Part shown: positions 1 through 64,000 of the stretch, in pieces
Numbering within the stretch: position 1 is the stretch's first letter
Layout of the letters: each line of letters begins with the position of its first letter
Source of the DNA: an uncultured Tenacibaculum sp.
Lineage (GTDB): Bacteria > Bacteroidota > Bacteroidia > Flavobacteriales > Flavobacteriaceae
Direction of reading: 5' to 3'
DNA length: 64,000 nt
Assembly: GCF_947499065.1 (NCBI RefSeq)
Contig: NZ_CANMMT010000008.1
Span: 62,001-126,000, forward strand
Position numbers and translations under genes: made by a program
Notes under the pieces: generated by a model
The model's input: only the letters and a program-made list of their open reading frames with translations
The model's database searches: none
What the model was told of the DNA's origin: nothing

Positions 1-436
1 AAATGAAAAGAGTGGTGGAAGAAGTATTAATGTTTACGATACTTTACCTCTTGTAATAGAGGGACCAGTAGGTAATATGGATATTGTATTAGACTGGGCA
101 GGTTCTGAAGATTTAGACTTGTATTTAAGGTCAGAAGCTAAAATTACTTCCACCGTAATTGCTAATAGTTGGTATTCACAACCAGAAAAGGTTACAATTA
201 CACAAGCGTTAGCTGATGGAGATTATTTTTTAGGGTTGGATAATTTTGATATTGCAACACCATATAATATTCCGTGTACTTTATCACTTAATTTCTCAGG
301 AGGTAAAAGTGAAGTTCTTTTAACAAGTTTGGAAACCACTGCTACTGCACCAGCAAATGGAGAGCCAGATATTTGGTATAAGATTAAAAAAGAAACAGAT
401 GGTAGTAAAGTAACCTACACAGTAATCAAATTATAA
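1..436 (+). CDS. C-terminal part of a secreted or surface protein (5' end outside window)
   Basis: The reading frame is open to the left edge; codons before the ORF-track start (…YDTLPLVIEGPVGN) continue in frame, so the listed ATG at 77 is internal and the gene starts outside the window. The visible ~145 residues contain a DWAGSEDLDLYL stretch followed by DGDYFLGLDNF, a beta-rich pattern resembling pre-peptidase-type or other adhesive C-terminal domains. The downstream lipoprotein carries a related segment (DDSDLDC…DGEYFFAIL), so the two are probably paralogous at domain level and co-transcribed (10 bp gap). I do not recognise a named family. Export is inferred from the partner only, because the N-terminus is not visible. 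Confidence 0.75.
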   Translation, partial: NEKSGGRSINVYDTLPLVIEGPVGNMDIVLDWAGSEDLDLYLRSEAKITSTVIANSWYSQPEKVTITQALADGDYFLGLDNFDIATPYNIPCTLSLNFSGGKSEVLLTSLETTATAPANGEPDIWYKIKKETDGSKVTYTVIKL

Positions 437-446
437 GCTAATTAAA

Positions 447-1244
447 ATGAAATATATATATAAAATAAGTTCTTTATTAATTTGTGCAATGCTTTTATTG
501 AGTTCTTGTGCAGTTAATGATGATGATGCAATAGTCGTTAAGCAAGTAACGAATATTACAGCAAAAACAGAAGCGAAAATTAAACGTATAATGACTTCTG
601 AAACAAGTTATGATGCGATAATTTCTTTTACCAGTCCAGTAACTAGTTTATCGAGGTTGATATATACATTAGATGGAGAAGAAATGTCTATTGATGCTAT
701 TCAAGGAAGTCAAAATGTAACGATTACTGTTGATATGTCAGACCCAGATGTTCATGTTAGAACATTGAAATTAGTAGATTTAAAAATCATAAATGCTAGC
801 ATAGATAGTGTAAAACCAGGGATATCTGAAGATTTAAATGAATTAAAGATAATCAAAGGAGAGAATACAGTTGTATTTACTTTTACTTGGAATGATGATA
901 GTGATTTAGATTGTGGTACAATTACTAAAACTCCAGCTGTAACAGGAATAAATCTTTCTACAAGCACAACTTCTACTACTGAGGTAGCTGTTTTGCCTGA
1001 TAATGTTGCTGATGGAGAATATTTCTTTGCAATTTTACCTTGGACAGTTAATAACAATTCTATTGAGTGTTATGTTAATGTATTAAATGGAACTACAGAA
1101 ACAAATTATACAGGTAATTTGGTCGGGGCTACTCCTGGAGGGTTCTTTGGGTACACTACTGTTGCTGATTTTATTAAAATAACAAAATCAACAGATGCAG
1201 GTACTGGAGCAGTAACTATAAATTTAGAACAAGTTTTATTTTAA
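447..1244 (+). CDS. Lipoprotein of unknown function
   Basis: The 265-residue protein begins with a lipoprotein signal: a hydrophobic stretch followed by LLSSC, with Cys21 as the predicted lipidated residue and acidic residues after it. The central part (about 30-140) is beta-rich with no motif I recognise. The C-terminal half (about 140-265) has a WNDDSDLDC / DGEYFFAIL pattern like the clipped gene upstream. The gene follows that gene after 10 bp and is followed by a strong terminator, so the two probably form one transcript. It is likely an outer-membrane-anchored protein; its substrate or partner is unknown. Confidence 0.8.
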   Translation: MKYIYKISSLLICAMLLLSSCAVNDDDAIVVKQVTNITAKTEAKIKRIMTSETSYDAIISFTSPVTSLSRLIYTLDGEEMSIDAIQGSQNVTITVDMSDPDVHVRTLKLVDLKIINASIDSVKPGISEDLNELKIIKGENTVVFTFTWNDDSDLDCGTITKTPAVTGINLSTSTTSTTEVAVLPDNVADGEYFFAILPWTVNNNSIECYVNVLNGTTETNYTGNLVGATPGGFFGYTTVADFIKITKSTDAGTGAVTINLEQVLF

Positions 1245-1270
1245 TAAACAGAACTATGTTTTCATTAAGA

Positions 1271-1303
1271 AGTCGCCTAAAATTTTAGGCGGCTTTCTTT
1301 TTT
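1271..1303 (+). terminator. Rho-independent terminator after the lipoprotein operon
   Basis: A 12-bp stem with AGTCGCCTAAAA pairing to TTTTAGGCGGCT (one G-U) is followed by TTCTTTTTT. It lies 27 bp after the stop at 1244. Confidence 0.85.
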
Positions 1304-1336
1304 GAGTATTGTTGTTATAATTAACTATATAACTTT

Positions 1337-2149
1337 TTATTTATACTCTTTTAAAGATAGTTTTTGATTTTCGAAAACTCCATAGGTAAAATACTTTACC
1401 CAATCGCCAGTGTTTATATACTCACTGTTTTCTTGTAGTTTAATTTCTAAAGGAAGATGACGGTGACCAAAAACAAAATAATCGTAATGTTTAGTTTCTA
1501 ATTTACGTTTGCAGTATTGAACTAACCATTCATTGTCTTCTCCTAAAAATTTAGCGTCATCATCACCTGAAATCAATTTGTTTTTAACCGACATGTAATG
1601 ACCTAAGCGTACACCTAAATCTGGGTGTAGCCATCTAAACATCCACTGAAAAGGTTTAAAAGTAAAAATCTTTTTCATTCGCTTGTAACCTTTATCACCT
1701 GGACCTAAACCATCTCCATGACCAATTAATAATAGTTTGCCGTTAATGGTAAATTCTTGTGGTTCGTGGTATACAGGAATGTCTAATTCTTTCTCAAAAT
1801 AATCAGTCATCCATAAATCATGATTTCCAACAAAGAAATAAATAGGAATTCCACTGTCTTTAATTTCAGCAAGTTTACCCATAACACGAACAAAACCTTT
1901 AGGAACAACGGTTTTGTACTCGAACCAGAAGTCAAATAAATCACCTAATAAAAAAATAGCCTCAGCATCTTTTTTAACTTCATTTAACCAACGCACAAAC
2001 CTTTGCTCACGTGGAAAGCTAGCCTCAGCTGTAGGGGCTCCTAAATGTTGATCGGATGCGAAATAAACTTTTGTATTCTCAGAAGTGTTAATTGATATCA
2101 AACTTGAAATTTTTGGTAAAAATAAGTATTTTAAGCAGAGTCTCTGCAA
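1337..2149 (-). CDS. lpxH: UDP-2,3-diacylglucosamine diphosphatase (LpxH-type)
   Basis: This is a metallophosphoesterase of the LpxH family, which hydrolyses UDP-2,3-diacylglucosamine to lipid X in lipid A synthesis at the cytoplasmic face of the inner membrane. Metal-binding blocks are visible in order: ASDQHLG, LLGDLFDFWFEY, GNHDLW, GHGDGLG and FGHRH. The full metallophosphoesterase core is present. The start is uncertain: no ATG exists in frame before the SDQHLG block, and the listed start is a TTG. Another TTG at 2101 would give 254 residues, closer to the usual family length. The gene is divergent from tadA across a short gap. Confidence 0.9.
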   Translation of the reverse strand: MQRLCLKYLFLPKISSLISINTSENTKVYFASDQHLGAPTAEASFPREQRFVRWLNEVKKDAEAIFLLGDLFDFWFEYKTVVPKGFVRVMGKLAEIKDSGIPIYFFVGNHDLWMTDYFEKELDIPVYHEPQEFTINGKLLLIGHGDGLGPGDKGYKRMKKIFTFKPFQWMFRWLHPDLGVRLGHYMSVKNKLISGDDDAKFLGEDNEWLVQYCKRKLETKHYDYFVFGHRHLPLEIKLQENSEYINTGDWVKYFTYGVFENQKLSLKEYK

Positions 2150-2195
2150 TCAAATTTTATCTACATTTGTTTAAACATCCATTCAAATTATACTT

Positions 2196-2642
2196 ATGAA
2201 CCCATTTGACGACACTTACTTTATGAAAAAGGCCTTGCAAGAGGCTGAAAAAGCTTTTGATAAAGGTGAGGTTCCAGTGGGAGCAGTAATTGTATTTAAA
2301 GATCAAATAATAGCTAGAGCACATAACTTAACAGAGATGTTGAATGATGTTACTGCACATGCAGAAATGCAAGCTTTTACGGCTGCTGCCGATTTCTTAG
2401 GAGGAAAGTACTTAAAAGATTGTGTTTTATATGTAACCCTAGAACCTTGTCAGATGTGCGCAGGAGCAAGTTATTGGACACAGATAGGGAAAATTGTATA
2501 CGGTGCTAGTGAACCTAAATTAGGTTTTAGTGTATTGAATACCAAAATTCATCCTAAAACCAATGTTGTTTCTGGAGTTTTAGAAGAAGAATGCAGCTTT
2601 TTATTGAAAAAGTTTTTTATAGAGAAAAGAAACTTAAACTAA
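2196..2642 (+). CDS. tadA: tRNA-specific adenosine deaminase TadA
   Basis: This zinc-dependent deaminase converts the wobble adenosine 34 of tRNA-Arg(ACG) to inosine. The deaminase signature is intact: HAE at residues 55-57 (zinc ligand and catalytic Glu) and PCQMC with the zinc ligands Cys85 and Cys88. Its 148 residues are normal for the family. The N-terminal FMKKALQEAEKA helix and EVPVGAVIV strand are typical of TadA rather than of cytidine or guanine deaminases. The 3' end overlaps the convergent ogt gene by 4 bp, so no terminator separates them. Confidence 0.93.
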   Translation: MNPFDDTYFMKKALQEAEKAFDKGEVPVGAVIVFKDQIIARAHNLTEMLNDVTAHAEMQAFTAAADFLGGKYLKDCVLYVTLEPCQMCAGASYWTQIGKIVYGASEPKLGFSVLNTKIHPKTNVVSGVLEEECSFLLKKFFIEKRNLN

Positions 2643-3124
2643 AAAAGTGTCTGTTGTTTGCTACCGCTTTCATGTTCTAACAACCATTTTTTTCGCCAAA
2701 CACCACCAGCATATCCAGTTAAAGAACCGTCGGAACCTATAACTCTGTGACAAGGAATCACAATCCAAATAGGATTTTTTCCATTGGCTGAAGCTACTGC
2801 TCTAATCGCTTTTGGATCGCCAATTTGTTTTGTTTGTTCTAAATAGGTTCTACTTTTTCCAAATGGGATGTTTAACAATTCTTCCCAAACCGATTGTTGA
2901 AATTCTGTTCCCTGAGGATTCAGTTTTAAATTAAACTCTTTTCTGTTTCCAGAGAAATACTCGTCCAATTGAGCTACGCAATCTTTTAAATGAATTGGAG
3001 TCTCAGTTGAGGTTTTTATAGTGTCGTCGTCCAATACAGAAATAGATTGGATTCCGTTTTCATCTCCAACAATTTTTGCTGTACCTATTGGTGTTTTATA
3101 ATATGCGGTTTGTAAGTTAGACAC
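2639..3124 (-). CDS. ogt: Methylated-DNA--protein-cysteine methyltransferase
   Basis: This is a suicide DNA repair protein that transfers the alkyl group from O6-methylguanine to its own cysteine. The active-site block IPCHRVIGSDG is present, with acceptor Cys in PCHRV, followed by LTGYAGG. The helix-turn-helix DNA-binding part (PFGKSRTYLEQTKQIG, SANGKNP) precedes it. The ORF track starts at ATG 3169, but that adds 15 residues inside the tatD coding region. A GTG at 3124, overlapping the tatD stop, begins just before the conserved YYKTPIGTAKI strand and fits translational coupling, so I prefer it. It forms an operon with tatD. Confidence 0.9.
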   Translation of the reverse strand: MSNLQTAYYKTPIGTAKIVGDENGIQSISVLDDDTIKTSTETPIHLKDCVAQLDEYFSGNRKEFNLKLNPQGTEFQQSVWEELLNIPFGKSRTYLEQTKQIGDPKAIRAVASANGKNPIWIVIPCHRVIGSDGSLTGYAGGVWRKKWLLEHESGSKQQTLF

Positions 3125-3881
3125 TAAAAACTTCTTTAGAATTTTGAGTTGTAATTTCGGAAATTTCATCGAAAGTTAACCCGTAAATATCAACTAGTTT
3201 ATCAATAACATTTGTTATGTAACTACTTTCATTGCGTTTTCCTCGGTAAGGAGTAGGAGCCAAATATGGAGAATCGGTTTCTAAAACAATATGCTTGATT
3301 TCAATTTCGTTTAAAAACTTATCAATTTTTCCATTTTTAAATGTAGCTACACCTCCAATTCCTAGTTTCATATTGTATGAAATAGCTTTTTGTGCCTGTT
3401 CTAAAGTACCAGTAAAACAGTGAAAAATTCCAAATAAATCATCACCTTTTTCAGTTTCTAATACTTCAAATATTTCATCAAAAGCATCGCGACAGTGAAT
3501 TACAATAGGAAGCTTTTTTTCTTTCGCCCATTGTATTTGTGTTCTAAATGCTTCTTGCTGTTGTTTTAAAAAAGATTTGTCCCAATACAAGTCAATTCCT
3601 ATTTCTCCAATAGCATAAAAGTCTCTTTTGTCTAACCATTCTTTTACATGGGCTAACTCTTCTTTGTAGTTTTCTTTAACAGATGTAGGGTGTAGTCCCA
3701 TCATTAAAAACACATCGTTAGGATAGTTTTTTTCTAAGTCTAACATTCTTTCAGTATAGCTGCTGTCAATTGCAGGAATAAAGAATCGAGAAATACCAGC
3801 GTCTTTAGCACGTTGCATCATTTCGTTTCTGTCTTCATCAAATTGCTCTGAGTATAAATGGGTATGCGTGTCTGTAATCAT
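3117..3881 (-). CDS. tatD: TatD-family metal-dependent hydrolase
   Basis: This is a TIM-barrel amidohydrolase-like nuclease of the TatD family; members have 3'-5' DNase activity and roles in repair and DNA turnover. Metal ligands are visible: THTH near the N-terminus, GEIGID, VIHCRDA, IFHCFTG and LETDSPYLAP. The 254 residues are a normal length. The gene overlaps the downstream ogt start, so both repair-type genes probably share a transcript. The family is certain; the physiological substrate is not shown by the sequence. Confidence 0.92.
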   Translation of the reverse strand: MITDTHTHLYSEQFDEDRNEMMQRAKDAGISRFFIPAIDSSYTERMLDLEKNYPNDVFLMMGLHPTSVKENYKEELAHVKEWLDKRDFYAIGEIGIDLYWDKSFLKQQQEAFRTQIQWAKEKKLPIVIHCRDAFDEIFEVLETEKGDDLFGIFHCFTGTLEQAQKAISYNMKLGIGGVATFKNGKIDKFLNEIEIKHIVLETDSPYLAPTPYRGKRNESSYITNVIDKLVDIYGLTFDEISEITTQNSKEVFSV

Positions 3882-3929
3882 AACTTGTTAAAGGACTTTT
3901 GAATAGTCTAAAGGTGATTTGTATTGTTG

Positions 3930-3937
3930 TATCTTTG
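3930..3937 (+). promoter_or_regulatory. Bacteroidota -7 promoter element for the retropepsin-like gene
   Basis: TATCTTTG matches the TAnnTTTG consensus exactly and lies 20 bp before the ATG at 3958. It favours that ATG over the upstream in-frame one at 3919, which would lie 5' of the promoter. No convincing -33 TTG is at the usual spacing. Confidence 0.6.
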
Positions 3938-3957
3938 TGGCGACAAAAGTACGAGAA

Positions 3958-4440
3958 ATGGCAAGTTTGAAAAAAGTATTAAGAAAAAAGAAATATATCA
4001 AAGTAAAACTTAAGAAGATTGTAACCAATCACCTTGAGTTAAATGCTGAGATTAATGGTGTAAAGGGTAAATTTATTTTAGATACAGGAGCTTCTAATTC
4101 TTGTGTTGGATTAGACCTGATTGAGCATTTTAAACTAATTTCTGAAGAAAGCGAAGTGAAAGCTGCAGGTGCCGGTGCTACTGATATGGAGACACAAAAG
4201 TCTGATAATAATTCTTTAAAAATAGGGAAATGGCAAACCAATCAATGTAATTTGGTATTATTTGATTTAACCCATGTAAATACAGCTTTAACGCAACATG
4301 ATGCTGAAAAGGTTGATGGAATTATTGGTGCCGATATTTTAGAAGCTGGAAAAGCTTTTATTGATTACGATAAGAAAGTACTTTATTTAAAAAAGTTGAA
4401 AAAAAAGAAAAGAAAAAAGCTAATTAAGGTTCCTTTTTAG
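3958..4440 (+). CDS. Retropepsin-like aspartic protease family protein
   Basis: The protein has a single aspartic-protease-like fold: FILDTGASNSCVG carries the catalytic D-T-G-A, and GIIGADIL is the second conserved segment. Such single-domain retropepsins work as dimers; the substrate is unknown. I start it at ATG 3958 (MASLKK, 160 aa), because the track start at 3919 lies upstream of the -7 element. Both ends are very lysine-rich (KKVLRKKKYIKVKLKK; LKKKKRKKLIK). No signal peptide is seen, so it is probably cytoplasmic. Confidence 0.8.
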   Translation: MASLKKVLRKKKYIKVKLKKIVTNHLELNAEINGVKGKFILDTGASNSCVGLDLIEHFKLISEESEVKAAGAGATDMETQKSDNNSLKIGKWQTNQCNLVLFDLTHVNTALTQHDAEKVDGIIGADILEAGKAFIDYDKKVLYLKKLKKKKRKKLIKVPF

Positions 4441-4652
4441 TCACTGTTTTTTGTTAAAAAAGGTTAAAATTTAATTTTTTTTACGCGCTTTTTTTCGAGA
4501 ATAGTATCGATTTCCGTAAACCATATTTACTGAGTTTTGATTAAAATTCACCCTTCATTTTTACGATTTTTAAATGTTAATGAATTTTAAACTGGTGTAA
4601 CAAATGATTTTATTGACCGTCATATTTGTGTAATCAATTTAAATCAACAACC

Positions 4653-4868
4653 ATGAAATCATCAGTAAATAATTTAGTTTTAGAAAGAGGAATTTTAACG
4701 TCCGCATACAAAAGAGAAATTCAACAAAACATCTGTACAATGAAGGCTCAGTCTTTATATGGAGTAAAAAGCCGATTAAAGTCTCGAGGAACAAAATTGT
4801 CAAGTGAAACAGGAGCTATTTTAAAAGTATCAATGTTTGTATTAGCTTTAGTAGTAATTGTTTTTTAA
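4653..4868 (+). CDS. Small tail-anchored membrane protein, unknown function
   Basis: The track ORF starts at 4626, but ATG 4653 (MKSSVNN, 71 aa) follows a long AT-rich leader containing a -7-like CATATTTG and is the likelier start. The protein is soluble and basic for about 55 residues (AYKREIQQNICTMKAQ, KSRLKSRG). It ends in one hydrophobic segment, ILKVSMFVLALVVIVF, at the very C-terminus, which suggests a tail anchor in the inner membrane. I do not recognise a family. It stands alone, converging on the aminotransferase operon across a bidirectional terminator. Confidence 0.6.
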   Translation: MKSSVNNLVLERGILTSAYKREIQQNICTMKAQSLYGVKSRLKSRGTKLSSETGAILKVSMFVLALVVIVF

Positions 4869-4874
4869 TAAAAA

Positions 4875-4902
4875 AATCTCACCACATTGCTGTAGTGAGA
4901 TT
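4875..4902 (-). terminator. Terminator between convergent genes
   Basis: AATCTCAC pairs with GTGAGATT around a short loop. Read on the minus strand it is followed by a long T tract (GATTTTTTTATTA), so it best serves the aminotransferase operon, and it may act on both strands. Confidence 0.7.
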
Positions 4903-4931
4903 GTATATGAATAAATAGGATGTTTTAATTC

Positions 4932-6119
4932 TTAGCTTAAAACTTCTTTAATTCTTTTAATAGCTTCACGTAACTGTAATTCAGAAGCGGCATAAGATAA
5001 ACGAATGCAATTTGGTGCACCAAAAGCTTCCCCCGTTACAGAGGCAACATTAGCTTCTTCTAATAATAACATAGAAAAGTCGTTAGCATTGTTAATTTGC
5101 TTTCCTCTAATAGTTTTTCCAAAGAAAGCAGAAATGTCTGGGAAAATATAAAAAGCACCTTCTGGTACATTTAATTTAAATCCTTCAATTTCACCTAATA
5201 AATCTAAAACCATATCTCTACGTGTTTTAAATTCATCAACCATGTATTGTACTTTGCTTGGTTCTGCTAAAACAGCTGTAATTGCAGCTCTCTGAGCTAT
5301 ACAGTTAGTTCCTGAAGTAATTTGCCCTTGCATTTTAGTACAAGCCTTAGCAATCCACTGAGGAGCTCCAATAAAACCAATTCTCCATCCTGTCATAGCA
5401 AATGCTTTTGCCAATCCGTTTACGGTAATAGTTCTATCGTACATGTTTTCTATAGCAGCAAAACTAAATGGTTTTGTACCGTAGTTAATGTGCTCATAAA
5501 TTTCATCAGATAAGATATATATCTGAGGGTGTTTTTCTAAAACCTTAGCTAATGCTCTGTATTCTTCTTCGCTATAAATAGATCCACTAGGGTTATTTGG
5601 CGAGTTAAAGAAAATCATTTTAGTTTTAGGAGTAATAGCAGCTTCTAATTGCGCTGGTGTAATTTTAAAATCACTATCAATAGATGAAGGGATTTCAACA
5701 AATTTAGCTTCACATAAAGTAGCAATAGCAGAATAACTTACCCAGTATGGAGCTGGTAATAAAATCTCATCACCAGGATTTAATAATACCTGAGCAACAT
5801 TGGCAATAGATTGCTTTGCTCCTGTAGATACTACAATCTGATTTGGAGCATAGGTTAAATTATTATCTCTCTTAAACTTTTCGCAAATAGCTTCTTTTAA
5901 TTCAACATATCCATCAACAGGAGTGTATGAATTGTAATCTTGATTAATAGCTTCAATTGCTGCGTCTTTAATAAAGTCTGGAGTGTTAAAATCTGGTTCT
6001 CCTAAGCTTAAACTAATAATGTCTCTACCTTCGGCTTTTAACTCTCTTGCTTTAGCTGCCATGGCTAAAGTTTGTGAAACAGGTAAACTGTTAATTCTGT
6101 CTGATAATTGTTGTGACAT
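4932..6119 (-). CDS. Pyridoxal-phosphate aminotransferase class I (aspartate aminotransferase type)
   Basis: This fold-type I PLP enzyme resembles aspartate aminotransferases of subgroup I-gamma, which exchange amino groups between aspartate and 2-oxoglutarate. Visible signatures are SLGEPDFNTP near residue 38, NSPNNPSG at 172-179, the PLP-binding Asp205 in SDEIYEH, and the Schiff-base Lys238 in NGLAKAFAMTGWR, followed by the phosphate-binding Arg. Its 395 residues are the normal length. It begins 26 bp after the desaturase stop and is probably in the same transcript. Substrate specificity (Asp, or another amino acid or prephenate) cannot be settled from the sequence. Confidence 0.9.
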   Translation of the reverse strand: MSQQLSDRINSLPVSQTLAMAAKARELKAEGRDIISLSLGEPDFNTPDFIKDAAIEAINQDYNSYTPVDGYVELKEAICEKFKRDNNLTYAPNQIVVSTGAKQSIANVAQVLLNPGDEILLPAPYWVSYSAIATLCEAKFVEIPSSIDSDFKITPAQLEAAITPKTKMIFFNSPNNPSGSIYSEEEYRALAKVLEKHPQIYILSDEIYEHINYGTKPFSFAAIENMYDRTITVNGLAKAFAMTGWRIGFIGAPQWIAKACTKMQGQITSGTNCIAQRAAITAVLAEPSKVQYMVDEFKTRRDMVLDLLGEIEGFKLNVPEGAFYIFPDISAFFGKTIRGKQINNANDFSMLLLEEANVASVTGEAFGAPNCIRLSYAASELQLREAIKRIKEVLS

Positions 6120-6145
6120 TGGTGTGTTGTATAGTGTGTTGTTAT

Positions 6146-7237
6146 TTACGCCAGTTGTGGTTTTTTTCCTAACTCAGCTAAGTGCTTAAAGTGTTCTATA
6201 ATAGCTCTTCGCGTAGTTTTATACTCGTTATAAGGAAGGTTAAACTCTAAAGCGGTTTCCTTTACAATTTTTGCTAATTTATCATAGTGAATATGAGAAA
6301 TGTGTGGAAAAATATGGTGCTCTACTTGGTGATTTAATCCTCCAGTGTAAAAGTTAATTAACCAGTTTTTTGGTGCAAAATTAGCCGTAGTGTATAACTG
6401 GTGAATTGCCCAAGTGTTTTTCATATTTCCATTCTCATCTGGTAATGGCATTTCTGTTTTTGGAACTACGTGTGCTAATTGGAATACAACACTTAAAATG
6501 ATTCCTGCTGTATAATGCATTACAAAAAATCCTATTAATACTTTCCACCAAACAATGTTTAATACAGCAATTGGTAATACAATCCATAATGAATAGTATA
6601 CAATCTTAGAAATTACCAATTTAGTCCATTCAGTAGCTGGATTTGGGAATTCTCCATAAGATAATTTTCTTTTTAAGTAATTGTGCATTTGCTTAATGTC
6701 GGTAGTAATTGCCCAGTTAATTGTTAATAATCCATAAAGGAAAATTGAATAATACTTTTGGAATTTATGAATCCATAACCACTGTGCGTGCTTTGAAAAA
6801 CGAATAATTCTACCAGCATCAATATCTTCATCATGATCTTGAATGTTTGTATACGTATGGTGTAAAACATTGTGCTGTACTTTCCAATTGTATACGTTAC
6901 CAGCTAAAATGTAAATACTGCTTCCCATTAATTTGTTTAACCACTTTTTGTTTGAAAAAGAGTCATGGTTTGCATCGTGCATTACATTCATTCCAACACC
7001 AGCCATACCAACTCCCATAAGAACGGTAAGGGCTAACTTAATCCACTGCGACATATCTACAGTTAAGATTAAAATAAATGGAATTAAGAAAATGGCGAAC
7101 ATTATAATTGCTTTCGAATATAATTTCCAGTTTCCGGTACGTTTAATATTATTTTCTTTGAAGTATGAATTCACACGCTTGTTTAGTGTCCTAAAAAACT
7201 TTGCGTTATCTATTCTTGAGAAGTTTATTGTCTTCAT
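6146..7237 (-). CDS. Membrane fatty acid desaturase (acyl-lipid / linoleoyl-CoA desaturase-like)
   Basis: This is an integral-membrane di-iron desaturase that introduces a double bond into a membrane-lipid acyl chain. The three histidine boxes are intact: HDANH (87-91), HNVLHH (122-127) and HQVEHH near residue 312; the QxxHH third box is typical of front-end or linoleoyl-CoA-type desaturases. There is no fused cytochrome b5 domain. Two hydrophobic hairpins separate the boxes (about 43-86 and 165-250). Its role in cold or membrane-fluidity adaptation is inferred. It is the first gene of a probable operon with the aminotransferase. Confidence 0.9.
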   Translation of the reverse strand: MKTINFSRIDNAKFFRTLNKRVNSYFKENNIKRTGNWKLYSKAIIMFAIFLIPFILILTVDMSQWIKLALTVLMGVGMAGVGMNVMHDANHDSFSNKKWLNKLMGSSIYILAGNVYNWKVQHNVLHHTYTNIQDHDEDIDAGRIIRFSKHAQWLWIHKFQKYYSIFLYGLLTINWAITTDIKQMHNYLKRKLSYGEFPNPATEWTKLVISKIVYYSLWIVLPIAVLNIVWWKVLIGFFVMHYTAGIILSVVFQLAHVVPKTEMPLPDENGNMKNTWAIHQLYTTANFAPKNWLINFYTGGLNHQVEHHIFPHISHIHYDKLAKIVKETALEFNLPYNEYKTTRRAIIEHFKHLAELGKKPQLA

Positions 7238-7256
7238 TTGTTGTTTGTTTGAACCG

Positions 7257-7264
7257 CAAAAATA
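7257..7264 (-). promoter_or_regulatory. -7 promoter element for the desaturase
   Basis: On the minus strand TATTTTTG fits TAnnTTTG exactly and lies 19 bp before the ATG at 7237. Confidence 0.6.
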
Positions 7265-7356
7265 AACGTTTTTACTAGATGGTTATTGCTCAAAGAGAAC
7301 TTTTTAACAAGAAATATATCTTTTATGAGATAAATGACTATTAAGAATTAGTTTTT

Positions 7357-7364
7357 TATTTTTG
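7357..7364 (+). promoter_or_regulatory. -7 promoter element for rsmG
   Basis: TATTTTTG (TAnnTTTG) lies 18 bp before the ATG at 7383, supporting that start over the TTG at 7362 used by the ORF track. Confidence 0.6.
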
Positions 7365-7382
7365 CAGCGAAAAATTCACTTA

Positions 7383-8012
7383 ATGGAGCTTATAAAAAAA
7401 TATTTTAGCAATTTAACAGAAACGCAACTAGAACAGTTTTCGAAACTTCAAGAGTTATATGAAGATTGGAACTTGAAAATCAACGTGGTTTCTCGTAAAG
7501 ATATTGATGAATTGTACTTACGTCACGTGTTGCATTCGTTAGGAATTGCTAAGGTGATGCAGTTTAAACCGGGTTCAAAGGTAATGGATGTTGGTACTGG
7601 AGGAGGTTTTCCAGGGGTACCTTTAGCTATTTTATTTCCAGAAACTCAGTTTCACTTAGTAGATTCTATCGGAAAAAAGATCAAAGTAGTTAATGAAGTT
7701 GTTGAAGGTTTAGGGCTGGAAAACGTAAAAACTACGCACGGTAGAGTGGAGGAAGTAAAAGATACTTACGATTTTATTGTAAGTAGAGCAGTGGCTCAAA
7801 TGGAAACTTTTGTTGGTTGGACCAAAGGAAAGATTGCTAAAAAGCAAGAGCACGATTTAAAGAATGGAATCCTTTATTTAAAAGGAGGCGACTTAACTGA
7901 AGAGTTAAAAAAATATACTTCGGCAACTATTTACAATTTGCCTGACTACTTTGAAGAAGATTTCTTTGAAACTAAAAAAGTAGTACACTTACCTATGAAA
8001 TACAAAGGATAG
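7383..8012 (+). CDS. rsmG: 16S rRNA (guanine527-N7)-methyltransferase RsmG
   Basis: This SAM-dependent methyltransferase modifies G527 in the 530 loop of 16S rRNA; loss gives low-level streptomycin resistance in other bacteria. The SAM-binding block DVGTGGGFPGVPLAI is present, preceded by the family-specific NVVSRKDIDELYLRHVLHS and followed by VSRAVA. I use ATG 7383 (209 aa), which sits just downstream of a -7 element. Length and motif order are normal. A long hairpin follows the gene. Confidence 0.93.
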   Translation: MELIKKYFSNLTETQLEQFSKLQELYEDWNLKINVVSRKDIDELYLRHVLHSLGIAKVMQFKPGSKVMDVGTGGGFPGVPLAILFPETQFHLVDSIGKKIKVVNEVVEGLGLENVKTTHGRVEEVKDTYDFIVSRAVAQMETFVGWTKGKIAKKQEHDLKNGILYLKGGDLTEELKKYTSATIYNLPDYFEEDFFETKKVVHLPMKYKG

Positions 8013-8037
8013 TAGTAACGCTATACCTAACAAAATA

Positions 8038-8076
8038 TAAATCTATTAAATAGCTCAGGGCTATTTAATAGATTTA
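8038..8076. terminator. Bidirectional terminator between rsmG and the arsenic-type operon
   Basis: A 17-bp perfect stem (TAAATCTATTAAATAGC and its complement) with a 5-nt loop sits between two convergent genes. It overlaps the last codons of the minus-strand phosphatase gene. Confidence 0.8.
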
Positions 8077-8687
8077 AAAATATATAGCATCTCCGAAGCT
8101 ATTTCTAAACTTCTTTCAGCATATTTTTCTTTTTCTAAAGGTGTATTATCAAAGGCTTTAGGATCTTCATAAGTAACAGGAACTCTTTTGTTTGCTCCTG
8201 CAATAAAAGGACATCCTTCATCTGCTTGAGAACAAGTCATGATGGCACAGAATTCATTTACTGGATTAAACTCATGATCGTACTTTTTAGAAAAACCAAT
8301 TACTGGCTGCGTGTTTTCTGAAAACTTTACCGCATAAACTGGATTTGCTGTTTCTGATAAACTTTGAATTTTAAATCCTTGCTGCTCCAATGTTGTTACC
8401 ACATTCTTATTCATAGCCGTTGCTTCTGTTCCGCCCGAATAGCAATAAACATTTGGAATGTTTAGATAGTAAGCCATGGTTTGTGCCCATATTTGCGATA
8501 AATGACTTCTTCTAGAATTGTGTGTACAAATGAAGTTTAAATTAATCAGCTCGTTGTTGTTTACACCTTGTTGGATATAATCGATTAACGGTTGTAGCAC
8601 TTCTTTTCTGTTGTCTGAAATAGTTTCAGATAAATTGACAATTGTTTCCTCTATTTGAGAAAATACGGTTGTTTTTGTTGCTTCCAT
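8061..8687 (-). CDS. arsC: Arsenate reductase / low-molecular-weight protein tyrosine phosphatase family protein
   Basis: The protein has the LMW-phosphatase loop as CTHNSRRS (Cys in the CxxNxxRS position), the signature of thioredoxin-linked arsenate reductases and related phosphatases. Further conserved pieces are YSGGTEATAMN and CSQADEGCPFI. It would reduce arsenate to arsenite. I start at ATG 8687 (208 aa), because the track start at 8708 overlaps the preceding gene's stop. It is the third gene after arsR and DUF6428, 11 bp downstream of the latter. The co-located arsR and operators support a role in arsenate response; no arsenite efflux gene follows in the window. Confidence 0.85.
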   Translation of the reverse strand: MEATKTTVFSQIEETIVNLSETISDNRKEVLQPLIDYIQQGVNNNELINLNFICTHNSRRSHLSQIWAQTMAYYLNIPNVYCYSGGTEATAMNKNVVTTLEQQGFKIQSLSETANPVYAVKFSENTQPVIGFSKKYDHEFNPVNEFCAIMTCSQADEGCPFIAGANKRVPVTYEDPKAFDNTPLEKEKYAERSLEIASEMLYIFKSIK

Positions 8688-8698
8688 ATTCTTTTCTA

Positions 8699-9166
8699 TT
8701 AGCAGCATCCAGAGTTAGGAGCGCATGCCGATTGACTTTGTAATTCTGATAATTTCATCTTTGGCTTTTCTTCAGGAATTCCGCAGTTGTCTTTAGCTAA
8801 ACAATCGGTTTGTTTGGTCGTTAATAAGAAATTAGTTCCATCGAAATCCAATCCGTATTTTCCAATAGTAGCTCCTTGGTATTCAACTTCAATCTCTAAA
8901 TCTGGAATGTTTAAAGCTTTTTCTGATAATTCAATAATATGAACCAATTTTTCTGGATGCAATCTATGATCGTAGTCATTGGCGTTCCATAGTTGGAAGT
9001 TAACCACTTCTTCGTTTCTAATAGTACCTCCACAATCAATAAAGTTCTTTGTTATTTTACCTACTTCAGTAACATGAAAGTGATTCGGTACTAATTCGCC
9101 ATTTGGTAATTGAAAAGCGATGGTGTTTAGGTTTGCTAGATGGTTTTTAATTTCTGATAATTTCAT
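8699..9166 (-). CDS. DUF6428 family protein
   Basis: This 155-residue cytoplasmic protein matches the DUF6428 family, which commonly sits in Bacteroidota arsenic operons between arsR and the arsenate reductase. Its core has FQLPNGELVPNHFHVTEVG and the histidine-containing DYDHRLHPEKL. The C-terminus is cysteine-rich, ending CAPNSGCC, with CLAKDNC before it, which would suit thiol binding of arsenite. That function is inferred from composition and context. It has its own copy of the operator 16 bp upstream of the start. Confidence 0.8.
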   Translation of the reverse strand: MKLSEIKNHLANLNTIAFQLPNGELVPNHFHVTEVGKITKNFIDCGGTIRNEEVVNFQLWNANDYDHRLHPEKLVHIIELSEKALNIPDLEIEVEYQGATIGKYGLDFDGTNFLLTTKQTDCLAKDNCGIPEEKPKMKLSELQSQSACAPNSGCC

Positions 9167-9181
9167 ATCTGTTATTTTTTA

Positions 9182-9197
9182 ATTGTAATATTACGAT
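9182..9197 (-). promoter_or_regulatory. Second ArsR operator, upstream of DUF6428 gene
   Basis: ATTGTAATATTACGAT (plus strand) is an imperfect palindrome identical at 15 of 16 positions to the site upstream of arsR. Both lie exactly 16 bp from the respective start codons. Confidence 0.7.
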
Positions 9198-9215
9198 GAA
9201 TAGATGTAAATTTTT

Positions 9216-9545
9216 TTAGCAGCAACTGTCTAAATTGCTATTAAAGTCTAAAAAGTTATTCAGTAAGGATTTTACTTTTTTCCAGTGCTCCTGATTTATA
9301 CAGTAGCATACACTAGTTCCTTCTATATTCCCTTTGATAAGGTTTAAGTTTTTTAATTCTTTTAAATGTTGTGATATTGTAGGTTGGGCTAAACCGATTA
9401 CTTCTACCAAATCGCCACAAACACAAGAATTCATTTTAAACAAATGCTGTAAAATAGCAATACGAGCTGGATGCCCTAATGCTTTGGCTATTTTAGCAAG
9501 CTCATTTTGTTCGGCAGTGAATATTTCTGATTTGGTAAGTCCCAT
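9216..9545 (-). CDS. arsR: ArsR-family metalloregulatory repressor
   Basis: This is a winged-helix repressor of the ArsR/SmtB family, 109 residues. The helix-turn-helix is GLAQPTISQHLKELKN. Just before it, SCVCGDLV places Cys41 and Cys43 as the metalloid-binding pair (equivalent to the ELCVCDL motif). Further cysteines at 80, 82, 108 and 109 could give a third ligand. Arsenite binding would release it from the operators at 9561 and 9182, de-repressing itself and the two downstream genes. The family is certain; the ligand (As/Sb) is inferred from the CxC motif and neighbours. Confidence 0.9.
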   Translation of the reverse strand: MGLTKSEIFTAEQNELAKIAKALGHPARIAILQHLFKMNSCVCGDLVEVIGLAQPTISQHLKELKNLNLIKGNIEGTSVCYCINQEHWKKVKSLLNNFLDFNSNLDSCC

Positions 9546-9560
9546 TCGTTTAATTATTAT

Positions 9561-9576
9561 ATTGCAATATTACGAT
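9561..9576 (-). promoter_or_regulatory. ArsR operator upstream of arsR
   Basis: ATTGCAATATTACGAT is a near-palindrome repeated (one change) upstream of the next gene. It overlaps a -7-like TAATATTG on the minus strand, so a bound repressor would occlude the promoter. Confidence 0.7.
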
Positions 9577-9648
9577 TAATATTTAAAACGAACACATTTT
9601 TAATGATAATTTTTTGTTATCCGTAAGTTATTGTAATCTATAAGAGGT

Positions 9649-10881
9649 TTAGTACCAACGCTTTTTTCGTTTCTTAGACGCTTCAGATTTACGTCCTTTC
9701 TTGTGTTTACTAATGGTATTCGGCTGCTTTTTCTTTTTTGGTTTTTGTAAAGCAAAAGGATGATCTTCAACAATTTTTATAGATCGACCTATGAATTCTT
9801 GAATGGCTTTGATGTACGAAGTTTCATCTGCGCTACATAAAGAAAAGGCAATTCCCGATTTTCCAGCTCTACCTGTTCTACCAATTCTATGTACATAGGT
9901 TTCTGGAATGTTAGGTAGGTCGACATTAATCACAGCATCTATTTTGCTAATGTCAATACCACGTGCCGCAACATCTGTAGCAATTAAGATATTTACTTTG
10001 TTGTTTTTAAAGTTTTCGATGGCTTCGTTACGAAGTGCTTGCGATTTATCACCATGAACACTTGTTGCTTTGTATCCGTTCTTTAAAAGAGTTTTTTCAA
10101 GTTTATCTACTCCAAACTTTGTACGTCTGAAAATAATAATACGACCGTTGATAGTATTACGAAGCAGGTGCAAACATAAATCTACTTTGTTCTTTTTTGG
10201 CGTATAGTATAATAACTGACCAATGTTGTTTGAAGTACTTTCTGATGGCGTAACCGAAACCGTTTCTGGCTTGTATAACATTGAGGAAGCAAGCTGTGTA
10301 ACTTTCTCTGGCATGGTTGCCGAAAATAATAAGGTTTGTTTTTTACGTGGACATAGTTCTTCAATCTTCTTCACATCGTGAATAAACCCCATGTCTAACA
10401 TTAAATCAGCCTCATCTAATACAAAGGTTTTTAATACACGTAAATCAATATCGCCTTGTTTGTGCAAATCGATAAAACGACCCGGAGTAGCAATTAAAAT
10501 ATCGACTCCTTTTGCTAACAACTCTTTTTGAGGTTTAATTGAAACACCTCCATAAATAGCCGTGGTTCTTAAGTTGGTGTATTTGCTGTATGTTTTAAAG
10601 TTTTCTTCAATTTGTATGGCCAATTCACGGGTAGGACTTACAATTAATGCTTTAATTTTCTTCGCTCTTTTTTCAGCATCTGGTTCTTTCGCTAAATGAT
10701 GAATAATAGGCAATGCAAAAGCCGCAGTTTTTCCCGTACCAGTTTGCGCTGCAACAATAACATCTTTCTTTTCTAAGATTATTGGAATCGCTTTTTCCTG
10801 TACCAAGGTTGGTTTGTGGTATCTTTCTTCTGTAAGTGCTTTTACAATAGATTTATTAAGCTGTAAGTCTGAAAACTGCAT
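9649..10881 (-). CDS. DEAD-box ATP-dependent RNA helicase (RhlE-like)
   Basis: The helicase motifs are intact and in order: Q motif (TLVQEKAIP), AQTGTGKT (I), PTRELA (Ia), TPGR, DEAD in VLDEADLMLDMG (II), SAT (III), ATDVAARGIDI (V) and HRIGRTGRAG (VI). A lysine-rich tail (KPKKKKQP … KKRKKRWY) provides non-specific RNA affinity. I start at ATG 10881 (410 aa), just downstream of a -7 element, not at the listed 10917. It probably acts in ribosome assembly or RNA turnover. A second helicase gene lies at 49441. Confidence 0.92.
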   Translation of the reverse strand: MQFSDLQLNKSIVKALTEERYHKPTLVQEKAIPIILEKKDVIVAAQTGTGKTAAFALPIIHHLAKEPDAEKRAKKIKALIVSPTRELAIQIEENFKTYSKYTNLRTTAIYGGVSIKPQKELLAKGVDILIATPGRFIDLHKQGDIDLRVLKTFVLDEADLMLDMGFIHDVKKIEELCPRKKQTLLFSATMPEKVTQLASSMLYKPETVSVTPSESTSNNIGQLLYYTPKKNKVDLCLHLLRNTINGRIIIFRRTKFGVDKLEKTLLKNGYKATSVHGDKSQALRNEAIENFKNNKVNILIATDVAARGIDISKIDAVINVDLPNIPETYVHRIGRTGRAGKSGIAFSLCSADETSYIKAIQEFIGRSIKIVEDHPFALQKPKKKKQPNTISKHKKGRKSEASKKRKKRWY

Positions 10882-10894
10882 TGATTCTTTTTTG

Positions 10895-10902
10895 CAAAGG
10901 TA
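10895..10902 (-). promoter_or_regulatory. -7 promoter element for the DEAD-box helicase
   Basis: On the minus strand TACCTTTG matches TAnnTTTG and lies 13 bp before ATG 10881, which excludes the upstream in-frame start at 10917. Confidence 0.6.
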
Positions 10903-10956
10903 GTTTAAATGAAACAACGTTTGGTATTTAATTTACACGTATGTAATAAGGCGTTT

Positions 10957-12078
10957 TTAGAAAAAAGTTAGTAAGTAGCCTAGGAATGAACCCCCTAGTA
11001 CTATAAATGCACTGTTTAGCTTTTTAAATCCAAAAACTGTAATTAAACTTAGCAAGGCTATAACAATTGTACGCCAATCGACCAAAGTGTCTTTTGCCAT
11101 TTCTATACATACCGCAATAATTAAAGCAACTGCCGCCACGTTTACTGCATCTAAAACCGCACGAATGGTTTTAGACTTCCTCATTTTGGGCATTAATGGA
11201 TTTAATAGCCATACAAACAAAAATGATGGTAAAAAGATTCCAAGTGTTGCCACAACTGCTCCCCATAGCCCATTCATTTGCCATCCTATAAAAGTAGCTG
11301 TAGATAAAACGGGCCCTGGTGTTATTTGTCCCACCGCTACGGCATCTATTAAGGCTTGTCTGGTTAACCAACCATTGGCGACTAATTCAGCATCTAAAAA
11401 AGCAAACAATACATAACCACTACCATATAAAATTGCGCCTATTTTTAAAAAAGTAAGGAATATTTTAAGGTTACTTAGATTCAATGTGTCGCTAGCTTGA
11501 TACAGCAACAAAGGCATAATGCTTGGTAGGTTTGTAGCATTTTGTTTTACAAAATAGATGGCTAAGCCCAGCAATCCACAGCCTAGCAACGTAACTATTT
11601 CATTAATTCCCAATAAGCAAGCGCCTAATGCTATTGCTCCTATGATGGCTAGTTGGGTGTTTTTAATTGCTTTTTTTCCTAGCCTATAAGCAGCCATTAC
11701 TATAATGGCTATTACTGCTGGTTTTATACCATAGATAAAGGGTTCTACTTTAGGTAGCTGTCCGTATTCTTGATACAACCAAGCAAAGATTGAAGTGATG
11801 ACTACTGCAGGAAAAATAAAGCAAAAACCTGCCACTATTAATCCTTTCCATCCCGCTTTTTCATGTCCACAATGCATGGTCATTTCTGTAGAGTTAGGTC
11901 CCGGAATTAAATTGGTTGCGCCCATAAGATCTAAAAAGTGTTCTTGGGTCATCCATTTACGCTTTTTAACAACTTCATCTTCCATCATGGCAATATGAGC
12001 AGCTGGACCTCCAAAAGCAATGCTTCCTAGTTTAAAAAAGAGCTTTGCTATTTCTTTTAAATCGTTTTTTTGAGACAT
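10957..12078 (-). CDS. chrA: Chromate transporter ChrA
   Basis: This is a bidomain CHR-family membrane protein of 373 residues. The N-terminal CHR domain shows FGGPAAHIAMM and the diagnostic GATNLIPGPNSTEM. The C-terminal domain (from about 205) shows GSGYVLFAF and VGQITPGPVLS. About ten membrane segments are evident. Family members export chromate by the proton gradient, protecting against chromate. No chrB regulator is adjacent. A direct repeat TATAGTCG lies upstream. Confidence 0.9.
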   Translation of the reverse strand: MSQKNDLKEIAKLFFKLGSIAFGGPAAHIAMMEDEVVKKRKWMTQEHFLDLMGATNLIPGPNSTEMTMHCGHEKAGWKGLIVAGFCFIFPAVVITSIFAWLYQEYGQLPKVEPFIYGIKPAVIAIIVMAAYRLGKKAIKNTQLAIIGAIALGACLLGINEIVTLLGCGLLGLAIYFVKQNATNLPSIMPLLLYQASDTLNLSNLKIFLTFLKIGAILYGSGYVLFAFLDAELVANGWLTRQALIDAVAVGQITPGPVLSTATFIGWQMNGLWGAVVATLGIFLPSFLFVWLLNPLMPKMRKSKTIRAVLDAVNVAAVALIIAVCIEMAKDTLVDWRTIVIALLSLITVFGFKKLNSAFIVLGGSFLGYLLTFF

Positions 12079-12143
12079 CTACAATGTTTTGTGCTGTAGT
12101 TTTTTTAATGTTCTTACAAATCTAAAGATTTATTATCCAACAA

Positions 12144-12165
12144 TATAGTCGATTTTATATAGTCG
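12144..12165. repeat. Direct repeat TATAGTCG x2 upstream of chrA
   Basis: Two TATAGTCG octamers with 14-bp periodicity lie 66-87 bp upstream of the chrA start, in the 309-bp gap between chrA and the YceI-like gene. They may be a regulatory site. Otherwise the gap shows only AT-rich sequence and a weak TATATTCG -7-like element before the plus-strand gene. Confidence 0.35.
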
Positions 12166-12387
12166 CTTTATATTTCTGTGAGTAGGATGTTATTTTCAGT
12201 AGAATAAGGAAATTCATCTGTTAACCGACTCGCCAAAGGCTCTCGTTTTCCTGTTTTTCTGCGGTTTTTTAAGGTTTTATGCCTTGTTTTTAGCGTGTTG
12301 TAGACTTTACGGAGTCGTTTTTACATTTCATTTACAATAAATAGGGGAGGCTGTGTCTATATTCGTAACTATATAAAACGGATTATT

Positions 12388-13005
12388 ATGAATTTAATTA
12401 AAAAGAGTATTGTTTTAGTAGCGGTATTAATTACGGTTTTTGTGATAAGTGGTTATACTAAAAGTACATTGACCGATAAGAAGACTGAAACTGCAAAAGC
12501 GGTAAGTCCAACGATTAATTTTTTTGTGACGCATGGGCATTGCAGTACGCCTTTTGCTGGTAAGGTAAACGATTTAAAGGTAGATTATCCTGTGCGATTG
12601 GATATGGGAAACCCTTTGGAAGATATGGTGATTTCGTTTGAGGTGGATCCAAATTCGTTTAATGTGTGTAGGGCAGAAGAGTTAACCCCGAAAATTAAAA
12701 CACCTGGTTTGTTTGTTGGGATTAATAACGAGAAAATTACATTTAAATCTACCAATGTATATACAATGGGAGTAGACTGGTATCAGGTAAACGGTAAGAT
12801 GTCTATTAAAGGTGTTGAAAAATATGTGAAGTTGTTTGTTACGGGGGTTAGAAAGCCAAACGAGCAAGTAGCAACAACCTTGGTATTAGATGGGCAAGTA
12901 AATTTGTTTGATTGGGGAATTGATTATGATTTGATTGTTAATGGAAAGTCGGACAATGTACCTACTAAATGGTTGTATTTGAATATGAAGATTGAGTTAG
13001 TATAG
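12388..13005 (+). CDS. Secreted YceI-like lipocalin-fold protein
   Basis: The N-terminus has a signal or anchor segment (about 6-25). The rest shows a diverged YceI pattern: INFFVTHGHCSTPFAG at the start of the barrel, EKITFKSTNVY, the GKMSIKGVEKYVKL strand pair, and LFDWGIDYD at the end. YceI proteins bind isoprenoid or other amphiphilic ligands in the periplasm. The match is to overall pattern, not to catalytic residues. It is a single gene with its own terminator and marks the left boundary of the accessory array. Confidence 0.7.
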   Translation: MNLIKKSIVLVAVLITVFVISGYTKSTLTDKKTETAKAVSPTINFFVTHGHCSTPFAGKVNDLKVDYPVRLDMGNPLEDMVISFEVDPNSFNVCRAEELTPKIKTPGLFVGINNEKITFKSTNVYTMGVDWYQVNGKMSIKGVEKYVKLFVTGVRKPNEQVATTLVLDGQVNLFDWGIDYDLIVNGKSDNVPTKWLYLNMKIELV

Positions 13006-13011
13006 AAATAT

Positions 13012-13042
13012 AAAAAAACACTCTTGAAAAAGAGTGTTTTTT
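13012..13042 (+). terminator. Terminator after the YceI-like gene
   Basis: AAAAAACACTCTT … AAGAGTGTTTTTT forms a perfect stem with a 4-nt loop and T tract. Confidence 0.85.
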
Positions 13043-13139
13043 GTTCTTTTGATGGTTAGTATAAAAAGCAATACTAAAAAATAAATTTTCATTTTTCAGA
13101 TAATAGAATAGCTTACCTATGTGTTGGGAACGATTATTC

Positions 13140-13916
13140 TTATTTTTTATTCTTAATAGTTTTACTTTCTTTTAATAACTGTTTTTTTAATTGCATAATT
13201 GTTCCAGATTGAGCATTAACTTTTTTATTCAAAACATTTAAACTATCAATTAATTTTTCTTCCTTGGTAAGAAATTTTTGAATTTGAGTTTTATTTTCTA
13301 ATTGATTGGATTGATTTGTACTTTTCTCTATTAGAGTACCACAATAAATTGCAAACCCAATTATTCCAATAAAAGTTGTAATAAGTCCGACACTTTGAAC
13401 TAAAGGTAAATTGCCAATTAATTTTAACAATTTTGAAAGCGAAATATTAGATAGTTGAACAGTTTCGTTTTTCAATCTTTCTATTTCAGTATCTTGTTCT
13501 CTTAATTCATCTAAAAGGTTATTTTGGTCAATAATTAATTCATTCGCTTGAGTTATTATTCGTGATGTTTCCTTTGTTAATTTATTATATTCAGATTCGT
13601 AATACTTTTCACTTTTTTTGGACTTTAATTCTGCTATTTGAGAATATTCTTCAATTTGCTCAATAAAGGACTCCATTAGTTTTGTAGCTTGTATTTTTCC
13701 TTTTGCCATAGTAGATTCCTTAGCAGAAGTAACAGACGTTATAAATTTAATTTTTCCAATATCTAAACATCTGAAATCAACACCACCAAAAATTTCTCTA
13801 CAATCGTTTTCAACTTTAGATTTCCAAATTAAAGGCTCAAAACCATATTGAGAGATTTCCTGTTTCCTTTTTTCGAAAATTTCTAATGCTTTTTTACTTG
13901 GTATTTTTAATTCCAA
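13140..13916 (-). CDS. Coiled-coil membrane protein of unknown function
   Basis: The 258-residue protein has a soluble N-terminal part (1-90, containing PLIWKSKVENDCREIFGG). A heptad-rich coiled coil follows (about 90-160, SEKYYESEYNKLTKE, LREQDTEIERLKNE), then one membrane span (about 172-195, SVGLITTFIGIIGFAIYCG), then a second coiled coil to the lysine-rich end. I do not recognise a family. It lies 115 bp downstream of the TIR/membrane gene pair on the same strand and is the last gene of the array. Membership in that module is possible but unproven. Confidence 0.65.
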   Translation of the reverse strand: MELKIPSKKALEIFEKRKQEISQYGFEPLIWKSKVENDCREIFGGVDFRCLDIGKIKFITSVTSAKESTMAKGKIQATKLMESFIEQIEEYSQIAELKSKKSEKYYESEYNKLTKETSRIITQANELIIDQNNLLDELREQDTEIERLKNETVQLSNISLSKLLKLIGNLPLVQSVGLITTFIGIIGFAIYCGTLIEKSTNQSNQLENKTQIQKFLTKEEKLIDSLNVLNKKVNAQSGTIMQLKKQLLKESKTIKNKK

Positions 13917-14031
13917 AATCTATTATTTTAAATTTATATTAGGTTTCGTTTTCCAGTGTTATCGAACTACGTTGATTCTAAAAAGGCTTTATATCATCAT
14001 GATAAAAACTAAAAACACTCTCTTTGTCATT

Positions 14032-14433
14032 TCACTTTATTACGAACATTACAACGATTGTAATTAAAATTACTATTCCATAAAATGGTATTAACGTTTT
14101 AGACAGAATACCACTACCCCATGTATTTCTATCCTTATTAAAATCTGAGGCATCAAGTGAAAAATCTATATCAGTTTCTTTTGTTTGTGCAATTTTTGTA
14201 TACAAATCCCTGTATTGTCTTTCCTGAGAAATGTAAAATCCATCTAAAATCCAAAAAATTGGAGTTGGTATGTATGTCAGTAGGACATATAAGCTATTTG
14301 AATCTTTTGCTGCTAAAGCAAAAAGTGCAGAAACTAAAGTTATTGTCCATCCTTTAATTAAGAATGAATTACTGTTCATTCTAGTTATGATATTCTGGAC
14401 GAACTCGAGATGTTTTATTTTTTTTTGGTCCAT
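14032..14433 (-). CDS. Three-span membrane protein paired with a TIR gene
   Basis: This 133-residue protein opens with HLEFVQNIITRMNSNSFLIK, then hydrophobic segments at about 26-45 (GWTITLVSALFALAAK), 48-66 (LYVLLTYIPTPIFWILDG) and 110-132 (LIPFYGIVILITIVVMFVI), with a soluble acidic stretch between the last two. Its ATG begins 2 bp after the TIR gene's stop, so the two are translationally coupled. Small membrane proteins coupled to TIR or nucleotide-signalling proteins often serve as effectors or anchors in anti-phage systems; that role is inferred here. Confidence 0.75.
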   Translation of the reverse strand: MDQKKIKHLEFVQNIITRMNSNSFLIKGWTITLVSALFALAAKDSNSLYVLLTYIPTPIFWILDGFYISQERQYRDLYTKIAQTKETDIDFSLDASDFNKDRNTWGSGILSKTLIPFYGIVILITIVVMFVIK

Positions 14434-14435
14434 AC

Positions 14436-15221
14436 TTAAATAATAAATGCTTTGTTAATTGGTTTCATTTTATACAGATTGTCAAGTGCATCATGTGGTT
14501 TTTTTGATGTTAGTTTTTTCCATTTCTTAAGATCATTTAAGTTAAAATTAGCTAGATGTGATAGTTCAAGGTCATATTCTACTGTCAATAAGTTTGTGGC
14601 ACTTTCATTTGTCTGGATACCTTTGGAAAACATCCTTGTTTTTGGTTTTAATCGTTCAGGTGTCTTCTTTCTTATAATTTGGGTAGTCGCTATTTCAGAA
14701 AAAATCCACGGAGATTTGGTTCGGCTAATTACTTCATTAGAAGAAATTGAATTTGGGGTATTAAGAAAGAAGATACATTCAGAGTTGTCAATCATTCGGT
14801 TTAGCGCGGTTGAAAGCATTAAATTAACATGACTGTTTGAATAATTTCTTTTAGTGTAGTTATATGATTCATCTTCTGTATTTAGGCAATAATTATCATC
14901 GATGTTTCGTAATAAATTTGCTGAATAACCCCAAATACAAGAGTCAATAAATGTTTTTATTCCGAACTTATTGAAAAGTATACCCGCTAGGATAATGGCT
15001 TTTTTTTTGTCGATGTGGGAATGAGAAAGAAATATATGTGCATCAATTTTAGGAAACCAATTTTCAAGGATTTTTGTGCCACTAAGAGACTGGTTATTCA
15101 ACATGAATTCATCCAAAGTCTTTTTAGCTTTGGCTTTTGAATCATTATAAATGTTAAATCCATCTTTGTAAAATTTTTCTGGTAGGTCTTCTGGTATTTC
15201 AATATTGAATCCTCTATACAT
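14436..15221 (-). CDS. TIR-domain protein, candidate NAD-hydrolysing defence gene
   Basis: The protein is 261 aa, with a TIR fold from about residue 58: AHIFLSHSHIDKKKAIILA (strand A and loop), GIKTFIDS (strand B), then CIFFLNTPNS and SPWIFSEIA. The WxxxE within the last block is where catalytic TIRs carry their glutamate, so NADase activity is plausible. The first 55 residues are helical and charged with no known domain. The next gene, a three-span membrane protein, starts 2 bp after the stop. No cyclase or STING gene is adjacent. Defence function is inferred from the domain and setting. Confidence 0.8.
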   Translation of the reverse strand: MYRGFNIEIPEDLPEKFYKDGFNIYNDSKAKAKKTLDEFMLNNQSLSGTKILENWFPKIDAHIFLSHSHIDKKKAIILAGILFNKFGIKTFIDSCIWGYSANLLRNIDDNYCLNTEDESYNYTKRNYSNSHVNLMLSTALNRMIDNSECIFFLNTPNSISSNEVISRTKSPWIFSEIATTQIIRKKTPERLKPKTRMFSKGIQTNESATNLLTVEYDLELSHLANFNLNDLKKWKKLTSKKPHDALDNLYKMKPINKAFII

Positions 15222-15240
15222 TCTTCTTTGGTTTAATTGT

Positions 15241-15376
15241 AGTTAACATGTTCGTGTATGATTTGTTGCGGTTGTATTTAGCGAAAAGTCAGCAAGTAAA
15301 TGATACCTGTTAGAAGTTATCCGATGATTTTTTTAACAGGAAAATCAGTTAGCAATGAATTATATACATCGTTACC
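15241..15376 (-). repeat. attC-like inverted pair between the two TIR genes
   Basis: The left arm TTAACATG…GTATGATTTGTTGC is complementary, with one small insertion, to the right arm GCAATGAATTATATACATCG. The arms flank about 90 bp of unpaired sequence. The geometry (AAC … GTT ends, one arm with extra bases) resembles folded integron attC sites. The same right arm recurs at 24729-24754. Confidence 0.5.
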
Positions 15377-15416
15377 AAACTTTTTTTCTTGATTTCAAAA
15401 TTCTGCTAGTATTTCG

Positions 15417-16481
15417 TTATTTATAGATTTCAGTGATTTCTTTCCCAAGTTTGTATTTCCAATCTGAAGAACTTATATACATTATACCTGAATAATCCGA
15501 TGGAGTTTCAATTCCGTCTTCTAAAATCACAATAACTTTATCTCTACCTAATTTTCCAATAAAATACCCCGTTTCAAAAATTACATTTTGTCTTGCTCTC
15601 GGTTTTAACTTTTCACCGTCTTTATTTAGTTGACCTAAATCATCTTTACTCCAAATAGCAATTGCTAAATCTACAACTGCTTCGTCTTCAAATTTGCCTA
15701 AAATTTCTCTGCCTTTACTTGGTTGTTCATGTAGGATAACAGCTTCCTTTTTATAGTCAGTCTCAACAAATCTAGCAACCTCTAATTTCAGCTCATTATT
15801 ATGTCCATGAACTATAAATATTTTATTCTTCATAATCTTTTTTTCTTTTATAACTATGTCTTTAACTTTTCTATTCTTTATTTTTTTTATTAAAATCTTA
15901 AATAATGCATAAGTTTCAGAAAATTTTGAAGAAAGAGTAAACCCATTTCCACTGGTATCAAATTTGCAAAAATTTTGATAAGCTAATTCTGTTTCATCAA
16001 AATGTTCACTAAATAATTCTCTTGATTCAAGAAACCAATCGATGTACAGTGCTATATTTTGAGATGAGTTAACTTCACCAGTCATAAAATCTCCTTCATC
16101 ACTTATTTTTCTGTATTTTTCTGCCTTCTCGATTAATCCATTAATTGTTGAATTTATATCCATATTATTTTCTGAATCCATTCTTTTCGGCATTAAGTAT
16201 TTATCCAGATACTTTGGGTCGTGTTCTTTATATACAAACTCACTTGGGTTTTTACGAACTTTTGGAAATATTGTGTGAGCAAAATCACTCATTATATAAG
16301 TTAGGTTGCCGTTTGATTGGTCAATGGAATAAAGATCATATATTTCTTCTACGTCATAAAACTCGTAATTCAAATACTTTTTATTTGGATAGTATTCTTT
16401 TTGCCAATGAGATAAAGTCATTGATGGATTTGAATTATTTTTTTCACCGTCTTTATGTTTTACTCTCATATATTTTCTCAA
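15417..16481 (-). CDS. CAP12-like TIR nucleotide-binding domain protein with unknown N-terminal domain
   Basis: The C-terminal 140 residues (from about 218) match the predicted nucleotide-binding TIR family (PF10137, found in CBASS/Pycsar effectors): KIFIVHGHNNELKLEVARF, HEQPSKGREILGKFE, VDLAIAIWSKDD, then RARQNVIFETGYFIGKLGR with the probable catalytic Glu in the NVIFExG motif. The first ~215 residues are mixed helix/strand without a domain I recognise and may sense a ligand or phage product. No cyclase, STING or SAVED gene is adjacent, so it seems to stand alone. Defence use by NAD+ depletion is inferred from the family. Confidence 0.8.
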   Translation of the reverse strand: MRKYMRVKHKDGEKNNSNPSMTLSHWQKEYYPNKKYLNYEFYDVEEIYDLYSIDQSNGNLTYIMSDFAHTIFPKVRKNPSEFVYKEHDPKYLDKYLMPKRMDSENNMDINSTINGLIEKAEKYRKISDEGDFMTGEVNSSQNIALYIDWFLESRELFSEHFDETELAYQNFCKFDTSGNGFTLSSKFSETYALFKILIKKIKNRKVKDIVIKEKKIMKNKIFIVHGHNNELKLEVARFVETDYKKEAVILHEQPSKGREILGKFEDEAVVDLAIAIWSKDDLGQLNKDGEKLKPRARQNVIFETGYFIGKLGRDKVIVILEDGIETPSDYSGIMYISSSDWKYKLGKEITEIYK

Positions 16482-16500
16482 ATGTTTGGTAACTTCTTTG

Positions 16501-16561
16501 TGTAAGTTTTTTCAGTTGTTTACTTAATGTATCTAGTTATAAAGAACTTTAGGTGTTTTTA
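16501..16561 (-). repeat. Array intergenic element, copy 1 (diverged)
   Basis: CAGTTGTTTACTTAATG … CTTTAGGTGTTTTT matches the inner half of the shared element, with the ACTTAA / TTTAGGT pair. It lies just upstream of the CAP12-like TIR gene. Confidence 0.55.
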
Positions 16562-16579
16562 TACAACTCAAAAATATTC

Positions 16580-16630
16580 GTTAATTTTTTAAGCCTTCGA
16601 ATGTAGTTTAAAAAAAGAAGCTAGTTTTAC
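16580..16630. repeat. Dispersed 60-bp repeat, copy A (diverged)
   Basis: TTAATTTTTTAAGCCTTCGA followed by ATGTAGTTTAAAAAAAGAAG is a degenerate copy of the repeat that is better preserved at 22846, 24517 and 28011. Confidence 0.55.
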
Positions 16631-16703
16631 GGAAAACCCTACTTTAAGTAAGGTTTTTCCCTAATTCTTTATGTTTTTAAGTTAAAAATGTAGTTTTTTT
16701 CTT

Positions 16704-16851
16704 TCAGCGAAGTCCGCTGGTGGTTCTGCAGAGTTTCGAGAGTGTCAGCGAAGCTCGTTGGTGGTTTTGCAGGGTTTCGAAAGTGTCAGCGAAGCTCGCT
16801 GATGGTTCTGCAAGATTTCAAGAGTATCAGCGAAGCTCGCTGATGGTTTTG
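16704..16851. repeat. 41-bp palindromic tandem repeat (3.6 copies)
   Basis: Units begin at 16704, 16745, 16786 and 16827, all exactly 41 bp apart; the fourth is cut after 25 bp. Each starts with an inverted repeat (TCAGCGAAGCTCGCTGA in the best copy) followed by TGGTTCTGCAGGGTTTC-like sequence. The unit is GC-richer than its surroundings. The 511-bp gap 16482-16993 holds this, two dispersed repeats, an imperfect hairpin at 16631-16660, and a terminator; no gene. Confidence 0.85.
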
Positions 16852-16908
16852 TATTGTTTTTATGGGATGTGTGTTATTCTGTGGATAAAGTCAAACTAAA
16901 AAACAACC
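16838..16908. repeat. 70-bp duplication, copy 1
   Basis: TGATGGTTTTGTATTG … GATAAAGTCAAACTAAAAAA recurs at 17431-17502 with about three differences, flanking the 16994-17377 gene on both sides. Confidence 0.8.
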
Positions 16909-16926
16909 TTGGTTGAGGTTGTTTTT
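16898..16926 (-). terminator. Hairpin downstream of the BamE-like gene
   Basis: AAAAACAACC pairs with GGTTGTTTTT around TTGGTTGA. It lies about 70 bp after the minus-strand stop at 16994 and has A/T tracts on both sides. Confidence 0.6.
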
Positions 16927-16993
16927 GTTTTTTAATTATCATCAATGATTGGGTATAACTGTAAGTTGCTGTTATACATTGCTATGTGTGATT

Positions 16994-17377
16994 TTATCCT
17001 TGCCATGTTTTTATTTCAACAACTTTTTCTTTTTCAAATTTTAAAATTAAAGAACCTGTATTGATTCCATGCCCAGTTAACCCTAAATAGTAAATAAACT
17101 CTGTTTCTGATTCATTAGATGGATTACCAAGCAAGGTTTTTATTTCAATTTTTGATTTTCCTTGAAGATTGTTGTTTTCCGTTAAGTCATGTATCATATT
17201 CCATCTAACTCCAAAGGAAGACTCAGTTTCTTTCCAGTTTCTCCATTTAGTACTATTAAATTCAGTTCTGTTTAGATAGTCGTTAATATTAGGTTTTAGG
17301 ACAAAAAAAGTCACAGTTAGAATATAAATTATTCCGATTCCAAATACAATTTTAACTATATTTTTCAATATTTTCAT
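16994..17377 (-). CDS. Membrane-anchored SmpA/BamE-like small protein
   Basis: The protein is 127 aa. One hydrophobic segment (about 7-27, VKIVFGIGIIYILTVTFFVL) anchors it, and the rest is soluble. LTENNNLQGKSKIEIKTLLGNPS followed by IYYLG is the recurring pattern of BamE/SmpA-fold proteins (helix pair then strands). There is no lipobox, so it is not a classical BamE. Identical ~70-bp sequences flank the gene, as if the segment had been inserted or excised as a unit. The exact role is unknown. Confidence 0.65.
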   Translation of the reverse strand: MKILKNIVKIVFGIGIIYILTVTFFVLKPNINDYLNRTEFNSTKWRNWKETESSFGVRWNMIHDLTENNNLQGKSKIEIKTLLGNPSNESETEFIYYLGLTGHGINTGSLILKFEKEKVVEIKTWQG

Positions 17378-17419
17378 CTGAGTTTGTTTTCGATTGAAAT
17401 TTTTAATTCAACCAGTCTT

Positions 17420-17502
17420 TCAGCAGCGTTCACTGATGGTTTTGTATTGTTTTTATGGGGTGTGTGTTATTCTGTAGATAAAGTCAAACTAAAAAAACAA
17501 CC
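17420..17502. repeat. 70-bp duplication, copy 2, with a degenerate 41-bp unit
   Basis: It begins with a decayed tandem-repeat unit (TCAGCAGCGTTCACTGATGG) and continues into the same sequence as 16841-16908. Confidence 0.8.
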
Positions 17503-17570
17503 CTTTCGGATTTAGCACTAAATTTGACGGAATAGATGTATTGTTCTTTGGAGGTTCATGTTTGCCTGCA

Positions 17571-18593
17571 TTACGTATAATTATTGTTTGGGGCAGTTGT
17601 TTTATACTCAAATATTTTCCAAATTTCTGGAAAGTCCTTCTCCAAGTTTTCTTCTTTCCATTGCTTTCCAGTTATTTTTTGTTTTTTAACTCTTATAGGA
17701 GTCATTAATTCACTAGTTTTATTTTCATAAACGTTTTCGCCAAGCGAAAACATTTCTTCGAATTGTGGGTCTTCATCAAAGTGTTTTTTTAACTCTGAAA
17801 CGTTTAAGTTTTTAACATCCTCAAATGTTTCTGGTCCTTTCGAGATAACCCATGCCTTGAAGTAATTAAACGCATCACCTCCACAACCACGTCTTATTAT
17901 ATAAGCCAAAGCCCAAATTTCCCAACGATTTAATTCGTTGTACTTGCTTAAAAAAGTCTTTTGAAATCGTTTTATTTCGATTGGTTTGAACTCCTCCAAT
18001 TGATTTGATAATTTTTCTATAAAATCAAACTTATCTTCTGACTTTTCACGATTAAGTTTGATTAATTCCCAAAACAGATTTTCGTCAATCTTTCTTTTAT
18101 CGGTTGTCTTTTTTGGTTTTTGTTTTTCTAATTTATCAACTGTTTCTATCAACTTGTTAGTTTTCTCAATTTCTTGTTTAGCTCCAAGTTCGACAAGTCC
18201 TTGTTTGAATCTGTATAAGCCTTCTAAAGTTAGTTTTTGACATTCAAAAGTTTTTTTACTTCCATCCCAGTATTCGGTTATTCTGCCAAACTCTTTGTGC
18301 CAACCCCACAAATTTGAAAAACGATGTCTTAATATTCCTTTCCAAAACTTGATGAATTCCTTTTCCAGTTTATTTTCGATTAAATGCTTTTCCAGTGGTT
18401 CAAAAAATTCGTTCCATTGTCCAGAGTCCCAATTCTCATGTATGAATGCAATCAGTTCAGAATATCTTTTGTCTTTTATCCAAATGTCTCTTAAGTCCGC
18501 AAAAGTTTTCTCGTAATGTTGTTCAGGAAGATTGTTTTTTCTTCTCCATTCATTCAAGTCTCCAGATTCGTCTAAAAATTTTCCGTAACTCAA
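17571..18593 (-). CDS. DUF4240 domain protein
   Basis: Residues about 168-305 match DUF4240: ENLFWELIKLNREKSEDKFDF, the LNRWEIWALAYIIRRGCGGDAF core, and FKAWVISKGPETFEDV. The first 165 residues form helical, aromatic-rich sequence (HENWDSGQWNEFFEPL, GWHKEFGRITEYW) of unknown type. It is cytoplasmic, with no signal. DUF4240 proteins are typical accessory genes, sometimes proposed as immunity proteins; that is not demonstrated here. With 340 aa it is one of the longer genes of the array. Confidence 0.75.
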   Translation of the reverse strand: MSYGKFLDESGDLNEWRRKNNLPEQHYEKTFADLRDIWIKDKRYSELIAFIHENWDSGQWNEFFEPLEKHLIENKLEKEFIKFWKGILRHRFSNLWGWHKEFGRITEYWDGSKKTFECQKLTLEGLYRFKQGLVELGAKQEIEKTNKLIETVDKLEKQKPKKTTDKRKIDENLFWELIKLNREKSEDKFDFIEKLSNQLEEFKPIEIKRFQKTFLSKYNELNRWEIWALAYIIRRGCGGDAFNYFKAWVISKGPETFEDVKNLNVSELKKHFDEDPQFEEMFSLGENVYENKTSELMTPIRVKKQKITGKQWKEENLEKDFPEIWKIFEYKTTAPNNNYT

Positions 18594-18617
18594 TTTCGTT
18601 ATGTTTTAATGGTATCC

Positions 18618-18690
18618 AACTTATTTATATGTGTAATATTATTCCTGTTATTTACCTAATATGTCTGGCTAAACATAGGTTTAGGTGTGT
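18618..18690 (-). repeat. Array intergenic element, copy 2
   Basis: AACTTATTTATATGTGTAAT … TATTTACCTAATATGTC … GGTTTAGGTG is a well-preserved copy with an exact ACCTAA/TTAGGT pair. The right-hand arm TTGTACATTGTTTTATGTTGG at 18742-18762 precedes the next stop. Confidence 0.7.
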
Positions 18691-18753
18691 TGAGGAGTAA
18701 TTATAATCGTCAGTTATGAGGTTAAAGTTATGCTTTTTCACTTGTACATTGTT

Positions 18754-19251
18754 TTATGTTGGCTTTTCATTTAGGAGTTCTATTATTTTGGGTTGAATTA
18801 TCCATATTCCAATAGGAAAAAACCAAAACCCTAACATATACCAGCCATACCCTTCTTTTTTATTTCTCAATGTAGTAATGCATCTTGATAAAAAGTAAAT
18901 TGTGTGAATCATTGTATACATTAAAATCAGATGCAAAGGAATAATTAACCAGACTTTCCAACCATATTGAGTCATGTTTTTAATATTTATTAGATACCCA
19001 CCTATTGTTGAGAAAATAATTAATAGATATACAACCACAAAACCAATCTGAATTTTAAATCTTTTTAGATTCAATATGGATTTATCATTTAGTTTGTTGT
19101 ACAATTTCTCTCCAACTTTTAAAGTCCAGTAGGTGAATAGGCATAACCAGATTATCATTAATGTAGGTCCGATTATTGTTTCAGAAAAGATTGATAGAGC
19201 GATTATAGACAGAAATATAATCCATGGCTTTATAGTTAGTAGTTTATTCAT
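18754..19251 (-). CDS. Four-span membrane protein, unknown function
   Basis: The protein is 165 aa with hydrophobic segments at about 10-27, 28-46, 68-88, 98-120 and 135-155. It carries no conserved enzymatic motif that I can see. It begins 13 bp after the stop of the 143-residue soluble protein upstream, with no repeat element between, so the two likely travel and are expressed as one unit. A toxin/immunity or effector/regulator pair is conceivable but only inferred. Confidence 0.65.
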   Translation of the reverse strand: MNKLLTIKPWIIFLSIIALSIFSETIIGPTLMIIWLCLFTYWTLKVGEKLYNKLNDKSILNLKRFKIQIGFVVVYLLIIFSTIGGYLINIKNMTQYGWKVWLIIPLHLILMYTMIHTIYFLSRCITTLRNKKEGYGWYMLGFWFFPIGIWIIQPKIIELLNEKPT

Positions 19252-19264
19252 TTTTGTTTTTTTA

Positions 19265-19696
19265 TTATCGATAACAAATCAATTTTATTCTCTCTTCATT
19301 GGTATCAAGAGCAAACTGTCCTACACTTTCTATTAACTCTTGAATTCTTATTAAGTATTGTTCATTTGAAGGTTCATTTGTTACCGCTTTTAGAAAAATC
19401 AAATATTCAATTTCTTTAAAAGTCAACCAACCTCCAAGCGAATTGATTCCCTCAAATCCATTTTGCCAATAATCAAATCCGTACGTTGTGCCTTCTTCAA
19501 GATAAAGTTCGCCTATCTTTTCATTTTGTACTTTCTTAAATTCAATTTTTTCAATCCAATTCGAATTGTCAACGAGTCTTTCAATCAAACGAACCCATTT
19601 TGAGTTTGACATTAGATACTCAGAGAAGCGAACTATTGATTTTTCAATCTCCCGTTCAAATTGCTTATCGTATCTTTTTGCTTTTTTTGTTCTCAT
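19265..19696 (-). CDS. Hypothetical soluble protein
   Basis: The protein is 143 aa, charged and mostly helical, with no signal peptide or membrane span. Its middle has strands: YLEEGTTYGFDYW and GGWLTFKEIEYLIFLKA. I do not recognise the family. It is coupled (13-bp gap) to the membrane protein downstream and starts just after an array element. Its size and acidic/aromatic composition are like many small accessory proteins in such arrays. Confidence 0.6.
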   Translation of the reverse strand: MRTKKAKRYDKQFEREIEKSIVRFSEYLMSNSKWVRLIERLVDNSNWIEKIEFKKVQNEKIGELYLEEGTTYGFDYWQNGFEGINSLGGWLTFKEIEYLIFLKAVTNEPSNEQYLIRIQELIESVGQFALDTNEERIKLICYR

Positions 19697-19709
19697 TTTA
19701 ATTGTAGGT

Positions 19710-19785
19710 AGCTTGTTTGTATGTGGAATATTGTTCCTGTTATTTACCTAATATGTCTGGTTGAGCTGAGCTTTAGGTGTTTTTA
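19710..19785 (-). repeat. Array intergenic element, copy 3
   Basis: AGCTTGTTTGTATGTGGAAT, CCTGTTATTTACCTAATATG and GAGCTTTAGGTGTTTTT are all present. A right arm, GTATTGTATATCGTTA, follows at 19812-19827, next to the stop at 19831. Confidence 0.7.
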
Positions 19786-19830
19786 TAGAATTTAAAATAG
19801 CAATTAGAATGGTATTGTATATCGTTATTT

Positions 19831-20655
19831 TTAATATTCGATTTTTCTTTCCCATACAAAACCTAATTCTCCATTCGAATACCTTTTTTTAGTTATCCAA
19901 TTTCCTTGTTTGTCATAATTGTATTCCCAATTATTCCAATGTTTTTGTGTTCCATCTTTATCATACCAATATTGTGTTAAGATATTGTTTCGCTGATCAT
20001 ATGTAGAAATAAATTTTGTATAATTCCCATTAGATTTAAATAATTCAGATTCTACTTCATTTCCATTTGAATCATACTTATAAGTTCGAGTGTCTTTTAC
20101 GGTTCCATCTGAATTATATTTTATTTTTTTAATCACCTCATTTTTAGAGTTGTATTTTAATTCTGTTTTAAAGACTTTATCTGATTTAGGGTTACTTCCA
20201 ATTCTTGATATTATATTTCCGTTTATGTCGTATTCGTTTTTTTGTAAATAAACTAATTCATTTTTGTTGTTGTAATATTTAAACTCTGTAACGTTTCCGT
20301 TATTATCAATTGTTGTAGTATAATATTTCTTTAAGTTTCCTTTTGAATTGTAGATTGTCCCTTTTAATGGATTTCCACTTTTGTCTTTTTGAATTTTGGT
20401 AACTTCATAAATGTTACCTTCGCCATCATATTGACCGTATTCAATTATCTTTTCATTATCATCATATACGTAATATCTTTCGAGATGTTCATTTTTAAAT
20501 GCAGAATCTCGTGGCATTTCTGCATTCCTTTTTGTGCTGTATGATGCCTGAATAGTTTTCTTAATTTTTGAACTCTTTTCCGTGCTTTGGGCACGAATAA
20601 TAGAAGTTGAATAAATTAATGCTAATAAGAATAAAAATATGTTTTTCGTTTTCAT
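19831..20655 (-). CDS. Exported YD/RHS-repeat-like protein
   Basis: A signal peptide (about 1-22, LFLLALIYSTSIIRAQS) precedes roughly ten short strands of the YD type, such as YDGEGNIYEVT, YNSKGNLKKYY, YDINGNIISR, YKYDSNGNEVES and YDKQGNWITKK. Such repeats form beta-sheet shells in RHS proteins and stand-alone exported proteins. At 274 aa there is no toxin domain and no RHS core-protease motif, so it is not a complete polymorphic toxin. Its role is unknown. Confidence 0.75.
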   Translation of the reverse strand: MKTKNIFLFLLALIYSTSIIRAQSTEKSSKIKKTIQASYSTKRNAEMPRDSAFKNEHLERYYVYDDNEKIIEYGQYDGEGNIYEVTKIQKDKSGNPLKGTIYNSKGNLKKYYTTTIDNNGNVTEFKYYNNKNELVYLQKNEYDINGNIISRIGSNPKSDKVFKTELKYNSKNEVIKKIKYNSDGTVKDTRTYKYDSNGNEVESELFKSNGNYTKFISTYDQRNNILTQYWYDKDGTQKHWNNWEYNYDKQGNWITKKRYSNGELGFVWERKIEY

Positions 20656-20798
20656 TTTTTAATGTTGTACGTATCTATTAGGGGTTAAAAGTTATCGTTT
20701 TGCGTTTTAGAATTGATATTAGTAATTCTGATGGATTTAGAGATAGTTGAATCTGTTGCGATTGTATTTATACATTGGAAGCTTTTGTACTTTTATTT

Positions 20799-21206
20799 TC
20801 ATTCATTAAGTAGTTTATCAAGTTTCCATTTCTCAACCTTTTTAATTCTAAGTATTCTTTCAGTAAGTTCAGAATTATAAGAGCATCTAGAGTTATTAAA
20901 TCCAATCCAGTTAGGAAAGAGCTTTTTCGCCATTTTAAAAATCGATTTGTCGAATTTTTTTGAACGCATAACTCCGACATTATTATCAGGTCCTACAATT
21001 AAATTCATTCTATGGTTAAGAACGTATTTAAATGCGTTTTGTAAATGATAGTTTCGACAATGCCACAACCCTTCATCTTCCCAAATAAATGCTCCGGACA
21101 TTGTTTCGTATTCCATTTTTGGGTTATCAATTCTAGATTCTGTTGGTAATGTTTCTTTATTCCTAATGAAAGTTATCCAAATCCAAATTTTTAAAATAAT
21201 ATTCAT
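20799..21206 (-). CDS. Hypothetical protein
   Basis: The protein is 135 aa. The first 15 residues are hydrophobic (IILKIWIWITFI), a possible weak anchor. The remainder is soluble and basic, with GAFIWEDEGLWHCRNYHLQ, GPDNNVGVMRSKKFDKS and FPNWIGFNNSRCSYN. I recognise no family. The overlapping ORF 20768-20980 on the same strand is a shadow. An attC-like pair of weak arms lies in the gap to the upstream gene. Confidence 0.6.
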   Translation of the reverse strand: MNIILKIWIWITFIRNKETLPTESRIDNPKMEYETMSGAFIWEDEGLWHCRNYHLQNAFKYVLNHRMNLIVGPDNNVGVMRSKKFDKSIFKMAKKLFPNWIGFNNSRCSYNSELTERILRIKKVEKWKLDKLLNE

Positions 21207-21234
21207 TGTAGTTTTTAGTTGGTGTATGAAAGCT

Positions 21235-21280
21235 AGCTTGTTTAATATGTCTAGTTGAGCAGAGCTTTAGGTGTTTTTAT
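21235..21280 (-). repeat. Array intergenic element, copy 4 (partial)
   Basis: Only AGCTTGTTTAATATGTCTAG and CAGAGCTTTAGGTGTTTTTA remain; the central GTTCCTGTTATTTACC block is deleted. Confidence 0.6.
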
Positions 21281-21819
21281 TTGTCGTTTGACTCAAGAAC
21301 AAGCTTAACAATTTCCATAGCCTTTTGATATGTTATTCCATTCTTTTGGTCAATAGCTAATTGATGATTCTCTTCTGTAATTTCAATTTCAGGGATAACT
21401 CCAGCATCTTGTTCAATAGCAATTGACTTTATGTTAATCGTATTTTCGTAGGTTGGGATTTGATTTTGAATCCACCCAAAATATGGTCCGAAATCTTTCC
21501 TGTTTTCACTATTCCAACAATCCATTCTGATTTCAAAATTTTCTTGACTTATAGAAGTCCAAATATCAAAATAAAGATCTTCTTTAAAATCTATTATTGG
21601 AATAGTTACTCGACCTCTATGAAAGAAATGGGTTTTGTCAATAACACACAAGCTCTTATCCAATTCCACACGTTCTTTAATTTCATTGGGAGGAATAGCG
21701 TAGTAATAATCTGGGAACTCAGAACCAAAACATAAGGAGGTTCCGTTATTTTCGGTTTCGCAGCCATTACATTTTATGGGTTCTTCTTTTTCTTTTGTAA
21801 ATATTTTAAATAGTTTCAT
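21277..21819 (-). CDS. DUF2199 domain protein
   Basis: This protein matches DUF2199. A zinc-type pair, CNGCETENN, opens the domain, followed by FPDYYYAIPPNE, RVELDKSLCVIDKTHFFHRG and DLYFDIWTSISQENF, then GPYFGWIQNQIP. It is 180 aa and cytoplasmic. The domain is common as a lone accessory gene and its biochemical role is not established. It lies between two lipid-anchored or soluble hypotheticals of the array. Confidence 0.8.
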   Translation of the reverse strand: MKLFKIFTKEKEEPIKCNGCETENNGTSLCFGSEFPDYYYAIPPNEIKERVELDKSLCVIDKTHFFHRGRVTIPIIDFKEDLYFDIWTSISQENFEIRMDCWNSENRKDFGPYFGWIQNQIPTYENTINIKSIAIEQDAGVIPEIEITEENHQLAIDQKNGITYQKAMEIVKLVLESNDK

Positions 21820-21877
21820 TAGCTGTCTATGTCTAGCGTTTAATGGTTTTGTGTGTGGTTAGTTGCAATTTTTTTAT

Positions 21878-22417
21878 CTAATTTTTTTTTAATTTTATAG
21901 TCTTTATAACTTCGATTAATTTCAAACTTTTCTCGTTATTCAGATTGTTTCCATAAATAGTAAGTTTGTTATTGTTTTTAAAGTTTTCAAAATAAACCCC
22001 GCCTAAGCCTTTTTTTCCTTTTTTTGGAAAAACAATTTTTGCTTTTTTTTCATTTATAGTTTCATAAAGTTCTATTCTGTCTTTATAAAATCCTCTATCC
22101 TTTTTAGTTATTGAATCTTTATCCAAAAAAATTACTTCAGATTCTTTTAAGCCAAAACTAAGAATCATTTTTTTCTTTTTCAGAGGAGCGATAATTGGTG
22201 GATAATATTTTAAACTATTTGAATACATTCCATAATCCATATAGATTGAATCGTTTTTTTCGGTTGTGATTAATCTTACATATGAATCAGTTCCTTTTAA
22301 TTGATGAACAGTCCAATTTTTAGGTATTTCTAAACTAAAGTTTAAAAAATTCTCTGTTTTTGATTTAGAGCATGAAAAAAAAGAGTATAGAATTAACAAT
22401 AATAATATTCTGTTCAT
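21878..22417 (-). CDS. Small lipoprotein
   Basis: A lipoprotein signal (LLLILYSFFSCSK, Cys at residue 16) leads into 160 residues resembling PsbP/DUF1795-like envelope proteins: FSLEIPKNWTVHQLKGTDSYVRLIT near the N-terminus and a C-terminal TIYGNNLNNEKSLKLIEVIKTIK. The match is to general pattern only. A role in the periplasm or outer membrane is inferred from the signal. Base composition is like its neighbours. Confidence 0.65.
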   Translation of the reverse strand: MNRILLLLILYSFFSCSKSKTENFLNFSLEIPKNWTVHQLKGTDSYVRLITTEKNDSIYMDYGMYSNSLKYYPPIIAPLKKKKMILSFGLKESEVIFLDKDSITKKDRGFYKDRIELYETINEKKAKIVFPKKGKKGLGGVYFENFKNNNKLTIYGNNLNNEKSLKLIEVIKTIKLKKN

Positions 22418-22481
22418 TTTTTTATGATTGGTTATGTTAGCTTTATGTGCTTTTATATACTTGAAAACGGTTGTTAGTTTT

Positions 22482-22760
22482 TTAATTTATTTGAACTTTA
22501 AGTTTTGACTCAATTTGATAATCGATGAGTAATTCTATCTCAAATTCATTTTCTATTTTCATATAGGCGAAATTGGTTCGTCCGTATTCACAAATCCGTT
22601 TTACTATCTTTCCAATAATGAGAAGTAGTGCTTTTTGAATTTCTTTTTGATATGAGAAAAAATTAGAAGCAATAAGTTTGAATTCTCTATCCAAGTCGTA
22701 ACTGAAGTTCTTACCTGTAGTGAATTCTATCTTTTCAATATCTTCTAAAAGTTTTTTCAT
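22482..22760 (-). CDS. Hypothetical small protein
   Basis: I use ATG 22760 (MKKLLEDIEK, 92 aa) rather than the listed 22775, which is a TTG inside the intergenic element. The protein is soluble, with helices around KALLLIIGKIVKRICEY and an alternating C-terminal strand region ending ESKLKVQIN. No family is recognised. It follows a conserved array element immediately. Confidence 0.55.
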   Translation of the reverse strand: MKKLLEDIEKIEFTTGKNFSYDLDREFKLIASNFFSYQKEIQKALLLIIGKIVKRICEYGRTNFAYMKIENEFEIELLIDYQIESKLKVQIN

Positions 22761-22770
22761 TTTAATTGGA

Positions 22771-22842
22771 GGCAATTTATTTATATGAGGAGTATTGTTC
22801 CTGTTGTTTACCTAATGTGCCTGCTATGCAGAACTTTGGGTT
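22771..22842 (-). repeat. Array intergenic element, copy 5
   Basis: GGCAATTTATTTATATGAGG, TGTTCCTGTTGTTTACCTAA and CAGAACTTTGGGTT are present; ACCTAA pairs with TTGGGT by one G-U, consistent with a selected hairpin. Confidence 0.65.
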
Positions 22843-22845
22843 AGT

Positions 22846-22910
22846 AAAATAGCAATTAAACTTTTTAAGCACTCGAATATAACTAAAAAAAAGGATTTGG
22901 CTCTATTTTT
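22846..22910. repeat. Dispersed 60-bp repeat, copy B
   Basis: AAAATAGCAATTAAACTTTT, then CACTCGAATATAACTAAAAA and GGATTTGGCTCTATTTT. It directly abuts array element copy 5. Confidence 0.7.
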
Positions 22911-22945
22911 AGAAGTAGGCGAGAATGAGTAGTTGCTTGTGAATG

Positions 22946-23368
22946 TTATGCGTTCGTTTGCTTTTCTAAATAATGTTTGTAGCTCTCAAATGCTTCTTCG
23001 TCTGCTCCTTCTAAAAGATTCATTACAGCATAGGATATACAGTCTATCCAATCAGCCAAGAGTTCTACTTGTTTTTTGGTTATAAGATTGTTTTGTCTTA
23101 GCATTCCATCTTCCTCAACACCCCAGGCTTTACTTAAATGACAAATTCCCCAAAAGCTTGAAATTAATTCACGTTCAATATTTTCTTTATAAAAGCTGTT
23201 TTTTAAAACTTTTAAAATAGACATTAATTCATGAAAATTAGATTCAATTAATTCACCGTTGAAAGGTCTTAACATTCCTAAAAATCCATTTTCGCTTTTA
23301 GGATGAGAATAATTATCATGGGTAAAACTATGGTGTTTTAAAAGTTCTTTTGCTTCTTGTTCAGTCAT
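22946..23368 (-). CDS. Hypothetical helical protein
   Basis: The protein is 140 aa, soluble and almost entirely helical. It begins TEQEAKELLKHHSFTHDNY and includes a distinctive GFLGMLRPFNGELIESNFHE block and a long pair of helices to the end. No family recognised. It starts 31 bp after the RDD gene's stop without an intervening array element, so the two likely form one unit. Confidence 0.6.
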   Translation of the reverse strand: MTEQEAKELLKHHSFTHDNYSHPKSENGFLGMLRPFNGELIESNFHELMSILKVLKNSFYKENIERELISSFWGICHLSKAWGVEEDGMLRQNNLITKKQVELLADWIDCISYAVMNLLEGADEEAFESYKHYLEKQTNA

Positions 23369-23399
23369 TTTAATATTCTTTATCGAGTACTTTTTTAAG

Positions 23400-23885
23400 T
23401 TAGTTTTTTGTCTGCATCTTGTTGTGTTTATGCTTTTTTATTCGAACAACTATTGTATTTGCAGCTAAGTCCCCAATACGTTTATTTTCTTTATTAATTG
23501 ATGCTATTATTACTCCAATTATAAAGAAATAATCAATAAATCCGAGAAAAAATCGACCGAATGCTTGTCCTATCCCAATAGGTTTAAATTCATTCGTAAC
23601 TACTTTAAAGTTTAAAATTCTTTTCCCAATGGTTTGTCCCCAAATTCCTTCACTAATTGGCCATAAAAAAAGTCCAATTAACATGAACCCTAAGGCAGGT
23701 AAACCACTCATGTTATATCCAGCTTCATTTTCTAGTGGTGAACCAAAGAAAAAACCAAGGGTAAACCCGATAATAGTAAAAATGTAAAAATCAATTGTAA
23801 AAGCTAAAATCCGATATTGGACTTTTGCAATTTGGAATTCAGTTTTCTGTATTTCTGTATGATTTTTAATCGTAATTTCTGCCAT
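23400..23885 (-). CDS. RDD-family membrane protein
   Basis: The 161-residue protein has the RDD layout: RILAFTIDFYIFTIIGFTLGF as the first span with its Arg and Asp, a second span (about 68-88), WGQTIGKRILNFKVV between, a third span at about 118-138, and the closing KRIGDLAANTIVV. RDD proteins are transport-associated or Na+/H+ handling proteins in some cases; here the function is unknown. A second RDD gene lies at 25843. Confidence 0.8.
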   Translation of the reverse strand: MAEITIKNHTEIQKTEFQIAKVQYRILAFTIDFYIFTIIGFTLGFFFGSPLENEAGYNMSGLPALGFMLIGLFLWPISEGIWGQTIGKRILNFKVVTNEFKPIGIGQAFGRFFLGFIDYFFIIGVIIASINKENKRIGDLAANTIVVRIKKHKHNKMQTKN

Positions 23886-23900
23886 ATGGATTTCTTTTTT

Positions 23901-23980
23901 AGTTTGTTTACTACTGGTTTAAATATGGAATACTATTTATTTTAGATGTCTGGTTATGCAGAGCTTTGGGTATTTTGTGG
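23901..23980 (-). repeat. Array intergenic element, copy 6 (diverged)
   Basis: AGTTTGTTTACTACTGG, ATGGAATACTATTTATTTTA and GTCTGGTTATGCAGAGCTTT match; the ACCTAA half is decayed. Confidence 0.55.
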
Positions 23981-24000
23981 TTATTGATATAAGTAGTGTT

Positions 24001-24432
24001 TTATTCAGTTTTATAATGCAACAATCCTTTTTCATAAAGCATATTTTTAAACTCTTTGGAATTACAGTTCACTTTATAAGTTGATATTTCACTTCCAATT
24101 CCATAAATAAAAGGTCCAGGTCGATTACTCCAACCTTTTCCAAATTCTCTCGGTTCATAACCAGCAATTCGCCCACTTATTAAAATCCGATTTTCATCTG
24201 TTACTTTTTCGACAATTAAGTCAACACAAGGATAAATTTTGTTTTCGCCGAGATAAACTTTTTCAGCAATCAATTCAGTCACATTATCTTTTCCCGTTGC
24301 TTTTGTTTTTTCAGCTAAATGCCATTCAAATTCAAAGTCGTTTGGAAATTCTTTTCCCGAATGTAATTCAGCATAAAGTTTTAGTTCAGAAAGTGTTTTT
24401 TCGATATGTTTTTTGAATTCGTTTCGGGTCAT
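24001..24432 (-). CDS. Hypothetical protein
   Basis: The protein is 143 aa and soluble. An N-terminal helix (RNEFKKHIEKTLSELKLYAELH) is followed by strands EFEWHLAEKTK, KVYLGENKIYPCVDLIVEKV and RILISGRIAGYEPREFGKGW. The glycine/proline-rich SNRPGPFIYGIG segment is distinctive. I do not recognise a family; size and fold hints are compatible with immunity-like proteins but nothing proves it. Confidence 0.6.
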   Translation of the reverse strand: MTRNEFKKHIEKTLSELKLYAELHSGKEFPNDFEFEWHLAEKTKATGKDNVTELIAEKVYLGENKIYPCVDLIVEKVTDENRILISGRIAGYEPREFGKGWSNRPGPFIYGIGSEISTYKVNCNSKEFKNMLYEKGLLHYKTE

Positions 24433-24446
24433 TTGTCAAATATTGC

Positions 24447-24514
24447 ACAACTTGTTTGTATGCTGAGTATTGTTCTTTACCTAAATATGTCCAGCTATAT
24501 ATAGCTTTGGGGTA
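24447..24514 (-). repeat. Array intergenic element, copy 7
   Basis: ACAACTTGTTTGTATGCTGA and TTACCTAAATATGTCCAG with CTTTGGGG. Its partner arm TGAATTATAGACATTGTTAG lies at 24736-24755, beside the upstream stop; AACTTGTTTGTAT is complementary to it with gaps. Confidence 0.65.
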
Positions 24515-24516
24515 AT

Positions 24517-24580
24517 AAAATAGCAATTAAATTTTTTTAAGTATTCGAATATAGTTAAAAAAAAGAATTTGGCTGTAGAT
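24517..24580. repeat. Dispersed 60-bp repeat, copy C
   Basis: AAAATAGCAATTAAATTTTT, then AAGTATTCGAATATAGTT (palindromic TATTCGAATA) and AAGAATTTGGCTGTAGAT. The rest of the 319-bp gap 24433-24751 holds array element 7 and its right arm; no gene is seen. Confidence 0.75.
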
Positions 24581-24751
24581 ACGGATAGCCCAATAAAAAA
24601 GGTAAGCTTTGTTGAGGTTGTTTTTTTGGGTGTTTTGTTGATGTTTGAGCTATGATTTAGCTATGGAGTCATTCGAAGGATTATTCAGCCTAAATTCAGT
24701 TATAAATTAAACTTTTCTATAATTCTTTGCCACAATGAATTATAGACATTG

Positions 24752-25219
24752 TTAGTTGCTGTTTTTTTTTTCTAATTCTTTGTAATTCAGTGATGTTTTT
24801 ACATCAGTTATTAGTAGTGAAATGTTAAAGTTCAATTTATTCCGTTTTACTTTTGATTTTAGAAAACCAAGTTTTTCAACTATCGTTTCCGCAAAAAATA
24901 GTTGTTGGTCGGTTTCGGATAATTTAAAGAAATTATCTCTGTCAAGAATTATAGGTACTGCAATTGATTTTTCTTTTGGTTTATAATTTTCTATTTCTCT
25001 CAAGTTTTTTCTCAAATAGGGGGTTGGTTTTACGTAAACCTTAAATAAAATTATTTCCAATCCATGTCCATAATTATTCCATTTCAAATGAGCGAGTTTA
25101 TTTTTCAGTCCGTTGTTGCCCCATAAGTAATTCTTGACTAACTCTTTGTCATTATCGCCAATGTCAAAACTCGCAAAAAATCCAATTATATTTTCGTCAA
25201 TTTTTTTGTCATCTTTCAT
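24752..25219 (-). CDS. Hypothetical protein
   Basis: The protein is 155 aa, soluble and lysine-rich. Residues 25-70 carry NYLWGNNGLKNKLAHLKWNNYGHGLEIILFKVYVKP, then YLRKNLREIENY and AVPIILDRDNFFKLSE. No enzyme motif or membrane span is visible. It is preceded by array element 8 and followed by the best-conserved right arm. Function unknown. Confidence 0.6.
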   Translation of the reverse strand: MKDDKKIDENIIGFFASFDIGDNDKELVKNYLWGNNGLKNKLAHLKWNNYGHGLEIILFKVYVKPTPYLRKNLREIENYKPKEKSIAVPIILDRDNFFKLSETDQQLFFAETIVEKLGFLKSKVKRNKLNFNISLLITDVKTSLNYKELEKKNSN

Positions 25220-25230
25220 TATTATGAATT

Positions 25231-25290
25231 ACAATTTATGTGTGTATTTACTTAGTGTGTTTAGTTAAGCGGAGTTTTAGGGTGTTTTGT
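25231..25290 (-). repeat. Array intergenic element, copy 8 (diverged)
   Basis: ACAATTTATGTGTGTATTTA, CTTAGTGTGTTTAG and GAGTTTTAGGGTGTTTTG follow the consensus order. Confidence 0.55.
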
Positions 25291-25319
25291 GGTTATATAT
25301 TGTTATTACTAGTACTTTT

Positions 25320-25781
25320 TTATCCATCTATTAATATTTCAGTCGAAATCAAGTTGTTCATTGTTAGTGTAAAAGTGTGGTTTGGGTCATGCTCTCTTTC
25401 AAAAGCTATTTCCCAAATTTTTGGTTCCTTTTCACAACGAGATAAGTACAAGTAGACAGCTTTAAACTCCTTATTAAAATCAGTTATTTTAAAATCTTCT
25501 TTCCAATTCCGAAATTCGTTTTCAATCATTGGCTTTATTGAAGAGGTGATTTCATTATAATCGGATTCTATTTTTCGGAAAAAGTTCTTTTGGATTACAG
25601 TCGGTCCAGTTACGTATCCCTCAATTCCGATTTCTATTATTTCGTTAGTCGGTTTGAAATGTCTTCTACATTCAAAATAATTCTTTTCAGGATTTTTTTT
25701 GAATTCAGAGAATACCATTCTTCCAAAGAATTCGTCTTCTATTTTAATGGTTTTTCCAAATATAAAATCAAATATTCCCAT
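25320..25781 (-). CDS. Hypothetical protein (MGIFDFIFGK type)
   Basis: The protein is 153 aa. It opens MGIFDFIFGKTIKIEDEFFG, a pattern frequent in small accessory proteins resembling DUF2262. Strands ECRRHFKP, EIIEIGIEGYVTGP and KIWEIAFEREHDPNHTFTLTM surround an acidic helical middle. The DUF2262 assignment is uncertain. No signal or span is seen, so it is cytoplasmic. Confidence 0.6.
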   Translation of the reverse strand: MGIFDFIFGKTIKIEDEFFGRMVFSEFKKNPEKNYFECRRHFKPTNEIIEIGIEGYVTGPTVIQKNFFRKIESDYNEITSSIKPMIENEFRNWKEDFKITDFNKEFKAVYLYLSRCEKEPKIWEIAFEREHDPNHTFTLTMNNLISTEILIDG

Positions 25782-25842
25782 TTTGTTTTTCGTATTTGTA
25801 GTTATATGTTGATTTAAGACGTTTTTTAATTCATGTTTGGCA

Positions 25843-26406
25843 TTATATTATTAAACTCAATCCATAAAAGTAAATCACTCCAATAATTAAAATTCCGATT
25901 AAGTTTAATTTCAACGTTTTGCTTTTAAGGTCGGTCCAAATTGTTTTTAATTTTTCCTTTTCACAAACCACAACTTTCGTATTTGCTAAAAAATCTCCAA
26001 TTCTTCTTTCGGGATTAATTAGTCCAATAATAACTTCTAATGGCCAAGCAACAGCAATTGTCAAATTCCTTATGAAGCATTGTAATTCAGATGCAGGTTT
26101 CTCTGTTTTTCGATTGATAACTTGATATCCCAAAATTCGCTTTGCAGGACTTTTTGCGTTAAAAAAGTCTTTATTGATATAAATAAACATCATAAAAAAG
26201 AAAATTACAGAAGAAGTTCCATTGCTAATTTCTAATATTCCGTTTATGTCTAAAATAGTTAAAAGAATCATTGGTGGAACTATAACGATAGTCATAATTA
26301 TATGGTCTAATAGCATACTAGAAATCCGATGAAACCTTGGATTAATTCCAGCAAGCTTATTAATCTCTATATGTAAAATTCCTTTGTATTTAGTATCGTT
26401 CATCAA
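25843..26406 (-). CDS. RDD-family membrane protein (second copy)
   Basis: The protein is 187 aa. It shows RRIGDFLANTKVV near residue 135, SPAKRILGYQVINR at about 95-108, and spans at about 30-55, 62-80, 112-128 and 165-185. It is longer than the RDD protein at 23400 and similar only in motifs, so the two entered separately or diverged long ago. The listed start has two adjacent ATGs (26406 and 26403). Confidence 0.75.
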   Translation of the reverse strand: MMNDTKYKGILHIEINKLAGINPRFHRISSMLLDHIIMTIVIVPPMILLTILDINGILEISNGTSSVIFFFMMFIYINKDFFNAKSPAKRILGYQVINRKTEKPASELQCFIRNLTIAVAWPLEVIIGLINPERRIGDFLANTKVVVCEKEKLKTIWTDLKSKTLKLNLIGILIIGVIYFYGLSLII

Positions 26407-26414
26407 ATGTTTGT

Positions 26415-26500
26415 TAACTTGTTTATATGTGTAATATTGTTCCTGTTGTTACCTAATGTGTTTAGCTATGAGGAGGTTTTGGGTGTTTTGTGGTTATATA
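26415..26500 (-). repeat. Array intergenic element, copy 9
   Basis: AACTTGTTTATATGTGTAAT, TTGTTCCTGTTGTTACCTAA and GGTTTTGGGTGTTTTGTGG. It is among the best-preserved copies, and the last part repeats at 23970 and 25285. Confidence 0.7.
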
Positions 26501-26513
26501 TTGATGTAAAACG

Positions 26514-27041
26514 TTATTTTTCAAAATCCATTTTATTGTTAACCACAAATGCAATTAATAATTCGGTCAAATTATCTTGATATTTATAAAATTCCGAATC
26601 GCATTTATTCCAGCTTTTCTTAGCTTTTTGTTGAATCAATTCTAGTTCGTTTTGTCTTTCAGTTCTGTCTTTTGGTACAATTCCATTTTTAAATTCAGAG
26701 TTCGCTTTTTGTACAATTTTTGAGGTTTTTTTCGCTCCGATTTCTAATAAAGCATTTACTGTTTCTTGGCTAAAATCTCCGCTTGAATTAAAATAGTATT
26801 GGTTGAATCCGCCATTATTTATTTCTCGTTCTAAATTTTCAACATAAAGAAAACTCTTTTGTGAAGAATTCAGTTTCTCAATTTTTTCTCCGTATTCTGA
26901 TTTTTTATTTAGGTATGAGTCAATTTCCATCACAACCATGTCTCGTCTTTTCTTTTTCAAAACTTTGTCCAAGTCAAACTCAGTTTGCGAACTTGCATTG
27001 GCTGAAAATAATGATGCTATGAATATTATTAGTTTTTTCAA
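26514..27041 (-). CDS. DUF4375 domain protein with signal peptide
   Basis: A signal sequence (about 1-19, IIFIASLFSANASSQ) precedes a DUF4375 domain (about 50-170). Recognisable pieces are VENLEREINNGGFNQYYFNSSGD and TVNALLEIGAKKTSKIVQKA. DUF4375 is related to DNA-mimic protein DMP19-like folds and is usually cytoplasmic, so the exported form is notable. The downstream end has FYKYQDNLTELL, also typical. The role is unknown. Confidence 0.8.
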   Translation of the reverse strand: MKKLIIFIASLFSANASSQTEFDLDKVLKKKRRDMVVMEIDSYLNKKSEYGEKIEKLNSSQKSFLYVENLEREINNGGFNQYYFNSSGDFSQETVNALLEIGAKKTSKIVQKANSEFKNGIVPKDRTERQNELELIQQKAKKSWNKCDSEFYKYQDNLTELLIAFVVNNKMDFEK

Positions 27042-27061
27042 AGATTCGTTTTTAATATTTT

Positions 27062-27141
27062 ACAACTTGTTTATATGCGTAATATTGTTCCTGTTATTTA
27101 CCTAATATATCTGGCTATACAGAATTTCAGATGTTGTATAC
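27062..27141 (-). repeat. Array intergenic element, copy 10
   Basis: ACAACTTGTTTATATGCGTA, GTTCCTGTTATTTACCTAAT and a right arm CAGATGTTGTATACAGC at 27127-27143. Confidence 0.7.
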
Positions 27142-27145
27142 AGCT

Positions 27146-27901
27146 TTATTTTTTAGATAAAAAAACTTTTGATTTTATTATGAATTCATCTTTGGTTTCA
27201 CCTTCATGAGCACCATGAGATACATTTGGTAATATCCAAAGGTCAGATTTAGGTAGGTTTTTCTTAACACGAACTACCTCTTCTAAATCCATACCTTCAT
27301 CATCATCACCTATCATGATTAATGTCTCAGGTTTTATACTTTGCAATTCTTCATTAGTTATCTCAACAGTATAATTTTTAAACTGATTCATTATTTCTTT
27401 TATGTGTTCATCTCCTTCATGTGAAGTCTTAAGCCAAGGAAAATTGTTTCGATTTTCAAAAGTAAAAGCTTTTAAATATTCAGGAAAGTCATTGATTGTC
27501 CATGTTCCAACTGCACCTATAGTTATCATAGATTTTATTAAAGAAGGATTGATTAAAGCTAATTGATAAAGCACATCTCCACCAAAACTAAATCCAATAG
27601 CTTTGATTTTTTTTAATTGCAAATATTGAATTAAGGAATTAAGGTCTTGAGCAACAGATTTTATAGATAAATCCTCTTTAAACGGCTCTGATTTCCCATG
27701 TCCTGTTAAATCAATTAAATATACTTCGTATTCTTTTTCATAATTTTTCACATAAGGTTTCCATGATTTAGATGATTGTGTGTAACCATGTAATAGGAAT
27801 AAAGGCTTTCCTTTTCCGTAAATTTCGTAATAGAGGCTTTTTCCATTTATAGAAACGGATCCCTGTTTTTTAGGAGTTTGAGATAAAACGTTGGTTGACA
27901 T
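27146..27901 (-). CDS. Alpha/beta hydrolase, probably exported
   Basis: The fold is clear: LFLLHGYTQSSKSW (oxyanion region), IDLTGHGKSEPF, the nucleophile elbow GFSFGGD, the acid region MIGDDDEGM and the histidine in VSHGAHEG. The substrate is unknown. The listed ATG is inside a signal-like sequence: in-frame codons upstream read TTLITLLL before MSTNVLSQT but lack an ATG, and an out-of-frame ATG (MIKSLL) sits just upstream. Either a non-ATG start or a one-base frameshift in the signal peptide is likely. Confidence 0.85.
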   Translation of the reverse strand: MSTNVLSQTPKKQGSVSINGKSLYYEIYGKGKPLFLLHGYTQSSKSWKPYVKNYEKEYEVYLIDLTGHGKSEPFKEDLSIKSVAQDLNSLIQYLQLKKIKAIGFSFGGDVLYQLALINPSLIKSMITIGAVGTWTINDFPEYLKAFTFENRNNFPWLKTSHEGDEHIKEIMNQFKNYTVEITNEELQSIKPETLIMIGDDDEGMDLEEVVRVKKNLPKSDLWILPNVSHGAHEGETKDEFIIKSKVFLSKK

Positions 27902-28010
27902 TAAAAGAAGAGTTATTAGAGTAGTGATTTTATCATTTGTATTCAGTTATTGGTCTTTGGATATTGCTGCTAACGTATCTGTGTGTGATTTTGTTACGTG
28001 TTTCAATAAC

Positions 28011-28074
28011 TAAATTAGCAATTAAATTTTTTTAGTATTCGAATATAGCTAAAAAAAAGAATTTGGTTATAGAT
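28011..28074. repeat. Dispersed 60-bp repeat, copy D
   Basis: ATTAGCAATTAAATTTTTTT, AGTATTCGAATATAGCTAAA and AAGAATTTGGTTATAGATTT; nearly identical to copy C. The rest of the gap 27902-28139 carries GTTAACGG and GCTAAC motifs that may be decayed arms. Confidence 0.75.
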
Positions 28075-28139
28075 TTTGGTTGTTATGTTAACGGTATTGT
28101 ATTGGCGTAGTAGCGGATTTTCGATGCTAACTTTTCAAT

Positions 28140-29273
28140 TTATAACTGGCTTTTCCCGATTTTTTTATATGTTTTTTTCATTCCGAAAAGTAATCTTATA
28201 GCATTAAATGGGTAAATGAAAAGGCGATAGATAAGCACTATTGTTATAAACGAACTAACTAAAAGGATAAGAAGTTTGGAAAGGATATTTAAATCAAGCT
28301 TAACTATATAGTAAGCAAAAATGACAATAACAGTTTGGTGTAAAATATAAAATGGATAAATAGCTTCATTCATTTGTTTAAGGTATACACTTGGTTTGTT
28401 AAAGTAAACCTGTCCGTACCCCAGTATGGTCATAACAAAACTCCAACCTAATATACAACACAGCCCATACCAAATATCCCAGCGAACGGAAATGCTTAAA
28501 TAAGGTTCTACAAGATTATTCGGAATGAAATAGTAGCTATAGAATAAAAGTGAGGAGATTAAAAGAATGATTATGTGAAAATGTCTAAATTTTTTTAAGT
28601 TGTCCCAAAAGATTTGTGAAGACGCAAACAAAATACCGATAATAAAAAAATAGGTATAATAAAATGTTTCTGAAAAATTTGTTAGAGATGATGAACCTGT
28701 TGGATAGTACCTTTTAAGTATTATTGTTCCTAACATTAAAGGGAAGACTCCTAATAAAAGTCCAATTTTGTATGAGGATATTTTCTTAAGCCAATTCCTA
28801 AGAACCATAGATTTTTGAGACCTAAGAAAAAGTATTAGAGGTATTACAATTACAGAAATTACGTAAAGGTTTTCTATAAACCAGAGATGGTTTGTTTCAA
28901 AACGTCCTTGTGTGTAAATCTGCCAATAAGAATTAAATTCATTAATATATTGATAATACGTTTGTGGAGGTACGATAAAAATTACGCCAAAAAAAAGTGG
29001 AATTAGAAGTCTACCTGTACGCTCTTTAATGAATTGTTTCCAAGTTCGTTTTGAGAATGCAAGAACAGTTCCTGTACCTGATATCAAAAAAAGTAAGGGA
29101 AGTCTAAATTGCTCAAAATAAACCATAATATTATCCATTAGTTTGCTAGATTCAGCATTCATAATATGAAAGCCGTCTCCATTAAACGGCATTCCTATAT
29201 GGTGAAAATAAACGGCCAAAATAGCAATAACTCTTAACCAATCTAAATCGTATCTTCTGTTTGTAGTATCCAT
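28140..29273 (-). CDS. Acyltransferase family 3 membrane protein (OafA/YrhL-like)
   Basis: The 377-aa protein has about ten spans and the acyltransferase-3 signature: RRYDLDWLRVIAILAVYFHHIG at the N-terminus (with the conserved His), then FRLPLLFLISG and RLLIPLFFGV. Family members O-acylate carbohydrates or lipids at the cell envelope. The upstream gene encodes a LytTR regulator, a pairing often seen in Bacteroidota, and may control it. The substrate cannot be told. It has no SGNH domain. Confidence 0.88.
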   Translation of the reverse strand: MDTTNRRYDLDWLRVIAILAVYFHHIGMPFNGDGFHIMNAESSKLMDNIMVYFEQFRLPLLFLISGTGTVLAFSKRTWKQFIKERTGRLLIPLFFGVIFIVPPQTYYQYINEFNSYWQIYTQGRFETNHLWFIENLYVISVIVIPLILFLRSQKSMVLRNWLKKISSYKIGLLLGVFPLMLGTIILKRYYPTGSSSLTNFSETFYYTYFFIIGILFASSQIFWDNLKKFRHFHIIILLISSLLFYSYYFIPNNLVEPYLSISVRWDIWYGLCCILGWSFVMTILGYGQVYFNKPSVYLKQMNEAIYPFYILHQTVIVIFAYYIVKLDLNILSKLLILLVSSFITIVLIYRLFIYPFNAIRLLFGMKKTYKKIGKSQL

Positions 29274-29363
29274 TAATTTTGTTTTTGGGGCAATAATAAA
29301 AACAAAATCAGCTTGTTTTTTAGCTAAGTGATGAATGGCAATTGATAGTGATGAAATGCAAGC

Positions 29364-30239
29364 CTAATCATTTTTTAGGTTTATATAAGCTTGATTAAAC
29401 TCTTCAATTTTTGAACGAGAAACAGGGATTGTTCTATTGGAATAGTTTTTTAAATGAAGTATATATCCTTGGGCATTTCCAGAAACAGATTCAATAGTGT
29501 TAAGATTTACAACATATGAACGATGAGTTTTAAAAATGAATGGATAAGAATTTAATTGGTTCAAAAACTCTTTAAGAGTTAGACGTTTCATTTTTTTTTC
29601 ATAATCAGTTGAATGGTCATAATATATTTCTAGATAATTGCCATCCACTTTTGCATAAAGAAATGTTCGAATATTTAATTCAAAATTTTCTTCTTTTATT
29701 GGGGTAGTAATTTGAACGATTTCATCAGTAATATTGCTGTATTGTTGATTAATGGGAAGTTTTTTTAAATCATTCGAGCGTTTGTTAATTAAACGTTGTA
29801 GGTTTAACGGTAGAATAATTAGCAGCAATAAAATACCAACTAAAAAGGTATTTCTTATTTCTTCCCACAAATATCTAAAAGACCAGTTATCAGGATTTGT
29901 GTAAATAAAATCTCGAATTAAGAAACTTGCAATACCAATAAGAAATAAAACGATTGCTAAATGTAGAAACTCTTTGCCTAAAGTCCAATTTTCGGTGTTT
30001 TTTACCGACTTCTTGAGTAAGAAAAAATAGATGAAAGCAACTGGTATTGGTGTAACGGAATGCAATGTTATAATCCATAAGTAATCTATTTTATGTTCTT
30101 CAATATTTACAACAAAGGGGTCAAATAAATACGTAAAAAGAAAGCTAGCGATTGCGATAAAGCAAAGTAAGAATAATACTTTTTTTAATTCCTCATAGTA
30201 AAATGGATAAGGCTGTTTTATGTAGGTTTCAATATGCAT
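29364..30239 (-). CDS. LytTR-type DNA-binding regulator with membrane N-terminus
   Basis: Four hydrophobic spans (about 22-42, 50-70, 85-105, 130-150) are followed by a LytTR DNA-binding domain (about 195-285): FLYAKVDGNYLEIYY, RLTLKEFLNQL, FIFKTHRSYVVNLNTIESV and TIPVSRSKIEEF. It is a membrane-tethered transcription regulator without a receiver domain. It lies 90 bp upstream of the acyltransferase, its likely target. The signal it senses is unknown. Confidence 0.85.
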   Translation of the reverse strand: MHIETYIKQPYPFYYEELKKVLFLLCFIAIASFLFTYLFDPFVVNIEEHKIDYLWIITLHSVTPIPVAFIYFFLLKKSVKNTENWTLGKEFLHLAIVLFLIGIASFLIRDFIYTNPDNWSFRYLWEEIRNTFLVGILLLLIILPLNLQRLINKRSNDLKKLPINQQYSNITDEIVQITTPIKEENFELNIRTFLYAKVDGNYLEIYYDHSTDYEKKMKRLTLKEFLNQLNSYPFIFKTHRSYVVNLNTIESVSGNAQGYILHLKNYSNRTIPVSRSKIEEFNQAYINLKND

Positions 30240-30366
30240 TAATTTTATATGTTATTGTGATGTGGTCTTTATTTTTTTAATGACGTAAACTTGTTTAGAT
30301 ACTGTGCTAATTATAGTTTATTTATTCCATTTTATTCGCAACTATTTTATTATTTACAATAAAAAA

Positions 30367-30421
30367 GTCAAGCTGTTTGTTTTGTTTATGTACTTGGCTA
30401 AGTAAGAACTTTAGATGTTTT
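30367..30421 (-). repeat. Array intergenic element, copy 11 (diverged)
   Basis: AGCTGTTTGTTTTGTTTATG, CTTGGCTAAGTAAGAACTTT and AGATGTTTTT. It overlaps the 3' end of the 184-aa gene's stop region. Confidence 0.45.
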
Positions 30422-30975
30422 TAGTATCCAATATTAAAAATTCTAAATATTATAAATAATGCAATACCTATGTAAAAAACTACTAACCTCAATTTATCTG
30501 AAATGTTTAATCCTTTTAATATGCCTAATAAGCCAATGAACATGAACAATACTTTTATTCGATTTGAGTACTTTTTTCTATTAGAGTTATAGTCTTTAGT
30601 TTTTAGCAATGAATGGTTTTTTAATTTAATACTATATATATTAATATCATTATTTAAATCCAGTTTGTTTAGATTAGATTTACTAATTTTTATTTCTATA
30701 AATTGTCCTTCTTTTAAGTTTGAAATGTATTTACGATTCTTGCTGCTAATAGCACCATTTAAGATTTGAAATCTAGCATTGTATTTCTTAGCGTAAAATA
30801 TATAATCAGCTTTATTTCTTTGTCCAGTTATGTTTTGAATGCCTCTCTTAAGTTGAATTTTTAAATTCACTAATTCAGAATACTCTAGATCATATTTATT
30901 AAATCTAATTAGACTCCATATCAAGATTGCTATTCCAATTAATAAATAGATCCATTTATTTTTTGATTTTATCAT
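30421..30975 (-). CDS. Hypothetical membrane protein
   Basis: The protein is 184 aa with one N-terminal span (about 8-24) and two C-terminal spans (about 140-158, 162-180). The soluble region between contains ADYIFYAKKYNARFQILNGAI and LKEGQFIEIKISKSNL, a beta-rich pattern resembling DUF3592-type proteins. That resemblance is weak. It neighbours the DoxX-like gene, with a partial array element between (30990-31010). Confidence 0.55.
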   Translation of the reverse strand: MIKSKNKWIYLLIGIAILIWSLIRFNKYDLEYSELVNLKIQLKRGIQNITGQRNKADYIFYAKKYNARFQILNGAISSKNRKYISNLKEGQFIEIKISKSNLNKLDLNNDINIYSIKLKNHSLLKTKDYNSNRKKYSNRIKVLFMFIGLLGILKGLNISDKLRLVVFYIGIALFIIFRIFNIGY

Positions 30976-31023
30976 TAAATTAACATTATAACTTGTTTGT
31001 GTACAGAGTGTTAATTTTGTTGT

Positions 31024-31563
31024 TTACCATTTGATAGTGATAAAATATTCCAGAATTCTTAACACAAAAAATATTCCAAAAGCTATTAGGGTTTTTAGAA
31101 AGAATTTAGCTTTTTTTCGCTCTGTTTTTTCAGTTTTCAATAACATTTTTATGCTATTTATTAACTTTTCTTTATTTAACCATAAAATAATCAGAATCAT
31201 TAACTGATATAGAATTGCGGCTTTCAAAGCTCCTAAATGAACTCCAAAGTATATATCTTGAAAGATAACATTTACAAGTATGGTTGAAGTAAATAAACAA
31301 CCAATTATTCGAGTTTTTTTAATAAGAATTAAAATTCCACCAATAATTTCAAAAACTCCTAATGTGATAGCAAATGATTTTGAGTAACCATAAAAGGCCC
31401 ACATCAATTCCATTCCAGTCATTTCATTGACGGCTTTGTCAATTTCTGTAGCGCCGTCAAATTGGAATAGTTTTGCGCCACCATAAATAAACATTGCTAA
31501 AACTACAATCCAACTGATTGCATTTTCAAATATTTCAATTCTATCCTTTTTATTAAAATTCAT
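31024..31563 (-). CDS. DoxX-like membrane protein
   Basis: The protein is 179 aa with four or five spans. The DoxX/DoxD pattern is seen in FIYGGAKLFQFDG, WAFYGYSKSFAITLGVFEIIGGILILIKKTRIIG and HLGALKAAILYQLMILI. DoxX-like proteins are often linked to redox or sulfur chemistry but this subgroup is uncharacterised. It is the first (most upstream) gene of the array, directly downstream of the last intergenic element. Confidence 0.75.
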   Translation of the reverse strand: MNFNKKDRIEIFENAISWIVVLAMFIYGGAKLFQFDGATEIDKAVNEMTGMELMWAFYGYSKSFAITLGVFEIIGGILILIKKTRIIGCLFTSTILVNVIFQDIYFGVHLGALKAAILYQLMILIILWLNKEKLINSIKMLLKTEKTERKKAKFFLKTLIAFGIFFVLRILEYFITIKW

Positions 31564-31581
31564 TTTAGAGTTCAGTTTTCT

Positions 31582-31652
31582 TAGCTTGTTTGTAGAGCAT
31601 AATTTCTGCTATTTTCCTAATGCCTCAAAACAAGCAAAATTTTAGGTGTTTT
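31582..31652 (-). repeat. Array intergenic element, copy 12 (array right boundary)
   Basis: TTAGCTTGTTTGTAGAGCAT, TTTCCTAATGCCTC and AAATTTTAGGTGTTTTATA. It ends 10 bp before a terminator and the first gene outside the array. Confidence 0.6.
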
Positions 31653-31661
31653 ATATAGCTT

Positions 31662-31692
31662 AAAAAAGCAACCTCAAATGAGATTGCTTTTT
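31662..31692 (-). terminator. Terminator after the 31712 lipoprotein gene
   Basis: AAAAGCAACCTC pairs with GAGATTGCTTTT (one mismatch) with A and T tracts on either side. Confidence 0.75.
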
Positions 31693-31711
31693 GGTTATAT
31701 TTAAAAAAGGA

Positions 31712-32509
31712 TTAAAATTTACTAAATATTCCTTTTTCTAAATTGATGGTTTTAGTTGGTGTATTAGTGCTTTTAGGAACACTATTAGCTATAGGTTGTA
31801 GCTTGTATGTTTTGTTGTCTTCAGTAAATACTAGTTTGTTTTCTGTTAATTCTACAATAGTAACAGAATTATCTCCTGTACAATTAGGTTCACCTTCCCA
31901 AGAATAACATAAAGAGTTTTCTTCTGCATTTTGCCATTTCCATTCGGCTAATCCACCTTGGTTAGATTGTGTTGGGTTTACTAATTCAACAAAATAAGTA
32001 CCAGCTTGAGAGAAAATAACGGTAAGTTCATATTTTGTACCCACTACATCTTCTCCATTAACTTCTGTCATTTTCCAAGTTCTACAGAATAAATCAGTAT
32101 TGGTAGAAGAACTGATTTTTTCAATCTTGGAAGAGCTAACTTCTATGCTTGTAGAGGTTTTGTTATCTACAATTGTAAAATCCATTTTAGTTCCATTAAT
32201 ACTTGAAATGATGATTTGACCAAAATCAATAAGATTAATGGTTTTGTCGTCAACAATTTCATACTGTCCTAAAAGAATATTTTTCTCATTTTTTTGAGAT
32301 TTACTTTTGTTAGCAGAAGCGCTTTTTACAATAATATAATTACCATCTTTATTAAACTCAAAAGATTTGTAATTACTGTTTTCAATTTCCCATTTAGAGC
32401 TAATTTCCTCTTTCTTGATTTTGGTAGATGGGATTTCATCGTTTGAATTACAAGATATTGTTACTAAGGTAAGGAATAACAATGTTGCAATTTTTCCAAT
32501 AGTTTTCAT
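31712..32509 (-). CDS. Lipoprotein with lipocalin-like domains
   Basis: A lipoprotein signal (LLFLTLVTISCNSND, Cys20) precedes two similar beta-rich halves. The first has KWEIENSNYKSFEFNKDGNYIIVK, the second CRTWKMTEVNGEDVVGTKYELTVIFSQAGTYFVEL, both of the lipocalin-like kind (W near the start, a KxGxY turn). Cysteines at LFC, LCYSW and NCTG may pair. It is a single-gene unit with its own promoter and terminator. Confidence 0.75.
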   Translation of the reverse strand: MKTIGKIATLLFLTLVTISCNSNDEIPSTKIKKEEISSKWEIENSNYKSFEFNKDGNYIIVKSASANKSKSQKNEKNILLGQYEIVDDKTINLIDFGQIIISSINGTKMDFTIVDNKTSTSIEVSSSKIEKISSSTNTDLFCRTWKMTEVNGEDVVGTKYELTVIFSQAGTYFVELVNPTQSNQGGLAEWKWQNAEENSLCYSWEGEPNCTGDNSVTIVELTENKLVFTEDNKTYKLQPIANSVPKSTNTPTKTINLEKGIFSKF

Positions 32510-32532
32510 AGTGTTAAATGTTTAATAATGAG

Positions 32533-32540
32533 CAAAAATA
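32533..32540 (-). promoter_or_regulatory. -7 promoter element for the 31712 lipoprotein
   Basis: TATTTTTG on the minus strand, 23 bp before the ATG at 32509. Confidence 0.55.
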
Positions 32541-32597
32541 AATTTATATCTGAAAAAATCAAAGAAGAGTTTTTTCTCTATTGGTTTTATGAAAAAT

Positions 32598-32626
32598 AAA
32601 AAGCCAATCTAAAAAGATTGGCTTTT
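32598..32626 (-). terminator. Terminator after pruA
   Basis: AAAAGCCAATCT pairs perfectly with AGATTGGCTTTT; it lies 25 bp past the stop at 32651. Confidence 0.85.
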
Positions 32627-32650
32627 AAAATATGATTAGAATTTTAAGTA

Positions 32651-34276
32651 TTATCCTAAGAAAGGGTACTTATAATCAGTTGGGCTAACGAAAGTTTCTT
32701 TAATTAAACGAACAGAAGTCCAACGTAATAAGTTTTGAGCAGAACCAGCTTTATCATTAGTTCCAGAAGCTCTAGCTCCTCCAAATGGTTGTTGTCCTAC
32801 TACGGCACCAGTTGGCTTATCGTTAATATAGAAATTACCAGCAGCATTTTCTAAAGCTTTAGATGCTTTTTCTACAATATATCTATCTGTAGAGAAAATA
32901 GCTCCAGTTAAAGCGTACTCAGTAGATTCATCAACTAATTTTAATGAAGCTTCCCATTCAGCATCTTCGTATACGTAAACAGTCATCACAGGACCGAATA
33001 ATTCAGTACACATAGTAGCATACTTTGGAGATTTACTTACAATTACTGTTGGCTCAATAAAGTATCCTACAGATTTATCATGACCACCACCAATAATGAT
33101 ATCAGCATCAGCATCTTCTTTAGCAGCATCAATATATTTAGCAATCTTATCGAAAGAACCTTCGTGAATTACTGCATTTACAAAATTAGATGGATCTTCT
33201 GGAGAACCCATTTTAATTTCACTAGTTTGAGCAACTAAATGCTTCTTAACATCTTCCCAAATAGAAGCAGGAATGTATGCACGAGAAGCTGCAGAACATT
33301 TCTGACCTTGGAATTCAAATGCTCCTCTAGTAATTGCTGTAGCAACTTGTAATGGACTAGCTGAGTTGTGCGCCCAGATAAAATCTTTACCTCCAGTTTC
33401 TCCAACAATTCTAGGGTATGTTTTATAGGTATGGATGTTGTTTCCTATTTGTTGCCATAAGTTTTTGAATACGTGCGTAGATCCTGTAAAGTGTAATCCA
33501 GAGAAATCAGGAGAAGCTAATACAGTATCAGTAATCATTACTGGGTCACCATATACAACGTTAATTACACCGTCAGGTAAACCAGCTTCTTTAAATAAGT
33601 CAACAATTACTTGAGCAGAATATGCTTGGTGATCAGATGGTTTCCAAACAACAACGTTCCCCATTAAAGCAGCAGCTGCAGGTAAGTTAGCAGCAATAGA
33701 TGTAAAGTTAAATGGAGTAATTGCATATACAAAACCTTCTAATGGTCTGTACTCAACTCTGTTCCAAATTCCAGGAGCAGAAGCAGGCTGATCTTTGAAA
33801 ATATCAGTCATGTACTCTACGTTGAAACGGAAAAAGTCAATCATTTCACAAGCAGCATCAATTTCTGCTTGGTGTACGTTTTTAGATTGAGCAATCATAG
33901 TAGCAGCGTTCATTTTTGCTCTATAAGGACCCGCTAATAATTCAGCAGCCTTTAAAAAGATAGAAGCACGCTCCATCCAGCTAACACTAGACCAAGCTTC
34001 TCTAGCAGCTAAAGCTGTAGAAATTGCAGTGTCTACATGAGATTTATCTGCTGTGTGGTACTGACCAACTACATGCTTATGATCATGTGGAGGCGTAATA
34101 TTTTTAGTGTTTCCAGTTCTAACTTCTTCACCGTTAATGTGCATTGGTACATCAATGTTGCTATTGTACATTGCTTTGTAAGTAGCCAATAATTCTTCTC
34201 TTTCAGGAGAGCCAGGAGCGTATCCTTTTACAGGTTCATTTACTGCTTTAGGAACATTAAAAAATCCTCTTGCCAT
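32651..34276 (-). CDS. pruA: L-glutamate gamma-semialdehyde (1-pyrroline-5-carboxylate) dehydrogenase
   Basis: This is an aldehyde dehydrogenase of the P5C dehydrogenase type, oxidising glutamate semialdehyde to glutamate with NAD+ in proline catabolism. Key residues are visible: the catalytic Glu in VGETGGKDF, the catalytic Cys in FQGQKCSAASR, and the family-specific N-terminus YAPGSPEREELLATY. The 541-residue length matches the stand-alone enzyme. No proline dehydrogenase is adjacent. The 5' leader from the -7 element is about 130 bp. Confidence 0.95.
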   Translation of the reverse strand: MARGFFNVPKAVNEPVKGYAPGSPEREELLATYKAMYNSNIDVPMHINGEEVRTGNTKNITPPHDHKHVVGQYHTADKSHVDTAISTALAAREAWSSVSWMERASIFLKAAELLAGPYRAKMNAATMIAQSKNVHQAEIDAACEMIDFFRFNVEYMTDIFKDQPASAPGIWNRVEYRPLEGFVYAITPFNFTSIAANLPAAAALMGNVVVWKPSDHQAYSAQVIVDLFKEAGLPDGVINVVYGDPVMITDTVLASPDFSGLHFTGSTHVFKNLWQQIGNNIHTYKTYPRIVGETGGKDFIWAHNSASPLQVATAITRGAFEFQGQKCSAASRAYIPASIWEDVKKHLVAQTSEIKMGSPEDPSNFVNAVIHEGSFDKIAKYIDAAKEDADADIIIGGGHDKSVGYFIEPTVIVSKSPKYATMCTELFGPVMTVYVYEDAEWEASLKLVDESTEYALTGAIFSTDRYIVEKASKALENAAGNFYINDKPTGAVVGQQPFGGARASGTNDKAGSAQNLLRWTSVRLIKETFVSPTDYKYPFLG

Positions 34277-34404
34277 TTTTATTATGTTGTTTGTATGTTT
34301 AAAAATATTTTTCTCAAAAAAGCAAAAAACAAAATCTAATACTATTAATTTGCAAAGACTAAGTAGTTTACATTTTCAAACAATCTTTAGATTGATTCGA
34401 GGGA

Positions 34405-34412
34405 CAAAGTTA
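34405..34412 (-). promoter_or_regulatory. -7 promoter element for pruA
   Basis: TAACTTTG on the minus strand matches TAnnTTTG, 128 bp before the start at 34276, implying a long leader. Confidence 0.45.
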
Positions 34413-34474
34413 ACACTTATTTTTAGTAATAACTAAGTAGTTTTTACGTCTTAATTTACCAAAAGAGATACTAT

Positions 34475-35161
34475 ATGTGCACGGTAACTTATTTACCTTT
34501 AGGAAATAATGATTTTATATTAACGTCTAATAGAGATGAAGATCCTAAACGAAGAACAATACCACCTAAAGAATACAATGAAGATGGTGTAAAATTAAAG
34601 TACCCAAAAGACGAATTAGCAGGTGGTACTTGGATTGGTTTGTCTGAAAAAAACAGATTGATTTGTCTGTTAAATGGTGGTTTTACAAAGCATGTAAGAG
34701 CTGCTTCGTATAAAATGAGTAGAGGGATTATAGTTAAAGAGTTATTGAAAGTAAATAATCCTGTAGAAATTATTAATCAGTTCGATTTTAATGGAATTGA
34801 ACCTTTTACTATTGTACTTGTTGATTGGGAAAAAACGTTAAATGCCTATGAGTTGGTTTGGGATGGTGAAGAAAAGCATTTTCAAGAACTAGGTAATCAA
34901 CCTAAAATCTGGTCATCATCTACTTTGTATGACGAGGAGATGAAACAATTACGTAAAGACTGGTTTGCCGATTGGTTAAAAGAGAATATTGAGATTTCTC
35001 AAAATAATATAGTAGCATTTCATCAAGATGATACTAGAGGAGAGAAAGGAATTTCTTTAAAAATGAAACGTTCAAGGGTTGAGACAGTTAGTACAACTTC
35101 AGTGAAAAAAGAAAAGAACCATGTAACCATGGATTATTACGTAGTTGACGAAAATATATAG
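34475..35161 (+). CDS. NRDE (TANGO2-like) family protein
   Basis: It begins MCTVTYLPLGNNDFILTSNRDED, which is the family signature: Cys2 as potential N-terminal nucleophile and the NRDE motif. LAGGTWIGLSEKNRLICLLNGGF follows. At 228 aa it is complete. Members have an Ntn-hydrolase-like fold; the TANGO2 relative is linked to haem trafficking, but the bacterial role is unknown. It is a single gene, divergent from pruA. Confidence 0.88.
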   Translation: MCTVTYLPLGNNDFILTSNRDEDPKRRTIPPKEYNEDGVKLKYPKDELAGGTWIGLSEKNRLICLLNGGFTKHVRAASYKMSRGIIVKELLKVNNPVEIINQFDFNGIEPFTIVLVDWEKTLNAYELVWDGEEKHFQELGNQPKIWSSSTLYDEEMKQLRKDWFADWLKENIEISQNNIVAFHQDDTRGEKGISLKMKRSRVETVSTTSVKKEKNHVTMDYYVVDENI

Positions 35162-35195
35162 CTTAAAATAATTATTAGAAAATTGTAGTTTTTAG

Positions 35196-35203
35196 TACTT
35201 TCG
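35196..35203 (+). promoter_or_regulatory. -7-like promoter element of the 35.2-38.9 kb operon
   Basis: TACTTTCG differs from TAnnTTTG at one position and lies 12 bp before the ATG at 35216. Confidence 0.45.
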
Positions 35204-35215
35204 CAAAAAAAAGTT

Positions 35216-35887
35216 ATGTGTAAAAAACAGCTGTTCGTGGTAACTACAATGATTCTTTTTTTGTTTACCAGTTGTTTTGAATTTGTTGAAGAAATAAGTT
35301 TTAATAAAGACGGGTCGGGTAGTGCTACCTTTACCTTAAATTTAAGTAAGAATAAAACCAAACTAGCCTCAATAATGTTATTAGATAGCGTTAATGGTTA
35401 TAAGGTTCCTTCTAAAAGTACTATCAGAAAAAAAGTTGCTGAGGTTGTTCAGAAAATAAAGAGAACTAAAGGAGTACATAATGTAAATAGTACGTTAGAT
35501 TTGGATGAGTTTATACTCGCTATTTCATGTGATTTTGATAATGTTGAAGCTATAAACAATGTATTAGTAGCTTTTAGTTCTAAAAAACAAGCGCAAGCTA
35601 TAAAGAAACAGCAGCACTTTACTTACAATAAAAAGAGTAAAACATTTGTTCGCAGTCATCATTTTGATATTGGAAGAGAATTTCAAAAAACCAAAATGAA
35701 AGATCGAAAAGTTTTCGAAACAGCTACGTATACAGGTGTATATCGTTTTGATGATTTAGTACAGTCAAGTGCCAATAAACAATCAAAGATTTCAAAAAGT
35801 AAAAAAGCAGTTATGTTACGAGTAAAGGCTCAAGACATAATAACCAATAAATACTCAATCAAAAATAAAATTCAACTACAGAACTAA
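35216..35887 (+). CDS. Lipoprotein, first gene of an exported-protein operon
   Basis: The lipoprotein signal is LFLFTSCFEF (Cys20). Next comes EEISFNKDGSGSATFTLNLSKNK, a beta-hairpin pattern typical of flavobacterial envelope lipoproteins. The remaining 170 residues are basic with no named domain. The next gene starts after 4 bp and the third 4 bp after that, so this is a tight operon. It is likely outer-membrane or periplasmic and works with the two exported partners; function unknown. Confidence 0.75.
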   Translation: MCKKQLFVVTTMILFLFTSCFEFVEEISFNKDGSGSATFTLNLSKNKTKLASIMLLDSVNGYKVPSKSTIRKKVAEVVQKIKRTKGVHNVNSTLDLDEFILAISCDFDNVEAINNVLVAFSSKKQAQAIKKQQHFTYNKKSKTFVRSHHFDIGREFQKTKMKDRKVFETATYTGVYRFDDLVQSSANKQSKISKSKKAVMLRVKAQDIITNKYSIKNKIQLQN

Positions 35888-35891
35888 AGTT

Positions 35892-37604
35892 ATGATAAGA
35901 AAAATAATCACAGCATTATTATTAGTAAACACATTTGTTGTTTTACAAGCTCAAAAACTAGAAACCAAAATACCTAATAACGCAGATGTTGTTATCGCAG
36001 CAAACGCAGATAATCTGTTTAGTTTGATAGATGTTTCGGATATTGATAGTAGTTTTTTAGGAAAAGGAGCATTAAGAGGAGCAAATAAAAAAGCAAAAGT
36101 TAACTCGGTAAGTGATTTAGGAGTTGATATCAAGTCAAATTCATATTACTTTTTCAAGAATACAGATAGTATATCTTATCATACTATTTTGGTTGAGTTA
36201 ACAGATAAAGCACAGTATGAAGCTACTTTAAAGGAAAGACAACAGAAAAAAATTAAAAGAGAAAAAGGTTATAGCTATATAGAAGGCTATAGTAGCTTAA
36301 CTATTTGGAATGATAATATACTTGCTGTTGTTAATGGGAGTAAATCGTATAGTTATTTTAAAGAGCACAAAGAGCGTTTTAATAAATTAAAAAAAGAAGG
36401 AGAGTCGAGATATTCTTTTAAAAAGAGAATTGTTAAGTCATGGATTAAAGAAGAGGCATTAAAGACTTTAAATAGTAGTCCATCTAATTCAATCGCAACC
36501 AATAAGAATTTCCAAAAAGGGAAGAAAAAGAATGCGTCAGCAACATTGTGGGTTCGTAACTATGGAATGTTTATGTCTAGCTTTATTCAAGAGTTTGGGA
36601 AAAAAATGCGTTCAACAATGTCGTACTTAATGCCTTCAAAAGGTAAAAACATTTACGGAGTTGAAGAGGTAACTGCTAATTTGTTTTTTGAGAAAGCAAA
36701 CATCCGAGTTTTATTAGAAATGTCGGTTAGCGATTACATGAAAAAATCTTTCAAAAAGATTTATAACAAAAGAATGAATTCAGCCCTTGTAAATAGCTTT
36801 GATCATGAAAAAGCATTGGCATTTTGGAGTATGTCTATTAATACAGAAGAAATGCTTGTACAGTATCCTGTAATGATGAATAATTTATACGGGTCTATTT
36901 TGCCAAAGTTTAAGCAAGAGTTTGAAATAGTTGGTGATGTATTATCATTAGTTATTGATGAGGAAGCTATTGCGAAATTGGTAACTGGTGATGCACTATT
37001 TGTATTAAATGAGTTTGGAAAAAAAGAAGTAGAGTATACAAAGTATGAATATGATGAGGATTATAAGCGTAAAGAGGTAACAAAGACAAAAGAAACTTTA
37101 GTTCCAGATTTTACTATTATGATAGGTTCTGAAGAAAAAGAATTGTTAACTAAAGTATTTAAGTTAGGAGAAAAATATAAAGCTGTTAAAGAAACAAACA
37201 ACGTTTATGAGTTAATCTTAAAAGAAGCGAAATTACCGTTTGGTTTTTATGCGGTAGTTAAAAATGGAGTTTTATATTTTACTACTTCAAAAGCAAATGC
37301 TATAAGCATAGAGTCTGGTAAAACTAATTTTGCTAATAAAAAGCATAATAAACTTATAAGAAATAATTCTACCGTGTTATTTGCAGATGTAAACAAAATA
37401 ATAAACAAATTGCCTACAGAATGGTTTGGGAAAACTGAAGATAAAATGGCTAGTTTATCTAATGAACATATTGAGAATCTTAATTTTACAGTTTCGAGAA
37501 TGAAAGGGAATAAAATTTCATCAGAATTAAGATTGAATACAAAAGGTAAAGAAGAAAATACATTAAAGCTATTATTTAGATTAATAGATAATATGGCTAA
37601 ATAA
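35892..37604 (+). CDS. Exported DUF4836-like protein
   Basis: A signal peptide (about 1-20, LLLVNTFVVLQAQ) is followed by KIPNNADVVIAANADNLFSLI, the opening pattern of DUF4836-like proteins of Bacteroidota. The 570-residue sequence is lysine-rich with no catalytic motif. A segment near residue 395 (KYEYDEDYKRKE … VPDFTIMIGSEE) is repeated in diverged form in the next protein (TYEYDDDFNKVE … FPVVCLKIGGS), so the two are paralogues. The role is unknown. Confidence 0.75.
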   Translation: MIRKIITALLLVNTFVVLQAQKLETKIPNNADVVIAANADNLFSLIDVSDIDSSFLGKGALRGANKKAKVNSVSDLGVDIKSNSYYFFKNTDSISYHTILVELTDKAQYEATLKERQQKKIKREKGYSYIEGYSSLTIWNDNILAVVNGSKSYSYFKEHKERFNKLKKEGESRYSFKKRIVKSWIKEEALKTLNSSPSNSIATNKNFQKGKKKNASATLWVRNYGMFMSSFIQEFGKKMRSTMSYLMPSKGKNIYGVEEVTANLFFEKANIRVLLEMSVSDYMKKSFKKIYNKRMNSALVNSFDHEKALAFWSMSINTEEMLVQYPVMMNNLYGSILPKFKQEFEIVGDVLSLVIDEEAIAKLVTGDALFVLNEFGKKEVEYTKYEYDEDYKRKEVTKTKETLVPDFTIMIGSEEKELLTKVFKLGEKYKAVKETNNVYELILKEAKLPFGFYAVVKNGVLYFTTSKANAISIESGKTNFANKKHNKLIRNNSTVLFADVNKIINKLPTEWFGKTEDKMASLSNEHIENLNFTVSRMKGNKISSELRLNTKGKEENTLKLLFRLIDNMAK

Positions 37605-37608
37605 GCAG

Positions 37609-38943
37609 ATGATAAAAAAGATAGGATTTTCTATTTTACTTATACTAAGTATCATATTTACAGTTGGATTTTTTAGGTATAATCCAACTGTAAATTTATC
37701 TAACATAATACCTACTTCGGCAGAAGCCATTATAAGAATTAACTTACGTGAAGCTGAATATAACGTTGTAAAAGATGTTGTGCTTCATCCATTATCATAT
37801 ATTGATTTTGAAGGAAGTTCAAAGTCAGGTTCTGAGAAAAGAATTTCTTTATTTGATCAAATAGAGATTCCTGATAATGTGTTTTTCTATACGAATTCAA
37901 CTGTTTTAAAAGATTTATGGGTTAGCAGTTCTCTAGAAATAAAAAACAGAGCTAATCTTGTACGTTTTTTAAAGAAAGAAGGGAAGCAGATAGAGTATAA
38001 AAGCAATATTGATTGTTTTATCTACAAGAAGTTTCTTTTTCTTTTGAAGGAAAACAAACTTAGTGTTGTTTATAGTTTAAATGAAATAACTAATCTAAAT
38101 CAGATTTTAACTACAGTTTTTGAAGGAGTAACCTATTTAAAAGAGAATGATGTAAAGCTTTTGAAGCTAAAAAATAGTAGTGGAGTTATTGCTTTTCAAA
38201 GTAAAGAGTTTGGTTTTTTTGAACTTGAAAAAGATCAAGAAAAATTGATTTTAAAAGGAGAGTTGAATGAGGGGAATAATCCTTTTTTAGCATACGATTC
38301 TCAAGAATTAAAAGAAGGAATTGCTTCTTTTTCGGGAAGGATAAATAAAGAGTTTCTTTTTTCTTTTATGAATACAAAGAAAAAAGAAAAGTTTAAGAAA
38401 TTAACAAATCTGTCTTTAGATTCACTCAACAATTATTGGAATGGAGAAATAAATTTTTGTTTAGATTCTTTTCAAAGTAAAAACGATACCATTATTACCT
38501 ATGAATATGATGATGATTTTAATAAGGTAGAAAAAAAATCAATTCATAAAAGTTTATTTCCTGTAGTGTGTCTTAAGATTGGAGGGAGTAACGTTTTTAA
38601 GTATTTGTATGAGAGTAAAGGAATTCAAAATGTAGAAGGAGAAGAGTTGTTGGTGTTAAACCCACTTTTTAAAACTTACGTTAATAATGAGGAGGGTGAG
38701 TTGCAGTTGTCTTCAACTCGTGATAATGTTTATGATTCTAGACTTAACAAAAAGAATAAGTTTTCAATGACTTTTAATATAAAGAGTCATTTAGAAGAAA
38801 ACAGAGGTATTTATACGTTATCTAATAAATATTTAAAACAGGTACAAAAAATTAAAGCTACGGTTAATAACGATAATCAGCTAGAGTTGATTATTTCTTT
38901 AAAAAACACTTCATTAAAATCAATTTATCAAGAGTTGAAATAA
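37609..38943 (+). CDS. Exported or membrane-anchored paralogue of the preceding protein
   Basis: An N-terminal span (about 4-22, IGFSILLILSIIFTVGFF) leads into NIIPTSAEAIIRINLREAEYNVV, matching the position of IPNNADVVIAANADN in the 570-aa protein. The shared YEYDDDF segment confirms kinship. It is 444 aa, ends in a serine/lysine-rich strand region and has no enzymatic motif. Being 4 bp downstream, it is co-translated. The three genes probably form one envelope complex (inferred). Confidence 0.7.
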   Translation: MIKKIGFSILLILSIIFTVGFFRYNPTVNLSNIIPTSAEAIIRINLREAEYNVVKDVVLHPLSYIDFEGSSKSGSEKRISLFDQIEIPDNVFFYTNSTVLKDLWVSSSLEIKNRANLVRFLKKEGKQIEYKSNIDCFIYKKFLFLLKENKLSVVYSLNEITNLNQILTTVFEGVTYLKENDVKLLKLKNSSGVIAFQSKEFGFFELEKDQEKLILKGELNEGNNPFLAYDSQELKEGIASFSGRINKEFLFSFMNTKKKEKFKKLTNLSLDSLNNYWNGEINFCLDSFQSKNDTIITYEYDDDFNKVEKKSIHKSLFPVVCLKIGGSNVFKYLYESKGIQNVEGEELLVLNPLFKTYVNNEEGELQLSSTRDNVYDSRLNKKNKFSMTFNIKSHLEENRGIYTLSNKYLKQVQKIKATVNNDNQLELIISLKNTSLKSIYQELK

Positions 38944-38982
38944 AGCTAAAGTTTTATTTGGTTCTAGATAAATACTAACTTC

Positions 38983-40083
38983 TTAGATTAAGGCAAAGGA
39001 TGCTGTTCCTACAAGAACTACCCCTATGGTAGCTAAGAATAAGTATACCATATTTATTAAAGAAAACTTTACAAAGGTTTTGAAATAGCCTTGTTTGTAA
39101 AAACTTTTCATAGCTATAAATAGATATAGTAAGAAAAGAAGGGTAAATATACCTTCATTAGCTGTTTTTGTAAAGAAATCTAAGATAATGTATAGTGTAA
39201 TTAACAGAAAGAAAACTGTTTGGGTATGAAATACAAATATTAAATGCTCTACATAGGTATATCTTCTTCTTAAGTAAAATATTTTTAGGAAAAACGTAAA
39301 AATAGGTAGTAAAATAAATAGAGAAATAGAACCATAAGAAAGCATTTGATTTAAGAATTGCTCTCTCATTTCTTTTTTGTCTACGAAACTATTTGCTACT
39401 TCAGCTCTACTGTAAAAAAACCTGTTTAGAAAAGTTTTTTCGTATTTTAAGCTATCTAATGCATCATCAATATTAGCATCAGGATATTTACGGTTGTACA
39501 CAATAAAATCGTCTAATCTAGTACCCCCACCAAAAGAAATTTTGCCAGGTATTTTACTATTTATAGAATCGTTAGCTTTTTTGTTTACCTCGTCTAGAAT
39601 AGTTTTTTTAGTGATAGAATCTAGAGGGATTCTTTCTAGTCTTTTATTAGTTTCATTTCTTAGAGAATCAATATTAATGTCTTTTGGGATATCTGCCATT
39701 AAAGAAGTATCCTTCTTAATATTTCCTTTACTGAAATCTTGAAATTTATTGTAACTAGAAACTAAACCAAAAATTAAAAAGAAAATAATTGAAGTAGTTA
39801 TATAAAAACGAAAAGGGTTAACGTATCGGGTACGTTTCCCTTCTATATAATCTCTAGAAACTTTACCGGGTCTAATAAGTAGCGGAATTAAAGTTTTCCA
39901 AAATTTGGCATCCCAAGAAATAAAACCAGCAAAAACTTCGCGAACAAAGCTTCTTAGAGTGATTCTTTTTCCTTTGTTTTTTTGGCCACATTCAGGGCAA
40001 AATTTTTCATTTTGAATAAAAGGATGTCCACAATTTAAGCAATTAGGGTCTTTTATAATTGCTACTTTATTTTTTTTACCCAT
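38983..40083 (-). CDS. DUF3667 membrane protein with zinc ribbon
   Basis: The N-terminus is a zinc ribbon, CLNCGHPFIQNEKFCPECGQ, followed by the DUF3667 signature (ITLRSFVREVFAGF, RPGKVSRDYIEGKRTRYVNPFRFYIT). Five or so spans follow (about 90-110, 250-272, 278-300, 305-325, 340-362) around a large soluble loop (about 115-230). The start codon overlaps the apaG stop (TAATG), so translation is coupled. Function unknown. Confidence 0.88.
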   Translation of the reverse strand: MGKKNKVAIIKDPNCLNCGHPFIQNEKFCPECGQKNKGKRITLRSFVREVFAGFISWDAKFWKTLIPLLIRPGKVSRDYIEGKRTRYVNPFRFYITTSIIFFLIFGLVSSYNKFQDFSKGNIKKDTSLMADIPKDINIDSLRNETNKRLERIPLDSITKKTILDEVNKKANDSINSKIPGKISFGGGTRLDDFIVYNRKYPDANIDDALDSLKYEKTFLNRFFYSRAEVANSFVDKKEMREQFLNQMLSYGSISLFILLPIFTFFLKIFYLRRRYTYVEHLIFVFHTQTVFFLLITLYIILDFFTKTANEGIFTLLFLLYLFIAMKSFYKQGYFKTFVKFSLINMVYLFLATIGVVLVGTASFALI

Positions 40084-40469
40084 TAGTTTAAAGTAGGAGT
40101 CGTCGTTAGTTGAAATGTTGGTATCGTCACAAGAAATTCTTCTGAAGTTTCAAAGTTAATCATTTTATAATTCCCTTTCATAGCTCCAAGAGAAGAAAGT
40201 AAAAAACAATTAGATTTGTAACTGTAAGACTCGTTAGGTTTTAAAGTAGGAGTTTCTCCAACAACTCCTCTTCCTTCAACATATTCAACATTGCTTAAGG
40301 CATCAAAAATAGTCCAAAAACGACCTAGAAGCTTTACAGTGTCTTTCGAAGTGTTTTCGATAGATATGTAATAGCTAAAAGCATTTCGGAACCGATTTGC
40401 ATGATAAATCGGGCCATTGAATGTTGTTTTAACAGATATTTTTATCCCCCTAGTTATTTGCTGAAACAT
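40083..40469 (-). CDS. apaG: ApaG family protein
   Basis: The 128-aa single-domain protein has an immunoglobulin-like fold: TRGIKISVKTTFNG, FSYYISIENTSKDTVKLLGRFW, and the glycine-rich GRGVVGETPTLKPNESYSYKS then GAMKGNYKMI. ApaG was linked to Co2+ tolerance and Mg2+ efflux in enterics; its biochemical role is not settled. It is the first gene of a pair with DUF3667. Confidence 0.92.
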   Translation of the reverse strand: MFQQITRGIKISVKTTFNGPIYHANRFRNAFSYYISIENTSKDTVKLLGRFWTIFDALSNVEYVEGRGVVGETPTLKPNESYSYKSNCFLLSSLGAMKGNYKMINFETSEEFLVTIPTFQLTTTPTLN

Positions 40470-40521
40470 AGTATAAATATAAGGTTTTTTTAAGTCTTAA
40501 GTCGTTTAAGACACTTGCAAA

Positions 40522-41748
40522 TTACCTATTTTGGTTAAAATACCCCATACCAACTCCGATTACACGGTCGTAAGTTTCGCCGAAAGGTTTATAATATACG
40601 ATAACGGTGTATTCGTTTTCGGTTTGAAAGAAAGAGCCGTCAATTTCATTCAAATTGACCAAATTATTCTTGTCCAGAGTTACATAACTATAGTTATAAA
40701 AACCTTGTTTAAGTAAAATAGAAGTCTCGTAAATTCTATCTCTACTGTTGTATTTCATTTTGTTTTCATCAGTTAGTCTATAGTTGTTGTATGCACCGTA
40801 AACATAAATACTTTTGTTTTCTAGAGGTTCAAAGGCATCTAGTGAAAAATGGACTAAAGAATAATCAGCTTCCGTGTTTGGAAGATTGGAATCCATGGTT
40901 CTAATAATAAACTGACCATTAATATCTGGATTATAGGTGTATATTTTATCAGCTCTTTGCTCGTTGGTATATAAATAACTATTGTAAATATCTTTACGTT
41001 CAACTTTTGCAATATTTAAACTAGTTGTTCTTATGAATTTGCTGTCGAAGTTCAAAAATTCATTTCCACCCCAGAAATTAGTTGTAAGAGTATGGTTGTA
41101 TAACAATTGTTGAGGTTTAATGAATTGAGGTTGAATATTATTTATTGCTGTGCTCCAGTTGTGGTTTTGAAATAAAGTAACGTTTATTTCTTGATTGGGA
41201 TTGTTGATTTGTAAATCGGGGTGATTTACGGCAAATTGAACTGTTTGTTTTTGATTGTTAGATTTGGTATCTCTACTTCTAAATACAGCCACGCCAACCG
41301 TAGTAATATTTTCATAAAAAACACAGCGTCTAGTAAATACAACTTCATAGTCTTCGTCTAATACAGAAATTAGATAATTACCACTTTTAGTAATTATAGT
41401 GTTTTGATTTGGTAAATCAACTGAATAATGAGTATAAGGTTGTAGTGTGTTAAAAGAATTACTAAAGTTAACTATTTCAATTTGATCAAATCCATCAATG
41501 TATTGATTGGTAGTAATATTACTAGGTTTCCAATCATGAGTCATGTGCTGTATTTTATATTGATACTCCTTGCTGTCAGCATCTAAATCATCAAATGATA
41601 ATGTAAGTACGCTACCTAAAGGAACAATAGCGGAAAATTGATTGTTGCTATTTTTTGGACGTAACTGAACTGTTTTTATGTTTTGTCCTAGAATATTTAG
41701 GCTGAATAATGACAATAAAATAGATAGAAAACTGTTTTTTACTTTCAT
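40522..41748 (-). CDS. Type IX secretion system plug protein (DUF5103)
   Basis: The signal peptide (about 1-21, FSLNILGQ) precedes a DUF5103 protein: NIKTVQLRPKNSNNQFSAIVPLGSVLTLSFDDLDAD, then YQYKIQHMTHDWKPSNI, DGFDQIEIVNFSNSFNTLQPYTHY and the C-terminal VYGAYNNYRLTDENKM. In Flavobacterium the protein plugs the SprA outer-membrane translocon of the type IX secretion system. At 408 aa the protein is full length. It implies the host uses T9SS. Confidence 0.9.
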   Translation of the reverse strand: MKVKNSFLSILLSLFSLNILGQNIKTVQLRPKNSNNQFSAIVPLGSVLTLSFDDLDADSKEYQYKIQHMTHDWKPSNITTNQYIDGFDQIEIVNFSNSFNTLQPYTHYSVDLPNQNTIITKSGNYLISVLDEDYEVVFTRRCVFYENITTVGVAVFRSRDTKSNNQKQTVQFAVNHPDLQINNPNQEINVTLFQNHNWSTAINNIQPQFIKPQQLLYNHTLTTNFWGGNEFLNFDSKFIRTTSLNIAKVERKDIYNSYLYTNEQRADKIYTYNPDINGQFIIRTMDSNLPNTEADYSLVHFSLDAFEPLENKSIYVYGAYNNYRLTDENKMKYNSRDRIYETSILLKQGFYNYSYVTLDKNNLVNLNEIDGSFFQTENEYTVIVYYKPFGETYDRVIGVGMGYFNQNR

Positions 41749-41910
41749 TTTTAACTTTTTTGATTTTTTTTCAACACTTTTTTTGCTACAATTTGTTACT
41801 TTTTATGTTGTTAAGTTACAAAGATGCTACTTTTTCTGTTAAAAATATTCTATGTCAAAAATAACGCCAAACATATTTGTTTTTATTTAGAATAAATAAA
41901 AACAAATATT

Positions 41911-41918
41911 TAAATTTG
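41911..41918 (+). promoter_or_regulatory. -7 promoter element for the 41941 lipoprotein
   Basis: TAAATTTG is an exact TAnnTTTG match, 22 bp before the first in-frame ATG at 41941. Confidence 0.6.
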
Positions 41919-41940
41919 TATAGATTTAAATTATGAAATT

Positions 41941-42435
41941 ATGAAAATTATGAAAACTATGAAAATTTTATCATTTTTTACTTTTATCCTTTTTTTTACA
42001 TCTTGTCAAGATAATCAAGGAGATGGGTTGATTAAAAAGCCAGAGGTACTCAAAGAGATGGTTCTTGGGAAATTTAAAATTAAAGGTGAAAACTTAATAT
42101 ATAATAAAAGTAATAAAACGTTATCAGGAGATAAATTGATTTTAGAAATAAGTAGTGAAGATCAAGCTAAAGGGAAAGAATGTATATTGATTTTTGATGT
42201 GAGTAAAGGTTCATCAACATATCTTGCTGAAGCTAAATGTTTTAATAGTTATTTAGGTAAAATAACGGGTTTACATATGGAAGCGGATGGTTCTATCACT
42301 GCAGGTAATGTACATCTTATACCTCAAACCACATTTGCTGTACCAGGGTTGGTTTGTCCTTTAGCAGCAAAAGTAGTTAAATGTTCTCCTACTCAAGCTT
42401 TTAGGTTGATTATTGATCCGAAATCATTAGATTAA
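41941..42435 (+). CDS. Small lipoprotein
   Basis: Three in-frame ATGs (41941, 41950, 41959) precede the signal KILSFFTFILFFTSCQDN, with Cys22 counted from the first; the last ATG gives the most usual signal length. The mature ~140 residues contain KGECILIFDVSKGSS and a C-terminal cysteine cluster (VPGLVCPLAAKVVKCSP). No family recognised. It is followed by a terminator and then by a peroxidase pseudogene. Confidence 0.7.
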   Translation: MKIMKTMKILSFFTFILFFTSCQDNQGDGLIKKPEVLKEMVLGKFKIKGENLIYNKSNKTLSGDKLILEISSEDQAKGKECILIFDVSKGSSTYLAEAKCFNSYLGKITGLHMEADGSITAGNVHLIPQTTFAVPGLVCPLAAKVVKCSPTQAFRLIIDPKSLD

Positions 42436-42461
42436 TATCTAAAATTATAGAGTAAATATTT

Positions 42462-42492
42462 AAACCGTCTTAATTGTGAAGGCGGTTTTTTT
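42462..42492 (+). terminator. Terminator after the 41941 lipoprotein
   Basis: AAACCGTCTT pairs with AAGGCGGTTT (one G-U) and runs into seven Ts. Confidence 0.8.
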
Positions 42493-42507
42493 AGTTTATT
42501 ATATTGC

Positions 42508-42815
42508 GTGGTTAAAAAAGCCGAAGATGTCGGTCGTTTTTTAACACCATCTTTAAGAGATTTGTTAAATACTAGACCATGGATGCATAATGGTTTTTTG
42601 ATGATCTAACAGGGATTGTTAATGTTTACAATAGTGGGATGCAAATGATTAACCCTTCTTTAGAAGAAAAGAAAAAAGATTCTTTATACCCAATAACAGA
42701 TTCTTTGATGGGGCCTTTGAATTTAACAAATGGAGAGATAGAAGATTTAGTGCCGTTCTTAAAAGCCTTAAATGGAACTAAATATAAAATGGAAATGCCA
42801 AGTGTTCCAAATTAG
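42508..42815 (+). pseudogene. Remnant of a di-haem cytochrome c peroxidase (MauG/CcpA type), C-terminal fragment
   Basis: Translating from 42508 gives VGRFLTPSLRDLLNTRPWMHNGF, the conserved segment carrying the C-terminal haem-ligand region of bacterial di-haem peroxidases. The frame then stops at a TAA in GATGATCTAAC. Shifting by one base after the TTTTTT run restores DDLTGIVNVYNSGMQM … GPLNLTNGEIEDLVPFLKALNG to the TAG at 42813. One T lost from the run explains the break. No CXXCH haem-binding motif remains, so the N-terminal ~70% is gone. It is in neither frame of the ORF track. Confidence 0.85.
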
Positions 42816-42933
42816 AATTTGTTTCACGTAGTTATAGGTATTAGATGAATTATTCTAATTTAGAATTGATATAAATAGAGGGGTGTTTAGGAGATAAAAA
42901 ACCAAATGCCTACTTAAAAAAAGTCAAAATCAG

Positions 42934-42941
42934 TAAATTTG
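42934..42941 (+). promoter_or_regulatory. -7 promoter element of the nqr operon
   Basis: TAAATTTG matches TAnnTTTG and lies 35 bp before the nqrA ATG at 42977. Confidence 0.6.
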
Positions 42942-42976
42942 CATGTTTTTTAAGAAAATCAAATTAATCAGTTCCT

Positions 42977-44329
42977 ATGTCAAAAGACATCCGTATTAAG
43001 AAAGGCTTGGACATCAAGCTAGTTGGCGAGGCAGAACAAGTTACTACCGAACTTCCATTGGGTAGTACATTTGCAGTAAAGCCAGATGATTTTCACGGCG
43101 TTATTCCTAAAATTTTAGCTAAAGAAGGCACAGAAGTAAAAGCAGGTCAAGCACTTTTTCATGCAAAAAGTGATGAGCGTATTTTATTTGCTAGTCCAGT
43201 TAGTGGTAAAATTACAGAAATCGTTCGTGGAGCACGAAGAAAAGTTTTAGCAATTAAAATCACTGCTGATGCACAGCAGGAATACAAAGATTTTGGTAAA
43301 AAAGATGTTGATGCAATGTCTGAAGAAGAAGTGAAGAATCACTTGTTTGCTTCAGGTTGCTGGCCATTTGTAAAGCAACGTCCTTATGATGTTGTTGCAA
43401 ATCCAAATCAAGCACCAAAAGCAATTTTTGTATCAGCCTACGCAAGTGCACCTTTAGCAGCAGATTATGATTATGCATTAAAAGGTAAGGAAGCTGAATT
43501 ACAGGCGGCTTTAACTGCGTTAACAAAGTTAACAGAAGGTAAAGTACACGTGTCAGTAGCAAAAGGTTCAACATTGTCTCCATTTAAAGAGATGAAAGGT
43601 GTTGAGTTGCATAATGTATCGGGTCCGCACCCAGTAGGTAATGTAAGTACACAAATAGCACAAATCGATCCGATTAATAAAGGAGAAGTTGTGTGGGTAG
43701 TTACTCCACAAGACTTAGTAGTAATAGGTGAACTATTATTAACTGGTAAATTTAATGCAAAACGTACCGTTGCTTTGGCTGGTTCTAAGTTTAATAAGCC
43801 ACAATACGTTAGTGTTTTAGCTGGAGCACAAATAGCTGATGTAGTTAAAGGAAATTTAGATGCAGATAATGCACGTGTAGTTTCAGGAAACATATTAAGT
43901 GGATTGCAAGTTGATGAAAGCGGTTTCTTAGGATACTATGATAATCAGGTAACTGCAATTCCAGAAGGAGATGACTATGAATTCTTTGGTTGGAATAAGC
44001 CTGTTTTTGATAAGGTTTCTACTTCTAGAGCATTAACTTTTTCTTGGTTAAACCCAAAGAAAAAATACGATTTAAATACAAATACTAATGGAGAGCATAG
44101 AGCCTTTGTAGTAACAGGGTCTTACGAAGAAGTGTTTCCATTAGATATCTATCCGTTGCAATTATTAAAAGCTTGTATGTATAAAGATCTTGACGAAATG
44201 GAAGGATTAGGAGCATACGAAATTGCACCAGAAGATTTTGCGTTAACAGAATTTATTTGTGTATCTAAACAACCTCACCAGAAAATAATTCGTGAAGGAT
44301 TAGATTTAATGAGAGAAGAATTAGGATAA
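42977..44329 (+). CDS. nqrA: Na+-translocating NADH:quinone reductase subunit A
   Basis: NqrA is the peripheral subunit on the cytoplasmic side of the sodium-pumping NADH dehydrogenase, involved in quinone interaction. The N-terminal barrel-sandwich shows IRIKKGLDIKLVGEAEQ and EVKAGQALFHAKSDERILFASPVSGKI; further on VSGPHPVGNVSTQI is characteristic. At 450 aa it is full length. It starts a six-gene operon whose order is the standard nqrA-F. No flavin or Fe-S site is expected in this subunit. Confidence 0.97.
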   Translation: MSKDIRIKKGLDIKLVGEAEQVTTELPLGSTFAVKPDDFHGVIPKILAKEGTEVKAGQALFHAKSDERILFASPVSGKITEIVRGARRKVLAIKITADAQQEYKDFGKKDVDAMSEEEVKNHLFASGCWPFVKQRPYDVVANPNQAPKAIFVSAYASAPLAADYDYALKGKEAELQAALTALTKLTEGKVHVSVAKGSTLSPFKEMKGVELHNVSGPHPVGNVSTQIAQIDPINKGEVVWVVTPQDLVVIGELLLTGKFNAKRTVALAGSKFNKPQYVSVLAGAQIADVVKGNLDADNARVVSGNILSGLQVDESGFLGYYDNQVTAIPEGDDYEFFGWNKPVFDKVSTSRALTFSWLNPKKKYDLNTNTNGEHRAFVVTGSYEEVFPLDIYPLQLLKACMYKDLDEMEGLGAYEIAPEDFALTEFICVSKQPHQKIIREGLDLMREELG

Positions 44330-44332
44330 GAT

Positions 44333-45538
44333 ATGGGCTTAAAACAAAATTTACATAATTTAAAAGAAAAGTATAAAGGAACTAAAATGGCTCCGCTATT
44401 TAATGGTTTCCATACTTTCTTATACTTGCCAAATGAGACAACTCACGGAGGAACTCATATCAAGGCAGCAGATGATTTAAAACGTACAATGAATATAGTA
44501 ATTATGGCATTAGTTCCATGTTTACTATTTGGTATGTTTAATGCAGGATATCAACACCACGCAGCTATCAATGGATTTACAGAAGGAATGTCTTTCTTCA
44601 GTGGAGAATTTTGGAACTTAGACAATTTATTAGTCGGAGCAGCTAAAATATTACCATTAGTAATTGTTTCTTATGTTGTTGGTTTAGCAATAGAATTTGT
44701 GTTCTGTATCATTAAAGGACACGAAATAGAAGAAGGATACTTAGTAACAGGAATGTTAGTTCCGTTAATTGTACCAATAGATTTACCATTATGGATGTTA
44801 GCAGTTGCAGTTGCATTTGGAGTTGTAATTGGTAAAGAAGTATTTGGAGGAACAGGAATGAATATCTTAAATCCAGCATTAACAATCCGTGCATTTTTAT
44901 TCTTCGCATATCCAACTTGGATGTCAGGAGATAAAGTATGGGTAGCTGGAGCAAGAGAATTAGCTGGAACTGCTGATGCTATTTCAGGAGAAACAATGTT
45001 AGGAAGTTTAGCTCAAAATGCTACAACTAATTTCTCAGTTTCAGATATGTTCTTTGGATTTATTCCAGGTTCAGTAGGAGAAACATCAACTTTCTTAATT
45101 TTATTAGGAGGTTTATTCTTAATCTTTACAAAAATTGGTAGCTGGAGAATTATGTTATCTTCAGTAATTGGAGCCTTAGTAATGGGATTCATCTTTAACC
45201 AAGTTGTAGAAATGGGATGGATTGGTGAAACAAGCAAGTTTTACGGATTAATGAGTTTAGACTTCTGGAAACATTTATTAATTGGTGGTTTTGCATTTGG
45301 AGCAGTTTATATGGCTACAGATCCAGTATCGGCTGCACAAACAAACAAAGGGAAATGGATTTACGGTTTCTTCATTGGATTTATTTCAATCATGATCCGT
45401 GTATTTAACCCAGCTTATCCAGAAGGAGTAATGTTAGCTATTTTATTAATGAACGTATTTGCTCCAACAATTGATCACTATGTGGTTCAAGGAAATGTTA
45501 AGAGAAGATTAAAACGTGCTAAAGTTAAAACTGCCTAA
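44333..45538 (+). CDS. nqrB: Na+-translocating NADH:quinone reductase subunit B
   Basis: This membrane subunit has ten spans and carries covalently bound FMN and riboflavin. The FMN attachment region is ISGETMLG with Thr221, corresponding to the SGAT-type motif in Vibrio (here Glu replaces Ala). FGGTGMNILNPALTIRAFLFFAYP and the late MATDPVSAAQTNKGKWIYG block are diagnostic. 401 aa. It follows nqrA by 3 bp. Confidence 0.97.
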   Translation: MGLKQNLHNLKEKYKGTKMAPLFNGFHTFLYLPNETTHGGTHIKAADDLKRTMNIVIMALVPCLLFGMFNAGYQHHAAINGFTEGMSFFSGEFWNLDNLLVGAAKILPLVIVSYVVGLAIEFVFCIIKGHEIEEGYLVTGMLVPLIVPIDLPLWMLAVAVAFGVVIGKEVFGGTGMNILNPALTIRAFLFFAYPTWMSGDKVWVAGARELAGTADAISGETMLGSLAQNATTNFSVSDMFFGFIPGSVGETSTFLILLGGLFLIFTKIGSWRIMLSSVIGALVMGFIFNQVVEMGWIGETSKFYGLMSLDFWKHLLIGGFAFGAVYMATDPVSAAQTNKGKWIYGFFIGFISIMIRVFNPAYPEGVMLAILLMNVFAPTIDHYVVQGNVKRRLKRAKVKTA

Positions 45539-45540
45539 TT

Positions 45541-46302
45541 ATGAGTAAGAAAACAGAAAGCAATGGATATACACTACTTTTTGCCATAGGTATGGTATTA
45601 GTAGTAGGGGCTTTGTTAGCGTTTACAGCATCATCGCTTCGACCAATGATTGACGGAAATAAACGTATAGAAAAGCAACAAAATATTTTATACGCAATGG
45701 GTGTAAATGAAAACGATGAAAGCAGTGCAATCTTTGTTTCAAAAGACAAAGTAGCTGATGAGTTTTCAAAATACATCAAAAAACAATTAGTTATTGAAGG
45801 AGACAAAGTAACTGAAGATGATAAAGCGTATTTAATTGATGTTAAAAAACAACAAACTTCTGCAAAAGCAGGAAATGTAAGAAAGTTACCATTATTTGTT
45901 GGTGAAAAAGACGGTAAAACGTTTTATATAGCACCAATTAGAGGTAAAGGTCTTTGGGATGCTATTTGGGGATATGTTGCAATGGATGCAAATATGGTAG
46001 TTCAAGGAGCTTTCTTCGATCACAAAGGAGAAACACCAGGATTAGGAGCTAACATTAAGCAACGTTATTTTATGGACGATTTTATCGGTGAAAATTTAAT
46101 GAGCAATGGTGTTTTTAAAGGAATTACTGTTTCTAAATCGAATAACGACCCGAAGAATGAAGATAAAAATGATAATGAAGTAGATGCAATTGCAGGAGCT
46201 ACAATTACTGGAGACGGTGTTGCTGCTATGATTAAGTCAGAGTTAGGATTATACTTACCTTTCTTCAAGTCATTAAAAGAATCTAATAAAATAAAATTAT
46301 AA
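45541..46302 (+). CDS. nqrC: Na+-translocating NADH:quinone reductase subunit C
   Basis: One N-terminal span (about 10-32) anchors a periplasmic FMN-binding domain. The FMN-attachment motif is AIAGATITGDGV with Thr221; the usual Ser of SGAT is Ala here. GLGANIKQRYFMDDF is also conserved. FMN is placed by an ApbE transferase, not encoded in the window. Two bases separate it from nqrB. 253 aa. Confidence 0.96.
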   Translation: MSKKTESNGYTLLFAIGMVLVVGALLAFTASSLRPMIDGNKRIEKQQNILYAMGVNENDESSAIFVSKDKVADEFSKYIKKQLVIEGDKVTEDDKAYLIDVKKQQTSAKAGNVRKLPLFVGEKDGKTFYIAPIRGKGLWDAIWGYVAMDANMVVQGAFFDHKGETPGLGANIKQRYFMDDFIGENLMSNGVFKGITVSKSNNDPKNEDKNDNEVDAIAGATITGDGVAAMIKSELGLYLPFFKSLKESNKIKL

Positions 46303-46305
46303 GAT

Positions 46306-46950
46306 ATGGGACTTTTATCAAAGAAAGACGCAGCGTTAATTACTGACCCATTAGCAGATAATAACCCAATTACAATTCAAGTATTAGGTATTTGTTCTGC
46401 ATTAGCAATTACAGCAGAGTTAAAGGCATCTATTGTAATGTCTATTTCTGTATTATTTGTATTAGGAATAGGAAATGTAGTAATCTCTTTAATGAGAAAC
46501 ATTATACCATCAAAAATTAGAATTATTGTACAGTTAGTAGTAGTAGCTGCTTTAGTAATTATCGTAGATCAGGTATTAAAGGCTTTTGCTTATGAATTAA
46601 GTAAAACTTTATCTGTATTCGTAGGATTAATTATTACCAACTGTATTATCATGGGGCGTTTTGAAGCATTTGCTTTAGGAAATGGGCCATGGAGATCATT
46701 TTTAGATGGAATTGGAAATGCTTTAGGATATGCTGTAATTTTAATTGCAGTAGGTTTCTTTAGAGAATTGTTAGGTTCTGGTACTTTATTAGGATTTAAA
46801 GTATTAGGAGACCCAATTGAAAAGACTGGATTATATTCTATTGGATATGAGAATAACGGATTCATGTTATTATCACCAATGGCATTAATCGTTGTAGGTA
46901 TTATTATTTGGGTACAACGTAGTAGAAACAAAGCATTAATTGAAGACTAA
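46306..46950 (+). CDS. nqrD: Na+-translocating NADH:quinone reductase subunit D
   Basis: This six-span membrane subunit forms, with NqrE, the pseudo-symmetric core that holds a [2Fe-2S] cluster. LGICSALAITAELKAS and LIITNCIIMGRFEAFALGNGPWRSF carry the conserved cysteines (CS and TNC). 214 aa is typical. It is 3 bp after nqrC. The family also includes RnfE/RsxE, but the operon fixes it as NqrD. Confidence 0.96.
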   Translation: MGLLSKKDAALITDPLADNNPITIQVLGICSALAITAELKASIVMSISVLFVLGIGNVVISLMRNIIPSKIRIIVQLVVVAALVIIVDQVLKAFAYELSKTLSVFVGLIITNCIIMGRFEAFALGNGPWRSFLDGIGNALGYAVILIAVGFFRELLGSGTLLGFKVLGDPIEKTGLYSIGYENNGFMLLSPMALIVVGIIIWVQRSRNKALIED

Positions 46951-46981
46951 CATAGTTAGGATTCATTAAAAAATATAGAAA

Positions 46982-47719
46982 ATGGAACATATAGAATTAT
47001 TTTTCAAGTCGATATTTATAGATAACATGGTTTTTGCTACGTTCTTAGGAATGTGTTCTTACTTAGCAGTATCTAAAAAAGTATCAACAGCTGTAGGTTT
47101 AGGAGCTGCTGTAATATTCGTATTAGCAGTAACTGTACCAATTAACTGGTTGTTAGATCAATATTTATTACAGCCAGGAGCTTTATCTTGGTTGGGAGCA
47201 GAGTATGCAGACTATGATTTAAGTTTCTTATCATTTATCATGTTTATTGCAACAATTGCAACCATGGTACAATTAGTAGAAATTATTGTAGAGAAATTTG
47301 CACCAGCTTTATACAACTCTTTAGGTATTTTCTTACCATTAATTGCAGTAAACTGTGCAATTTTAGGAGGATCTTTATTTATGCAATCTCGTGAAATTCC
47401 AACATTAGGTTTATCATTAACTTATGGAATTGGATCAGGAATTGGATGGTTTTTAGCAATTTTAGCTATTGCTGCGATTCGTGAAAAAATTAGATATTCA
47501 TCTGTACCACCAGCGTTAAGAGGATTAGGAATCACTTTTATCATCACTGGTTTAATGGCTATCGGATTCATGAGTTTTGGTGGAATGTTAACAGGAGGAG
47601 ATGACGAAGGAAAAAAAGAAGAAGCTCCTAAAGCAGAAATCAAAATAGAAGAGAAGAAGCAAGAGGTAAAAGAGGATGCTAAAGAATTAGCTGATAACAC
47701 TAAAAAAATTACAGAATAA
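46982..47719 (+). CDS. nqrE: Na+-translocating NADH:quinone reductase subunit E, with charged C-terminal tail
   Basis: Six spans include [20 protein letters not shown] and the conserved [13 protein letters not shown] with the cluster cysteine. The core ends at about residue 203. A further ~42 residues ([20 protein letters not shown] …) form a charged, lysine/glutamate-rich cytoplasmic tail. NqrE from Vibrio-type bacteria is close to 200 aa, so the tail is an extension. Its stop overlaps the nqrF start. Confidence 0.95.
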
Positions 47720-49035
47720 TGATGTTTTTAGAAGTAAGTACTGGAGGAACAGTAGCTGTAACTGTAGTAGCATTCTTAGCAATTGTATTAGTTTTAGTAG
47801 GATTGTTATTATTTGTAAAACAAAAATTAGCACCATCGGGACCTGTAAAGATTACGATTAACGGTGATAAAACAATTGAAGTAGCTTCAGGAGGTACCTT
47901 ATTATCTACCTTAGGAAACGAAAAAATCTTCTTACCATCAGCATGTGGTGGAGGTGGATCATGTGTACAATGTGAGTGTCACGTAAATTCAGGTGGAGGT
48001 GAAGCTTTACCAACAGAAACTCCTCACTTTACACGTAAAGAATTACAACACGGTATCCGTTTAGCATGTCAAGTAAAAGTAAAACAAGACATGGATATTT
48101 CTATTCCTGAAGAAATTTTTGGAATTAAGAAATGGGAAGCAACAGTAGTACGTAACTATAACGTAGCAACTTTTATTAAGGAATTCGTAGTTGAAATTCC
48201 TGAAGAAATGGACTATAAAGCTGGAGGGTATATTCAGATTGAAATTCCGGAGTGTGAGATTAAATATTCAGATATGGATATTACAGCACATCCACAAGAT
48301 CATCCAGGTGAACCAAATAAATTTGAGGCTGATTGGGATAAGTTTAATCTTAGACCATTAGTAATGAAGAATACTGAAATAGTAGAAAGAGCATATTCTA
48401 TGGCTTCTTACCCTGCAGAAGGGCGTGAAATCATGTTAAATGTTCGTGTTGCAACACCTCCTTTCGACCGCGCTAAAGGTGGATGGATGGATGTTAATCC
48501 AGGTGTAGCATCATCTTATATTTTCAACCAAAAACCAGGAGATAAAGTAACTATTTCAGGACCTTATGGTGAGTTCTTTATCAATGAATCTGAAGCAGAA
48601 ATGTTATATGTAGGTGGAGGAGCTGGTATGGCACCAATGCGTTCGCACATTTATCACTTATTTAAAACTTTAAAAACTGGTAGAAAAGTAACATATTGGT
48701 ATGGAGGTCGTTCTAAAGCAGAATTATTCTACATTCACTACTTTAGAGCATTAGAAAAAGATTTTCCAAACTTTAAGTTCTACTTAGCTTTATCAGAGCC
48801 TTTAGAACAAGATAACTGGAAAGTTAAGGCAGATATTCATGATGAGGCTGGAGATGGTTTCGTTGGGTTTATTCACCAAGTTGTGATAGACCAATATTTA
48901 TCTAAACATGATGCACCAGAAGATTTAGAATTATACTTCTGTGGACCACCATTAATGAACAAAGCAGTACAAAAAATGGGAGAAGATTTTGGTCTTGATG
49001 ACGAAAACATCCGATTTGATGACTTTGGAGGATAG
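47719..49035 (+). CDS. nqrF: Na+-translocating NADH:quinone reductase subunit F
   Basis: This is the electron-entry subunit. A membrane anchor (about 8-33) is followed by a [2Fe-2S] ferredoxin domain with Cys76, Cys82, Cys85 and Cys117 ([12 protein letters not shown] … LACQV), an FAD domain (RAYSMASYP) and an NADH domain ([27 protein letters not shown]) ending in DDFGG. It takes hydride from NADH and passes electrons to the membrane subunits. 438 aa. Start overlaps the nqrE stop. An additional Cys87 lies inside the cluster loop. Confidence 0.97.
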
Positions 49036-49057
49036 AATTAATTTTTTCTTATATAAT

Positions 49058-49087
49058 AAAAAACCAACGCTTAAGCGTTGGTTTTTT
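49058..49087 (+). terminator. Terminator of the nqr operon
   Basis: AAAAACCAACGCTTAAGCGTTGGTTTTTT forms an uninterrupted stem with a T tract. Confidence 0.9.
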
Positions 49088-49227
49088 GCTTTTTAGAAGT
49101 AATTTGAAGCTATTCGGAAAGTATCTAGGTTGTAATTCTATGTTTTTAATGAAACTTGCTCTTAAAATCACCCATTACGGGTAATTTTAAGGGGGTAATT
49201 AATTAATACTTTGGAACAAAAATAATC

Positions 49228-49386
49228 ATGAGTTGTCCGAGATGTAATTCAAAATATTTAAGGGTAAAGAAAAAAACAGTTATTCAAAAACTATTTTCAT
49301 CTAGTAGAAAATATAAATGCTTTCATTGTAAGTGTATTTTTATGAGGGTGTTTTTGATGAATAAAGTTTATTTTTTTTCAAAATAA
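49228..49386 (+). CDS. 52-residue zinc-ribbon-like protein, absent from the ORF track
   Basis: ATG 49228 to TAA 49384 encodes MSCPRCNSKYLRVKKK … YKCFHCKCIFMRVFLM. Two CxxC knuckles (Cys3/Cys6 and Cys31/Cys34) make a small zinc ribbon in a lysine-rich context. A -7-like ATACTTTG lies 20 bp upstream. At 52 codons it falls under the ORF-track cut-off. It could be a small regulatory or nucleic-acid-binding protein, or a decayed fragment of a larger zinc-ribbon protein. Confidence 0.55.
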   Translation: MSCPRCNSKYLRVKKKTVIQKLFSSSRKYKCFHCKCIFMRVFLMNKVYFFSK

Positions 49387-49394
49387 TATAGATG

Positions 49395-49424
49395 TTGTAC
49401 TTGGTGATAGAAACCGTACCTTTG
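49395..49424 (+). promoter_or_regulatory. Canonical Bacteroidota promoter for the helicase at 49441
   Basis: TTG at 49395-49397 and TACCTTTG at 49417-49424 are separated by 19 bp, the consensus TTG-N17-23-TAnnTTTG arrangement. The ATG is 16 bp downstream. Confidence 0.75.
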
Positions 49425-49440
49425 CACAAATTTTGCATAA

Positions 49441-50796
49441 ATGATTTCTTTTCAGGATTTAGACTTATCAAACGCGTTACGCAATTCAATAGAAGACCTT
49501 GGTTTTGTTAATCCAACACCAATACAAGAACAAGCTTATCCTATTATAAGATCGGGTAAAGATGTTGTAGGTATAGCACAAACAGGTACAGGTAAAACAT
49601 TTGCTTACATGTTGCCAATACTTAGAGATTTAAAGTTCTCTAAACAGCAGCATCCTAGAGTACTTGTTTTAGTACCAACACGTGAGTTAGTAGTTCAGGT
49701 AGTTGAAGAAATAGAGAAATTAGCAAAATACATGACATTGCGAACAATAGGTGTTTATGGAGGAGTAAACTTAAATCGCCATAAGGAAGCTGTTATGCAA
49801 GGAGCAGATATTATAGTAGCTACACCTGGACGTTTATATGATTTAGCATTGAGTAATGTGTTAAAGTTGAAATCAATTCAGAAGCTAGTAATTGATGAAG
49901 TAGATGTAATGTTAGATTTAGGGTTTAGATTTCAATTGCTAAACATTTTTGATATACTTCCTCCAAGACGTCAAAATATTATGTTTTCAGCAACAATGAC
50001 TGAAGATGTAGAGGCTTTAATTGATGATTTCTTTATAGCTCCTAAGAAAATAGCAATAGCAGTAAGTGGTACGCCATTAGACAACATAAAACAAGTATGC
50101 TATGATGTTCCAAACTTTTATACAAAGGTTAATTTATTAAACGAATTATTATTAGATAAATCAGAGTTTAGTAAAGTATTAATTTTTGCGCCTAATAAAC
50201 GAAATGCTGATAGATTATTTGAATGTGTAAAAGAGGAGTATCCTTCACAATCATGTGTAATCCATTCAAATAAGACTCAAAACTATCGTTTACGATCAAT
50301 TGAGCAGTTTAATAAAGGAGAAAAGAGAATTTTAATAGCTACAGACGTTATTGCACGTGGTTTAGACTTAGAAGAAGTTACACATGTAATAAATTTTAAC
50401 ACACCACATTTCCCAGAAAACTACATGCATAGAATTGGTCGTACAGGACGAGCAGAGCATGAGGGAAAAACAATATTATTTTCAACAGAAAAAGAACAAG
50501 AGGCTAAAAAGAGAATCGAAGAATTAATGAATTATGAGATTCCTAAGTTAGAGATTCCAGAGCAAGTTGAAATAACGAAACAATTAACTGAAGAAGAGCG
50601 ACCGAAAGAAGAGAGAGAAATCTCTAAAAATAGAACATCACAAGAGTATGTTCCTGGTCCAGCTTTTCATGAAAAGAAAGAGAAAAATAAAAAAACAAAC
50701 CAAGGAGGTTCTTATAGAAGAGAAATTGCTAAAAAGTATAAAAAGCCTAAGACAAGAGGAGATAAAAACTATAATAAAAGAAACAAAAGAAAGTAA
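49441..50796 (+). CDS. DEAD-box family RNA helicase with DEVD motif II
   Basis: Motifs: NPTPIQEQAYP (Q), AQTGTGKT (I), PTREL (Ia), TPGR (Ib), DEVD at 152-155 in VIDEVDVMLDLGF (II, Val instead of Ala), SAT (III), ATDVIARGLDL (V) and HRIGRTGRAE (VI). The substitution keeps both acidic residues so ATPase activity should remain. The C-terminal ~90 residues are strongly basic (KNKKTNQGGSYRREIAKKYKKPK). Its stop overlaps the next gene's start. Confidence 0.92.
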   Translation: MISFQDLDLSNALRNSIEDLGFVNPTPIQEQAYPIIRSGKDVVGIAQTGTGKTFAYMLPILRDLKFSKQQHPRVLVLVPTRELVVQVVEEIEKLAKYMTLRTIGVYGGVNLNRHKEAVMQGADIIVATPGRLYDLALSNVLKLKSIQKLVIDEVDVMLDLGFRFQLLNIFDILPPRRQNIMFSATMTEDVEALIDDFFIAPKKIAIAVSGTPLDNIKQVCYDVPNFYTKVNLLNELLLDKSEFSKVLIFAPNKRNADRLFECVKEEYPSQSCVIHSNKTQNYRLRSIEQFNKGEKRILIATDVIARGLDLEEVTHVINFNTPHFPENYMHRIGRTGRAEHEGKTILFSTEKEQEAKKRIEELMNYEIPKLEIPEQVEITKQLTEEERPKEEREISKNRTSQEYVPGPAFHEKKEKNKKTNQGGSYRREIAKKYKKPKTRGDKNYNKRNKRK

Positions 50797-51155
50797 TGAG
50801 AGCACTTACAGAGCAAGAACTTCATAATTTAGGAATGAATATTGTGGGGAAAGAACTGCAAGAAAAAGGCTTTGAATTTGTTGCAATTAATAGTGAGCTT
50901 AAAAGGCACCCTCAGTTTGTTTTATTTAAAAAAGGAGAGCCTACAATCTTTGTTATTGTGAAAACTACTAATAATATTCAATCACCAGAGGAATATGATG
51001 TTTTATGGATGGAGACATTTAAAGAGCATGCTAAAAAGCAAAATGCCAAAGTTTGGTTTGCAGGTGTAGGTATAGCAAATGCAGAAAGTGTAGATCTGCC
51101 AGTTTTTAAGGATCAGCCATACTATGTGGCGTTTAATGACTTCATAAAGTTTTAA
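50796..51155 (+). CDS. Conserved hypothetical protein coupled to the helicase
   Basis: The 119-residue cytoplasmic protein begins at an ATG overlapping the helicase stop (TAATG). It has LTEQELHNLGMNIVGKELQEKGFEF, then LKRHPQFVLFKKGEPTIFVIVKTT and KVWFAGVGIANAESVDLP, an alpha/beta pattern reminiscent of Holliday-junction-resolvase/PD-(D/E)XK-like folds (E then xVK). That fold link is a guess. Some relatives are labelled NqrF in databases, I recall, but it has no ferredoxin or flavin motif. Confidence 0.7.
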   Translation: MRALTEQELHNLGMNIVGKELQEKGFEFVAINSELKRHPQFVLFKKGEPTIFVIVKTTNNIQSPEEYDVLWMETFKEHAKKQNAKVWFAGVGIANAESVDLPVFKDQPYYVAFNDFIKF

Positions 51156-51275
51156 AAATATTGTTTTTATAGATTGTGTTTAACAAATTATAAAACACTC
51201 AATACCATTTATACATAATAATTTACCATTCATACATGGTTTTGTATTTAACTGGTATACAGTGTTTTAAATCCT

Positions 51276-51283
51276 TATATTTG
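51276..51283 (+). promoter_or_regulatory. -7 promoter element for the 33-aa peptide gene
   Basis: TATATTTG is an exact TAnnTTTG match, 26 bp before the ATG at 51310, with AAGGGGAA between. Confidence 0.6.
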
Positions 51284-51309
51284 CATAAGGGGAATTAATA
51301 AATACAATC

Positions 51310-51411
51310 ATGAAAAAAAGATTACTTAAGGGGATTCAAAATTTTTTTAAAAACATTTTAGCTCGGTTAGCTGAGTTTGGAAAAGCTGCTGGTTACGCAA
51401 TTAACCATTAA
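51310..51411 (+). CDS. 33-residue amphipathic peptide gene, absent from the ORF track
   Basis: ATG 51310 to TAA 51409 encodes MKKRLLKGIQNFFKN, then ILARLAEFGKAAGYAINH: a basic, amphipathic helix followed by a small-residue tail. It has its own -7 element upstream and a strong terminator 22 bp downstream, making a complete minimal transcription unit of about 190 nt. It could be a membrane-active peptide, a type I toxin-like peptide, or a small regulator; the unit could alternatively be an sRNA. Function is unknown. Confidence 0.6.
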   Translation: MKKRLLKGIQNFFKNILARLAEFGKAAGYAINH

Positions 51412-51433
51412 GCGATAACAAATTTTGAAAAAG

Positions 51434-51468
51434 AAACACTCGTTTTATAGTAAGACGAGTGTTTTTTT
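51434..51468 (+). terminator. Terminator of the 33-aa peptide unit
   Basis: AAACACTCGT pairs with ACGAGTGTTT around an 11-nt loop, followed by T tract. Confidence 0.85.
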
Positions 51469-51492
51469 GTGCTTTAATGTTAACTTTATAAA

Positions 51493-52065
51493 ATGGAAGA
51501 GTTACTATTAGAAATACAAGAATGTAAAATATGTGAAAATTTTATTAAGCCAAGACCAGTTGTGTTTGCAAGTAAAGACTCAAAAATCATTATAATAGGG
51601 CAAGCGCCAGGAACTAAAGTTCATAAATCAGGTATACCTTGGGATGATGCTAGTGGAAAGCAATTAAGAACTTGGCTAGGAGTTACCAATGAACAATTTT
51701 ATAACGTTACTAATTTCGGGATTATTCCAATGGGGTTTTGTTATCCGGGAAAAGGAAAATCAGGAGATTTACCACCAAGAAAAGAATGTGCCCCCAAATG
51801 GCATAAGCTATTGATGAATAAGATGAAAAAGGTAGAATTGGTATTGTTAATTGGGATGTATGCACAGAAATATTATTTAAAAGAAGAAGCTAAAAGAACA
51901 TTAACAGATACAGTAAATCATTACGAAGAATATTTACCAAAGTATTTTGCTTTGCCACATCCATCTCCAAGAAATAGATTTTGGTTAACTAAAAATCCAT
52001 GGTTTGAAAAGAATATTTTACCAGAATTAAAGAAAAAAGTAACAAAAATAATATCGAGGAGCTAA
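51493..52065 (+). CDS. Uracil-DNA glycosylase superfamily protein
   Basis: The UDG fold is shown by motif A-like IIIGQAPGTKVHKSGIPW and motif B HPSPRN near the C-terminus. CKIC at 14-17 resembles part of the family 4 cluster, but the other two cysteines are not clearly placed. FGIIPMGFCYPG and CAPKWH are further typical pieces. At 190 aa it is like the single-domain enzymes that remove uracil from DNA; activity is not assured. Confidence 0.82.
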   Translation: MEELLLEIQECKICENFIKPRPVVFASKDSKIIIIGQAPGTKVHKSGIPWDDASGKQLRTWLGVTNEQFYNVTNFGIIPMGFCYPGKGKSGDLPPRKECAPKWHKLLMNKMKKVELVLLIGMYAQKYYLKEEAKRTLTDTVNHYEEYLPKYFALPHPSPRNRFWLTKNPWFEKNILPELKKKVTKIISRS

Positions 52066-52078
52066 GTCGATAAATTTG

Positions 52079-52086
52079 TACTTTTG
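52079..52086 (+). promoter_or_regulatory. -7 promoter element for hflX
   Basis: TACTTTTG matches TAnnTTTG, 6 bp before ATG 52093. Initiation seems close to the start codon. Confidence 0.5.
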
Positions 52087-52092
52087 CAGCCT

Positions 52093-53292
52093 ATGATAGA
52101 AACACGTGAAGCCATATCTGAAAAAGCGGTTTTAATTGGTATTATAACCCAACATCAAGACGAAAAACAGTCAGAGGAGTATTTAGATGAATTAGAGTTT
52201 TTAACTTTAACAGCAGGAGGAGTAGCAGTTAAACGTTTTGTACAAAAGTTAGATAAGCCTAACCCAAAAACTTTTCTAGGAACAGGAAAGTTAGAAGAGG
52301 TAAGAGCTTATATAGAGTCACACAATATAGGAACAGCAATTTTTGACGATGAATTGTCTCCAGCCCAGTTAAGAAATATAGAGAATTTTTTAAATTGTAA
52401 AATATTAGATAGAACAAATTTAATTCTAGATATTTTTGCAAATAGAGCACAAACAAGTTCAGCCAAAGCACAAGTAGAACTAGCACAATATCAATATTTA
52501 TTACCAAGGTTAACAAGGATGTGGACACACCTTGATAAACAAAAAGGAGGTATTGGTATGCGTGGACCTGGTGAAACTGAAATAGAAACAGACCGTCGTA
52601 TAATTCGTGATAAGATATCATTGCTTAAAAAGAAGTTAGTTACTATTGATAAGCAAATGGCTGTTCAGAGGAAGAACAGAGGTAAAATGGTTCGAGTTGC
52701 ACTAGTTGGTTATACAAACGTAGGAAAGTCTACATTAATGAACGTAGTAAGTAAGAGTGATGTTTTTGCAGAAAACAAGCTATTTGCAACGTTAGATACA
52801 ACAGTTAGAAAAGTAGTGATTAAAAACATTCCTTTTCTAATGACAGACACTGTTGGATTTATTAGAAAATTACCTACTCAATTAGTAGAATCATTTAAAT
52901 CTACCTTAGATGAAGTTAGAGAAGCAGATTTATTATTACATGTAGTAGATATTTCTCATCCAAATTTTGAAGATCATATCGCATCAGTAAATAAAATATT
53001 AGATGAGATAGAATCTGTTCATAAACCTACTGTGATGGTTTTTAATAAAATAGATGCTTATACACATGAAGTTATTGATGAAGATGATTTAGTAACAGAA
53101 AAAACAAAAGCTCATTATACACTTTCAGATTGGGAAAAAACTTGGATGAAAGATATAGAAAAAGAAAGTATTTTTATTTCAGCGTTAAATAAAAGTAACT
53201 TAGAAGACTTTAAAGATAAAGTTTATGAAGAGGTAAAGAAAATCCATATTCAACGCTTTCCATATAACGATTTCTTATACCAAGAATATTAA
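52093..53292 (+). CDS. hflX: GTPase HflX
   Basis: HflX is a ribosome-associated GTPase that splits stalled 70S ribosomes. The N-terminal domain carries FLGTGKLEEVRAYI and GPGETEIETDRRII, and the G domain has GYTNVGKSTL (G1), DTVGFIRKLPTQLVESFKSTL (G3) and NKID (G4). I use ATG 52093 (MIETREA, 399 aa), three codons after the listed one. Full length. Confidence 0.95.
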   Translation: MIETREAISEKAVLIGIITQHQDEKQSEEYLDELEFLTLTAGGVAVKRFVQKLDKPNPKTFLGTGKLEEVRAYIESHNIGTAIFDDELSPAQLRNIENFLNCKILDRTNLILDIFANRAQTSSAKAQVELAQYQYLLPRLTRMWTHLDKQKGGIGMRGPGETEIETDRRIIRDKISLLKKKLVTIDKQMAVQRKNRGKMVRVALVGYTNVGKSTLMNVVSKSDVFAENKLFATLDTTVRKVVIKNIPFLMTDTVGFIRKLPTQLVESFKSTLDEVREADLLLHVVDISHPNFEDHIASVNKILDEIESVHKPTVMVFNKIDAYTHEVIDEDDLVTEKTKAHYTLSDWEKTWMKDIEKESIFISALNKSNLEDFKDKVYEEVKKIHIQRFPYNDFLYQEY

Positions 53293-53324
53293 AAGTTTAA
53301 CATAAAATGATAAATTTTTAAACT

Positions 53325-53363
53325 AAAAAGAACTTGAATATTTTGTTATTTAAGTTCTTTTTT
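53325..53363 (+). terminator. Terminator after hflX
   Basis: AAAAAGAACTT pairs with AAGTTCTTTTT across a 15-nt loop. The remaining 280 bp to the next gene is AT-rich with no further feature seen. Confidence 0.75.
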
Positions 53364-53652
53364 ATTATATTTAGATTCCCTTAATAAATAAAATGTATAT
53401 TTTTTAAGTAGTTATAAATCAGTTTTTTTAACCATTTTAACCCCCTGAAAATGAGAAATAACACACTTACCCAGAATAGAATATTTGACCATTTACTTGA
53501 TCATTTTTTTTTCAAATTAAAAACTAGCTAAAACTATCTAGTCAATTTTTTATCATTTAACTTATAAAAATCTAGAAAGAATTTTAAATCAATAGATTAT
53601 TTCTATTGATTAGAAGGTTTGATTTTATATACGTTAATCTAATTTGATTAAA

Positions 53653-54330
53653 ATGAAAAATGTATTCACAATATTATTGATGTTCTTTACTGTAACACAA
53701 ATTTTCTCTCAGGAAGTTTGTGAGACGAAGAATGAAGTAATAATTGATGTAAATGAAATTAACAAGTGTAAGGTAAAAGAAATTAAAATAACCAAAAATC
53801 CTAATAAGAAAGATGTAATAATTTCAAGTAAGAGGTATTTTAAAAAACGCACATATCTTAGTAAAGCTATATTATTAGCAGGTGATTTAAAAACAAATGA
53901 TATTAATGATGTCCAAGCAAAAAACGATTTGGAGTCTCATGCATTAATAGCCAAAGAGGTCATGAAAAAAGAAATGAATGTTTCTTTTGACATGGTTGAA
54001 GAAATTCCAATGTTTAAAGATTGCTCAGATTCTAGTTTAGATGCATTTGATTGTTTTAATCAAGCAATGGAAAAACATATAACGGATAATTTTAGATATC
54101 CAGAAAAAGCATTAGAGAGAGGAATTGAAGGAACTTTAAATGTTAGTTTTATTATAGATTCTTTTGGAGAGGTTAAAGACATAAAAATAGAAGGAGAAAA
54201 TGTTCACAAAATTTTAAAGAAGGAAGCGGAAAGAATTGTGTCTTTATTACCAGATTTTGTGCCAGGGAAGCATAAAAATAAATCTATCGATGTTTTGTAT
54301 GAATTTCCTATTGTTTTCAGTTTAGAGTAA
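53653..54330 (+). CDS. TonB-like energy-transducer-related protein 1
   Basis: An exported protein (225 aa from ATG 53653; signal about 1-20, VTQIFSQ). The C-terminus is a TonB C-terminal domain: NFRYPEKALERGIEGTLNVSFIIDSFGEVKDIKI … FPIVFSLE. There is no transmembrane anchor or proline-rich spacer. The N-terminal CETKNEVIIDVNEINKCKVKE segment recurs in the paralogue at 54691. It probably acts in the periplasm, perhaps bridging to a receptor; inferred. Confidence 0.8.
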   Translation: MKNVFTILLMFFTVTQIFSQEVCETKNEVIIDVNEINKCKVKEIKITKNPNKKDVIISSKRYFKKRTYLSKAILLAGDLKTNDINDVQAKNDLESHALIAKEVMKKEMNVSFDMVEEIPMFKDCSDSSLDAFDCFNQAMEKHITDNFRYPEKALERGIEGTLNVSFIIDSFGEVKDIKIEGENVHKILKKEAERIVSLLPDFVPGKHKNKSIDVLYEFPIVFSLE

Positions 54331-54350
54331 CAATATTTAACAATATAATT

Positions 54351-54378
54351 AAAAGCCCATCAATTTGATGGGCTTTTT
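54351..54378 (+). terminator. Terminator after TonB-like protein 1
   Basis: AAAAGCCCATCAATTTGATGGGCTTTTT is a perfect stem with a 4-nt loop. The 360-bp gap 54331-54690 contains this, an AT-rich stretch and the promoter below. Confidence 0.85.
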
Positions 54379-54641
54379 GTATGTGTATTTAATAGTAAAA
54401 CTTAAATATTTCTTGAATTTTGCTATTGAACAGAAAAAAAATATAGTTTTTATTAAAAATTATGAGGATTTAGGTAGGAAAATCATAAAAATGAGTATTT
54501 TAGGTGTTAAAAAATTGTAAATATTAATTTTTAATATAAAATTTGCATTTGCTAAGGTGAATTATATTCCCAATCCCCCTCCCCCTAAAAAACTGTTAAA
54601 AAAACAGCCTTAGTGAAAGTTATAAACAAGCTTATCGACTT

Positions 54642-54649
54642 TAAGTTTG
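54642..54649 (+). promoter_or_regulatory. -7 promoter element for the TonB-like 2 / receptor operon
   Basis: TAAGTTTG, exact TAnnTTTG, 41 bp before ATG 54691. Confidence 0.55.
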
Positions 54650-54690
54650 TTGTAATTGTTAAATAACCATAATACTAATACCCCATAAGT

Positions 54691-55410
54691 ATGAGAAAGT
54701 TATTATTTTTAATATTAGCTTCTTTTTCTATTAATTTGGTAGCCCAAAAAGAAGTCTGTGAAACACCAGAGGATTCTTTTGATGTAAATAGTATAACAAA
54801 GTGTACTATAAAAGAATCAAAAAAAAGTAAAAAATCAAGACAAATTACGGTTAGAGTATCCTCTTCCAGAAGTAGGTACTTGAAAAAGAGAGAGGATATT
54901 AAAAAGCGTTCTGCAATTAATAGTGCTTCTCATTTAAATACTTCAGGAGTTTCAAATGTTAATAGCTCTTCAGAGTTAAAAGAATCATTAGCTCTTAAAA
55001 ATAACATAGCAAGCATTACCAATAATTTATCAGCAGAAGAATTGAGAAAAGCTTCTAAATTTAGTACTGTTGATAAAATACCGTTATTTGAATCATGCAG
55101 AAGCTCTAAAAAGAGTGAAAGAATGAACTGCTTCAATATGGAAATGATTAAACATATCCAAAAATATTTCCGCTACCCAGGTAAAGCTGTTAGAGAGAGA
55201 ATTCAAGGAGATGTTTGGATTCGTTTTGTAATAGACAAAAACGGAAATATTTCTAATGTAAAAACTTTAGGGCCAAAGGGAGGAGAGATTTTAAATGACG
55301 AGGCTAAAAGAGTAGTCGCTCAACTACCTAGGTTTATACCTGCAAAGAAAAATGGGGAAAAGACTTCAGTAAAATATGGTTTTCCTATTTCATTTTCTCT
55401 GGAAGAATAA
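54691..55410 (+). CDS. TonB-like energy-transducer-related protein 2
   Basis: 239 aa with a signal (about 1-18, ILASFSINLVAQ), the same VCETPEDSFDVNSITKCTIKE segment as its neighbour, a basic serine-rich middle (KKSKKSRQITVRVSSSRSRY) and a TonB C-terminal domain (YFRYPGKAVRERIQGDVWIRFVIDKNGNISNVKT … FPISFSLEE). The gene is 54 bp upstream of a TonB-dependent receptor and probably co-transcribed, suggesting a dedicated partner. Confidence 0.8.
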   Translation: MRKLLFLILASFSINLVAQKEVCETPEDSFDVNSITKCTIKESKKSKKSRQITVRVSSSRSRYLKKREDIKKRSAINSASHLNTSGVSNVNSSSELKESLALKNNIASITNNLSAEELRKASKFSTVDKIPLFESCRSSKKSERMNCFNMEMIKHIQKYFRYPGKAVRERIQGDVWIRFVIDKNGNISNVKTLGPKGGEILNDEAKRVVAQLPRFIPAKKNGEKTSVKYGFPISFSLEE

Positions 55411-55464
55411 ATAAAAATTCTTCCAATTTTTATTTTTAAATACTACAATTAAAAACCCTTATTT

Positions 55465-58278
55465 ATGAACAAAAAATTACTTATTGTTTTTTTTGCCTTA
55501 AGTAGTCTTGTGTCAATGGCACAAACTATAAGTGGTAAAGTTTATGATGAATACTTAGAGCCGTTTCCGGGAGCTAATGTAAAAACATCAAAACAAAGAA
55601 CTAGTACAGATATCGATGGTAATTTTTCTTTAACAGCACAAGAGACTTTTCCATTCACAATAGAGGTTTCTGCAATTGGTTATAAAACTGAAATTGTTGA
55701 AGTAACAGAAGCAAACCAAGAGTTAAATATAATTCTTAAAGAGAGTATATCTCTAGATGAAGTTGTAATTTCAGCGTCAAGAGCTCCGGAAAGAATTATA
55801 GAATCGCCAGTAACAATTGAACGTTTAGGGTTAAACGATATTAAAAAGAACACAGCATTGTCTTTTTATGATGGTTTAGCTAATTTAAAAGAGGTTGATG
55901 TAAACGAAAATAGTATCGGATTTAAATCTGTAAATACTAGGGGTTTCTCTCCTTTTGAAAATACTCGTTTTGTACAGTTAATCGATGGAGTAGACAATTC
56001 AGTACCAATCTTTAATTTCTCTGTAGGAAATTTAGCAGGTATTTCTGAATTAGATGTAGAAAGCGTTGAGATATTACCAGGAGCAGCATCAGCACTTTAT
56101 GGGGCAAACGCATTTAATGGTATCTTATTAGCTAAAAGTAAGAACCCGTTTGAGTATAATGGGATTAGTACTTATATTAAATCTGGTATTACAAGTCAAA
56201 ATGCAGCAGGAAATAATGAATTTTATGATGTTGGTCTTCGTATGGCGTATGCATTTACTAATAAGTTAGCTGCTAAGGTTAATGTAACGTATTTTGAAGG
56301 AGAAGATTGGCATGCAGATGATACCCAAAACACTACAGGTATTGGAGGAGTAGTTAAGTCGGGCTATAGAATAGCTGGAGATTTAGGTTCTGACCCAAAT
56401 TATGATGGGGTAAACGTATATGGAGATGAAGTATCTCAAGATTTAGAAAGATTAGTTTTAGGAAGTAATAATCCAGCTATAAATGCTTTAGCACCTTTAT
56501 TTCAGGGAGGTGTTGATGTAAGTAGAACAGGTTATAAAGAGAAAGAGTTATTAGATTATAAAGCAAATAGCTTAAAATTTAATGCTTCATTACACTATCG
56601 TCCTTTTGGAAATGAAGATTTAGAAATTATATGGAGTTCAAATTACAATAGAGGAGATAATAATATATACCAAGGTGTAAATAGATATTCATTAAAAGAC
56701 TTCTTTTTACAACAGCATAAATTAGAGTTAATAGGAAAGAACTATTTTGTTAGAGGTTATTACTCTGAAAACGATGCAGGAAATTCTTTTGATACACGTT
56801 TTGCAGCTATTAACTTAAATGAGAGATGGAAATCAAGTGATCAGTGGTATCGAGAGTATATTGGAACTTATGCAGCTGCTTTTACAGGTAATATACCTGG
56901 AGTACCAGCAAACAATGCACAAGTAGCCCATTTAGCAGCAAGAAATCAAGCAGATACAGGAAGATTAGTGCCTGGAACACCAGAATATGATGCAGCATTA
57001 AGTGAAGTAACTTCTGATGTGGCTTCAGGAGTAAAACTTTTTGATAAATCAGCATTTTATCATGCAGATGCGAACTATAACTTTAGAGACCTTATTGACT
57101 GGGGAGAAATACAAGTAGGAGGTAGTTACCGATTATTTAAATTAAACTCTCAAGGAAATATATTTACAGATTCAAATTCTAGAATTTCATTTGACGAGTT
57201 CGGTTTTTATACACAGTTACAGAAAAAGTTTTTAGATAATCGTTTAAAGTTTACAGGTTCTGTACGTTATGATAAGTCAGAAAACTTTAAAGGAAACTTT
57301 TCACCTAGGGTATCTTTAAGTTATGGATTAGGAGAAAATAAGGACCATGTGTTAAGAGGATCTTTCCAAACAGGTTTCCGTAATCCTACAACACAAGATC
57401 AGTATATTGGTTTCTTTAGTGGAGCAACTCATATTTTAGGAACAGCAGGAGAAAACTTAGATAGATACTCTGTTACTGTTACTAACAGAGGAGCAAACGC
57501 ACCATCTGCAACATCAGTGTTAACAGGTAGAGACGCTATTAGTAGATCTTTCTCGGCTCTTTCAGTTGCAAGTGGAGCACCAGTACAAGCAAATTATGGT
57601 TTAGTAAAACCAGAAAAAGTAAAATCTTTTGAGGCAGGATACCGTGGAGTGTTTAATTTAACTGATACTAACTTATTAGAAATAGATTTAAACGGGTATT
57701 ATAACGATTATGAAGACTTTTTAACTGAAAAAGTAGCCTTTGTAGCACACTATGGAAGTTTTGATGCTAACGGAGTTCCTAATCAAGATTTAGTAAATGC
57801 CTGGAACAATAGAGATTTAACTCGTTTTTCAATTAAAACGAATTCTAACGCGGATGTTTCTTCGTATGGAGCAGGTTTAGGTTTAAAAACTAAAGTTTTT
57901 AAGAAATTTGATATCGGTTTAGCTTATAACTGGGCTAGATTTACTTTCGATAAGAGTACAGATGTTGAGTTTAAGCCTGGGTTTAATACACCAGAGCATA
58001 AAGTTAAGTTCCAGTTTGGAAATCCAAGTATATTAAAGAATTTAGGTTTTAACATTAATGTACGTTGGCAAGATAAGTTTATTTGGGAGTCTAGATTCTT
58101 AGATGGTATTGTAGATTCAAGAACTATTTTAGATGCTCAAATTAACTATAGTGTCCCTTCTTTAAAATCAAGATTTAAATTAGGAGGAACTAACTTAACA
58201 GGAAAAGAATATATAGTTGCGCCAGGTTCTGGTTTAATAGGATCTATGTATTATTTATCTTGGACAATTAACGATTAA
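55465..58278 (+). CDS. TonB-dependent receptor
   Basis: 937 aa outer-membrane transporter: signal (1-19), carboxypeptidase-D-like domain (about 20-105, GKVYDEYLEPFPGANV … FSLTAQETFPFTIEVSAIGYKTE), plug domain (about 110-225, SLDEVVISASRAPERI, NTRGF, VESVEILPGAASALYGANAFNGIL) and a 22-strand barrel. No SusD-type partner follows, so uptake of iron chelates, vitamins or peptides is more likely than glycans. The substrate cannot be told. Confidence 0.93.
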   Translation: MNKKLLIVFFALSSLVSMAQTISGKVYDEYLEPFPGANVKTSKQRTSTDIDGNFSLTAQETFPFTIEVSAIGYKTEIVEVTEANQELNIILKESISLDEVVISASRAPERIIESPVTIERLGLNDIKKNTALSFYDGLANLKEVDVNENSIGFKSVNTRGFSPFENTRFVQLIDGVDNSVPIFNFSVGNLAGISELDVESVEILPGAASALYGANAFNGILLAKSKNPFEYNGISTYIKSGITSQNAAGNNEFYDVGLRMAYAFTNKLAAKVNVTYFEGEDWHADDTQNTTGIGGVVKSGYRIAGDLGSDPNYDGVNVYGDEVSQDLERLVLGSNNPAINALAPLFQGGVDVSRTGYKEKELLDYKANSLKFNASLHYRPFGNEDLEIIWSSNYNRGDNNIYQGVNRYSLKDFFLQQHKLELIGKNYFVRGYYSENDAGNSFDTRFAAINLNERWKSSDQWYREYIGTYAAAFTGNIPGVPANNAQVAHLAARNQADTGRLVPGTPEYDAALSEVTSDVASGVKLFDKSAFYHADANYNFRDLIDWGEIQVGGSYRLFKLNSQGNIFTDSNSRISFDEFGFYTQLQKKFLDNRLKFTGSVRYDKSENFKGNFSPRVSLSYGLGENKDHVLRGSFQTGFRNPTTQDQYIGFFSGATHILGTAGENLDRYSVTVTNRGANAPSATSVLTGRDAISRSFSALSVASGAPVQANYGLVKPEKVKSFEAGYRGVFNLTDTNLLEIDLNGYYNDYEDFLTEKVAFVAHYGSFDANGVPNQDLVNAWNNRDLTRFSIKTNSNADVSSYGAGLGLKTKVFKKFDIGLAYNWARFTFDKSTDVEFKPGFNTPEHKVKFQFGNPSILKNLGFNINVRWQDKFIWESRFLDGIVDSRTILDAQINYSVPSLKSRFKLGGTNLTGKEYIVAPGSGLIGSMYYLSWTIND

Positions 58279-58298
58279 AAAAGCTAAAGTAATACTAT

Positions 58299-58332
58299 AA
58301 AAAAAGGAGAAGCATTTAGCTTCTCCTTTTTT
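58299..58332. terminator. Bidirectional terminator between the receptor and CNNM genes
   Basis: AAAAAAGGAGAAGC pairs with GCTTCTCCTTTTTT over a 5-nt loop; T tracts on both strands. Confidence 0.85.
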
Positions 58333-58349
58333 ATTTTATAAAATAAATA

Positions 58350-59420
58350 TTATTCTTCTTTATCTTCTATAATTCCTAAACGTTTAGCACGTTGTTCCCA
58401 ACTTTTTCTAGCTAAACTTTGTAAGTCAGCAACATTATCGCTTTCATCCATTATCTCATAACCTAATAAAGTTTCAATAACATCTTCTTGAGTTACTAAA
58501 CCACTCACAGTACCATATTCATCAACTACAAGCGCTAAGTGTTCTCTTTGCTCTATTAGCTTTTCAAATAAGTTAGGAATAGATAATTCTCTATTAGCTA
58601 TGATAATGTCTCTTTTAATCGATTTTAAAGGCTCATTTCCTTTATTTTCAACCATAGCAAGTAATAATTGGTCTTTTAAAATATAACCAGTAATATTATC
58701 AGAGTTTTCAGAGTACACAGGGATTCTTGAAAAACGTAAAAGTCTATTGTCTTCAAAGAAAGATTGAATAGTTTGGTTTTCATCAGCAGTAACAATTACT
58801 GTACGAGGAGTCATAATATGTTTAGCTTGAACATCTTTAAAATTCAGCATATTTTTAATAACCTTACTTTCACTTTCTTGAAAAACTCCTTCTTGTTCGG
58901 CAATATCAGCCATGGCAGAAAAATCTTCTCTACTTAAAACACTTTCACCATGCCCGCCTTTACCAAACATTTTAGTGAATAGTTGAAGTACCCATATGAT
59001 TCCGGTGTATTTAAATAATATAATTAAAAAGCTCAATGCTTTTGTTGTAAAATTAGCTAAGCCTTTCCAGTAAGTAGCTCCTATGGTTTTAGGAATAATT
59101 TCAGAGGCAACTAAAATTAAAATAGTCATAACAAAAGATACCCAAAAAACTCCATTACCTTCACCTCCAAAAGCTTCTTCAGCTTGTGTACCAACTAATA
59201 TAGCACCAACAGTATGTGCAACGGTATTTAGAGTTAAAATAGCGATTAGGGGTTTGTCAACATCTTTTTTAATTTCTTCTAATTTAGTTGCAAAAGCTTT
59301 TCCTTCTTTCTTTTTTAGATTGATAAATGTAGGAGTTACACTTAATAATACTGCTTCTAGAATAGAGCATAAAAAGGAAAAGAGAATAGATAAAGTTGCG
59401 AAAACTATTAATAAAGTCAT
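58350..59420 (-). CDS. CNNM/DUF21 membrane protein with CBS pair (HlyC/CorC family)
   Basis: Residues 1-150 form the CNNM transmembrane domain (SILEAVLLSVTPTFI, NTVAHTVGAILVG, ASEIIPKTIGATYW). A CBS pair follows (about 195-320, MTPRTVIVTADENQTIQSF … LVVDEYGTVSGLVTQEDVIETLLG). The usual C-terminal CorC_HlyC domain is missing. Relatives regulate or move Mg2+ and other divalent ions. Confidence 0.9.
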   Translation of the reverse strand: MTLLIVFATLSILFSFLCSILEAVLLSVTPTFINLKKKEGKAFATKLEEIKKDVDKPLIAILTLNTVAHTVGAILVGTQAEEAFGGEGNGVFWVSFVMTILILVASEIIPKTIGATYWKGLANFTTKALSFLIILFKYTGIIWVLQLFTKMFGKGGHGESVLSREDFSAMADIAEQEGVFQESESKVIKNMLNFKDVQAKHIMTPRTVIVTADENQTIQSFFEDNRLLRFSRIPVYSENSDNITGYILKDQLLLAMVENKGNEPLKSIKRDIIIANRELSIPNLFEKLIEQREHLALVVDEYGTVSGLVTQEDVIETLLGYEIMDESDNVADLQSLARKSWEQRAKRLGIIEDKEE

Positions 59421-59454
59421 TTTTTTATTTTTTTGGCTAAAATAAGGAAAAAAG

Positions 59455-59482
59455 AAACCTCAAAGGTTTCCCTCTGAGGTTT
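59455..59482 (-). terminator. Terminator of the DUF3078 gene at 59510
   Basis: AAACCTCA … TGAGGTTT stem; on the minus strand followed by TTTCTTTTTTCC. Confidence 0.7.
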
Positions 59483-59509
59483 GTTTATATTATTGTTAGT
59501 AGACGTTAA

Positions 59510-60349
59510 TTAAAAACCATAGTTAACACCTAAACCAAAAACTTCTCTTGTTTGGAACCCTCTAAAAGCGTTATCATCATAAATAGCTTGCATAGAAAGG
59601 TTAGCAGATAAATATTTATTTACCTTCATAACTACATTTACAGTATAATCAATATCTACGTTTTGAAAATCTTCTAAATAGTTACTATATAAGTTTAAAA
59701 TGTTCTCAACAGAAACGTTTTCCATTATAACAAATTTATAGTAAGCATTTACAGCAGCACCCAATTCATAACGAGTAGATTCACCTTGAGCAACACCAAA
59801 TGCAGGTCCCGCAACAGTTAAGTCGCTGTTAACTACTACTAATTTAGAAGTAGCTGGAGCTAAGTTTACTTTTAAGTTGTCAGACTTTTTCCATAACATA
59901 CCTGGTCCAAATTGGAAATAAGCAGGTGAGAAAAAATGTGAAGTTTGAACTCCATTTGCAAATGTAGAAGACATTTGTGTTTTAAAGTTGAAAAAAGCTG
60001 AATAGTACCAATATCCTGAAGCTTTCTTACCTACTAAAGAGTTTAACTCAAAACGATCATCTGTCTTTTGTAAATCCTGACCTCTTAATTTAGTTAAACC
60101 ATACGAAGCAATTATTTTATTATCCCAAGTCCAATCACCTTTTGTATAGTTAAAATCATAATTTAAACCTAGAGTTCCTGAAATATTATTAGTTCCTCCA
60201 GCTAACCAGTTGTTAAACGCAGACTGATTGAATAAAAAAGAGATGTTACCACTTTTTTTCCAACCTTCTTTTGGTTCTTCTTTTTTTTCCTCTTGTGCAT
60301 TAACTGTTAATGCTCCAAATAATACAGCAATAGCTAATAGTTTTTTCAT
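59510..60349 (-). CDS. DUF3078 outer-membrane-type protein (copy 1)
   Basis: 279 aa with a signal (about 1-19, VLFGALTVNAQE). The DUF3078 signature is GWKKSGNISFLFNQSAFNNWLAGGTNNISGT, then WDNKIIASYGLTK, LQKTDDRFELNSLVGKKA and FFSPAYFQFGPGMLWKKSDNLKVN. Alternating aromatic strands indicate an outer-membrane beta-barrel. Closely related to the gene at 60431 but with a separate leader. Confidence 0.88.
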   Translation of the reverse strand: MKKLLAIAVLFGALTVNAQEEKKEEPKEGWKKSGNISFLFNQSAFNNWLAGGTNNISGTLGLNYDFNYTKGDWTWDNKIIASYGLTKLRGQDLQKTDDRFELNSLVGKKASGYWYYSAFFNFKTQMSSTFANGVQTSHFFSPAYFQFGPGMLWKKSDNLKVNLAPATSKLVVVNSDLTVAGPAFGVAQGESTRYELGAAVNAYYKFVIMENVSVENILNLYSNYLEDFQNVDIDYTVNVVMKVNKYLSANLSMQAIYDDNAFRGFQTREVFGLGVNYGF

Positions 60350-60430
60350 TGGTGTGTTTTTATATTAAATTCTTTTTTCAGTGCAAAAATTACACTGTCC
60401 CTTACTTTAGACAAAGTTATTTATTAAAAG

Positions 60431-61279
60431 TCACTTTTTATGAAAAATATAATTTAGCCCTAAACCAAATACTTCCTTAAGTTGAATTTTACTTGAAGCG
60501 TCATCATCTATTATAGCATGAAACCCAACATTAGTAGAAAGATACTTGTTTATTTTTACAAAAAGGTTTAATTGATAATCAATATCAATGTTTTGTGGTT
60601 TTTGTAAATAATCAGAATATATAGATATTATATTTTCCATAGTAACATCTTTCATTATAACATATTTAAAGTAAGCTGATAAGTTAAAACCTAAACTGTA
60701 ACTAGTGTTTCTGTTTTCTTCTACACCATATTTTCCTGAGAATTGATCGGAAACAAAAGTAAAACGGGAAGTTGCTGGAGCTATATTTATTCTAGCATTA
60801 TCAGATTTTTTCCAAAGCATACCTGGTCCAAAACTCCAATAAGCAGGAGCAAAAAAATCAGAGACCAATACTTTAGGGTCAGTTTTGTAGTTGTATCCTT
60901 TTGTATATTGAGTTTTAAAATTACTAAAGAAAGAAAAGAACCAGTATTTTTTAGCTTTTAAACCAAGTAAAGAGTTGTATTCAAAACGATCATCGGTTTT
61001 TTGTAGCCCAGAACCACTTATGTAACTTATACCGTAGGCACTAATAATTTTATTATCCCAGTTCCAGTTTCCATTTTTATAGTTAAAATCATAATTTAAA
61101 CTAACATTTCCAGCAATAGTATTATTGCCTCCTGCTGTCCAATTTGAAAAGGAAGATTGGTTGAATAAAAAAGTAGATTTACCTAATACAGTCCATTTTT
61201 TAGGAATACTATCTTTTTTTTGTTGCGAATACATTATACCAGCAACACTTATAAAAAGTATTAAAAATAATTTTTGCAT
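60431..61279 (-). CDS. DUF3078 outer-membrane-type protein (copy 2)
   Basis: 282 aa, signal about 1-18. It shares with copy 1 the blocks FLFNQSSFSNWTAGGNNTIAGN, LQKTDDRFEYNSLLGLKAKKYW and SFGPGMLWKKSDNARINIAPATS. It lies 81 bp upstream of copy 1 on the same strand, a tandem duplication. The loops are the most diverged parts, as expected for barrels with different ligands. Confidence 0.88.
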   Translation of the reverse strand: MQKLFLILFISVAGIMYSQQKKDSIPKKWTVLGKSTFLFNQSSFSNWTAGGNNTIAGNVSLNYDFNYKNGNWNWDNKIISAYGISYISGSGLQKTDDRFEYNSLLGLKAKKYWFFSFFSNFKTQYTKGYNYKTDPKVLVSDFFAPAYWSFGPGMLWKKSDNARINIAPATSRFTFVSDQFSGKYGVEENRNTSYSLGFNLSAYFKYVIMKDVTMENIISIYSDYLQKPQNIDIDYQLNLFVKINKYLSTNVGFHAIIDDDASSKIQLKEVFGLGLNYIFHKK

Positions 61280-61386
61280 CGATTATATTTTAAAACTATT
61301 GTCTATTAATTAGTTAGACTAACATTAAAAAAATCAGCAAATATATTTATACTTTATGAAATAAATAAATTACAAGTTTATGTTTT

Positions 61387-63948
61387 TTAAAAACTTAACC
61401 TAAAACTTACGTTAGGAGTAAAGCCTAAAGATTCTGTATCTTGTTCTATTAATTTTCCTTCGCCAAAACCACTTTTGTTTTCTTGAACAACATCATAAGT
61501 TCGCTTAAGAATATTTTTCCTGTTTAAAATATTTAGTAATGAGATGTTAAATCTACCTTTTATGGTTTTCTTTTTATTCATATGGAAATCATAACCAGCC
61601 GAAAAATCTAATCTAGAATAATTAGGAAGTCTGCTATCGTTAATCCCGTTCCTTTCAATAAAATAATTGTTAGCTAAGCCATTATTTGAGGTAAATGGAA
61701 TTCCAATTCTGTAAGTATATCCCAATGAGAAATTATACTCTTTGTATTTAAAATTATTGGCAAAATAAAAGGAGTGAGTAACATCAAAGTTACCTGTAAA
61801 CTCTTTATTTTCGTTAAAATCGTTAATAAGAAAAGTAGTTTTTCCAGTATGGTAACTTAACCAAGTGTTGTAATTTTTCCAGTTCTTTTTTATCAAAAAA
61901 TCTAAACCAAGTGTTTTTGATTCTCCTGTTAATATGTCTCGTGTAAAAGAGTCAAATCCACTAGTTAAAGAAGTAATTCCTTTAATATTTCTTTTATAAA
62001 CATCTATATCAATTAACCAATTATTCTTATTAAATAAGGCTCCAATGGTAATTTGTTGACTTTCTAATAAAGGAATATCTTTTTGATTAGATAAAGCCCA
62101 TAGTTGGTTTTCTAAACCGAAATCGGTAGTATAAAATTCAACTATTCGACTAATGTTTTGTTGTTTTATCTCAAAAGAACTATTTAGCCAAAATTTAGGT
62201 AAAACTTGTATCTGTGTATAAGCTCTAGGTTCAAAAGTAGTTTTATTTAATAAAGAGAAATGATTGGCTCTTGCTCCTAAACTAACTATAATATTTTTGT
62301 TTTTGTTATATAAGTATTCAGTAAAAAAAGAATGTGATTGATTTATATCACTTTGATTTGAATATTTTTCTACAAAAATAAGATCGTTTTTCTTTCCTAA
62401 AAGAAAGTGAACATCATTGTAGGCATACTGATATCCTAGACTAAACTTAGAACTTGTGTTTATTTTGTAATCTAAACTAGTATTAATATCAAGGTTTTTA
62501 ACATGGTTGTCTTTACTAGTAAAAGCGTATAGTGTATTGTCTTTTTGTTTATTATTTCTGTACTTTAAACTATAATCGGAATAACTAATGGTGGTCTTAC
62601 TATTGATTTTTGAATTCCATTGCTTGTCCCATTCGATATTATAACCATCGTTTTTAATTAATAAATCATCGCTTCTTTTATCGTTAAAATCAGGAGAGAA
62701 GAATGAGTGGTCCAAGGAATTTTTAATGCTAATTTGACTAAATGATATTTTATCATCATTAGTAGGTTTATAAATTAGCTTGGTGTTAAAATCTTGAAAG
62801 AAAAAATCGGTATTAACTTTAGCATCTATCTCTTGTACTAATCGCTCGTCTTTAGATATAATAGTATGTTGAAAAGCTTTTTGAGATAATTGTCTGTATG
62901 TGGGAGTATTCAATACATCCGTAATTGAACGTCTTCCAGAAACTGATATACTTAATTTGGGAGAAATAGGTAAACTAACATTTGCATCGGCATGTGTAAA
63001 GTTCATTCCTACAGAACCTTTAATTTTTGAAGGGATGTTGTTACCGGTTTCAACGTTAATAACACCTCCAATATGATTACCATATTTGGCTTTAGAAGTA
63101 CCTCTGTATACTTCAACCTTATCTATAGTTTCAGGATTCAAGGCAGATATGGCTCCAAAGAAATGCGAAGCTGTAAATAGTTTTATTTGATTGAATAGTA
63201 TTAGGTTCTGATCAGGAGTACCACCGCGAATGTGCATTCCAGTTGCAGTTTCATCAACGTTTACTATTCCTGGTAATTGTTGAACTGTATAAAAAACATC
63301 AGGTTCTGTTAGTCCAGGAATAATATCTTGGTTTTTAGGTTTAAAAACTAACGCACCGTCAATGGTTTTAGATAAGCCATTAGTTAAATAATTTGTAATA
63401 ACTATTTCGTTTAATACTGCATTTTCTTCTTCTAAAAATAATGAGGAGCAGCCTGTTGTTGAGAAACTACTAGCAGCTCTTTTTTTTGATTTAAATCCGA
63501 CATAAGAAACATTAACGGTATCAGTAATATGTAAATTTCTTAGTTCAAAATAACCATCTATATCGGTTTGAGTACCTATGTTTTTATTTTTTAATGTAAT
63601 AGTAGCGCCTATTAAAGGCTCTTTATTATGTTTAGAAAAGAGATTTCCACAAATGTTTATTCTATTCTTAAGTCTTGAAATAGCATATCTGTTTTTAGAT
63701 ATTTTTTTAAAATTAAGTTTAGAATATTTTTCTAAATCTTTAATGATAGAACTTATGTCTTTGTCTTTTTCAGATTTAAAAGGAATCTTTTGGTTGTTAA
63801 CAATTTCATCTGAAAAAGAAAATTTAACACTGTATAAATCACTTAACTCGATTAAAACATCTTTTAAATGTCTCAATCGAGTCGTTTTGTTTTGAGCAAA
63901 TACAGATAAGGATAAACTCAGTAATACGAAACATATCAGTTTCTTCAT
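61387..63948 (-). CDS. STN-domain TonB-dependent receptor (FecA-like)
   Basis: 853 aa: signal (1-18), a secretin/TonB N-terminal (STN) signalling domain (about 20-95, LKDVLIELSDLYSVKFSFSDEIV), a carboxypeptidase-D-like domain (about 95-170, GATITLKNKNIGTQTDIDGYFEL), a plug (about 205-300, VQQLPGIVNVDETATGMHIRGGTPDQ) and a barrel ending RLSF. The STN domain and the gene upstream suggest FecIR-type surface signalling. The substrate is unknown. Confidence 0.9.
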   Translation of the reverse strand: MKKLICFVLLSLSLSVFAQNKTTRLRHLKDVLIELSDLYSVKFSFSDEIVNNQKIPFKSEKDKDISSIIKDLEKYSKLNFKKISKNRYAISRLKNRINICGNLFSKHNKEPLIGATITLKNKNIGTQTDIDGYFELRNLHITDTVNVSYVGFKSKKRAASSFSTTGCSSLFLEEENAVLNEIVITNYLTNGLSKTIDGALVFKPKNQDIIPGLTEPDVFYTVQQLPGIVNVDETATGMHIRGGTPDQNLILFNQIKLFTASHFFGAISALNPETIDKVEVYRGTSKAKYGNHIGGVINVETGNNIPSKIKGSVGMNFTHADANVSLPISPKLSISVSGRRSITDVLNTPTYRQLSQKAFQHTIISKDERLVQEIDAKVNTDFFFQDFNTKLIYKPTNDDKISFSQISIKNSLDHSFFSPDFNDKRSDDLLIKNDGYNIEWDKQWNSKINSKTTISYSDYSLKYRNNKQKDNTLYAFTSKDNHVKNLDINTSLDYKINTSSKFSLGYQYAYNDVHFLLGKKNDLIFVEKYSNQSDINQSHSFFTEYLYNKNKNIIVSLGARANHFSLLNKTTFEPRAYTQIQVLPKFWLNSSFEIKQQNISRIVEFYTTDFGLENQLWALSNQKDIPLLESQQITIGALFNKNNWLIDIDVYKRNIKGITSLTSGFDSFTRDILTGESKTLGLDFLIKKNWKNYNTWLSYHTGKTTFLINDFNENKEFTGNFDVTHSFYFANNFKYKEYNFSLGYTYRIGIPFTSNNGLANNYFIERNGINDSRLPNYSRLDFSAGYDFHMNKKKTIKGRFNISLLNILNRKNILKRTYDVVQENKSGFGEGKLIEQDTESLGFTPNVSFRLSF

Positions 63949-63954
63949 ATAAAA

Positions 63955-64000
63955 CTATTTTTCAGTCAATTCAATTAAGTTGTTTTTGTTTGAAATGGTA
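63955..64000 (-). CDS. C-terminal end of an upstream gene, possibly fecR
   Basis: On the minus strand TISNKNNLIELTEK and a TAG stop are readable, 6 bp before the receptor's ATG; the rest lies outside. Anti-sigma FecR genes usually precede STN receptors in Bacteroidota, so FecR is likely but not shown by these 14 residues. Confidence 0.4.
   Translation of the reverse strand, partial: TISNKNNLIELTEK

Follow-up and report, generated by a model that had tools for sequence, protein, structure and literature searches.

A probable decaying CALIN of an integron-like cassette system in a Polaribacter genome

The DNA analysed here (64,000 nucleotides, hereafter the window) comes from a genome belonging to the genus Polaribacter and contains a long array of small genes, all 26 main ORFs of which lie on one strand (Table 1). 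A previous sequence-only reading had described a co-oriented run of genes mostly of 90-190 codons, which holds for the run as a whole and, as to gene size, for 17 of the 26 ORFs. The Rfam search of the array gave no match to any Rfam family. In relatives the array is absent from the orthologous interval, in agreement with what a comparison of synteny had been expected to reveal. The relatives have identical genes as flanks but carry 1.3-2.7 kb of other sequence between these, so that no exact joint of an empty site can be read. Next to the only well-preserved recombination site of the window, the cassettes on either side resemble anti-phage genes; the PDC-M50A candidate is the second gene in the cassette of the ThsB-like gene.

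Table 1. Features of the cassette array and its flanks (positions in the window)
Feature	Position	Strand	Evidence or remark
Left flank: YceI gene	12388-13005	+	Strand opposite to the array
Cassette array, 26 co-oriented ORFs	13140-32509	-	Single strand; proteins mostly unknown
PDC-M50A candidate defence protein gene	14032-14433	-	PADLOC 185 bits
ThsB-like (Thoeris) TIR protein gene, directly behind the intact site	14436-15221	-	PADLOC ThsB 271 bits
Intact attC-like site, YAAC...GTTR hairpin, 131 bp	15244-15374	-	Covariance model R1: 60.4 bits, E 7.6e-10
TIR effector gene (CAP12/Pycsar-type, PADLOC PDC-S35)	15417-16481	-	Pfam PF10137 112 bits; PADLOC 199 bits
Shared element copy (3' half of site)	16482-16563	-	Profile 43 bits
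Shared element copy, end = CATATAAATAAGTTG	18609-18697	-	Profile 70 bits
Shared element copy, end = CATACAAACAAGCT	19700-19787	-	Profile 66 bits
Shared element, partial copy	21243-21279	-	Profile 20 bits
Shared element copy, end = CATATAAATAAATTG	22765-22853	-	Profile 66 bits
Shared element, degenerate copy	23908-23974	-	Profile 19 bits
Shared element copy, end = CATACAAACAAGTTG	24440-24524	-	Profile 50 bits
5' arm of decayed attC-like site, CTAACAATGTCTATAATTCATTG	24709-24754	-	R1 21.4 bits, E 0.05
Shared element, degenerate copy	25224-25288	-	Profile 26 bits
Shared element copy, end = CATATAAACAAGTTA	26407-26488	-	Profile 52 bits
Shared element copy, end = CATATAAACAAGTTG	27055-27144	-	Profile 65 bits
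Shared element copy near the array's right end	31581-31659	-	Profile 49 bits
Right flank: aldehyde dehydrogenase gene	32651-34276	-	

The gaps between the genes share an intergenic element, of which the profile search of the window found 11 copies at E<=0.01, each of them inside the array and on the minus strand; the families from the repeat search agree with this profile. The element of about twelve copies reported earlier is a real repeat, but it corresponds for the most part to a 3' half-site, most full sites in the window being decayed. Its interpretation as a complete attC was rejected for most copies, which have no complementary 5' arm or only a decayed one; the role of this 3' half, whose interior is conserved, is only partly explained. 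With CATATAAACAAGTT as its coding-strand form, the first arm occurs with at most two mismatches seven times on the coding strand of the array, never on the other strand, and not at all in the 44 kb outside the array. The second arm, AACAATGTATAA, described earlier as the complement of the first, is present at the same tolerance within 60 nt past the stop codon in nine of the 26 ORFs, against an expectation of 0.77 (maximum 4) in dinucleotide shuffles. This part of the claim stands; most arms in the window are, however, degenerate, and complete complementary pairs are therefore missing from most gaps. At the decayed site of Table 1, AACAATGTCTATAATT is present past the stop of ORF 24752-25219. 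The window also contains repeats resembling terminators or dispersed repeats (a 68-nt repeat, D2; a 41-nt tandem repeat, CAGCGAAGCTCGCTGA; hairpins with T runs). A scan for AAC...GTT hairpins in the window alone performed little better than on shuffles, and for this reason a covariance model from relatives was used.

This model, R1, was built only from genomes other than that of the window. In the whole-genome scan it recovered the intact site (as C8:77244-77374) among 25 sites, including arrays outside the window, and 68 of 71 congeners contain sites that it detects. The site of the relatives forms a hairpin of about 127 bp, imperfect, conserved in structure and variable in sequence, as expected of an integron: 96.7% of the alignment cells are paired, and the covariation (0.459 vs. 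0.136 shuffled and at most 0.106 slid) is strong. The proposed covariance search thus returned both significant structure and many copies elsewhere. Two positions carry a conserved A.C mismatch (40 and 42 of 45 sites), which becomes a T.G pair only on the bottom strand, as with integron attC, and the bottom-strand fold is the more stable one in 40 of the 45. As the arms in the underlying alignment (A3) had been preselected for complementarity, the test was repeated with 70 elements chosen without use of it; the strand asymmetry persisted (161 A.C vs. 21 G.T), and at least 13 of 16 pairs formed in 42 elements, vs. 22 when arms were dealt to other elements. As had been supposed, the sites are not canonical attC: R' reads GTTRRRY in 4 and R'' reads RYYYAAC in 8 of 102 sites. 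BLAST of one attC against phages gave no match, nor did R1 match the Polaribacter phage P12002L.

The boundaries of the cassettes can be read from repeated units. One genome contains five copies of a 550-bp unit, 94-100% identical over shared stretches, each spanning G^TTG to G^TTG between unrelated flanks, and one of them lies directly behind the recombinase, at attI; by this sequence evidence, the near-identical units are inserted exactly at G^TT, at attI too. Gain and loss are seen only in comparisons between species and between the copies within one genome. The start of a cassette is complementary to its own end at 7 or more of 8 positions in 39% of 97 cassettes (0.7% in shuffled controls, and 0% when both sides of a single integrated site are compared); in most cassettes of the window this complementarity appears, on inspection by eye, to be lost. 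As in integrons, the cassettes are co-oriented and separated by recombination sites.

In intact relatives the arrays adjoin a gene for a tyrosine recombinase of about 387 aa, the kind of enzyme that the sequence-only reading had proposed to look for. All 192 sites near 80 named recombinases are on the strand of the recombinase, and sites lie downstream of 42 of the 44 recombinases with at least 1.5 kb of downstream sequence, while loci L092 and L126 have no site downstream. In about 58 of 75 loci the recombinase gene is closely followed by the attI-like motif ATATAACCAGTTR, with the consensus TATATTTG-n5-ATATAACCAGTTR some 25-45 nt past the gene, as attI would in an integron. Most congeners possess the complete system of recombinase, attI-like site and co-oriented array.

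This recombinase is not IntI. Its match to the IntI family TIGR02249 (207-216 bits, split in two stretches) is below the cut-off of 265 bits, and it lacks about 42 residues of IntI, corresponding to the I2/additional domain. The stretch from KDR to HxLRH comprises 58 residues, vs. 100 in IntI and 65-68 in the organisms' own XerC/D (a few flavobacterial rows gave 25-36, where a second motif match was counted), and the predicted model has no extra helix there. In the tree the recombinase and IntI form separate clades (support 100/99 and 100/100), although their relative placement is unsure because of long branches. By sequence and fold its nearest relative is archaeal XerA. An extra N-terminal domain of about 90 residues weakly resembles, in sequence and fold, HARP (SMARCAL1; PF07443, PDB 4o66) and the N-terminal half of XPB (2fz4); with individually non-significant matches (Foldseek E 0.11-0.27, Pfam E at least 0.015), this resemblance is a lead only.

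In the genome of the window the recombinase is left only as a broken C-terminal fragment, which is why the sites are eroding, and no canonical IntI exceeds the cut-off. The array itself has no integrase and retains one intact site and several decayed arms, CALINs being defined by at least two attC without an integrase nearby. Since the recombinase is unlike IntI and only its fragment remains here, we regard the array as very probably a decaying CALIN of an integron-like system of Flavobacteriaceae, judging by sequence evidence; the earlier proposal, which named a CALIN-type cluster or a comparable cassette system of this family not yet described, is supported in both halves. In the intact system, by the sequence evidence, each co-oriented cassette runs from G^TT to G^TT and ends in an attC-like site, which folds as a bottom-strand hairpin made of the R box (YAAC/GTTR plus about six bases that vary but are self-complementary), two spacers (3 and 6 nt), the L box and, finally, a loop that is long and variable. 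If it acts as IntI does, the recombinase would cleave this folded bottom strand at G^TT, release the cassettes in circular form and integrate them at attI or into further attC sites. From the sites, the units and the synteny we infer that the reaction is the work of this enzyme, that its substrate is the bottom strand in single-stranded form, what the chemistry of cutting is, and that the cassettes are mobile.

Alternatively, the arrays could be canonical integrons served by an ordinary IntI, acting in trans or recently lost, the ~387-aa recombinase being a bystander. The sites do fold and are bounded like attC, IntI above the cut-off occurs widely in other parts of the phylum (105 of 396 genomes), and a 2023 paper (PMC9892861) reports that IntI1 recombined a site predicted in a Polaribacter phage; R1 finds nothing in that phage. 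We consider this quite improbable, given that none of 119 relatives (71 of them Polaribacter) has an IntI over the cut-off and none is listed in the family, that attI and array follow the ~387-aa recombinase, always on its strand, in nearly all testable loci, that decay of this recombinase coincides with eroded sites in the genome of the window, and that the R boxes mostly are not GTTRRRY.

Xer proteins act at dif on double-stranded DNA, where they resolve chromosome dimers. The affinity to archaeal XerA and the absence of I2 would fit a double-stranded, Xer-like site-specific recombination, in which the cassette ends would serve as ordinary core sites, with the hairpin either incidental or a terminator. 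A core site of this type would, however, conserve sequence rather than pairing, while here covariation of the stem extends over many pairs deep within the site, the conserved A.C/T.G positions specifically favour the bottom strand, and the R box beyond YAAC is free between cassettes and self-complementary within each, so that we hold this explanation to be improbable. It is very improbable that the cluster is an ordinary genomic island or an operon-like accessory cluster whose repeats are terminators or MITE-/REP-like elements with no role in mobility. Such a cluster would account for the terminator-like or dispersed repeats of the window (D2, the tandem repeat, the T-run hairpins) and for the gaps that have no full site, but hardly for the intact site with its E-value, the G^TT unit boundaries in relatives, the complementarity of cassette starts to their own ends, or the strand-consistent synteny with the recombinase.

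The integron-like system of Flavobacteriaceae resembles integrons and CALINs (IntI, attI, attC; e.g., VchIntIA) in its co-oriented single-gene cassettes with one hairpin site each, the G^TT boundary, the bottom-strand bias, the tyrosine recombinase with attI beside it, and the occurrence of arrays devoid of an integrase. It differs in the separate clade and domain composition of the integrase, in the R boxes, in AT-rich sites with a long loop, and in an integrase co-oriented with the cassettes, with attI at its 3' end. The latter arrangement is shared with inverted ('reverse') integrons, such as that of Treponema denticola, whose integrases, however, have been described as IntI that carry the additional domain. 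Among Xer recombinases, archaeal XerA (PDB 4a8e, 5hxy; NCBIfam NF040815) is the nearest solved fold and equally has no I2 insert, but the extra N-terminal domain and the adjoining cassette array set the present enzyme apart.

The I2 helix was reported to be necessary for cassette capture by IntI and is held to have let integron integrases shift from double-stranded to single-stranded recombination, a shift without known intermediates (PMC7790495). If I2 were universally needed, another enzyme would be required in the system considered here, as its recombinase lacks it. We tentatively suggest, as somewhat less than an even chance, a second, independent route to the function of an integron: a Xer-like recombinase without I2 would capture and shuffle cassettes by way of single-stranded hairpins of the bottom strand, its N-terminal HARP/XPB-like domain assuming the recognition of folded DNA, and the window would be a fossil array in a member of Polaribacter from which the enzyme has been lost. 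With a natural recombinase that has no I2 and adjoins bottom-strand hairpin sites, the question of I2 becomes testable.

Hardly any integrons had previously been recorded in Bacteroidetes (PMC9024848). Integron surveys required the additional domain of IntI (PMC2426708), and others score integrases and attC by models trained on canonical systems. The integron-like gene-capture system, whose integrase has no such domain, thought indispensable for integrons, is very probably a new integron variant and is common in marine Flavobacteriaceae. If our interpretation is true, a large platform of gene capture has been overlooked, one that comprises dozens of sites in each genome of many Polaribacter and is present in many other genera of the family.

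The sequence-only reading had seen a co-oriented array of accessory genes here, and all 26 main ORFs of the array do lie on the minus strand; most of them have no Pfam match, and the YceI gene adjoining the array on the left has the opposite orientation. The intergenic element, described as shared, is indeed repeated: a profile built from it and searched against the window retrieved 11 copies (E<=0.01), all on the minus strand, and its first arm, CATATAAACAAGTT, sought with up to two mismatches, occurs seven times, exclusively on the coding strand of the array. As for the complementary second arm, said to lie beside the upstream stop, a AACAATGTATAA-like arm is found within 60 nt past the stop codon in 9 of the 26 ORFs (0.77 in shuffles). 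The earlier observation is confirmed, but the majority of arms in the window are degenerate. The distance from YceI to the aldehyde dehydrogenase gene is 19.65 kb in the window versus 1.3, 2.6, and 2.7 kb in the relatives G017, G022, and G027, whose interval holds no array; hence, the window array was either gained in this lineage or lost in the others.

Further repeats were observed in the array. The gap from 16481 to 16994 (512 bp) contains 41-nt tandem repeats with CAGCGAAGCTCGCTGA palindromes, with a 77-nt copy (91%) at 17420-17496. A second, 68-nt dispersed repeat (plus-strand side: TATTCGAATATAGYTAAAAAAAAG) occurs within several array gaps, adjoining the shared element; related sequence is also present in the arrays on contigs C12, C17, and C4 of the same genome. 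The only intact site of the window is flanked by three adjacent defence-like genes (14032-16481).

Features of the array and its surroundings (window coordinates)
Feature	Position	Remark
YceI gene	12388-13005	left neighbour of the array
Main ORFs of the array	13140-32509	probably a decaying cassette array
PDC-M50A	14032-14433	partner of the ThsB-like TIR gene
ThsB-like TIR protein	14436-15221	anti-phage-like; one side of the intact site
Intact attC-like site	15244-15374	60.4 bits, E 7.6e-10
TIR effector	15417-16481	anti-phage-like; other side of the intact site
41-nt tandem repeats	16704-16903	
Copy of the tandem-repeat region	17420-17496	77 nt
68-nt dispersed repeat	16565-16632, 22841-22908, 24513-24580, 28007-28074	

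In relatives, the gaps downstream of a gene for a ~387-aa tyrosine recombinase repeatedly contain a ~127-bp site, whose 5' arm resembles YAACACCGTATATAATTTATTGC and whose 3' arm resembles GCAACAAACCATATACAAACACGTTR. Across 45 diverse copies, preselected for complementary arms, the arms pair (96.7% of cells) and covary: the covariation score is 0.459, compared with 0.136 after shuffling and no more than 0.106 after sliding. Two positions are A.C on the top strand in 40 and 42 of these copies (T.G when read from the bottom strand), and the bottom-strand fold is the more stable one in 40 of the 45. In 70 copies chosen by sequence and spacing only, A.C outnumbers G.T by 161 to 21, bottom-strand pairing in the fixed register comprises 81% of cells, compared with 33-53% after sliding, and 42 copies form 13 or more of the 16 pairs, versus 22 with arms dealt to other copies. 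Unlike canonical attC, these sites rarely have the R boxes GTTRRRY (4/102) and RYYYAAC (8/102).

With a covariance model of this site, 192 matches were obtained in the vicinity of 80 named recombinases from Flavobacteriaceae (Polaribacter, Tenacibaculum, Winogradskyella, Lutibacter, Algibacter, and others), and the strands of recombinase and site agree in every match. The sites lie downstream of the recombinase at all loci except L082, where they are upstream of a truncated copy. Where 1.5 kb or more of sequence follows the recombinase, 42 of 44 loci have sites (loci with matches tallied by hand). Past the recombinase stop codon, an attI-like TATATTTG-n5-ATATAACCAGTTR occurs in about 58 of 75 loci, an approximate figure, as the pattern also admits a few off-register matches. 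In 27 of the 80 loci (L065-L144) the contig breaks off no more than 700 bp past the recombinase gene, probably owing to assembly breaks at repeated cassettes. By the same model, 68 of 71 Polaribacter congeners have sites, and the window's 4.0-Mb genome has 25, including a single one in the window, which was absent from the training set.

The borders of the units can be seen in the relative G009 (locus L038), which has five copies (94-100% identity over shared stretches) of a 550-bp unit that contains no long ORF. All of them start with G^TTGTATTT, finish with ACTAG^TTG and have unrelated flanks; one copy follows the recombinase gene immediately and sits at the attI-like site. In the longer duplications of G040 and of contig C17 of the window's genome, BLAST ends mark the G^TT border without sharpness. 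One array on C17 (L058) contains a gene-bearing duplication of 966 bp (941-1905 and 5519-6480, 93%). When the bases after the starting G^TT were compared with the reverse complement of those before the AAC at the cassette's own end (97 cassettes, 18 loci), at least 7 of 8 agreed in 39% of cassettes versus 0.7% of shuffled pairs, and in 0/139 comparisons between both sides of a single integrated site. Such a pattern would be expected of a cassette that is itself the unit and has its site completed in the excised circle.

The recombinase, present in about 40 of the 71 congeners, is not IntI. It carries PF00589 and PF13495, with R, K, H, R, H, and Y, presumably the catalytic residues judging from the motifs, invariant in the alignments; TIGR02249 scores 207-216 bits in two stretches, below the cut-off of 265. 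Its KDR to HxLRH spacing is typically 58 residues (the values of 25-36 in a few rows are counted from a later motif match), whereas that of same-phylum IntI is 100 and that of the genome's own XerC/D is 65-68. Among solved folds archaeal XerA is the nearest, ahead of VchIntIA, and in the tree the flavobacterial recombinases and IntI form separate, well-supported clades, whose mutual placement is unsettled because of long branches. The N-terminal domain of ~90 aa has no significant family match; its weak resemblance to HARP in sequence (PF07443 in 4/27, best E 0.015; 4o66, E 0.08-0.13) and in fold (XPB rank 1, 4o66 rank 3, E 0.1-0.3) is a lead only. Other recombinases that lack the additional domain, some of which resemble this one in their N-terminal stretch, were noted in other Bacteroidota or as second ones in Polaribacter (L042, L045, L051, L056).

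The window's genome retains only a remnant of the recombinase, a C-terminal fragment with in-frame stops (C3:200030-200158; 67% identity over 37 aa), and neither this genome nor 119 relatives encode an integron integrase over the TIGR02249 cut-off. In a phylum-wide sample, 105 of 396 genomes have an IntI over the cut-off, but no genome listed among them belongs to the family of the window; canonical IntI and this system seem mutually exclusive by lineage. IntegronFinder 2.0 had found one complete integron in Bacteroidetes proper, in Salinibacter (PMC9024848), and a genome paper on Tenacibaculum that applied the tool listed zero (PMC10013915); no prior description of the system was found in the journal literature searched, which is mostly open-access.

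At the level of sequence, the system demonstrably has units with G^TT borders, insertion at attI, a bottom-strand-biased hairpin, and a recombinase that is linked to attI and array. Judged by its proposed working, it is an integron; under the definition of IntI that was tested, it does not belong. The additional domain is described as defining IntI (PMC9668308) and has served as a filter (PMC2426708). According to the literature, cassette capture requires the I2 helix, which gives the ability to recombine single strands and occurs in no other known protein (PMC7790495). By analogy with IntI, the ~387-aa recombinase would act on the folded bottom strand; if so, integron function exists without I2.
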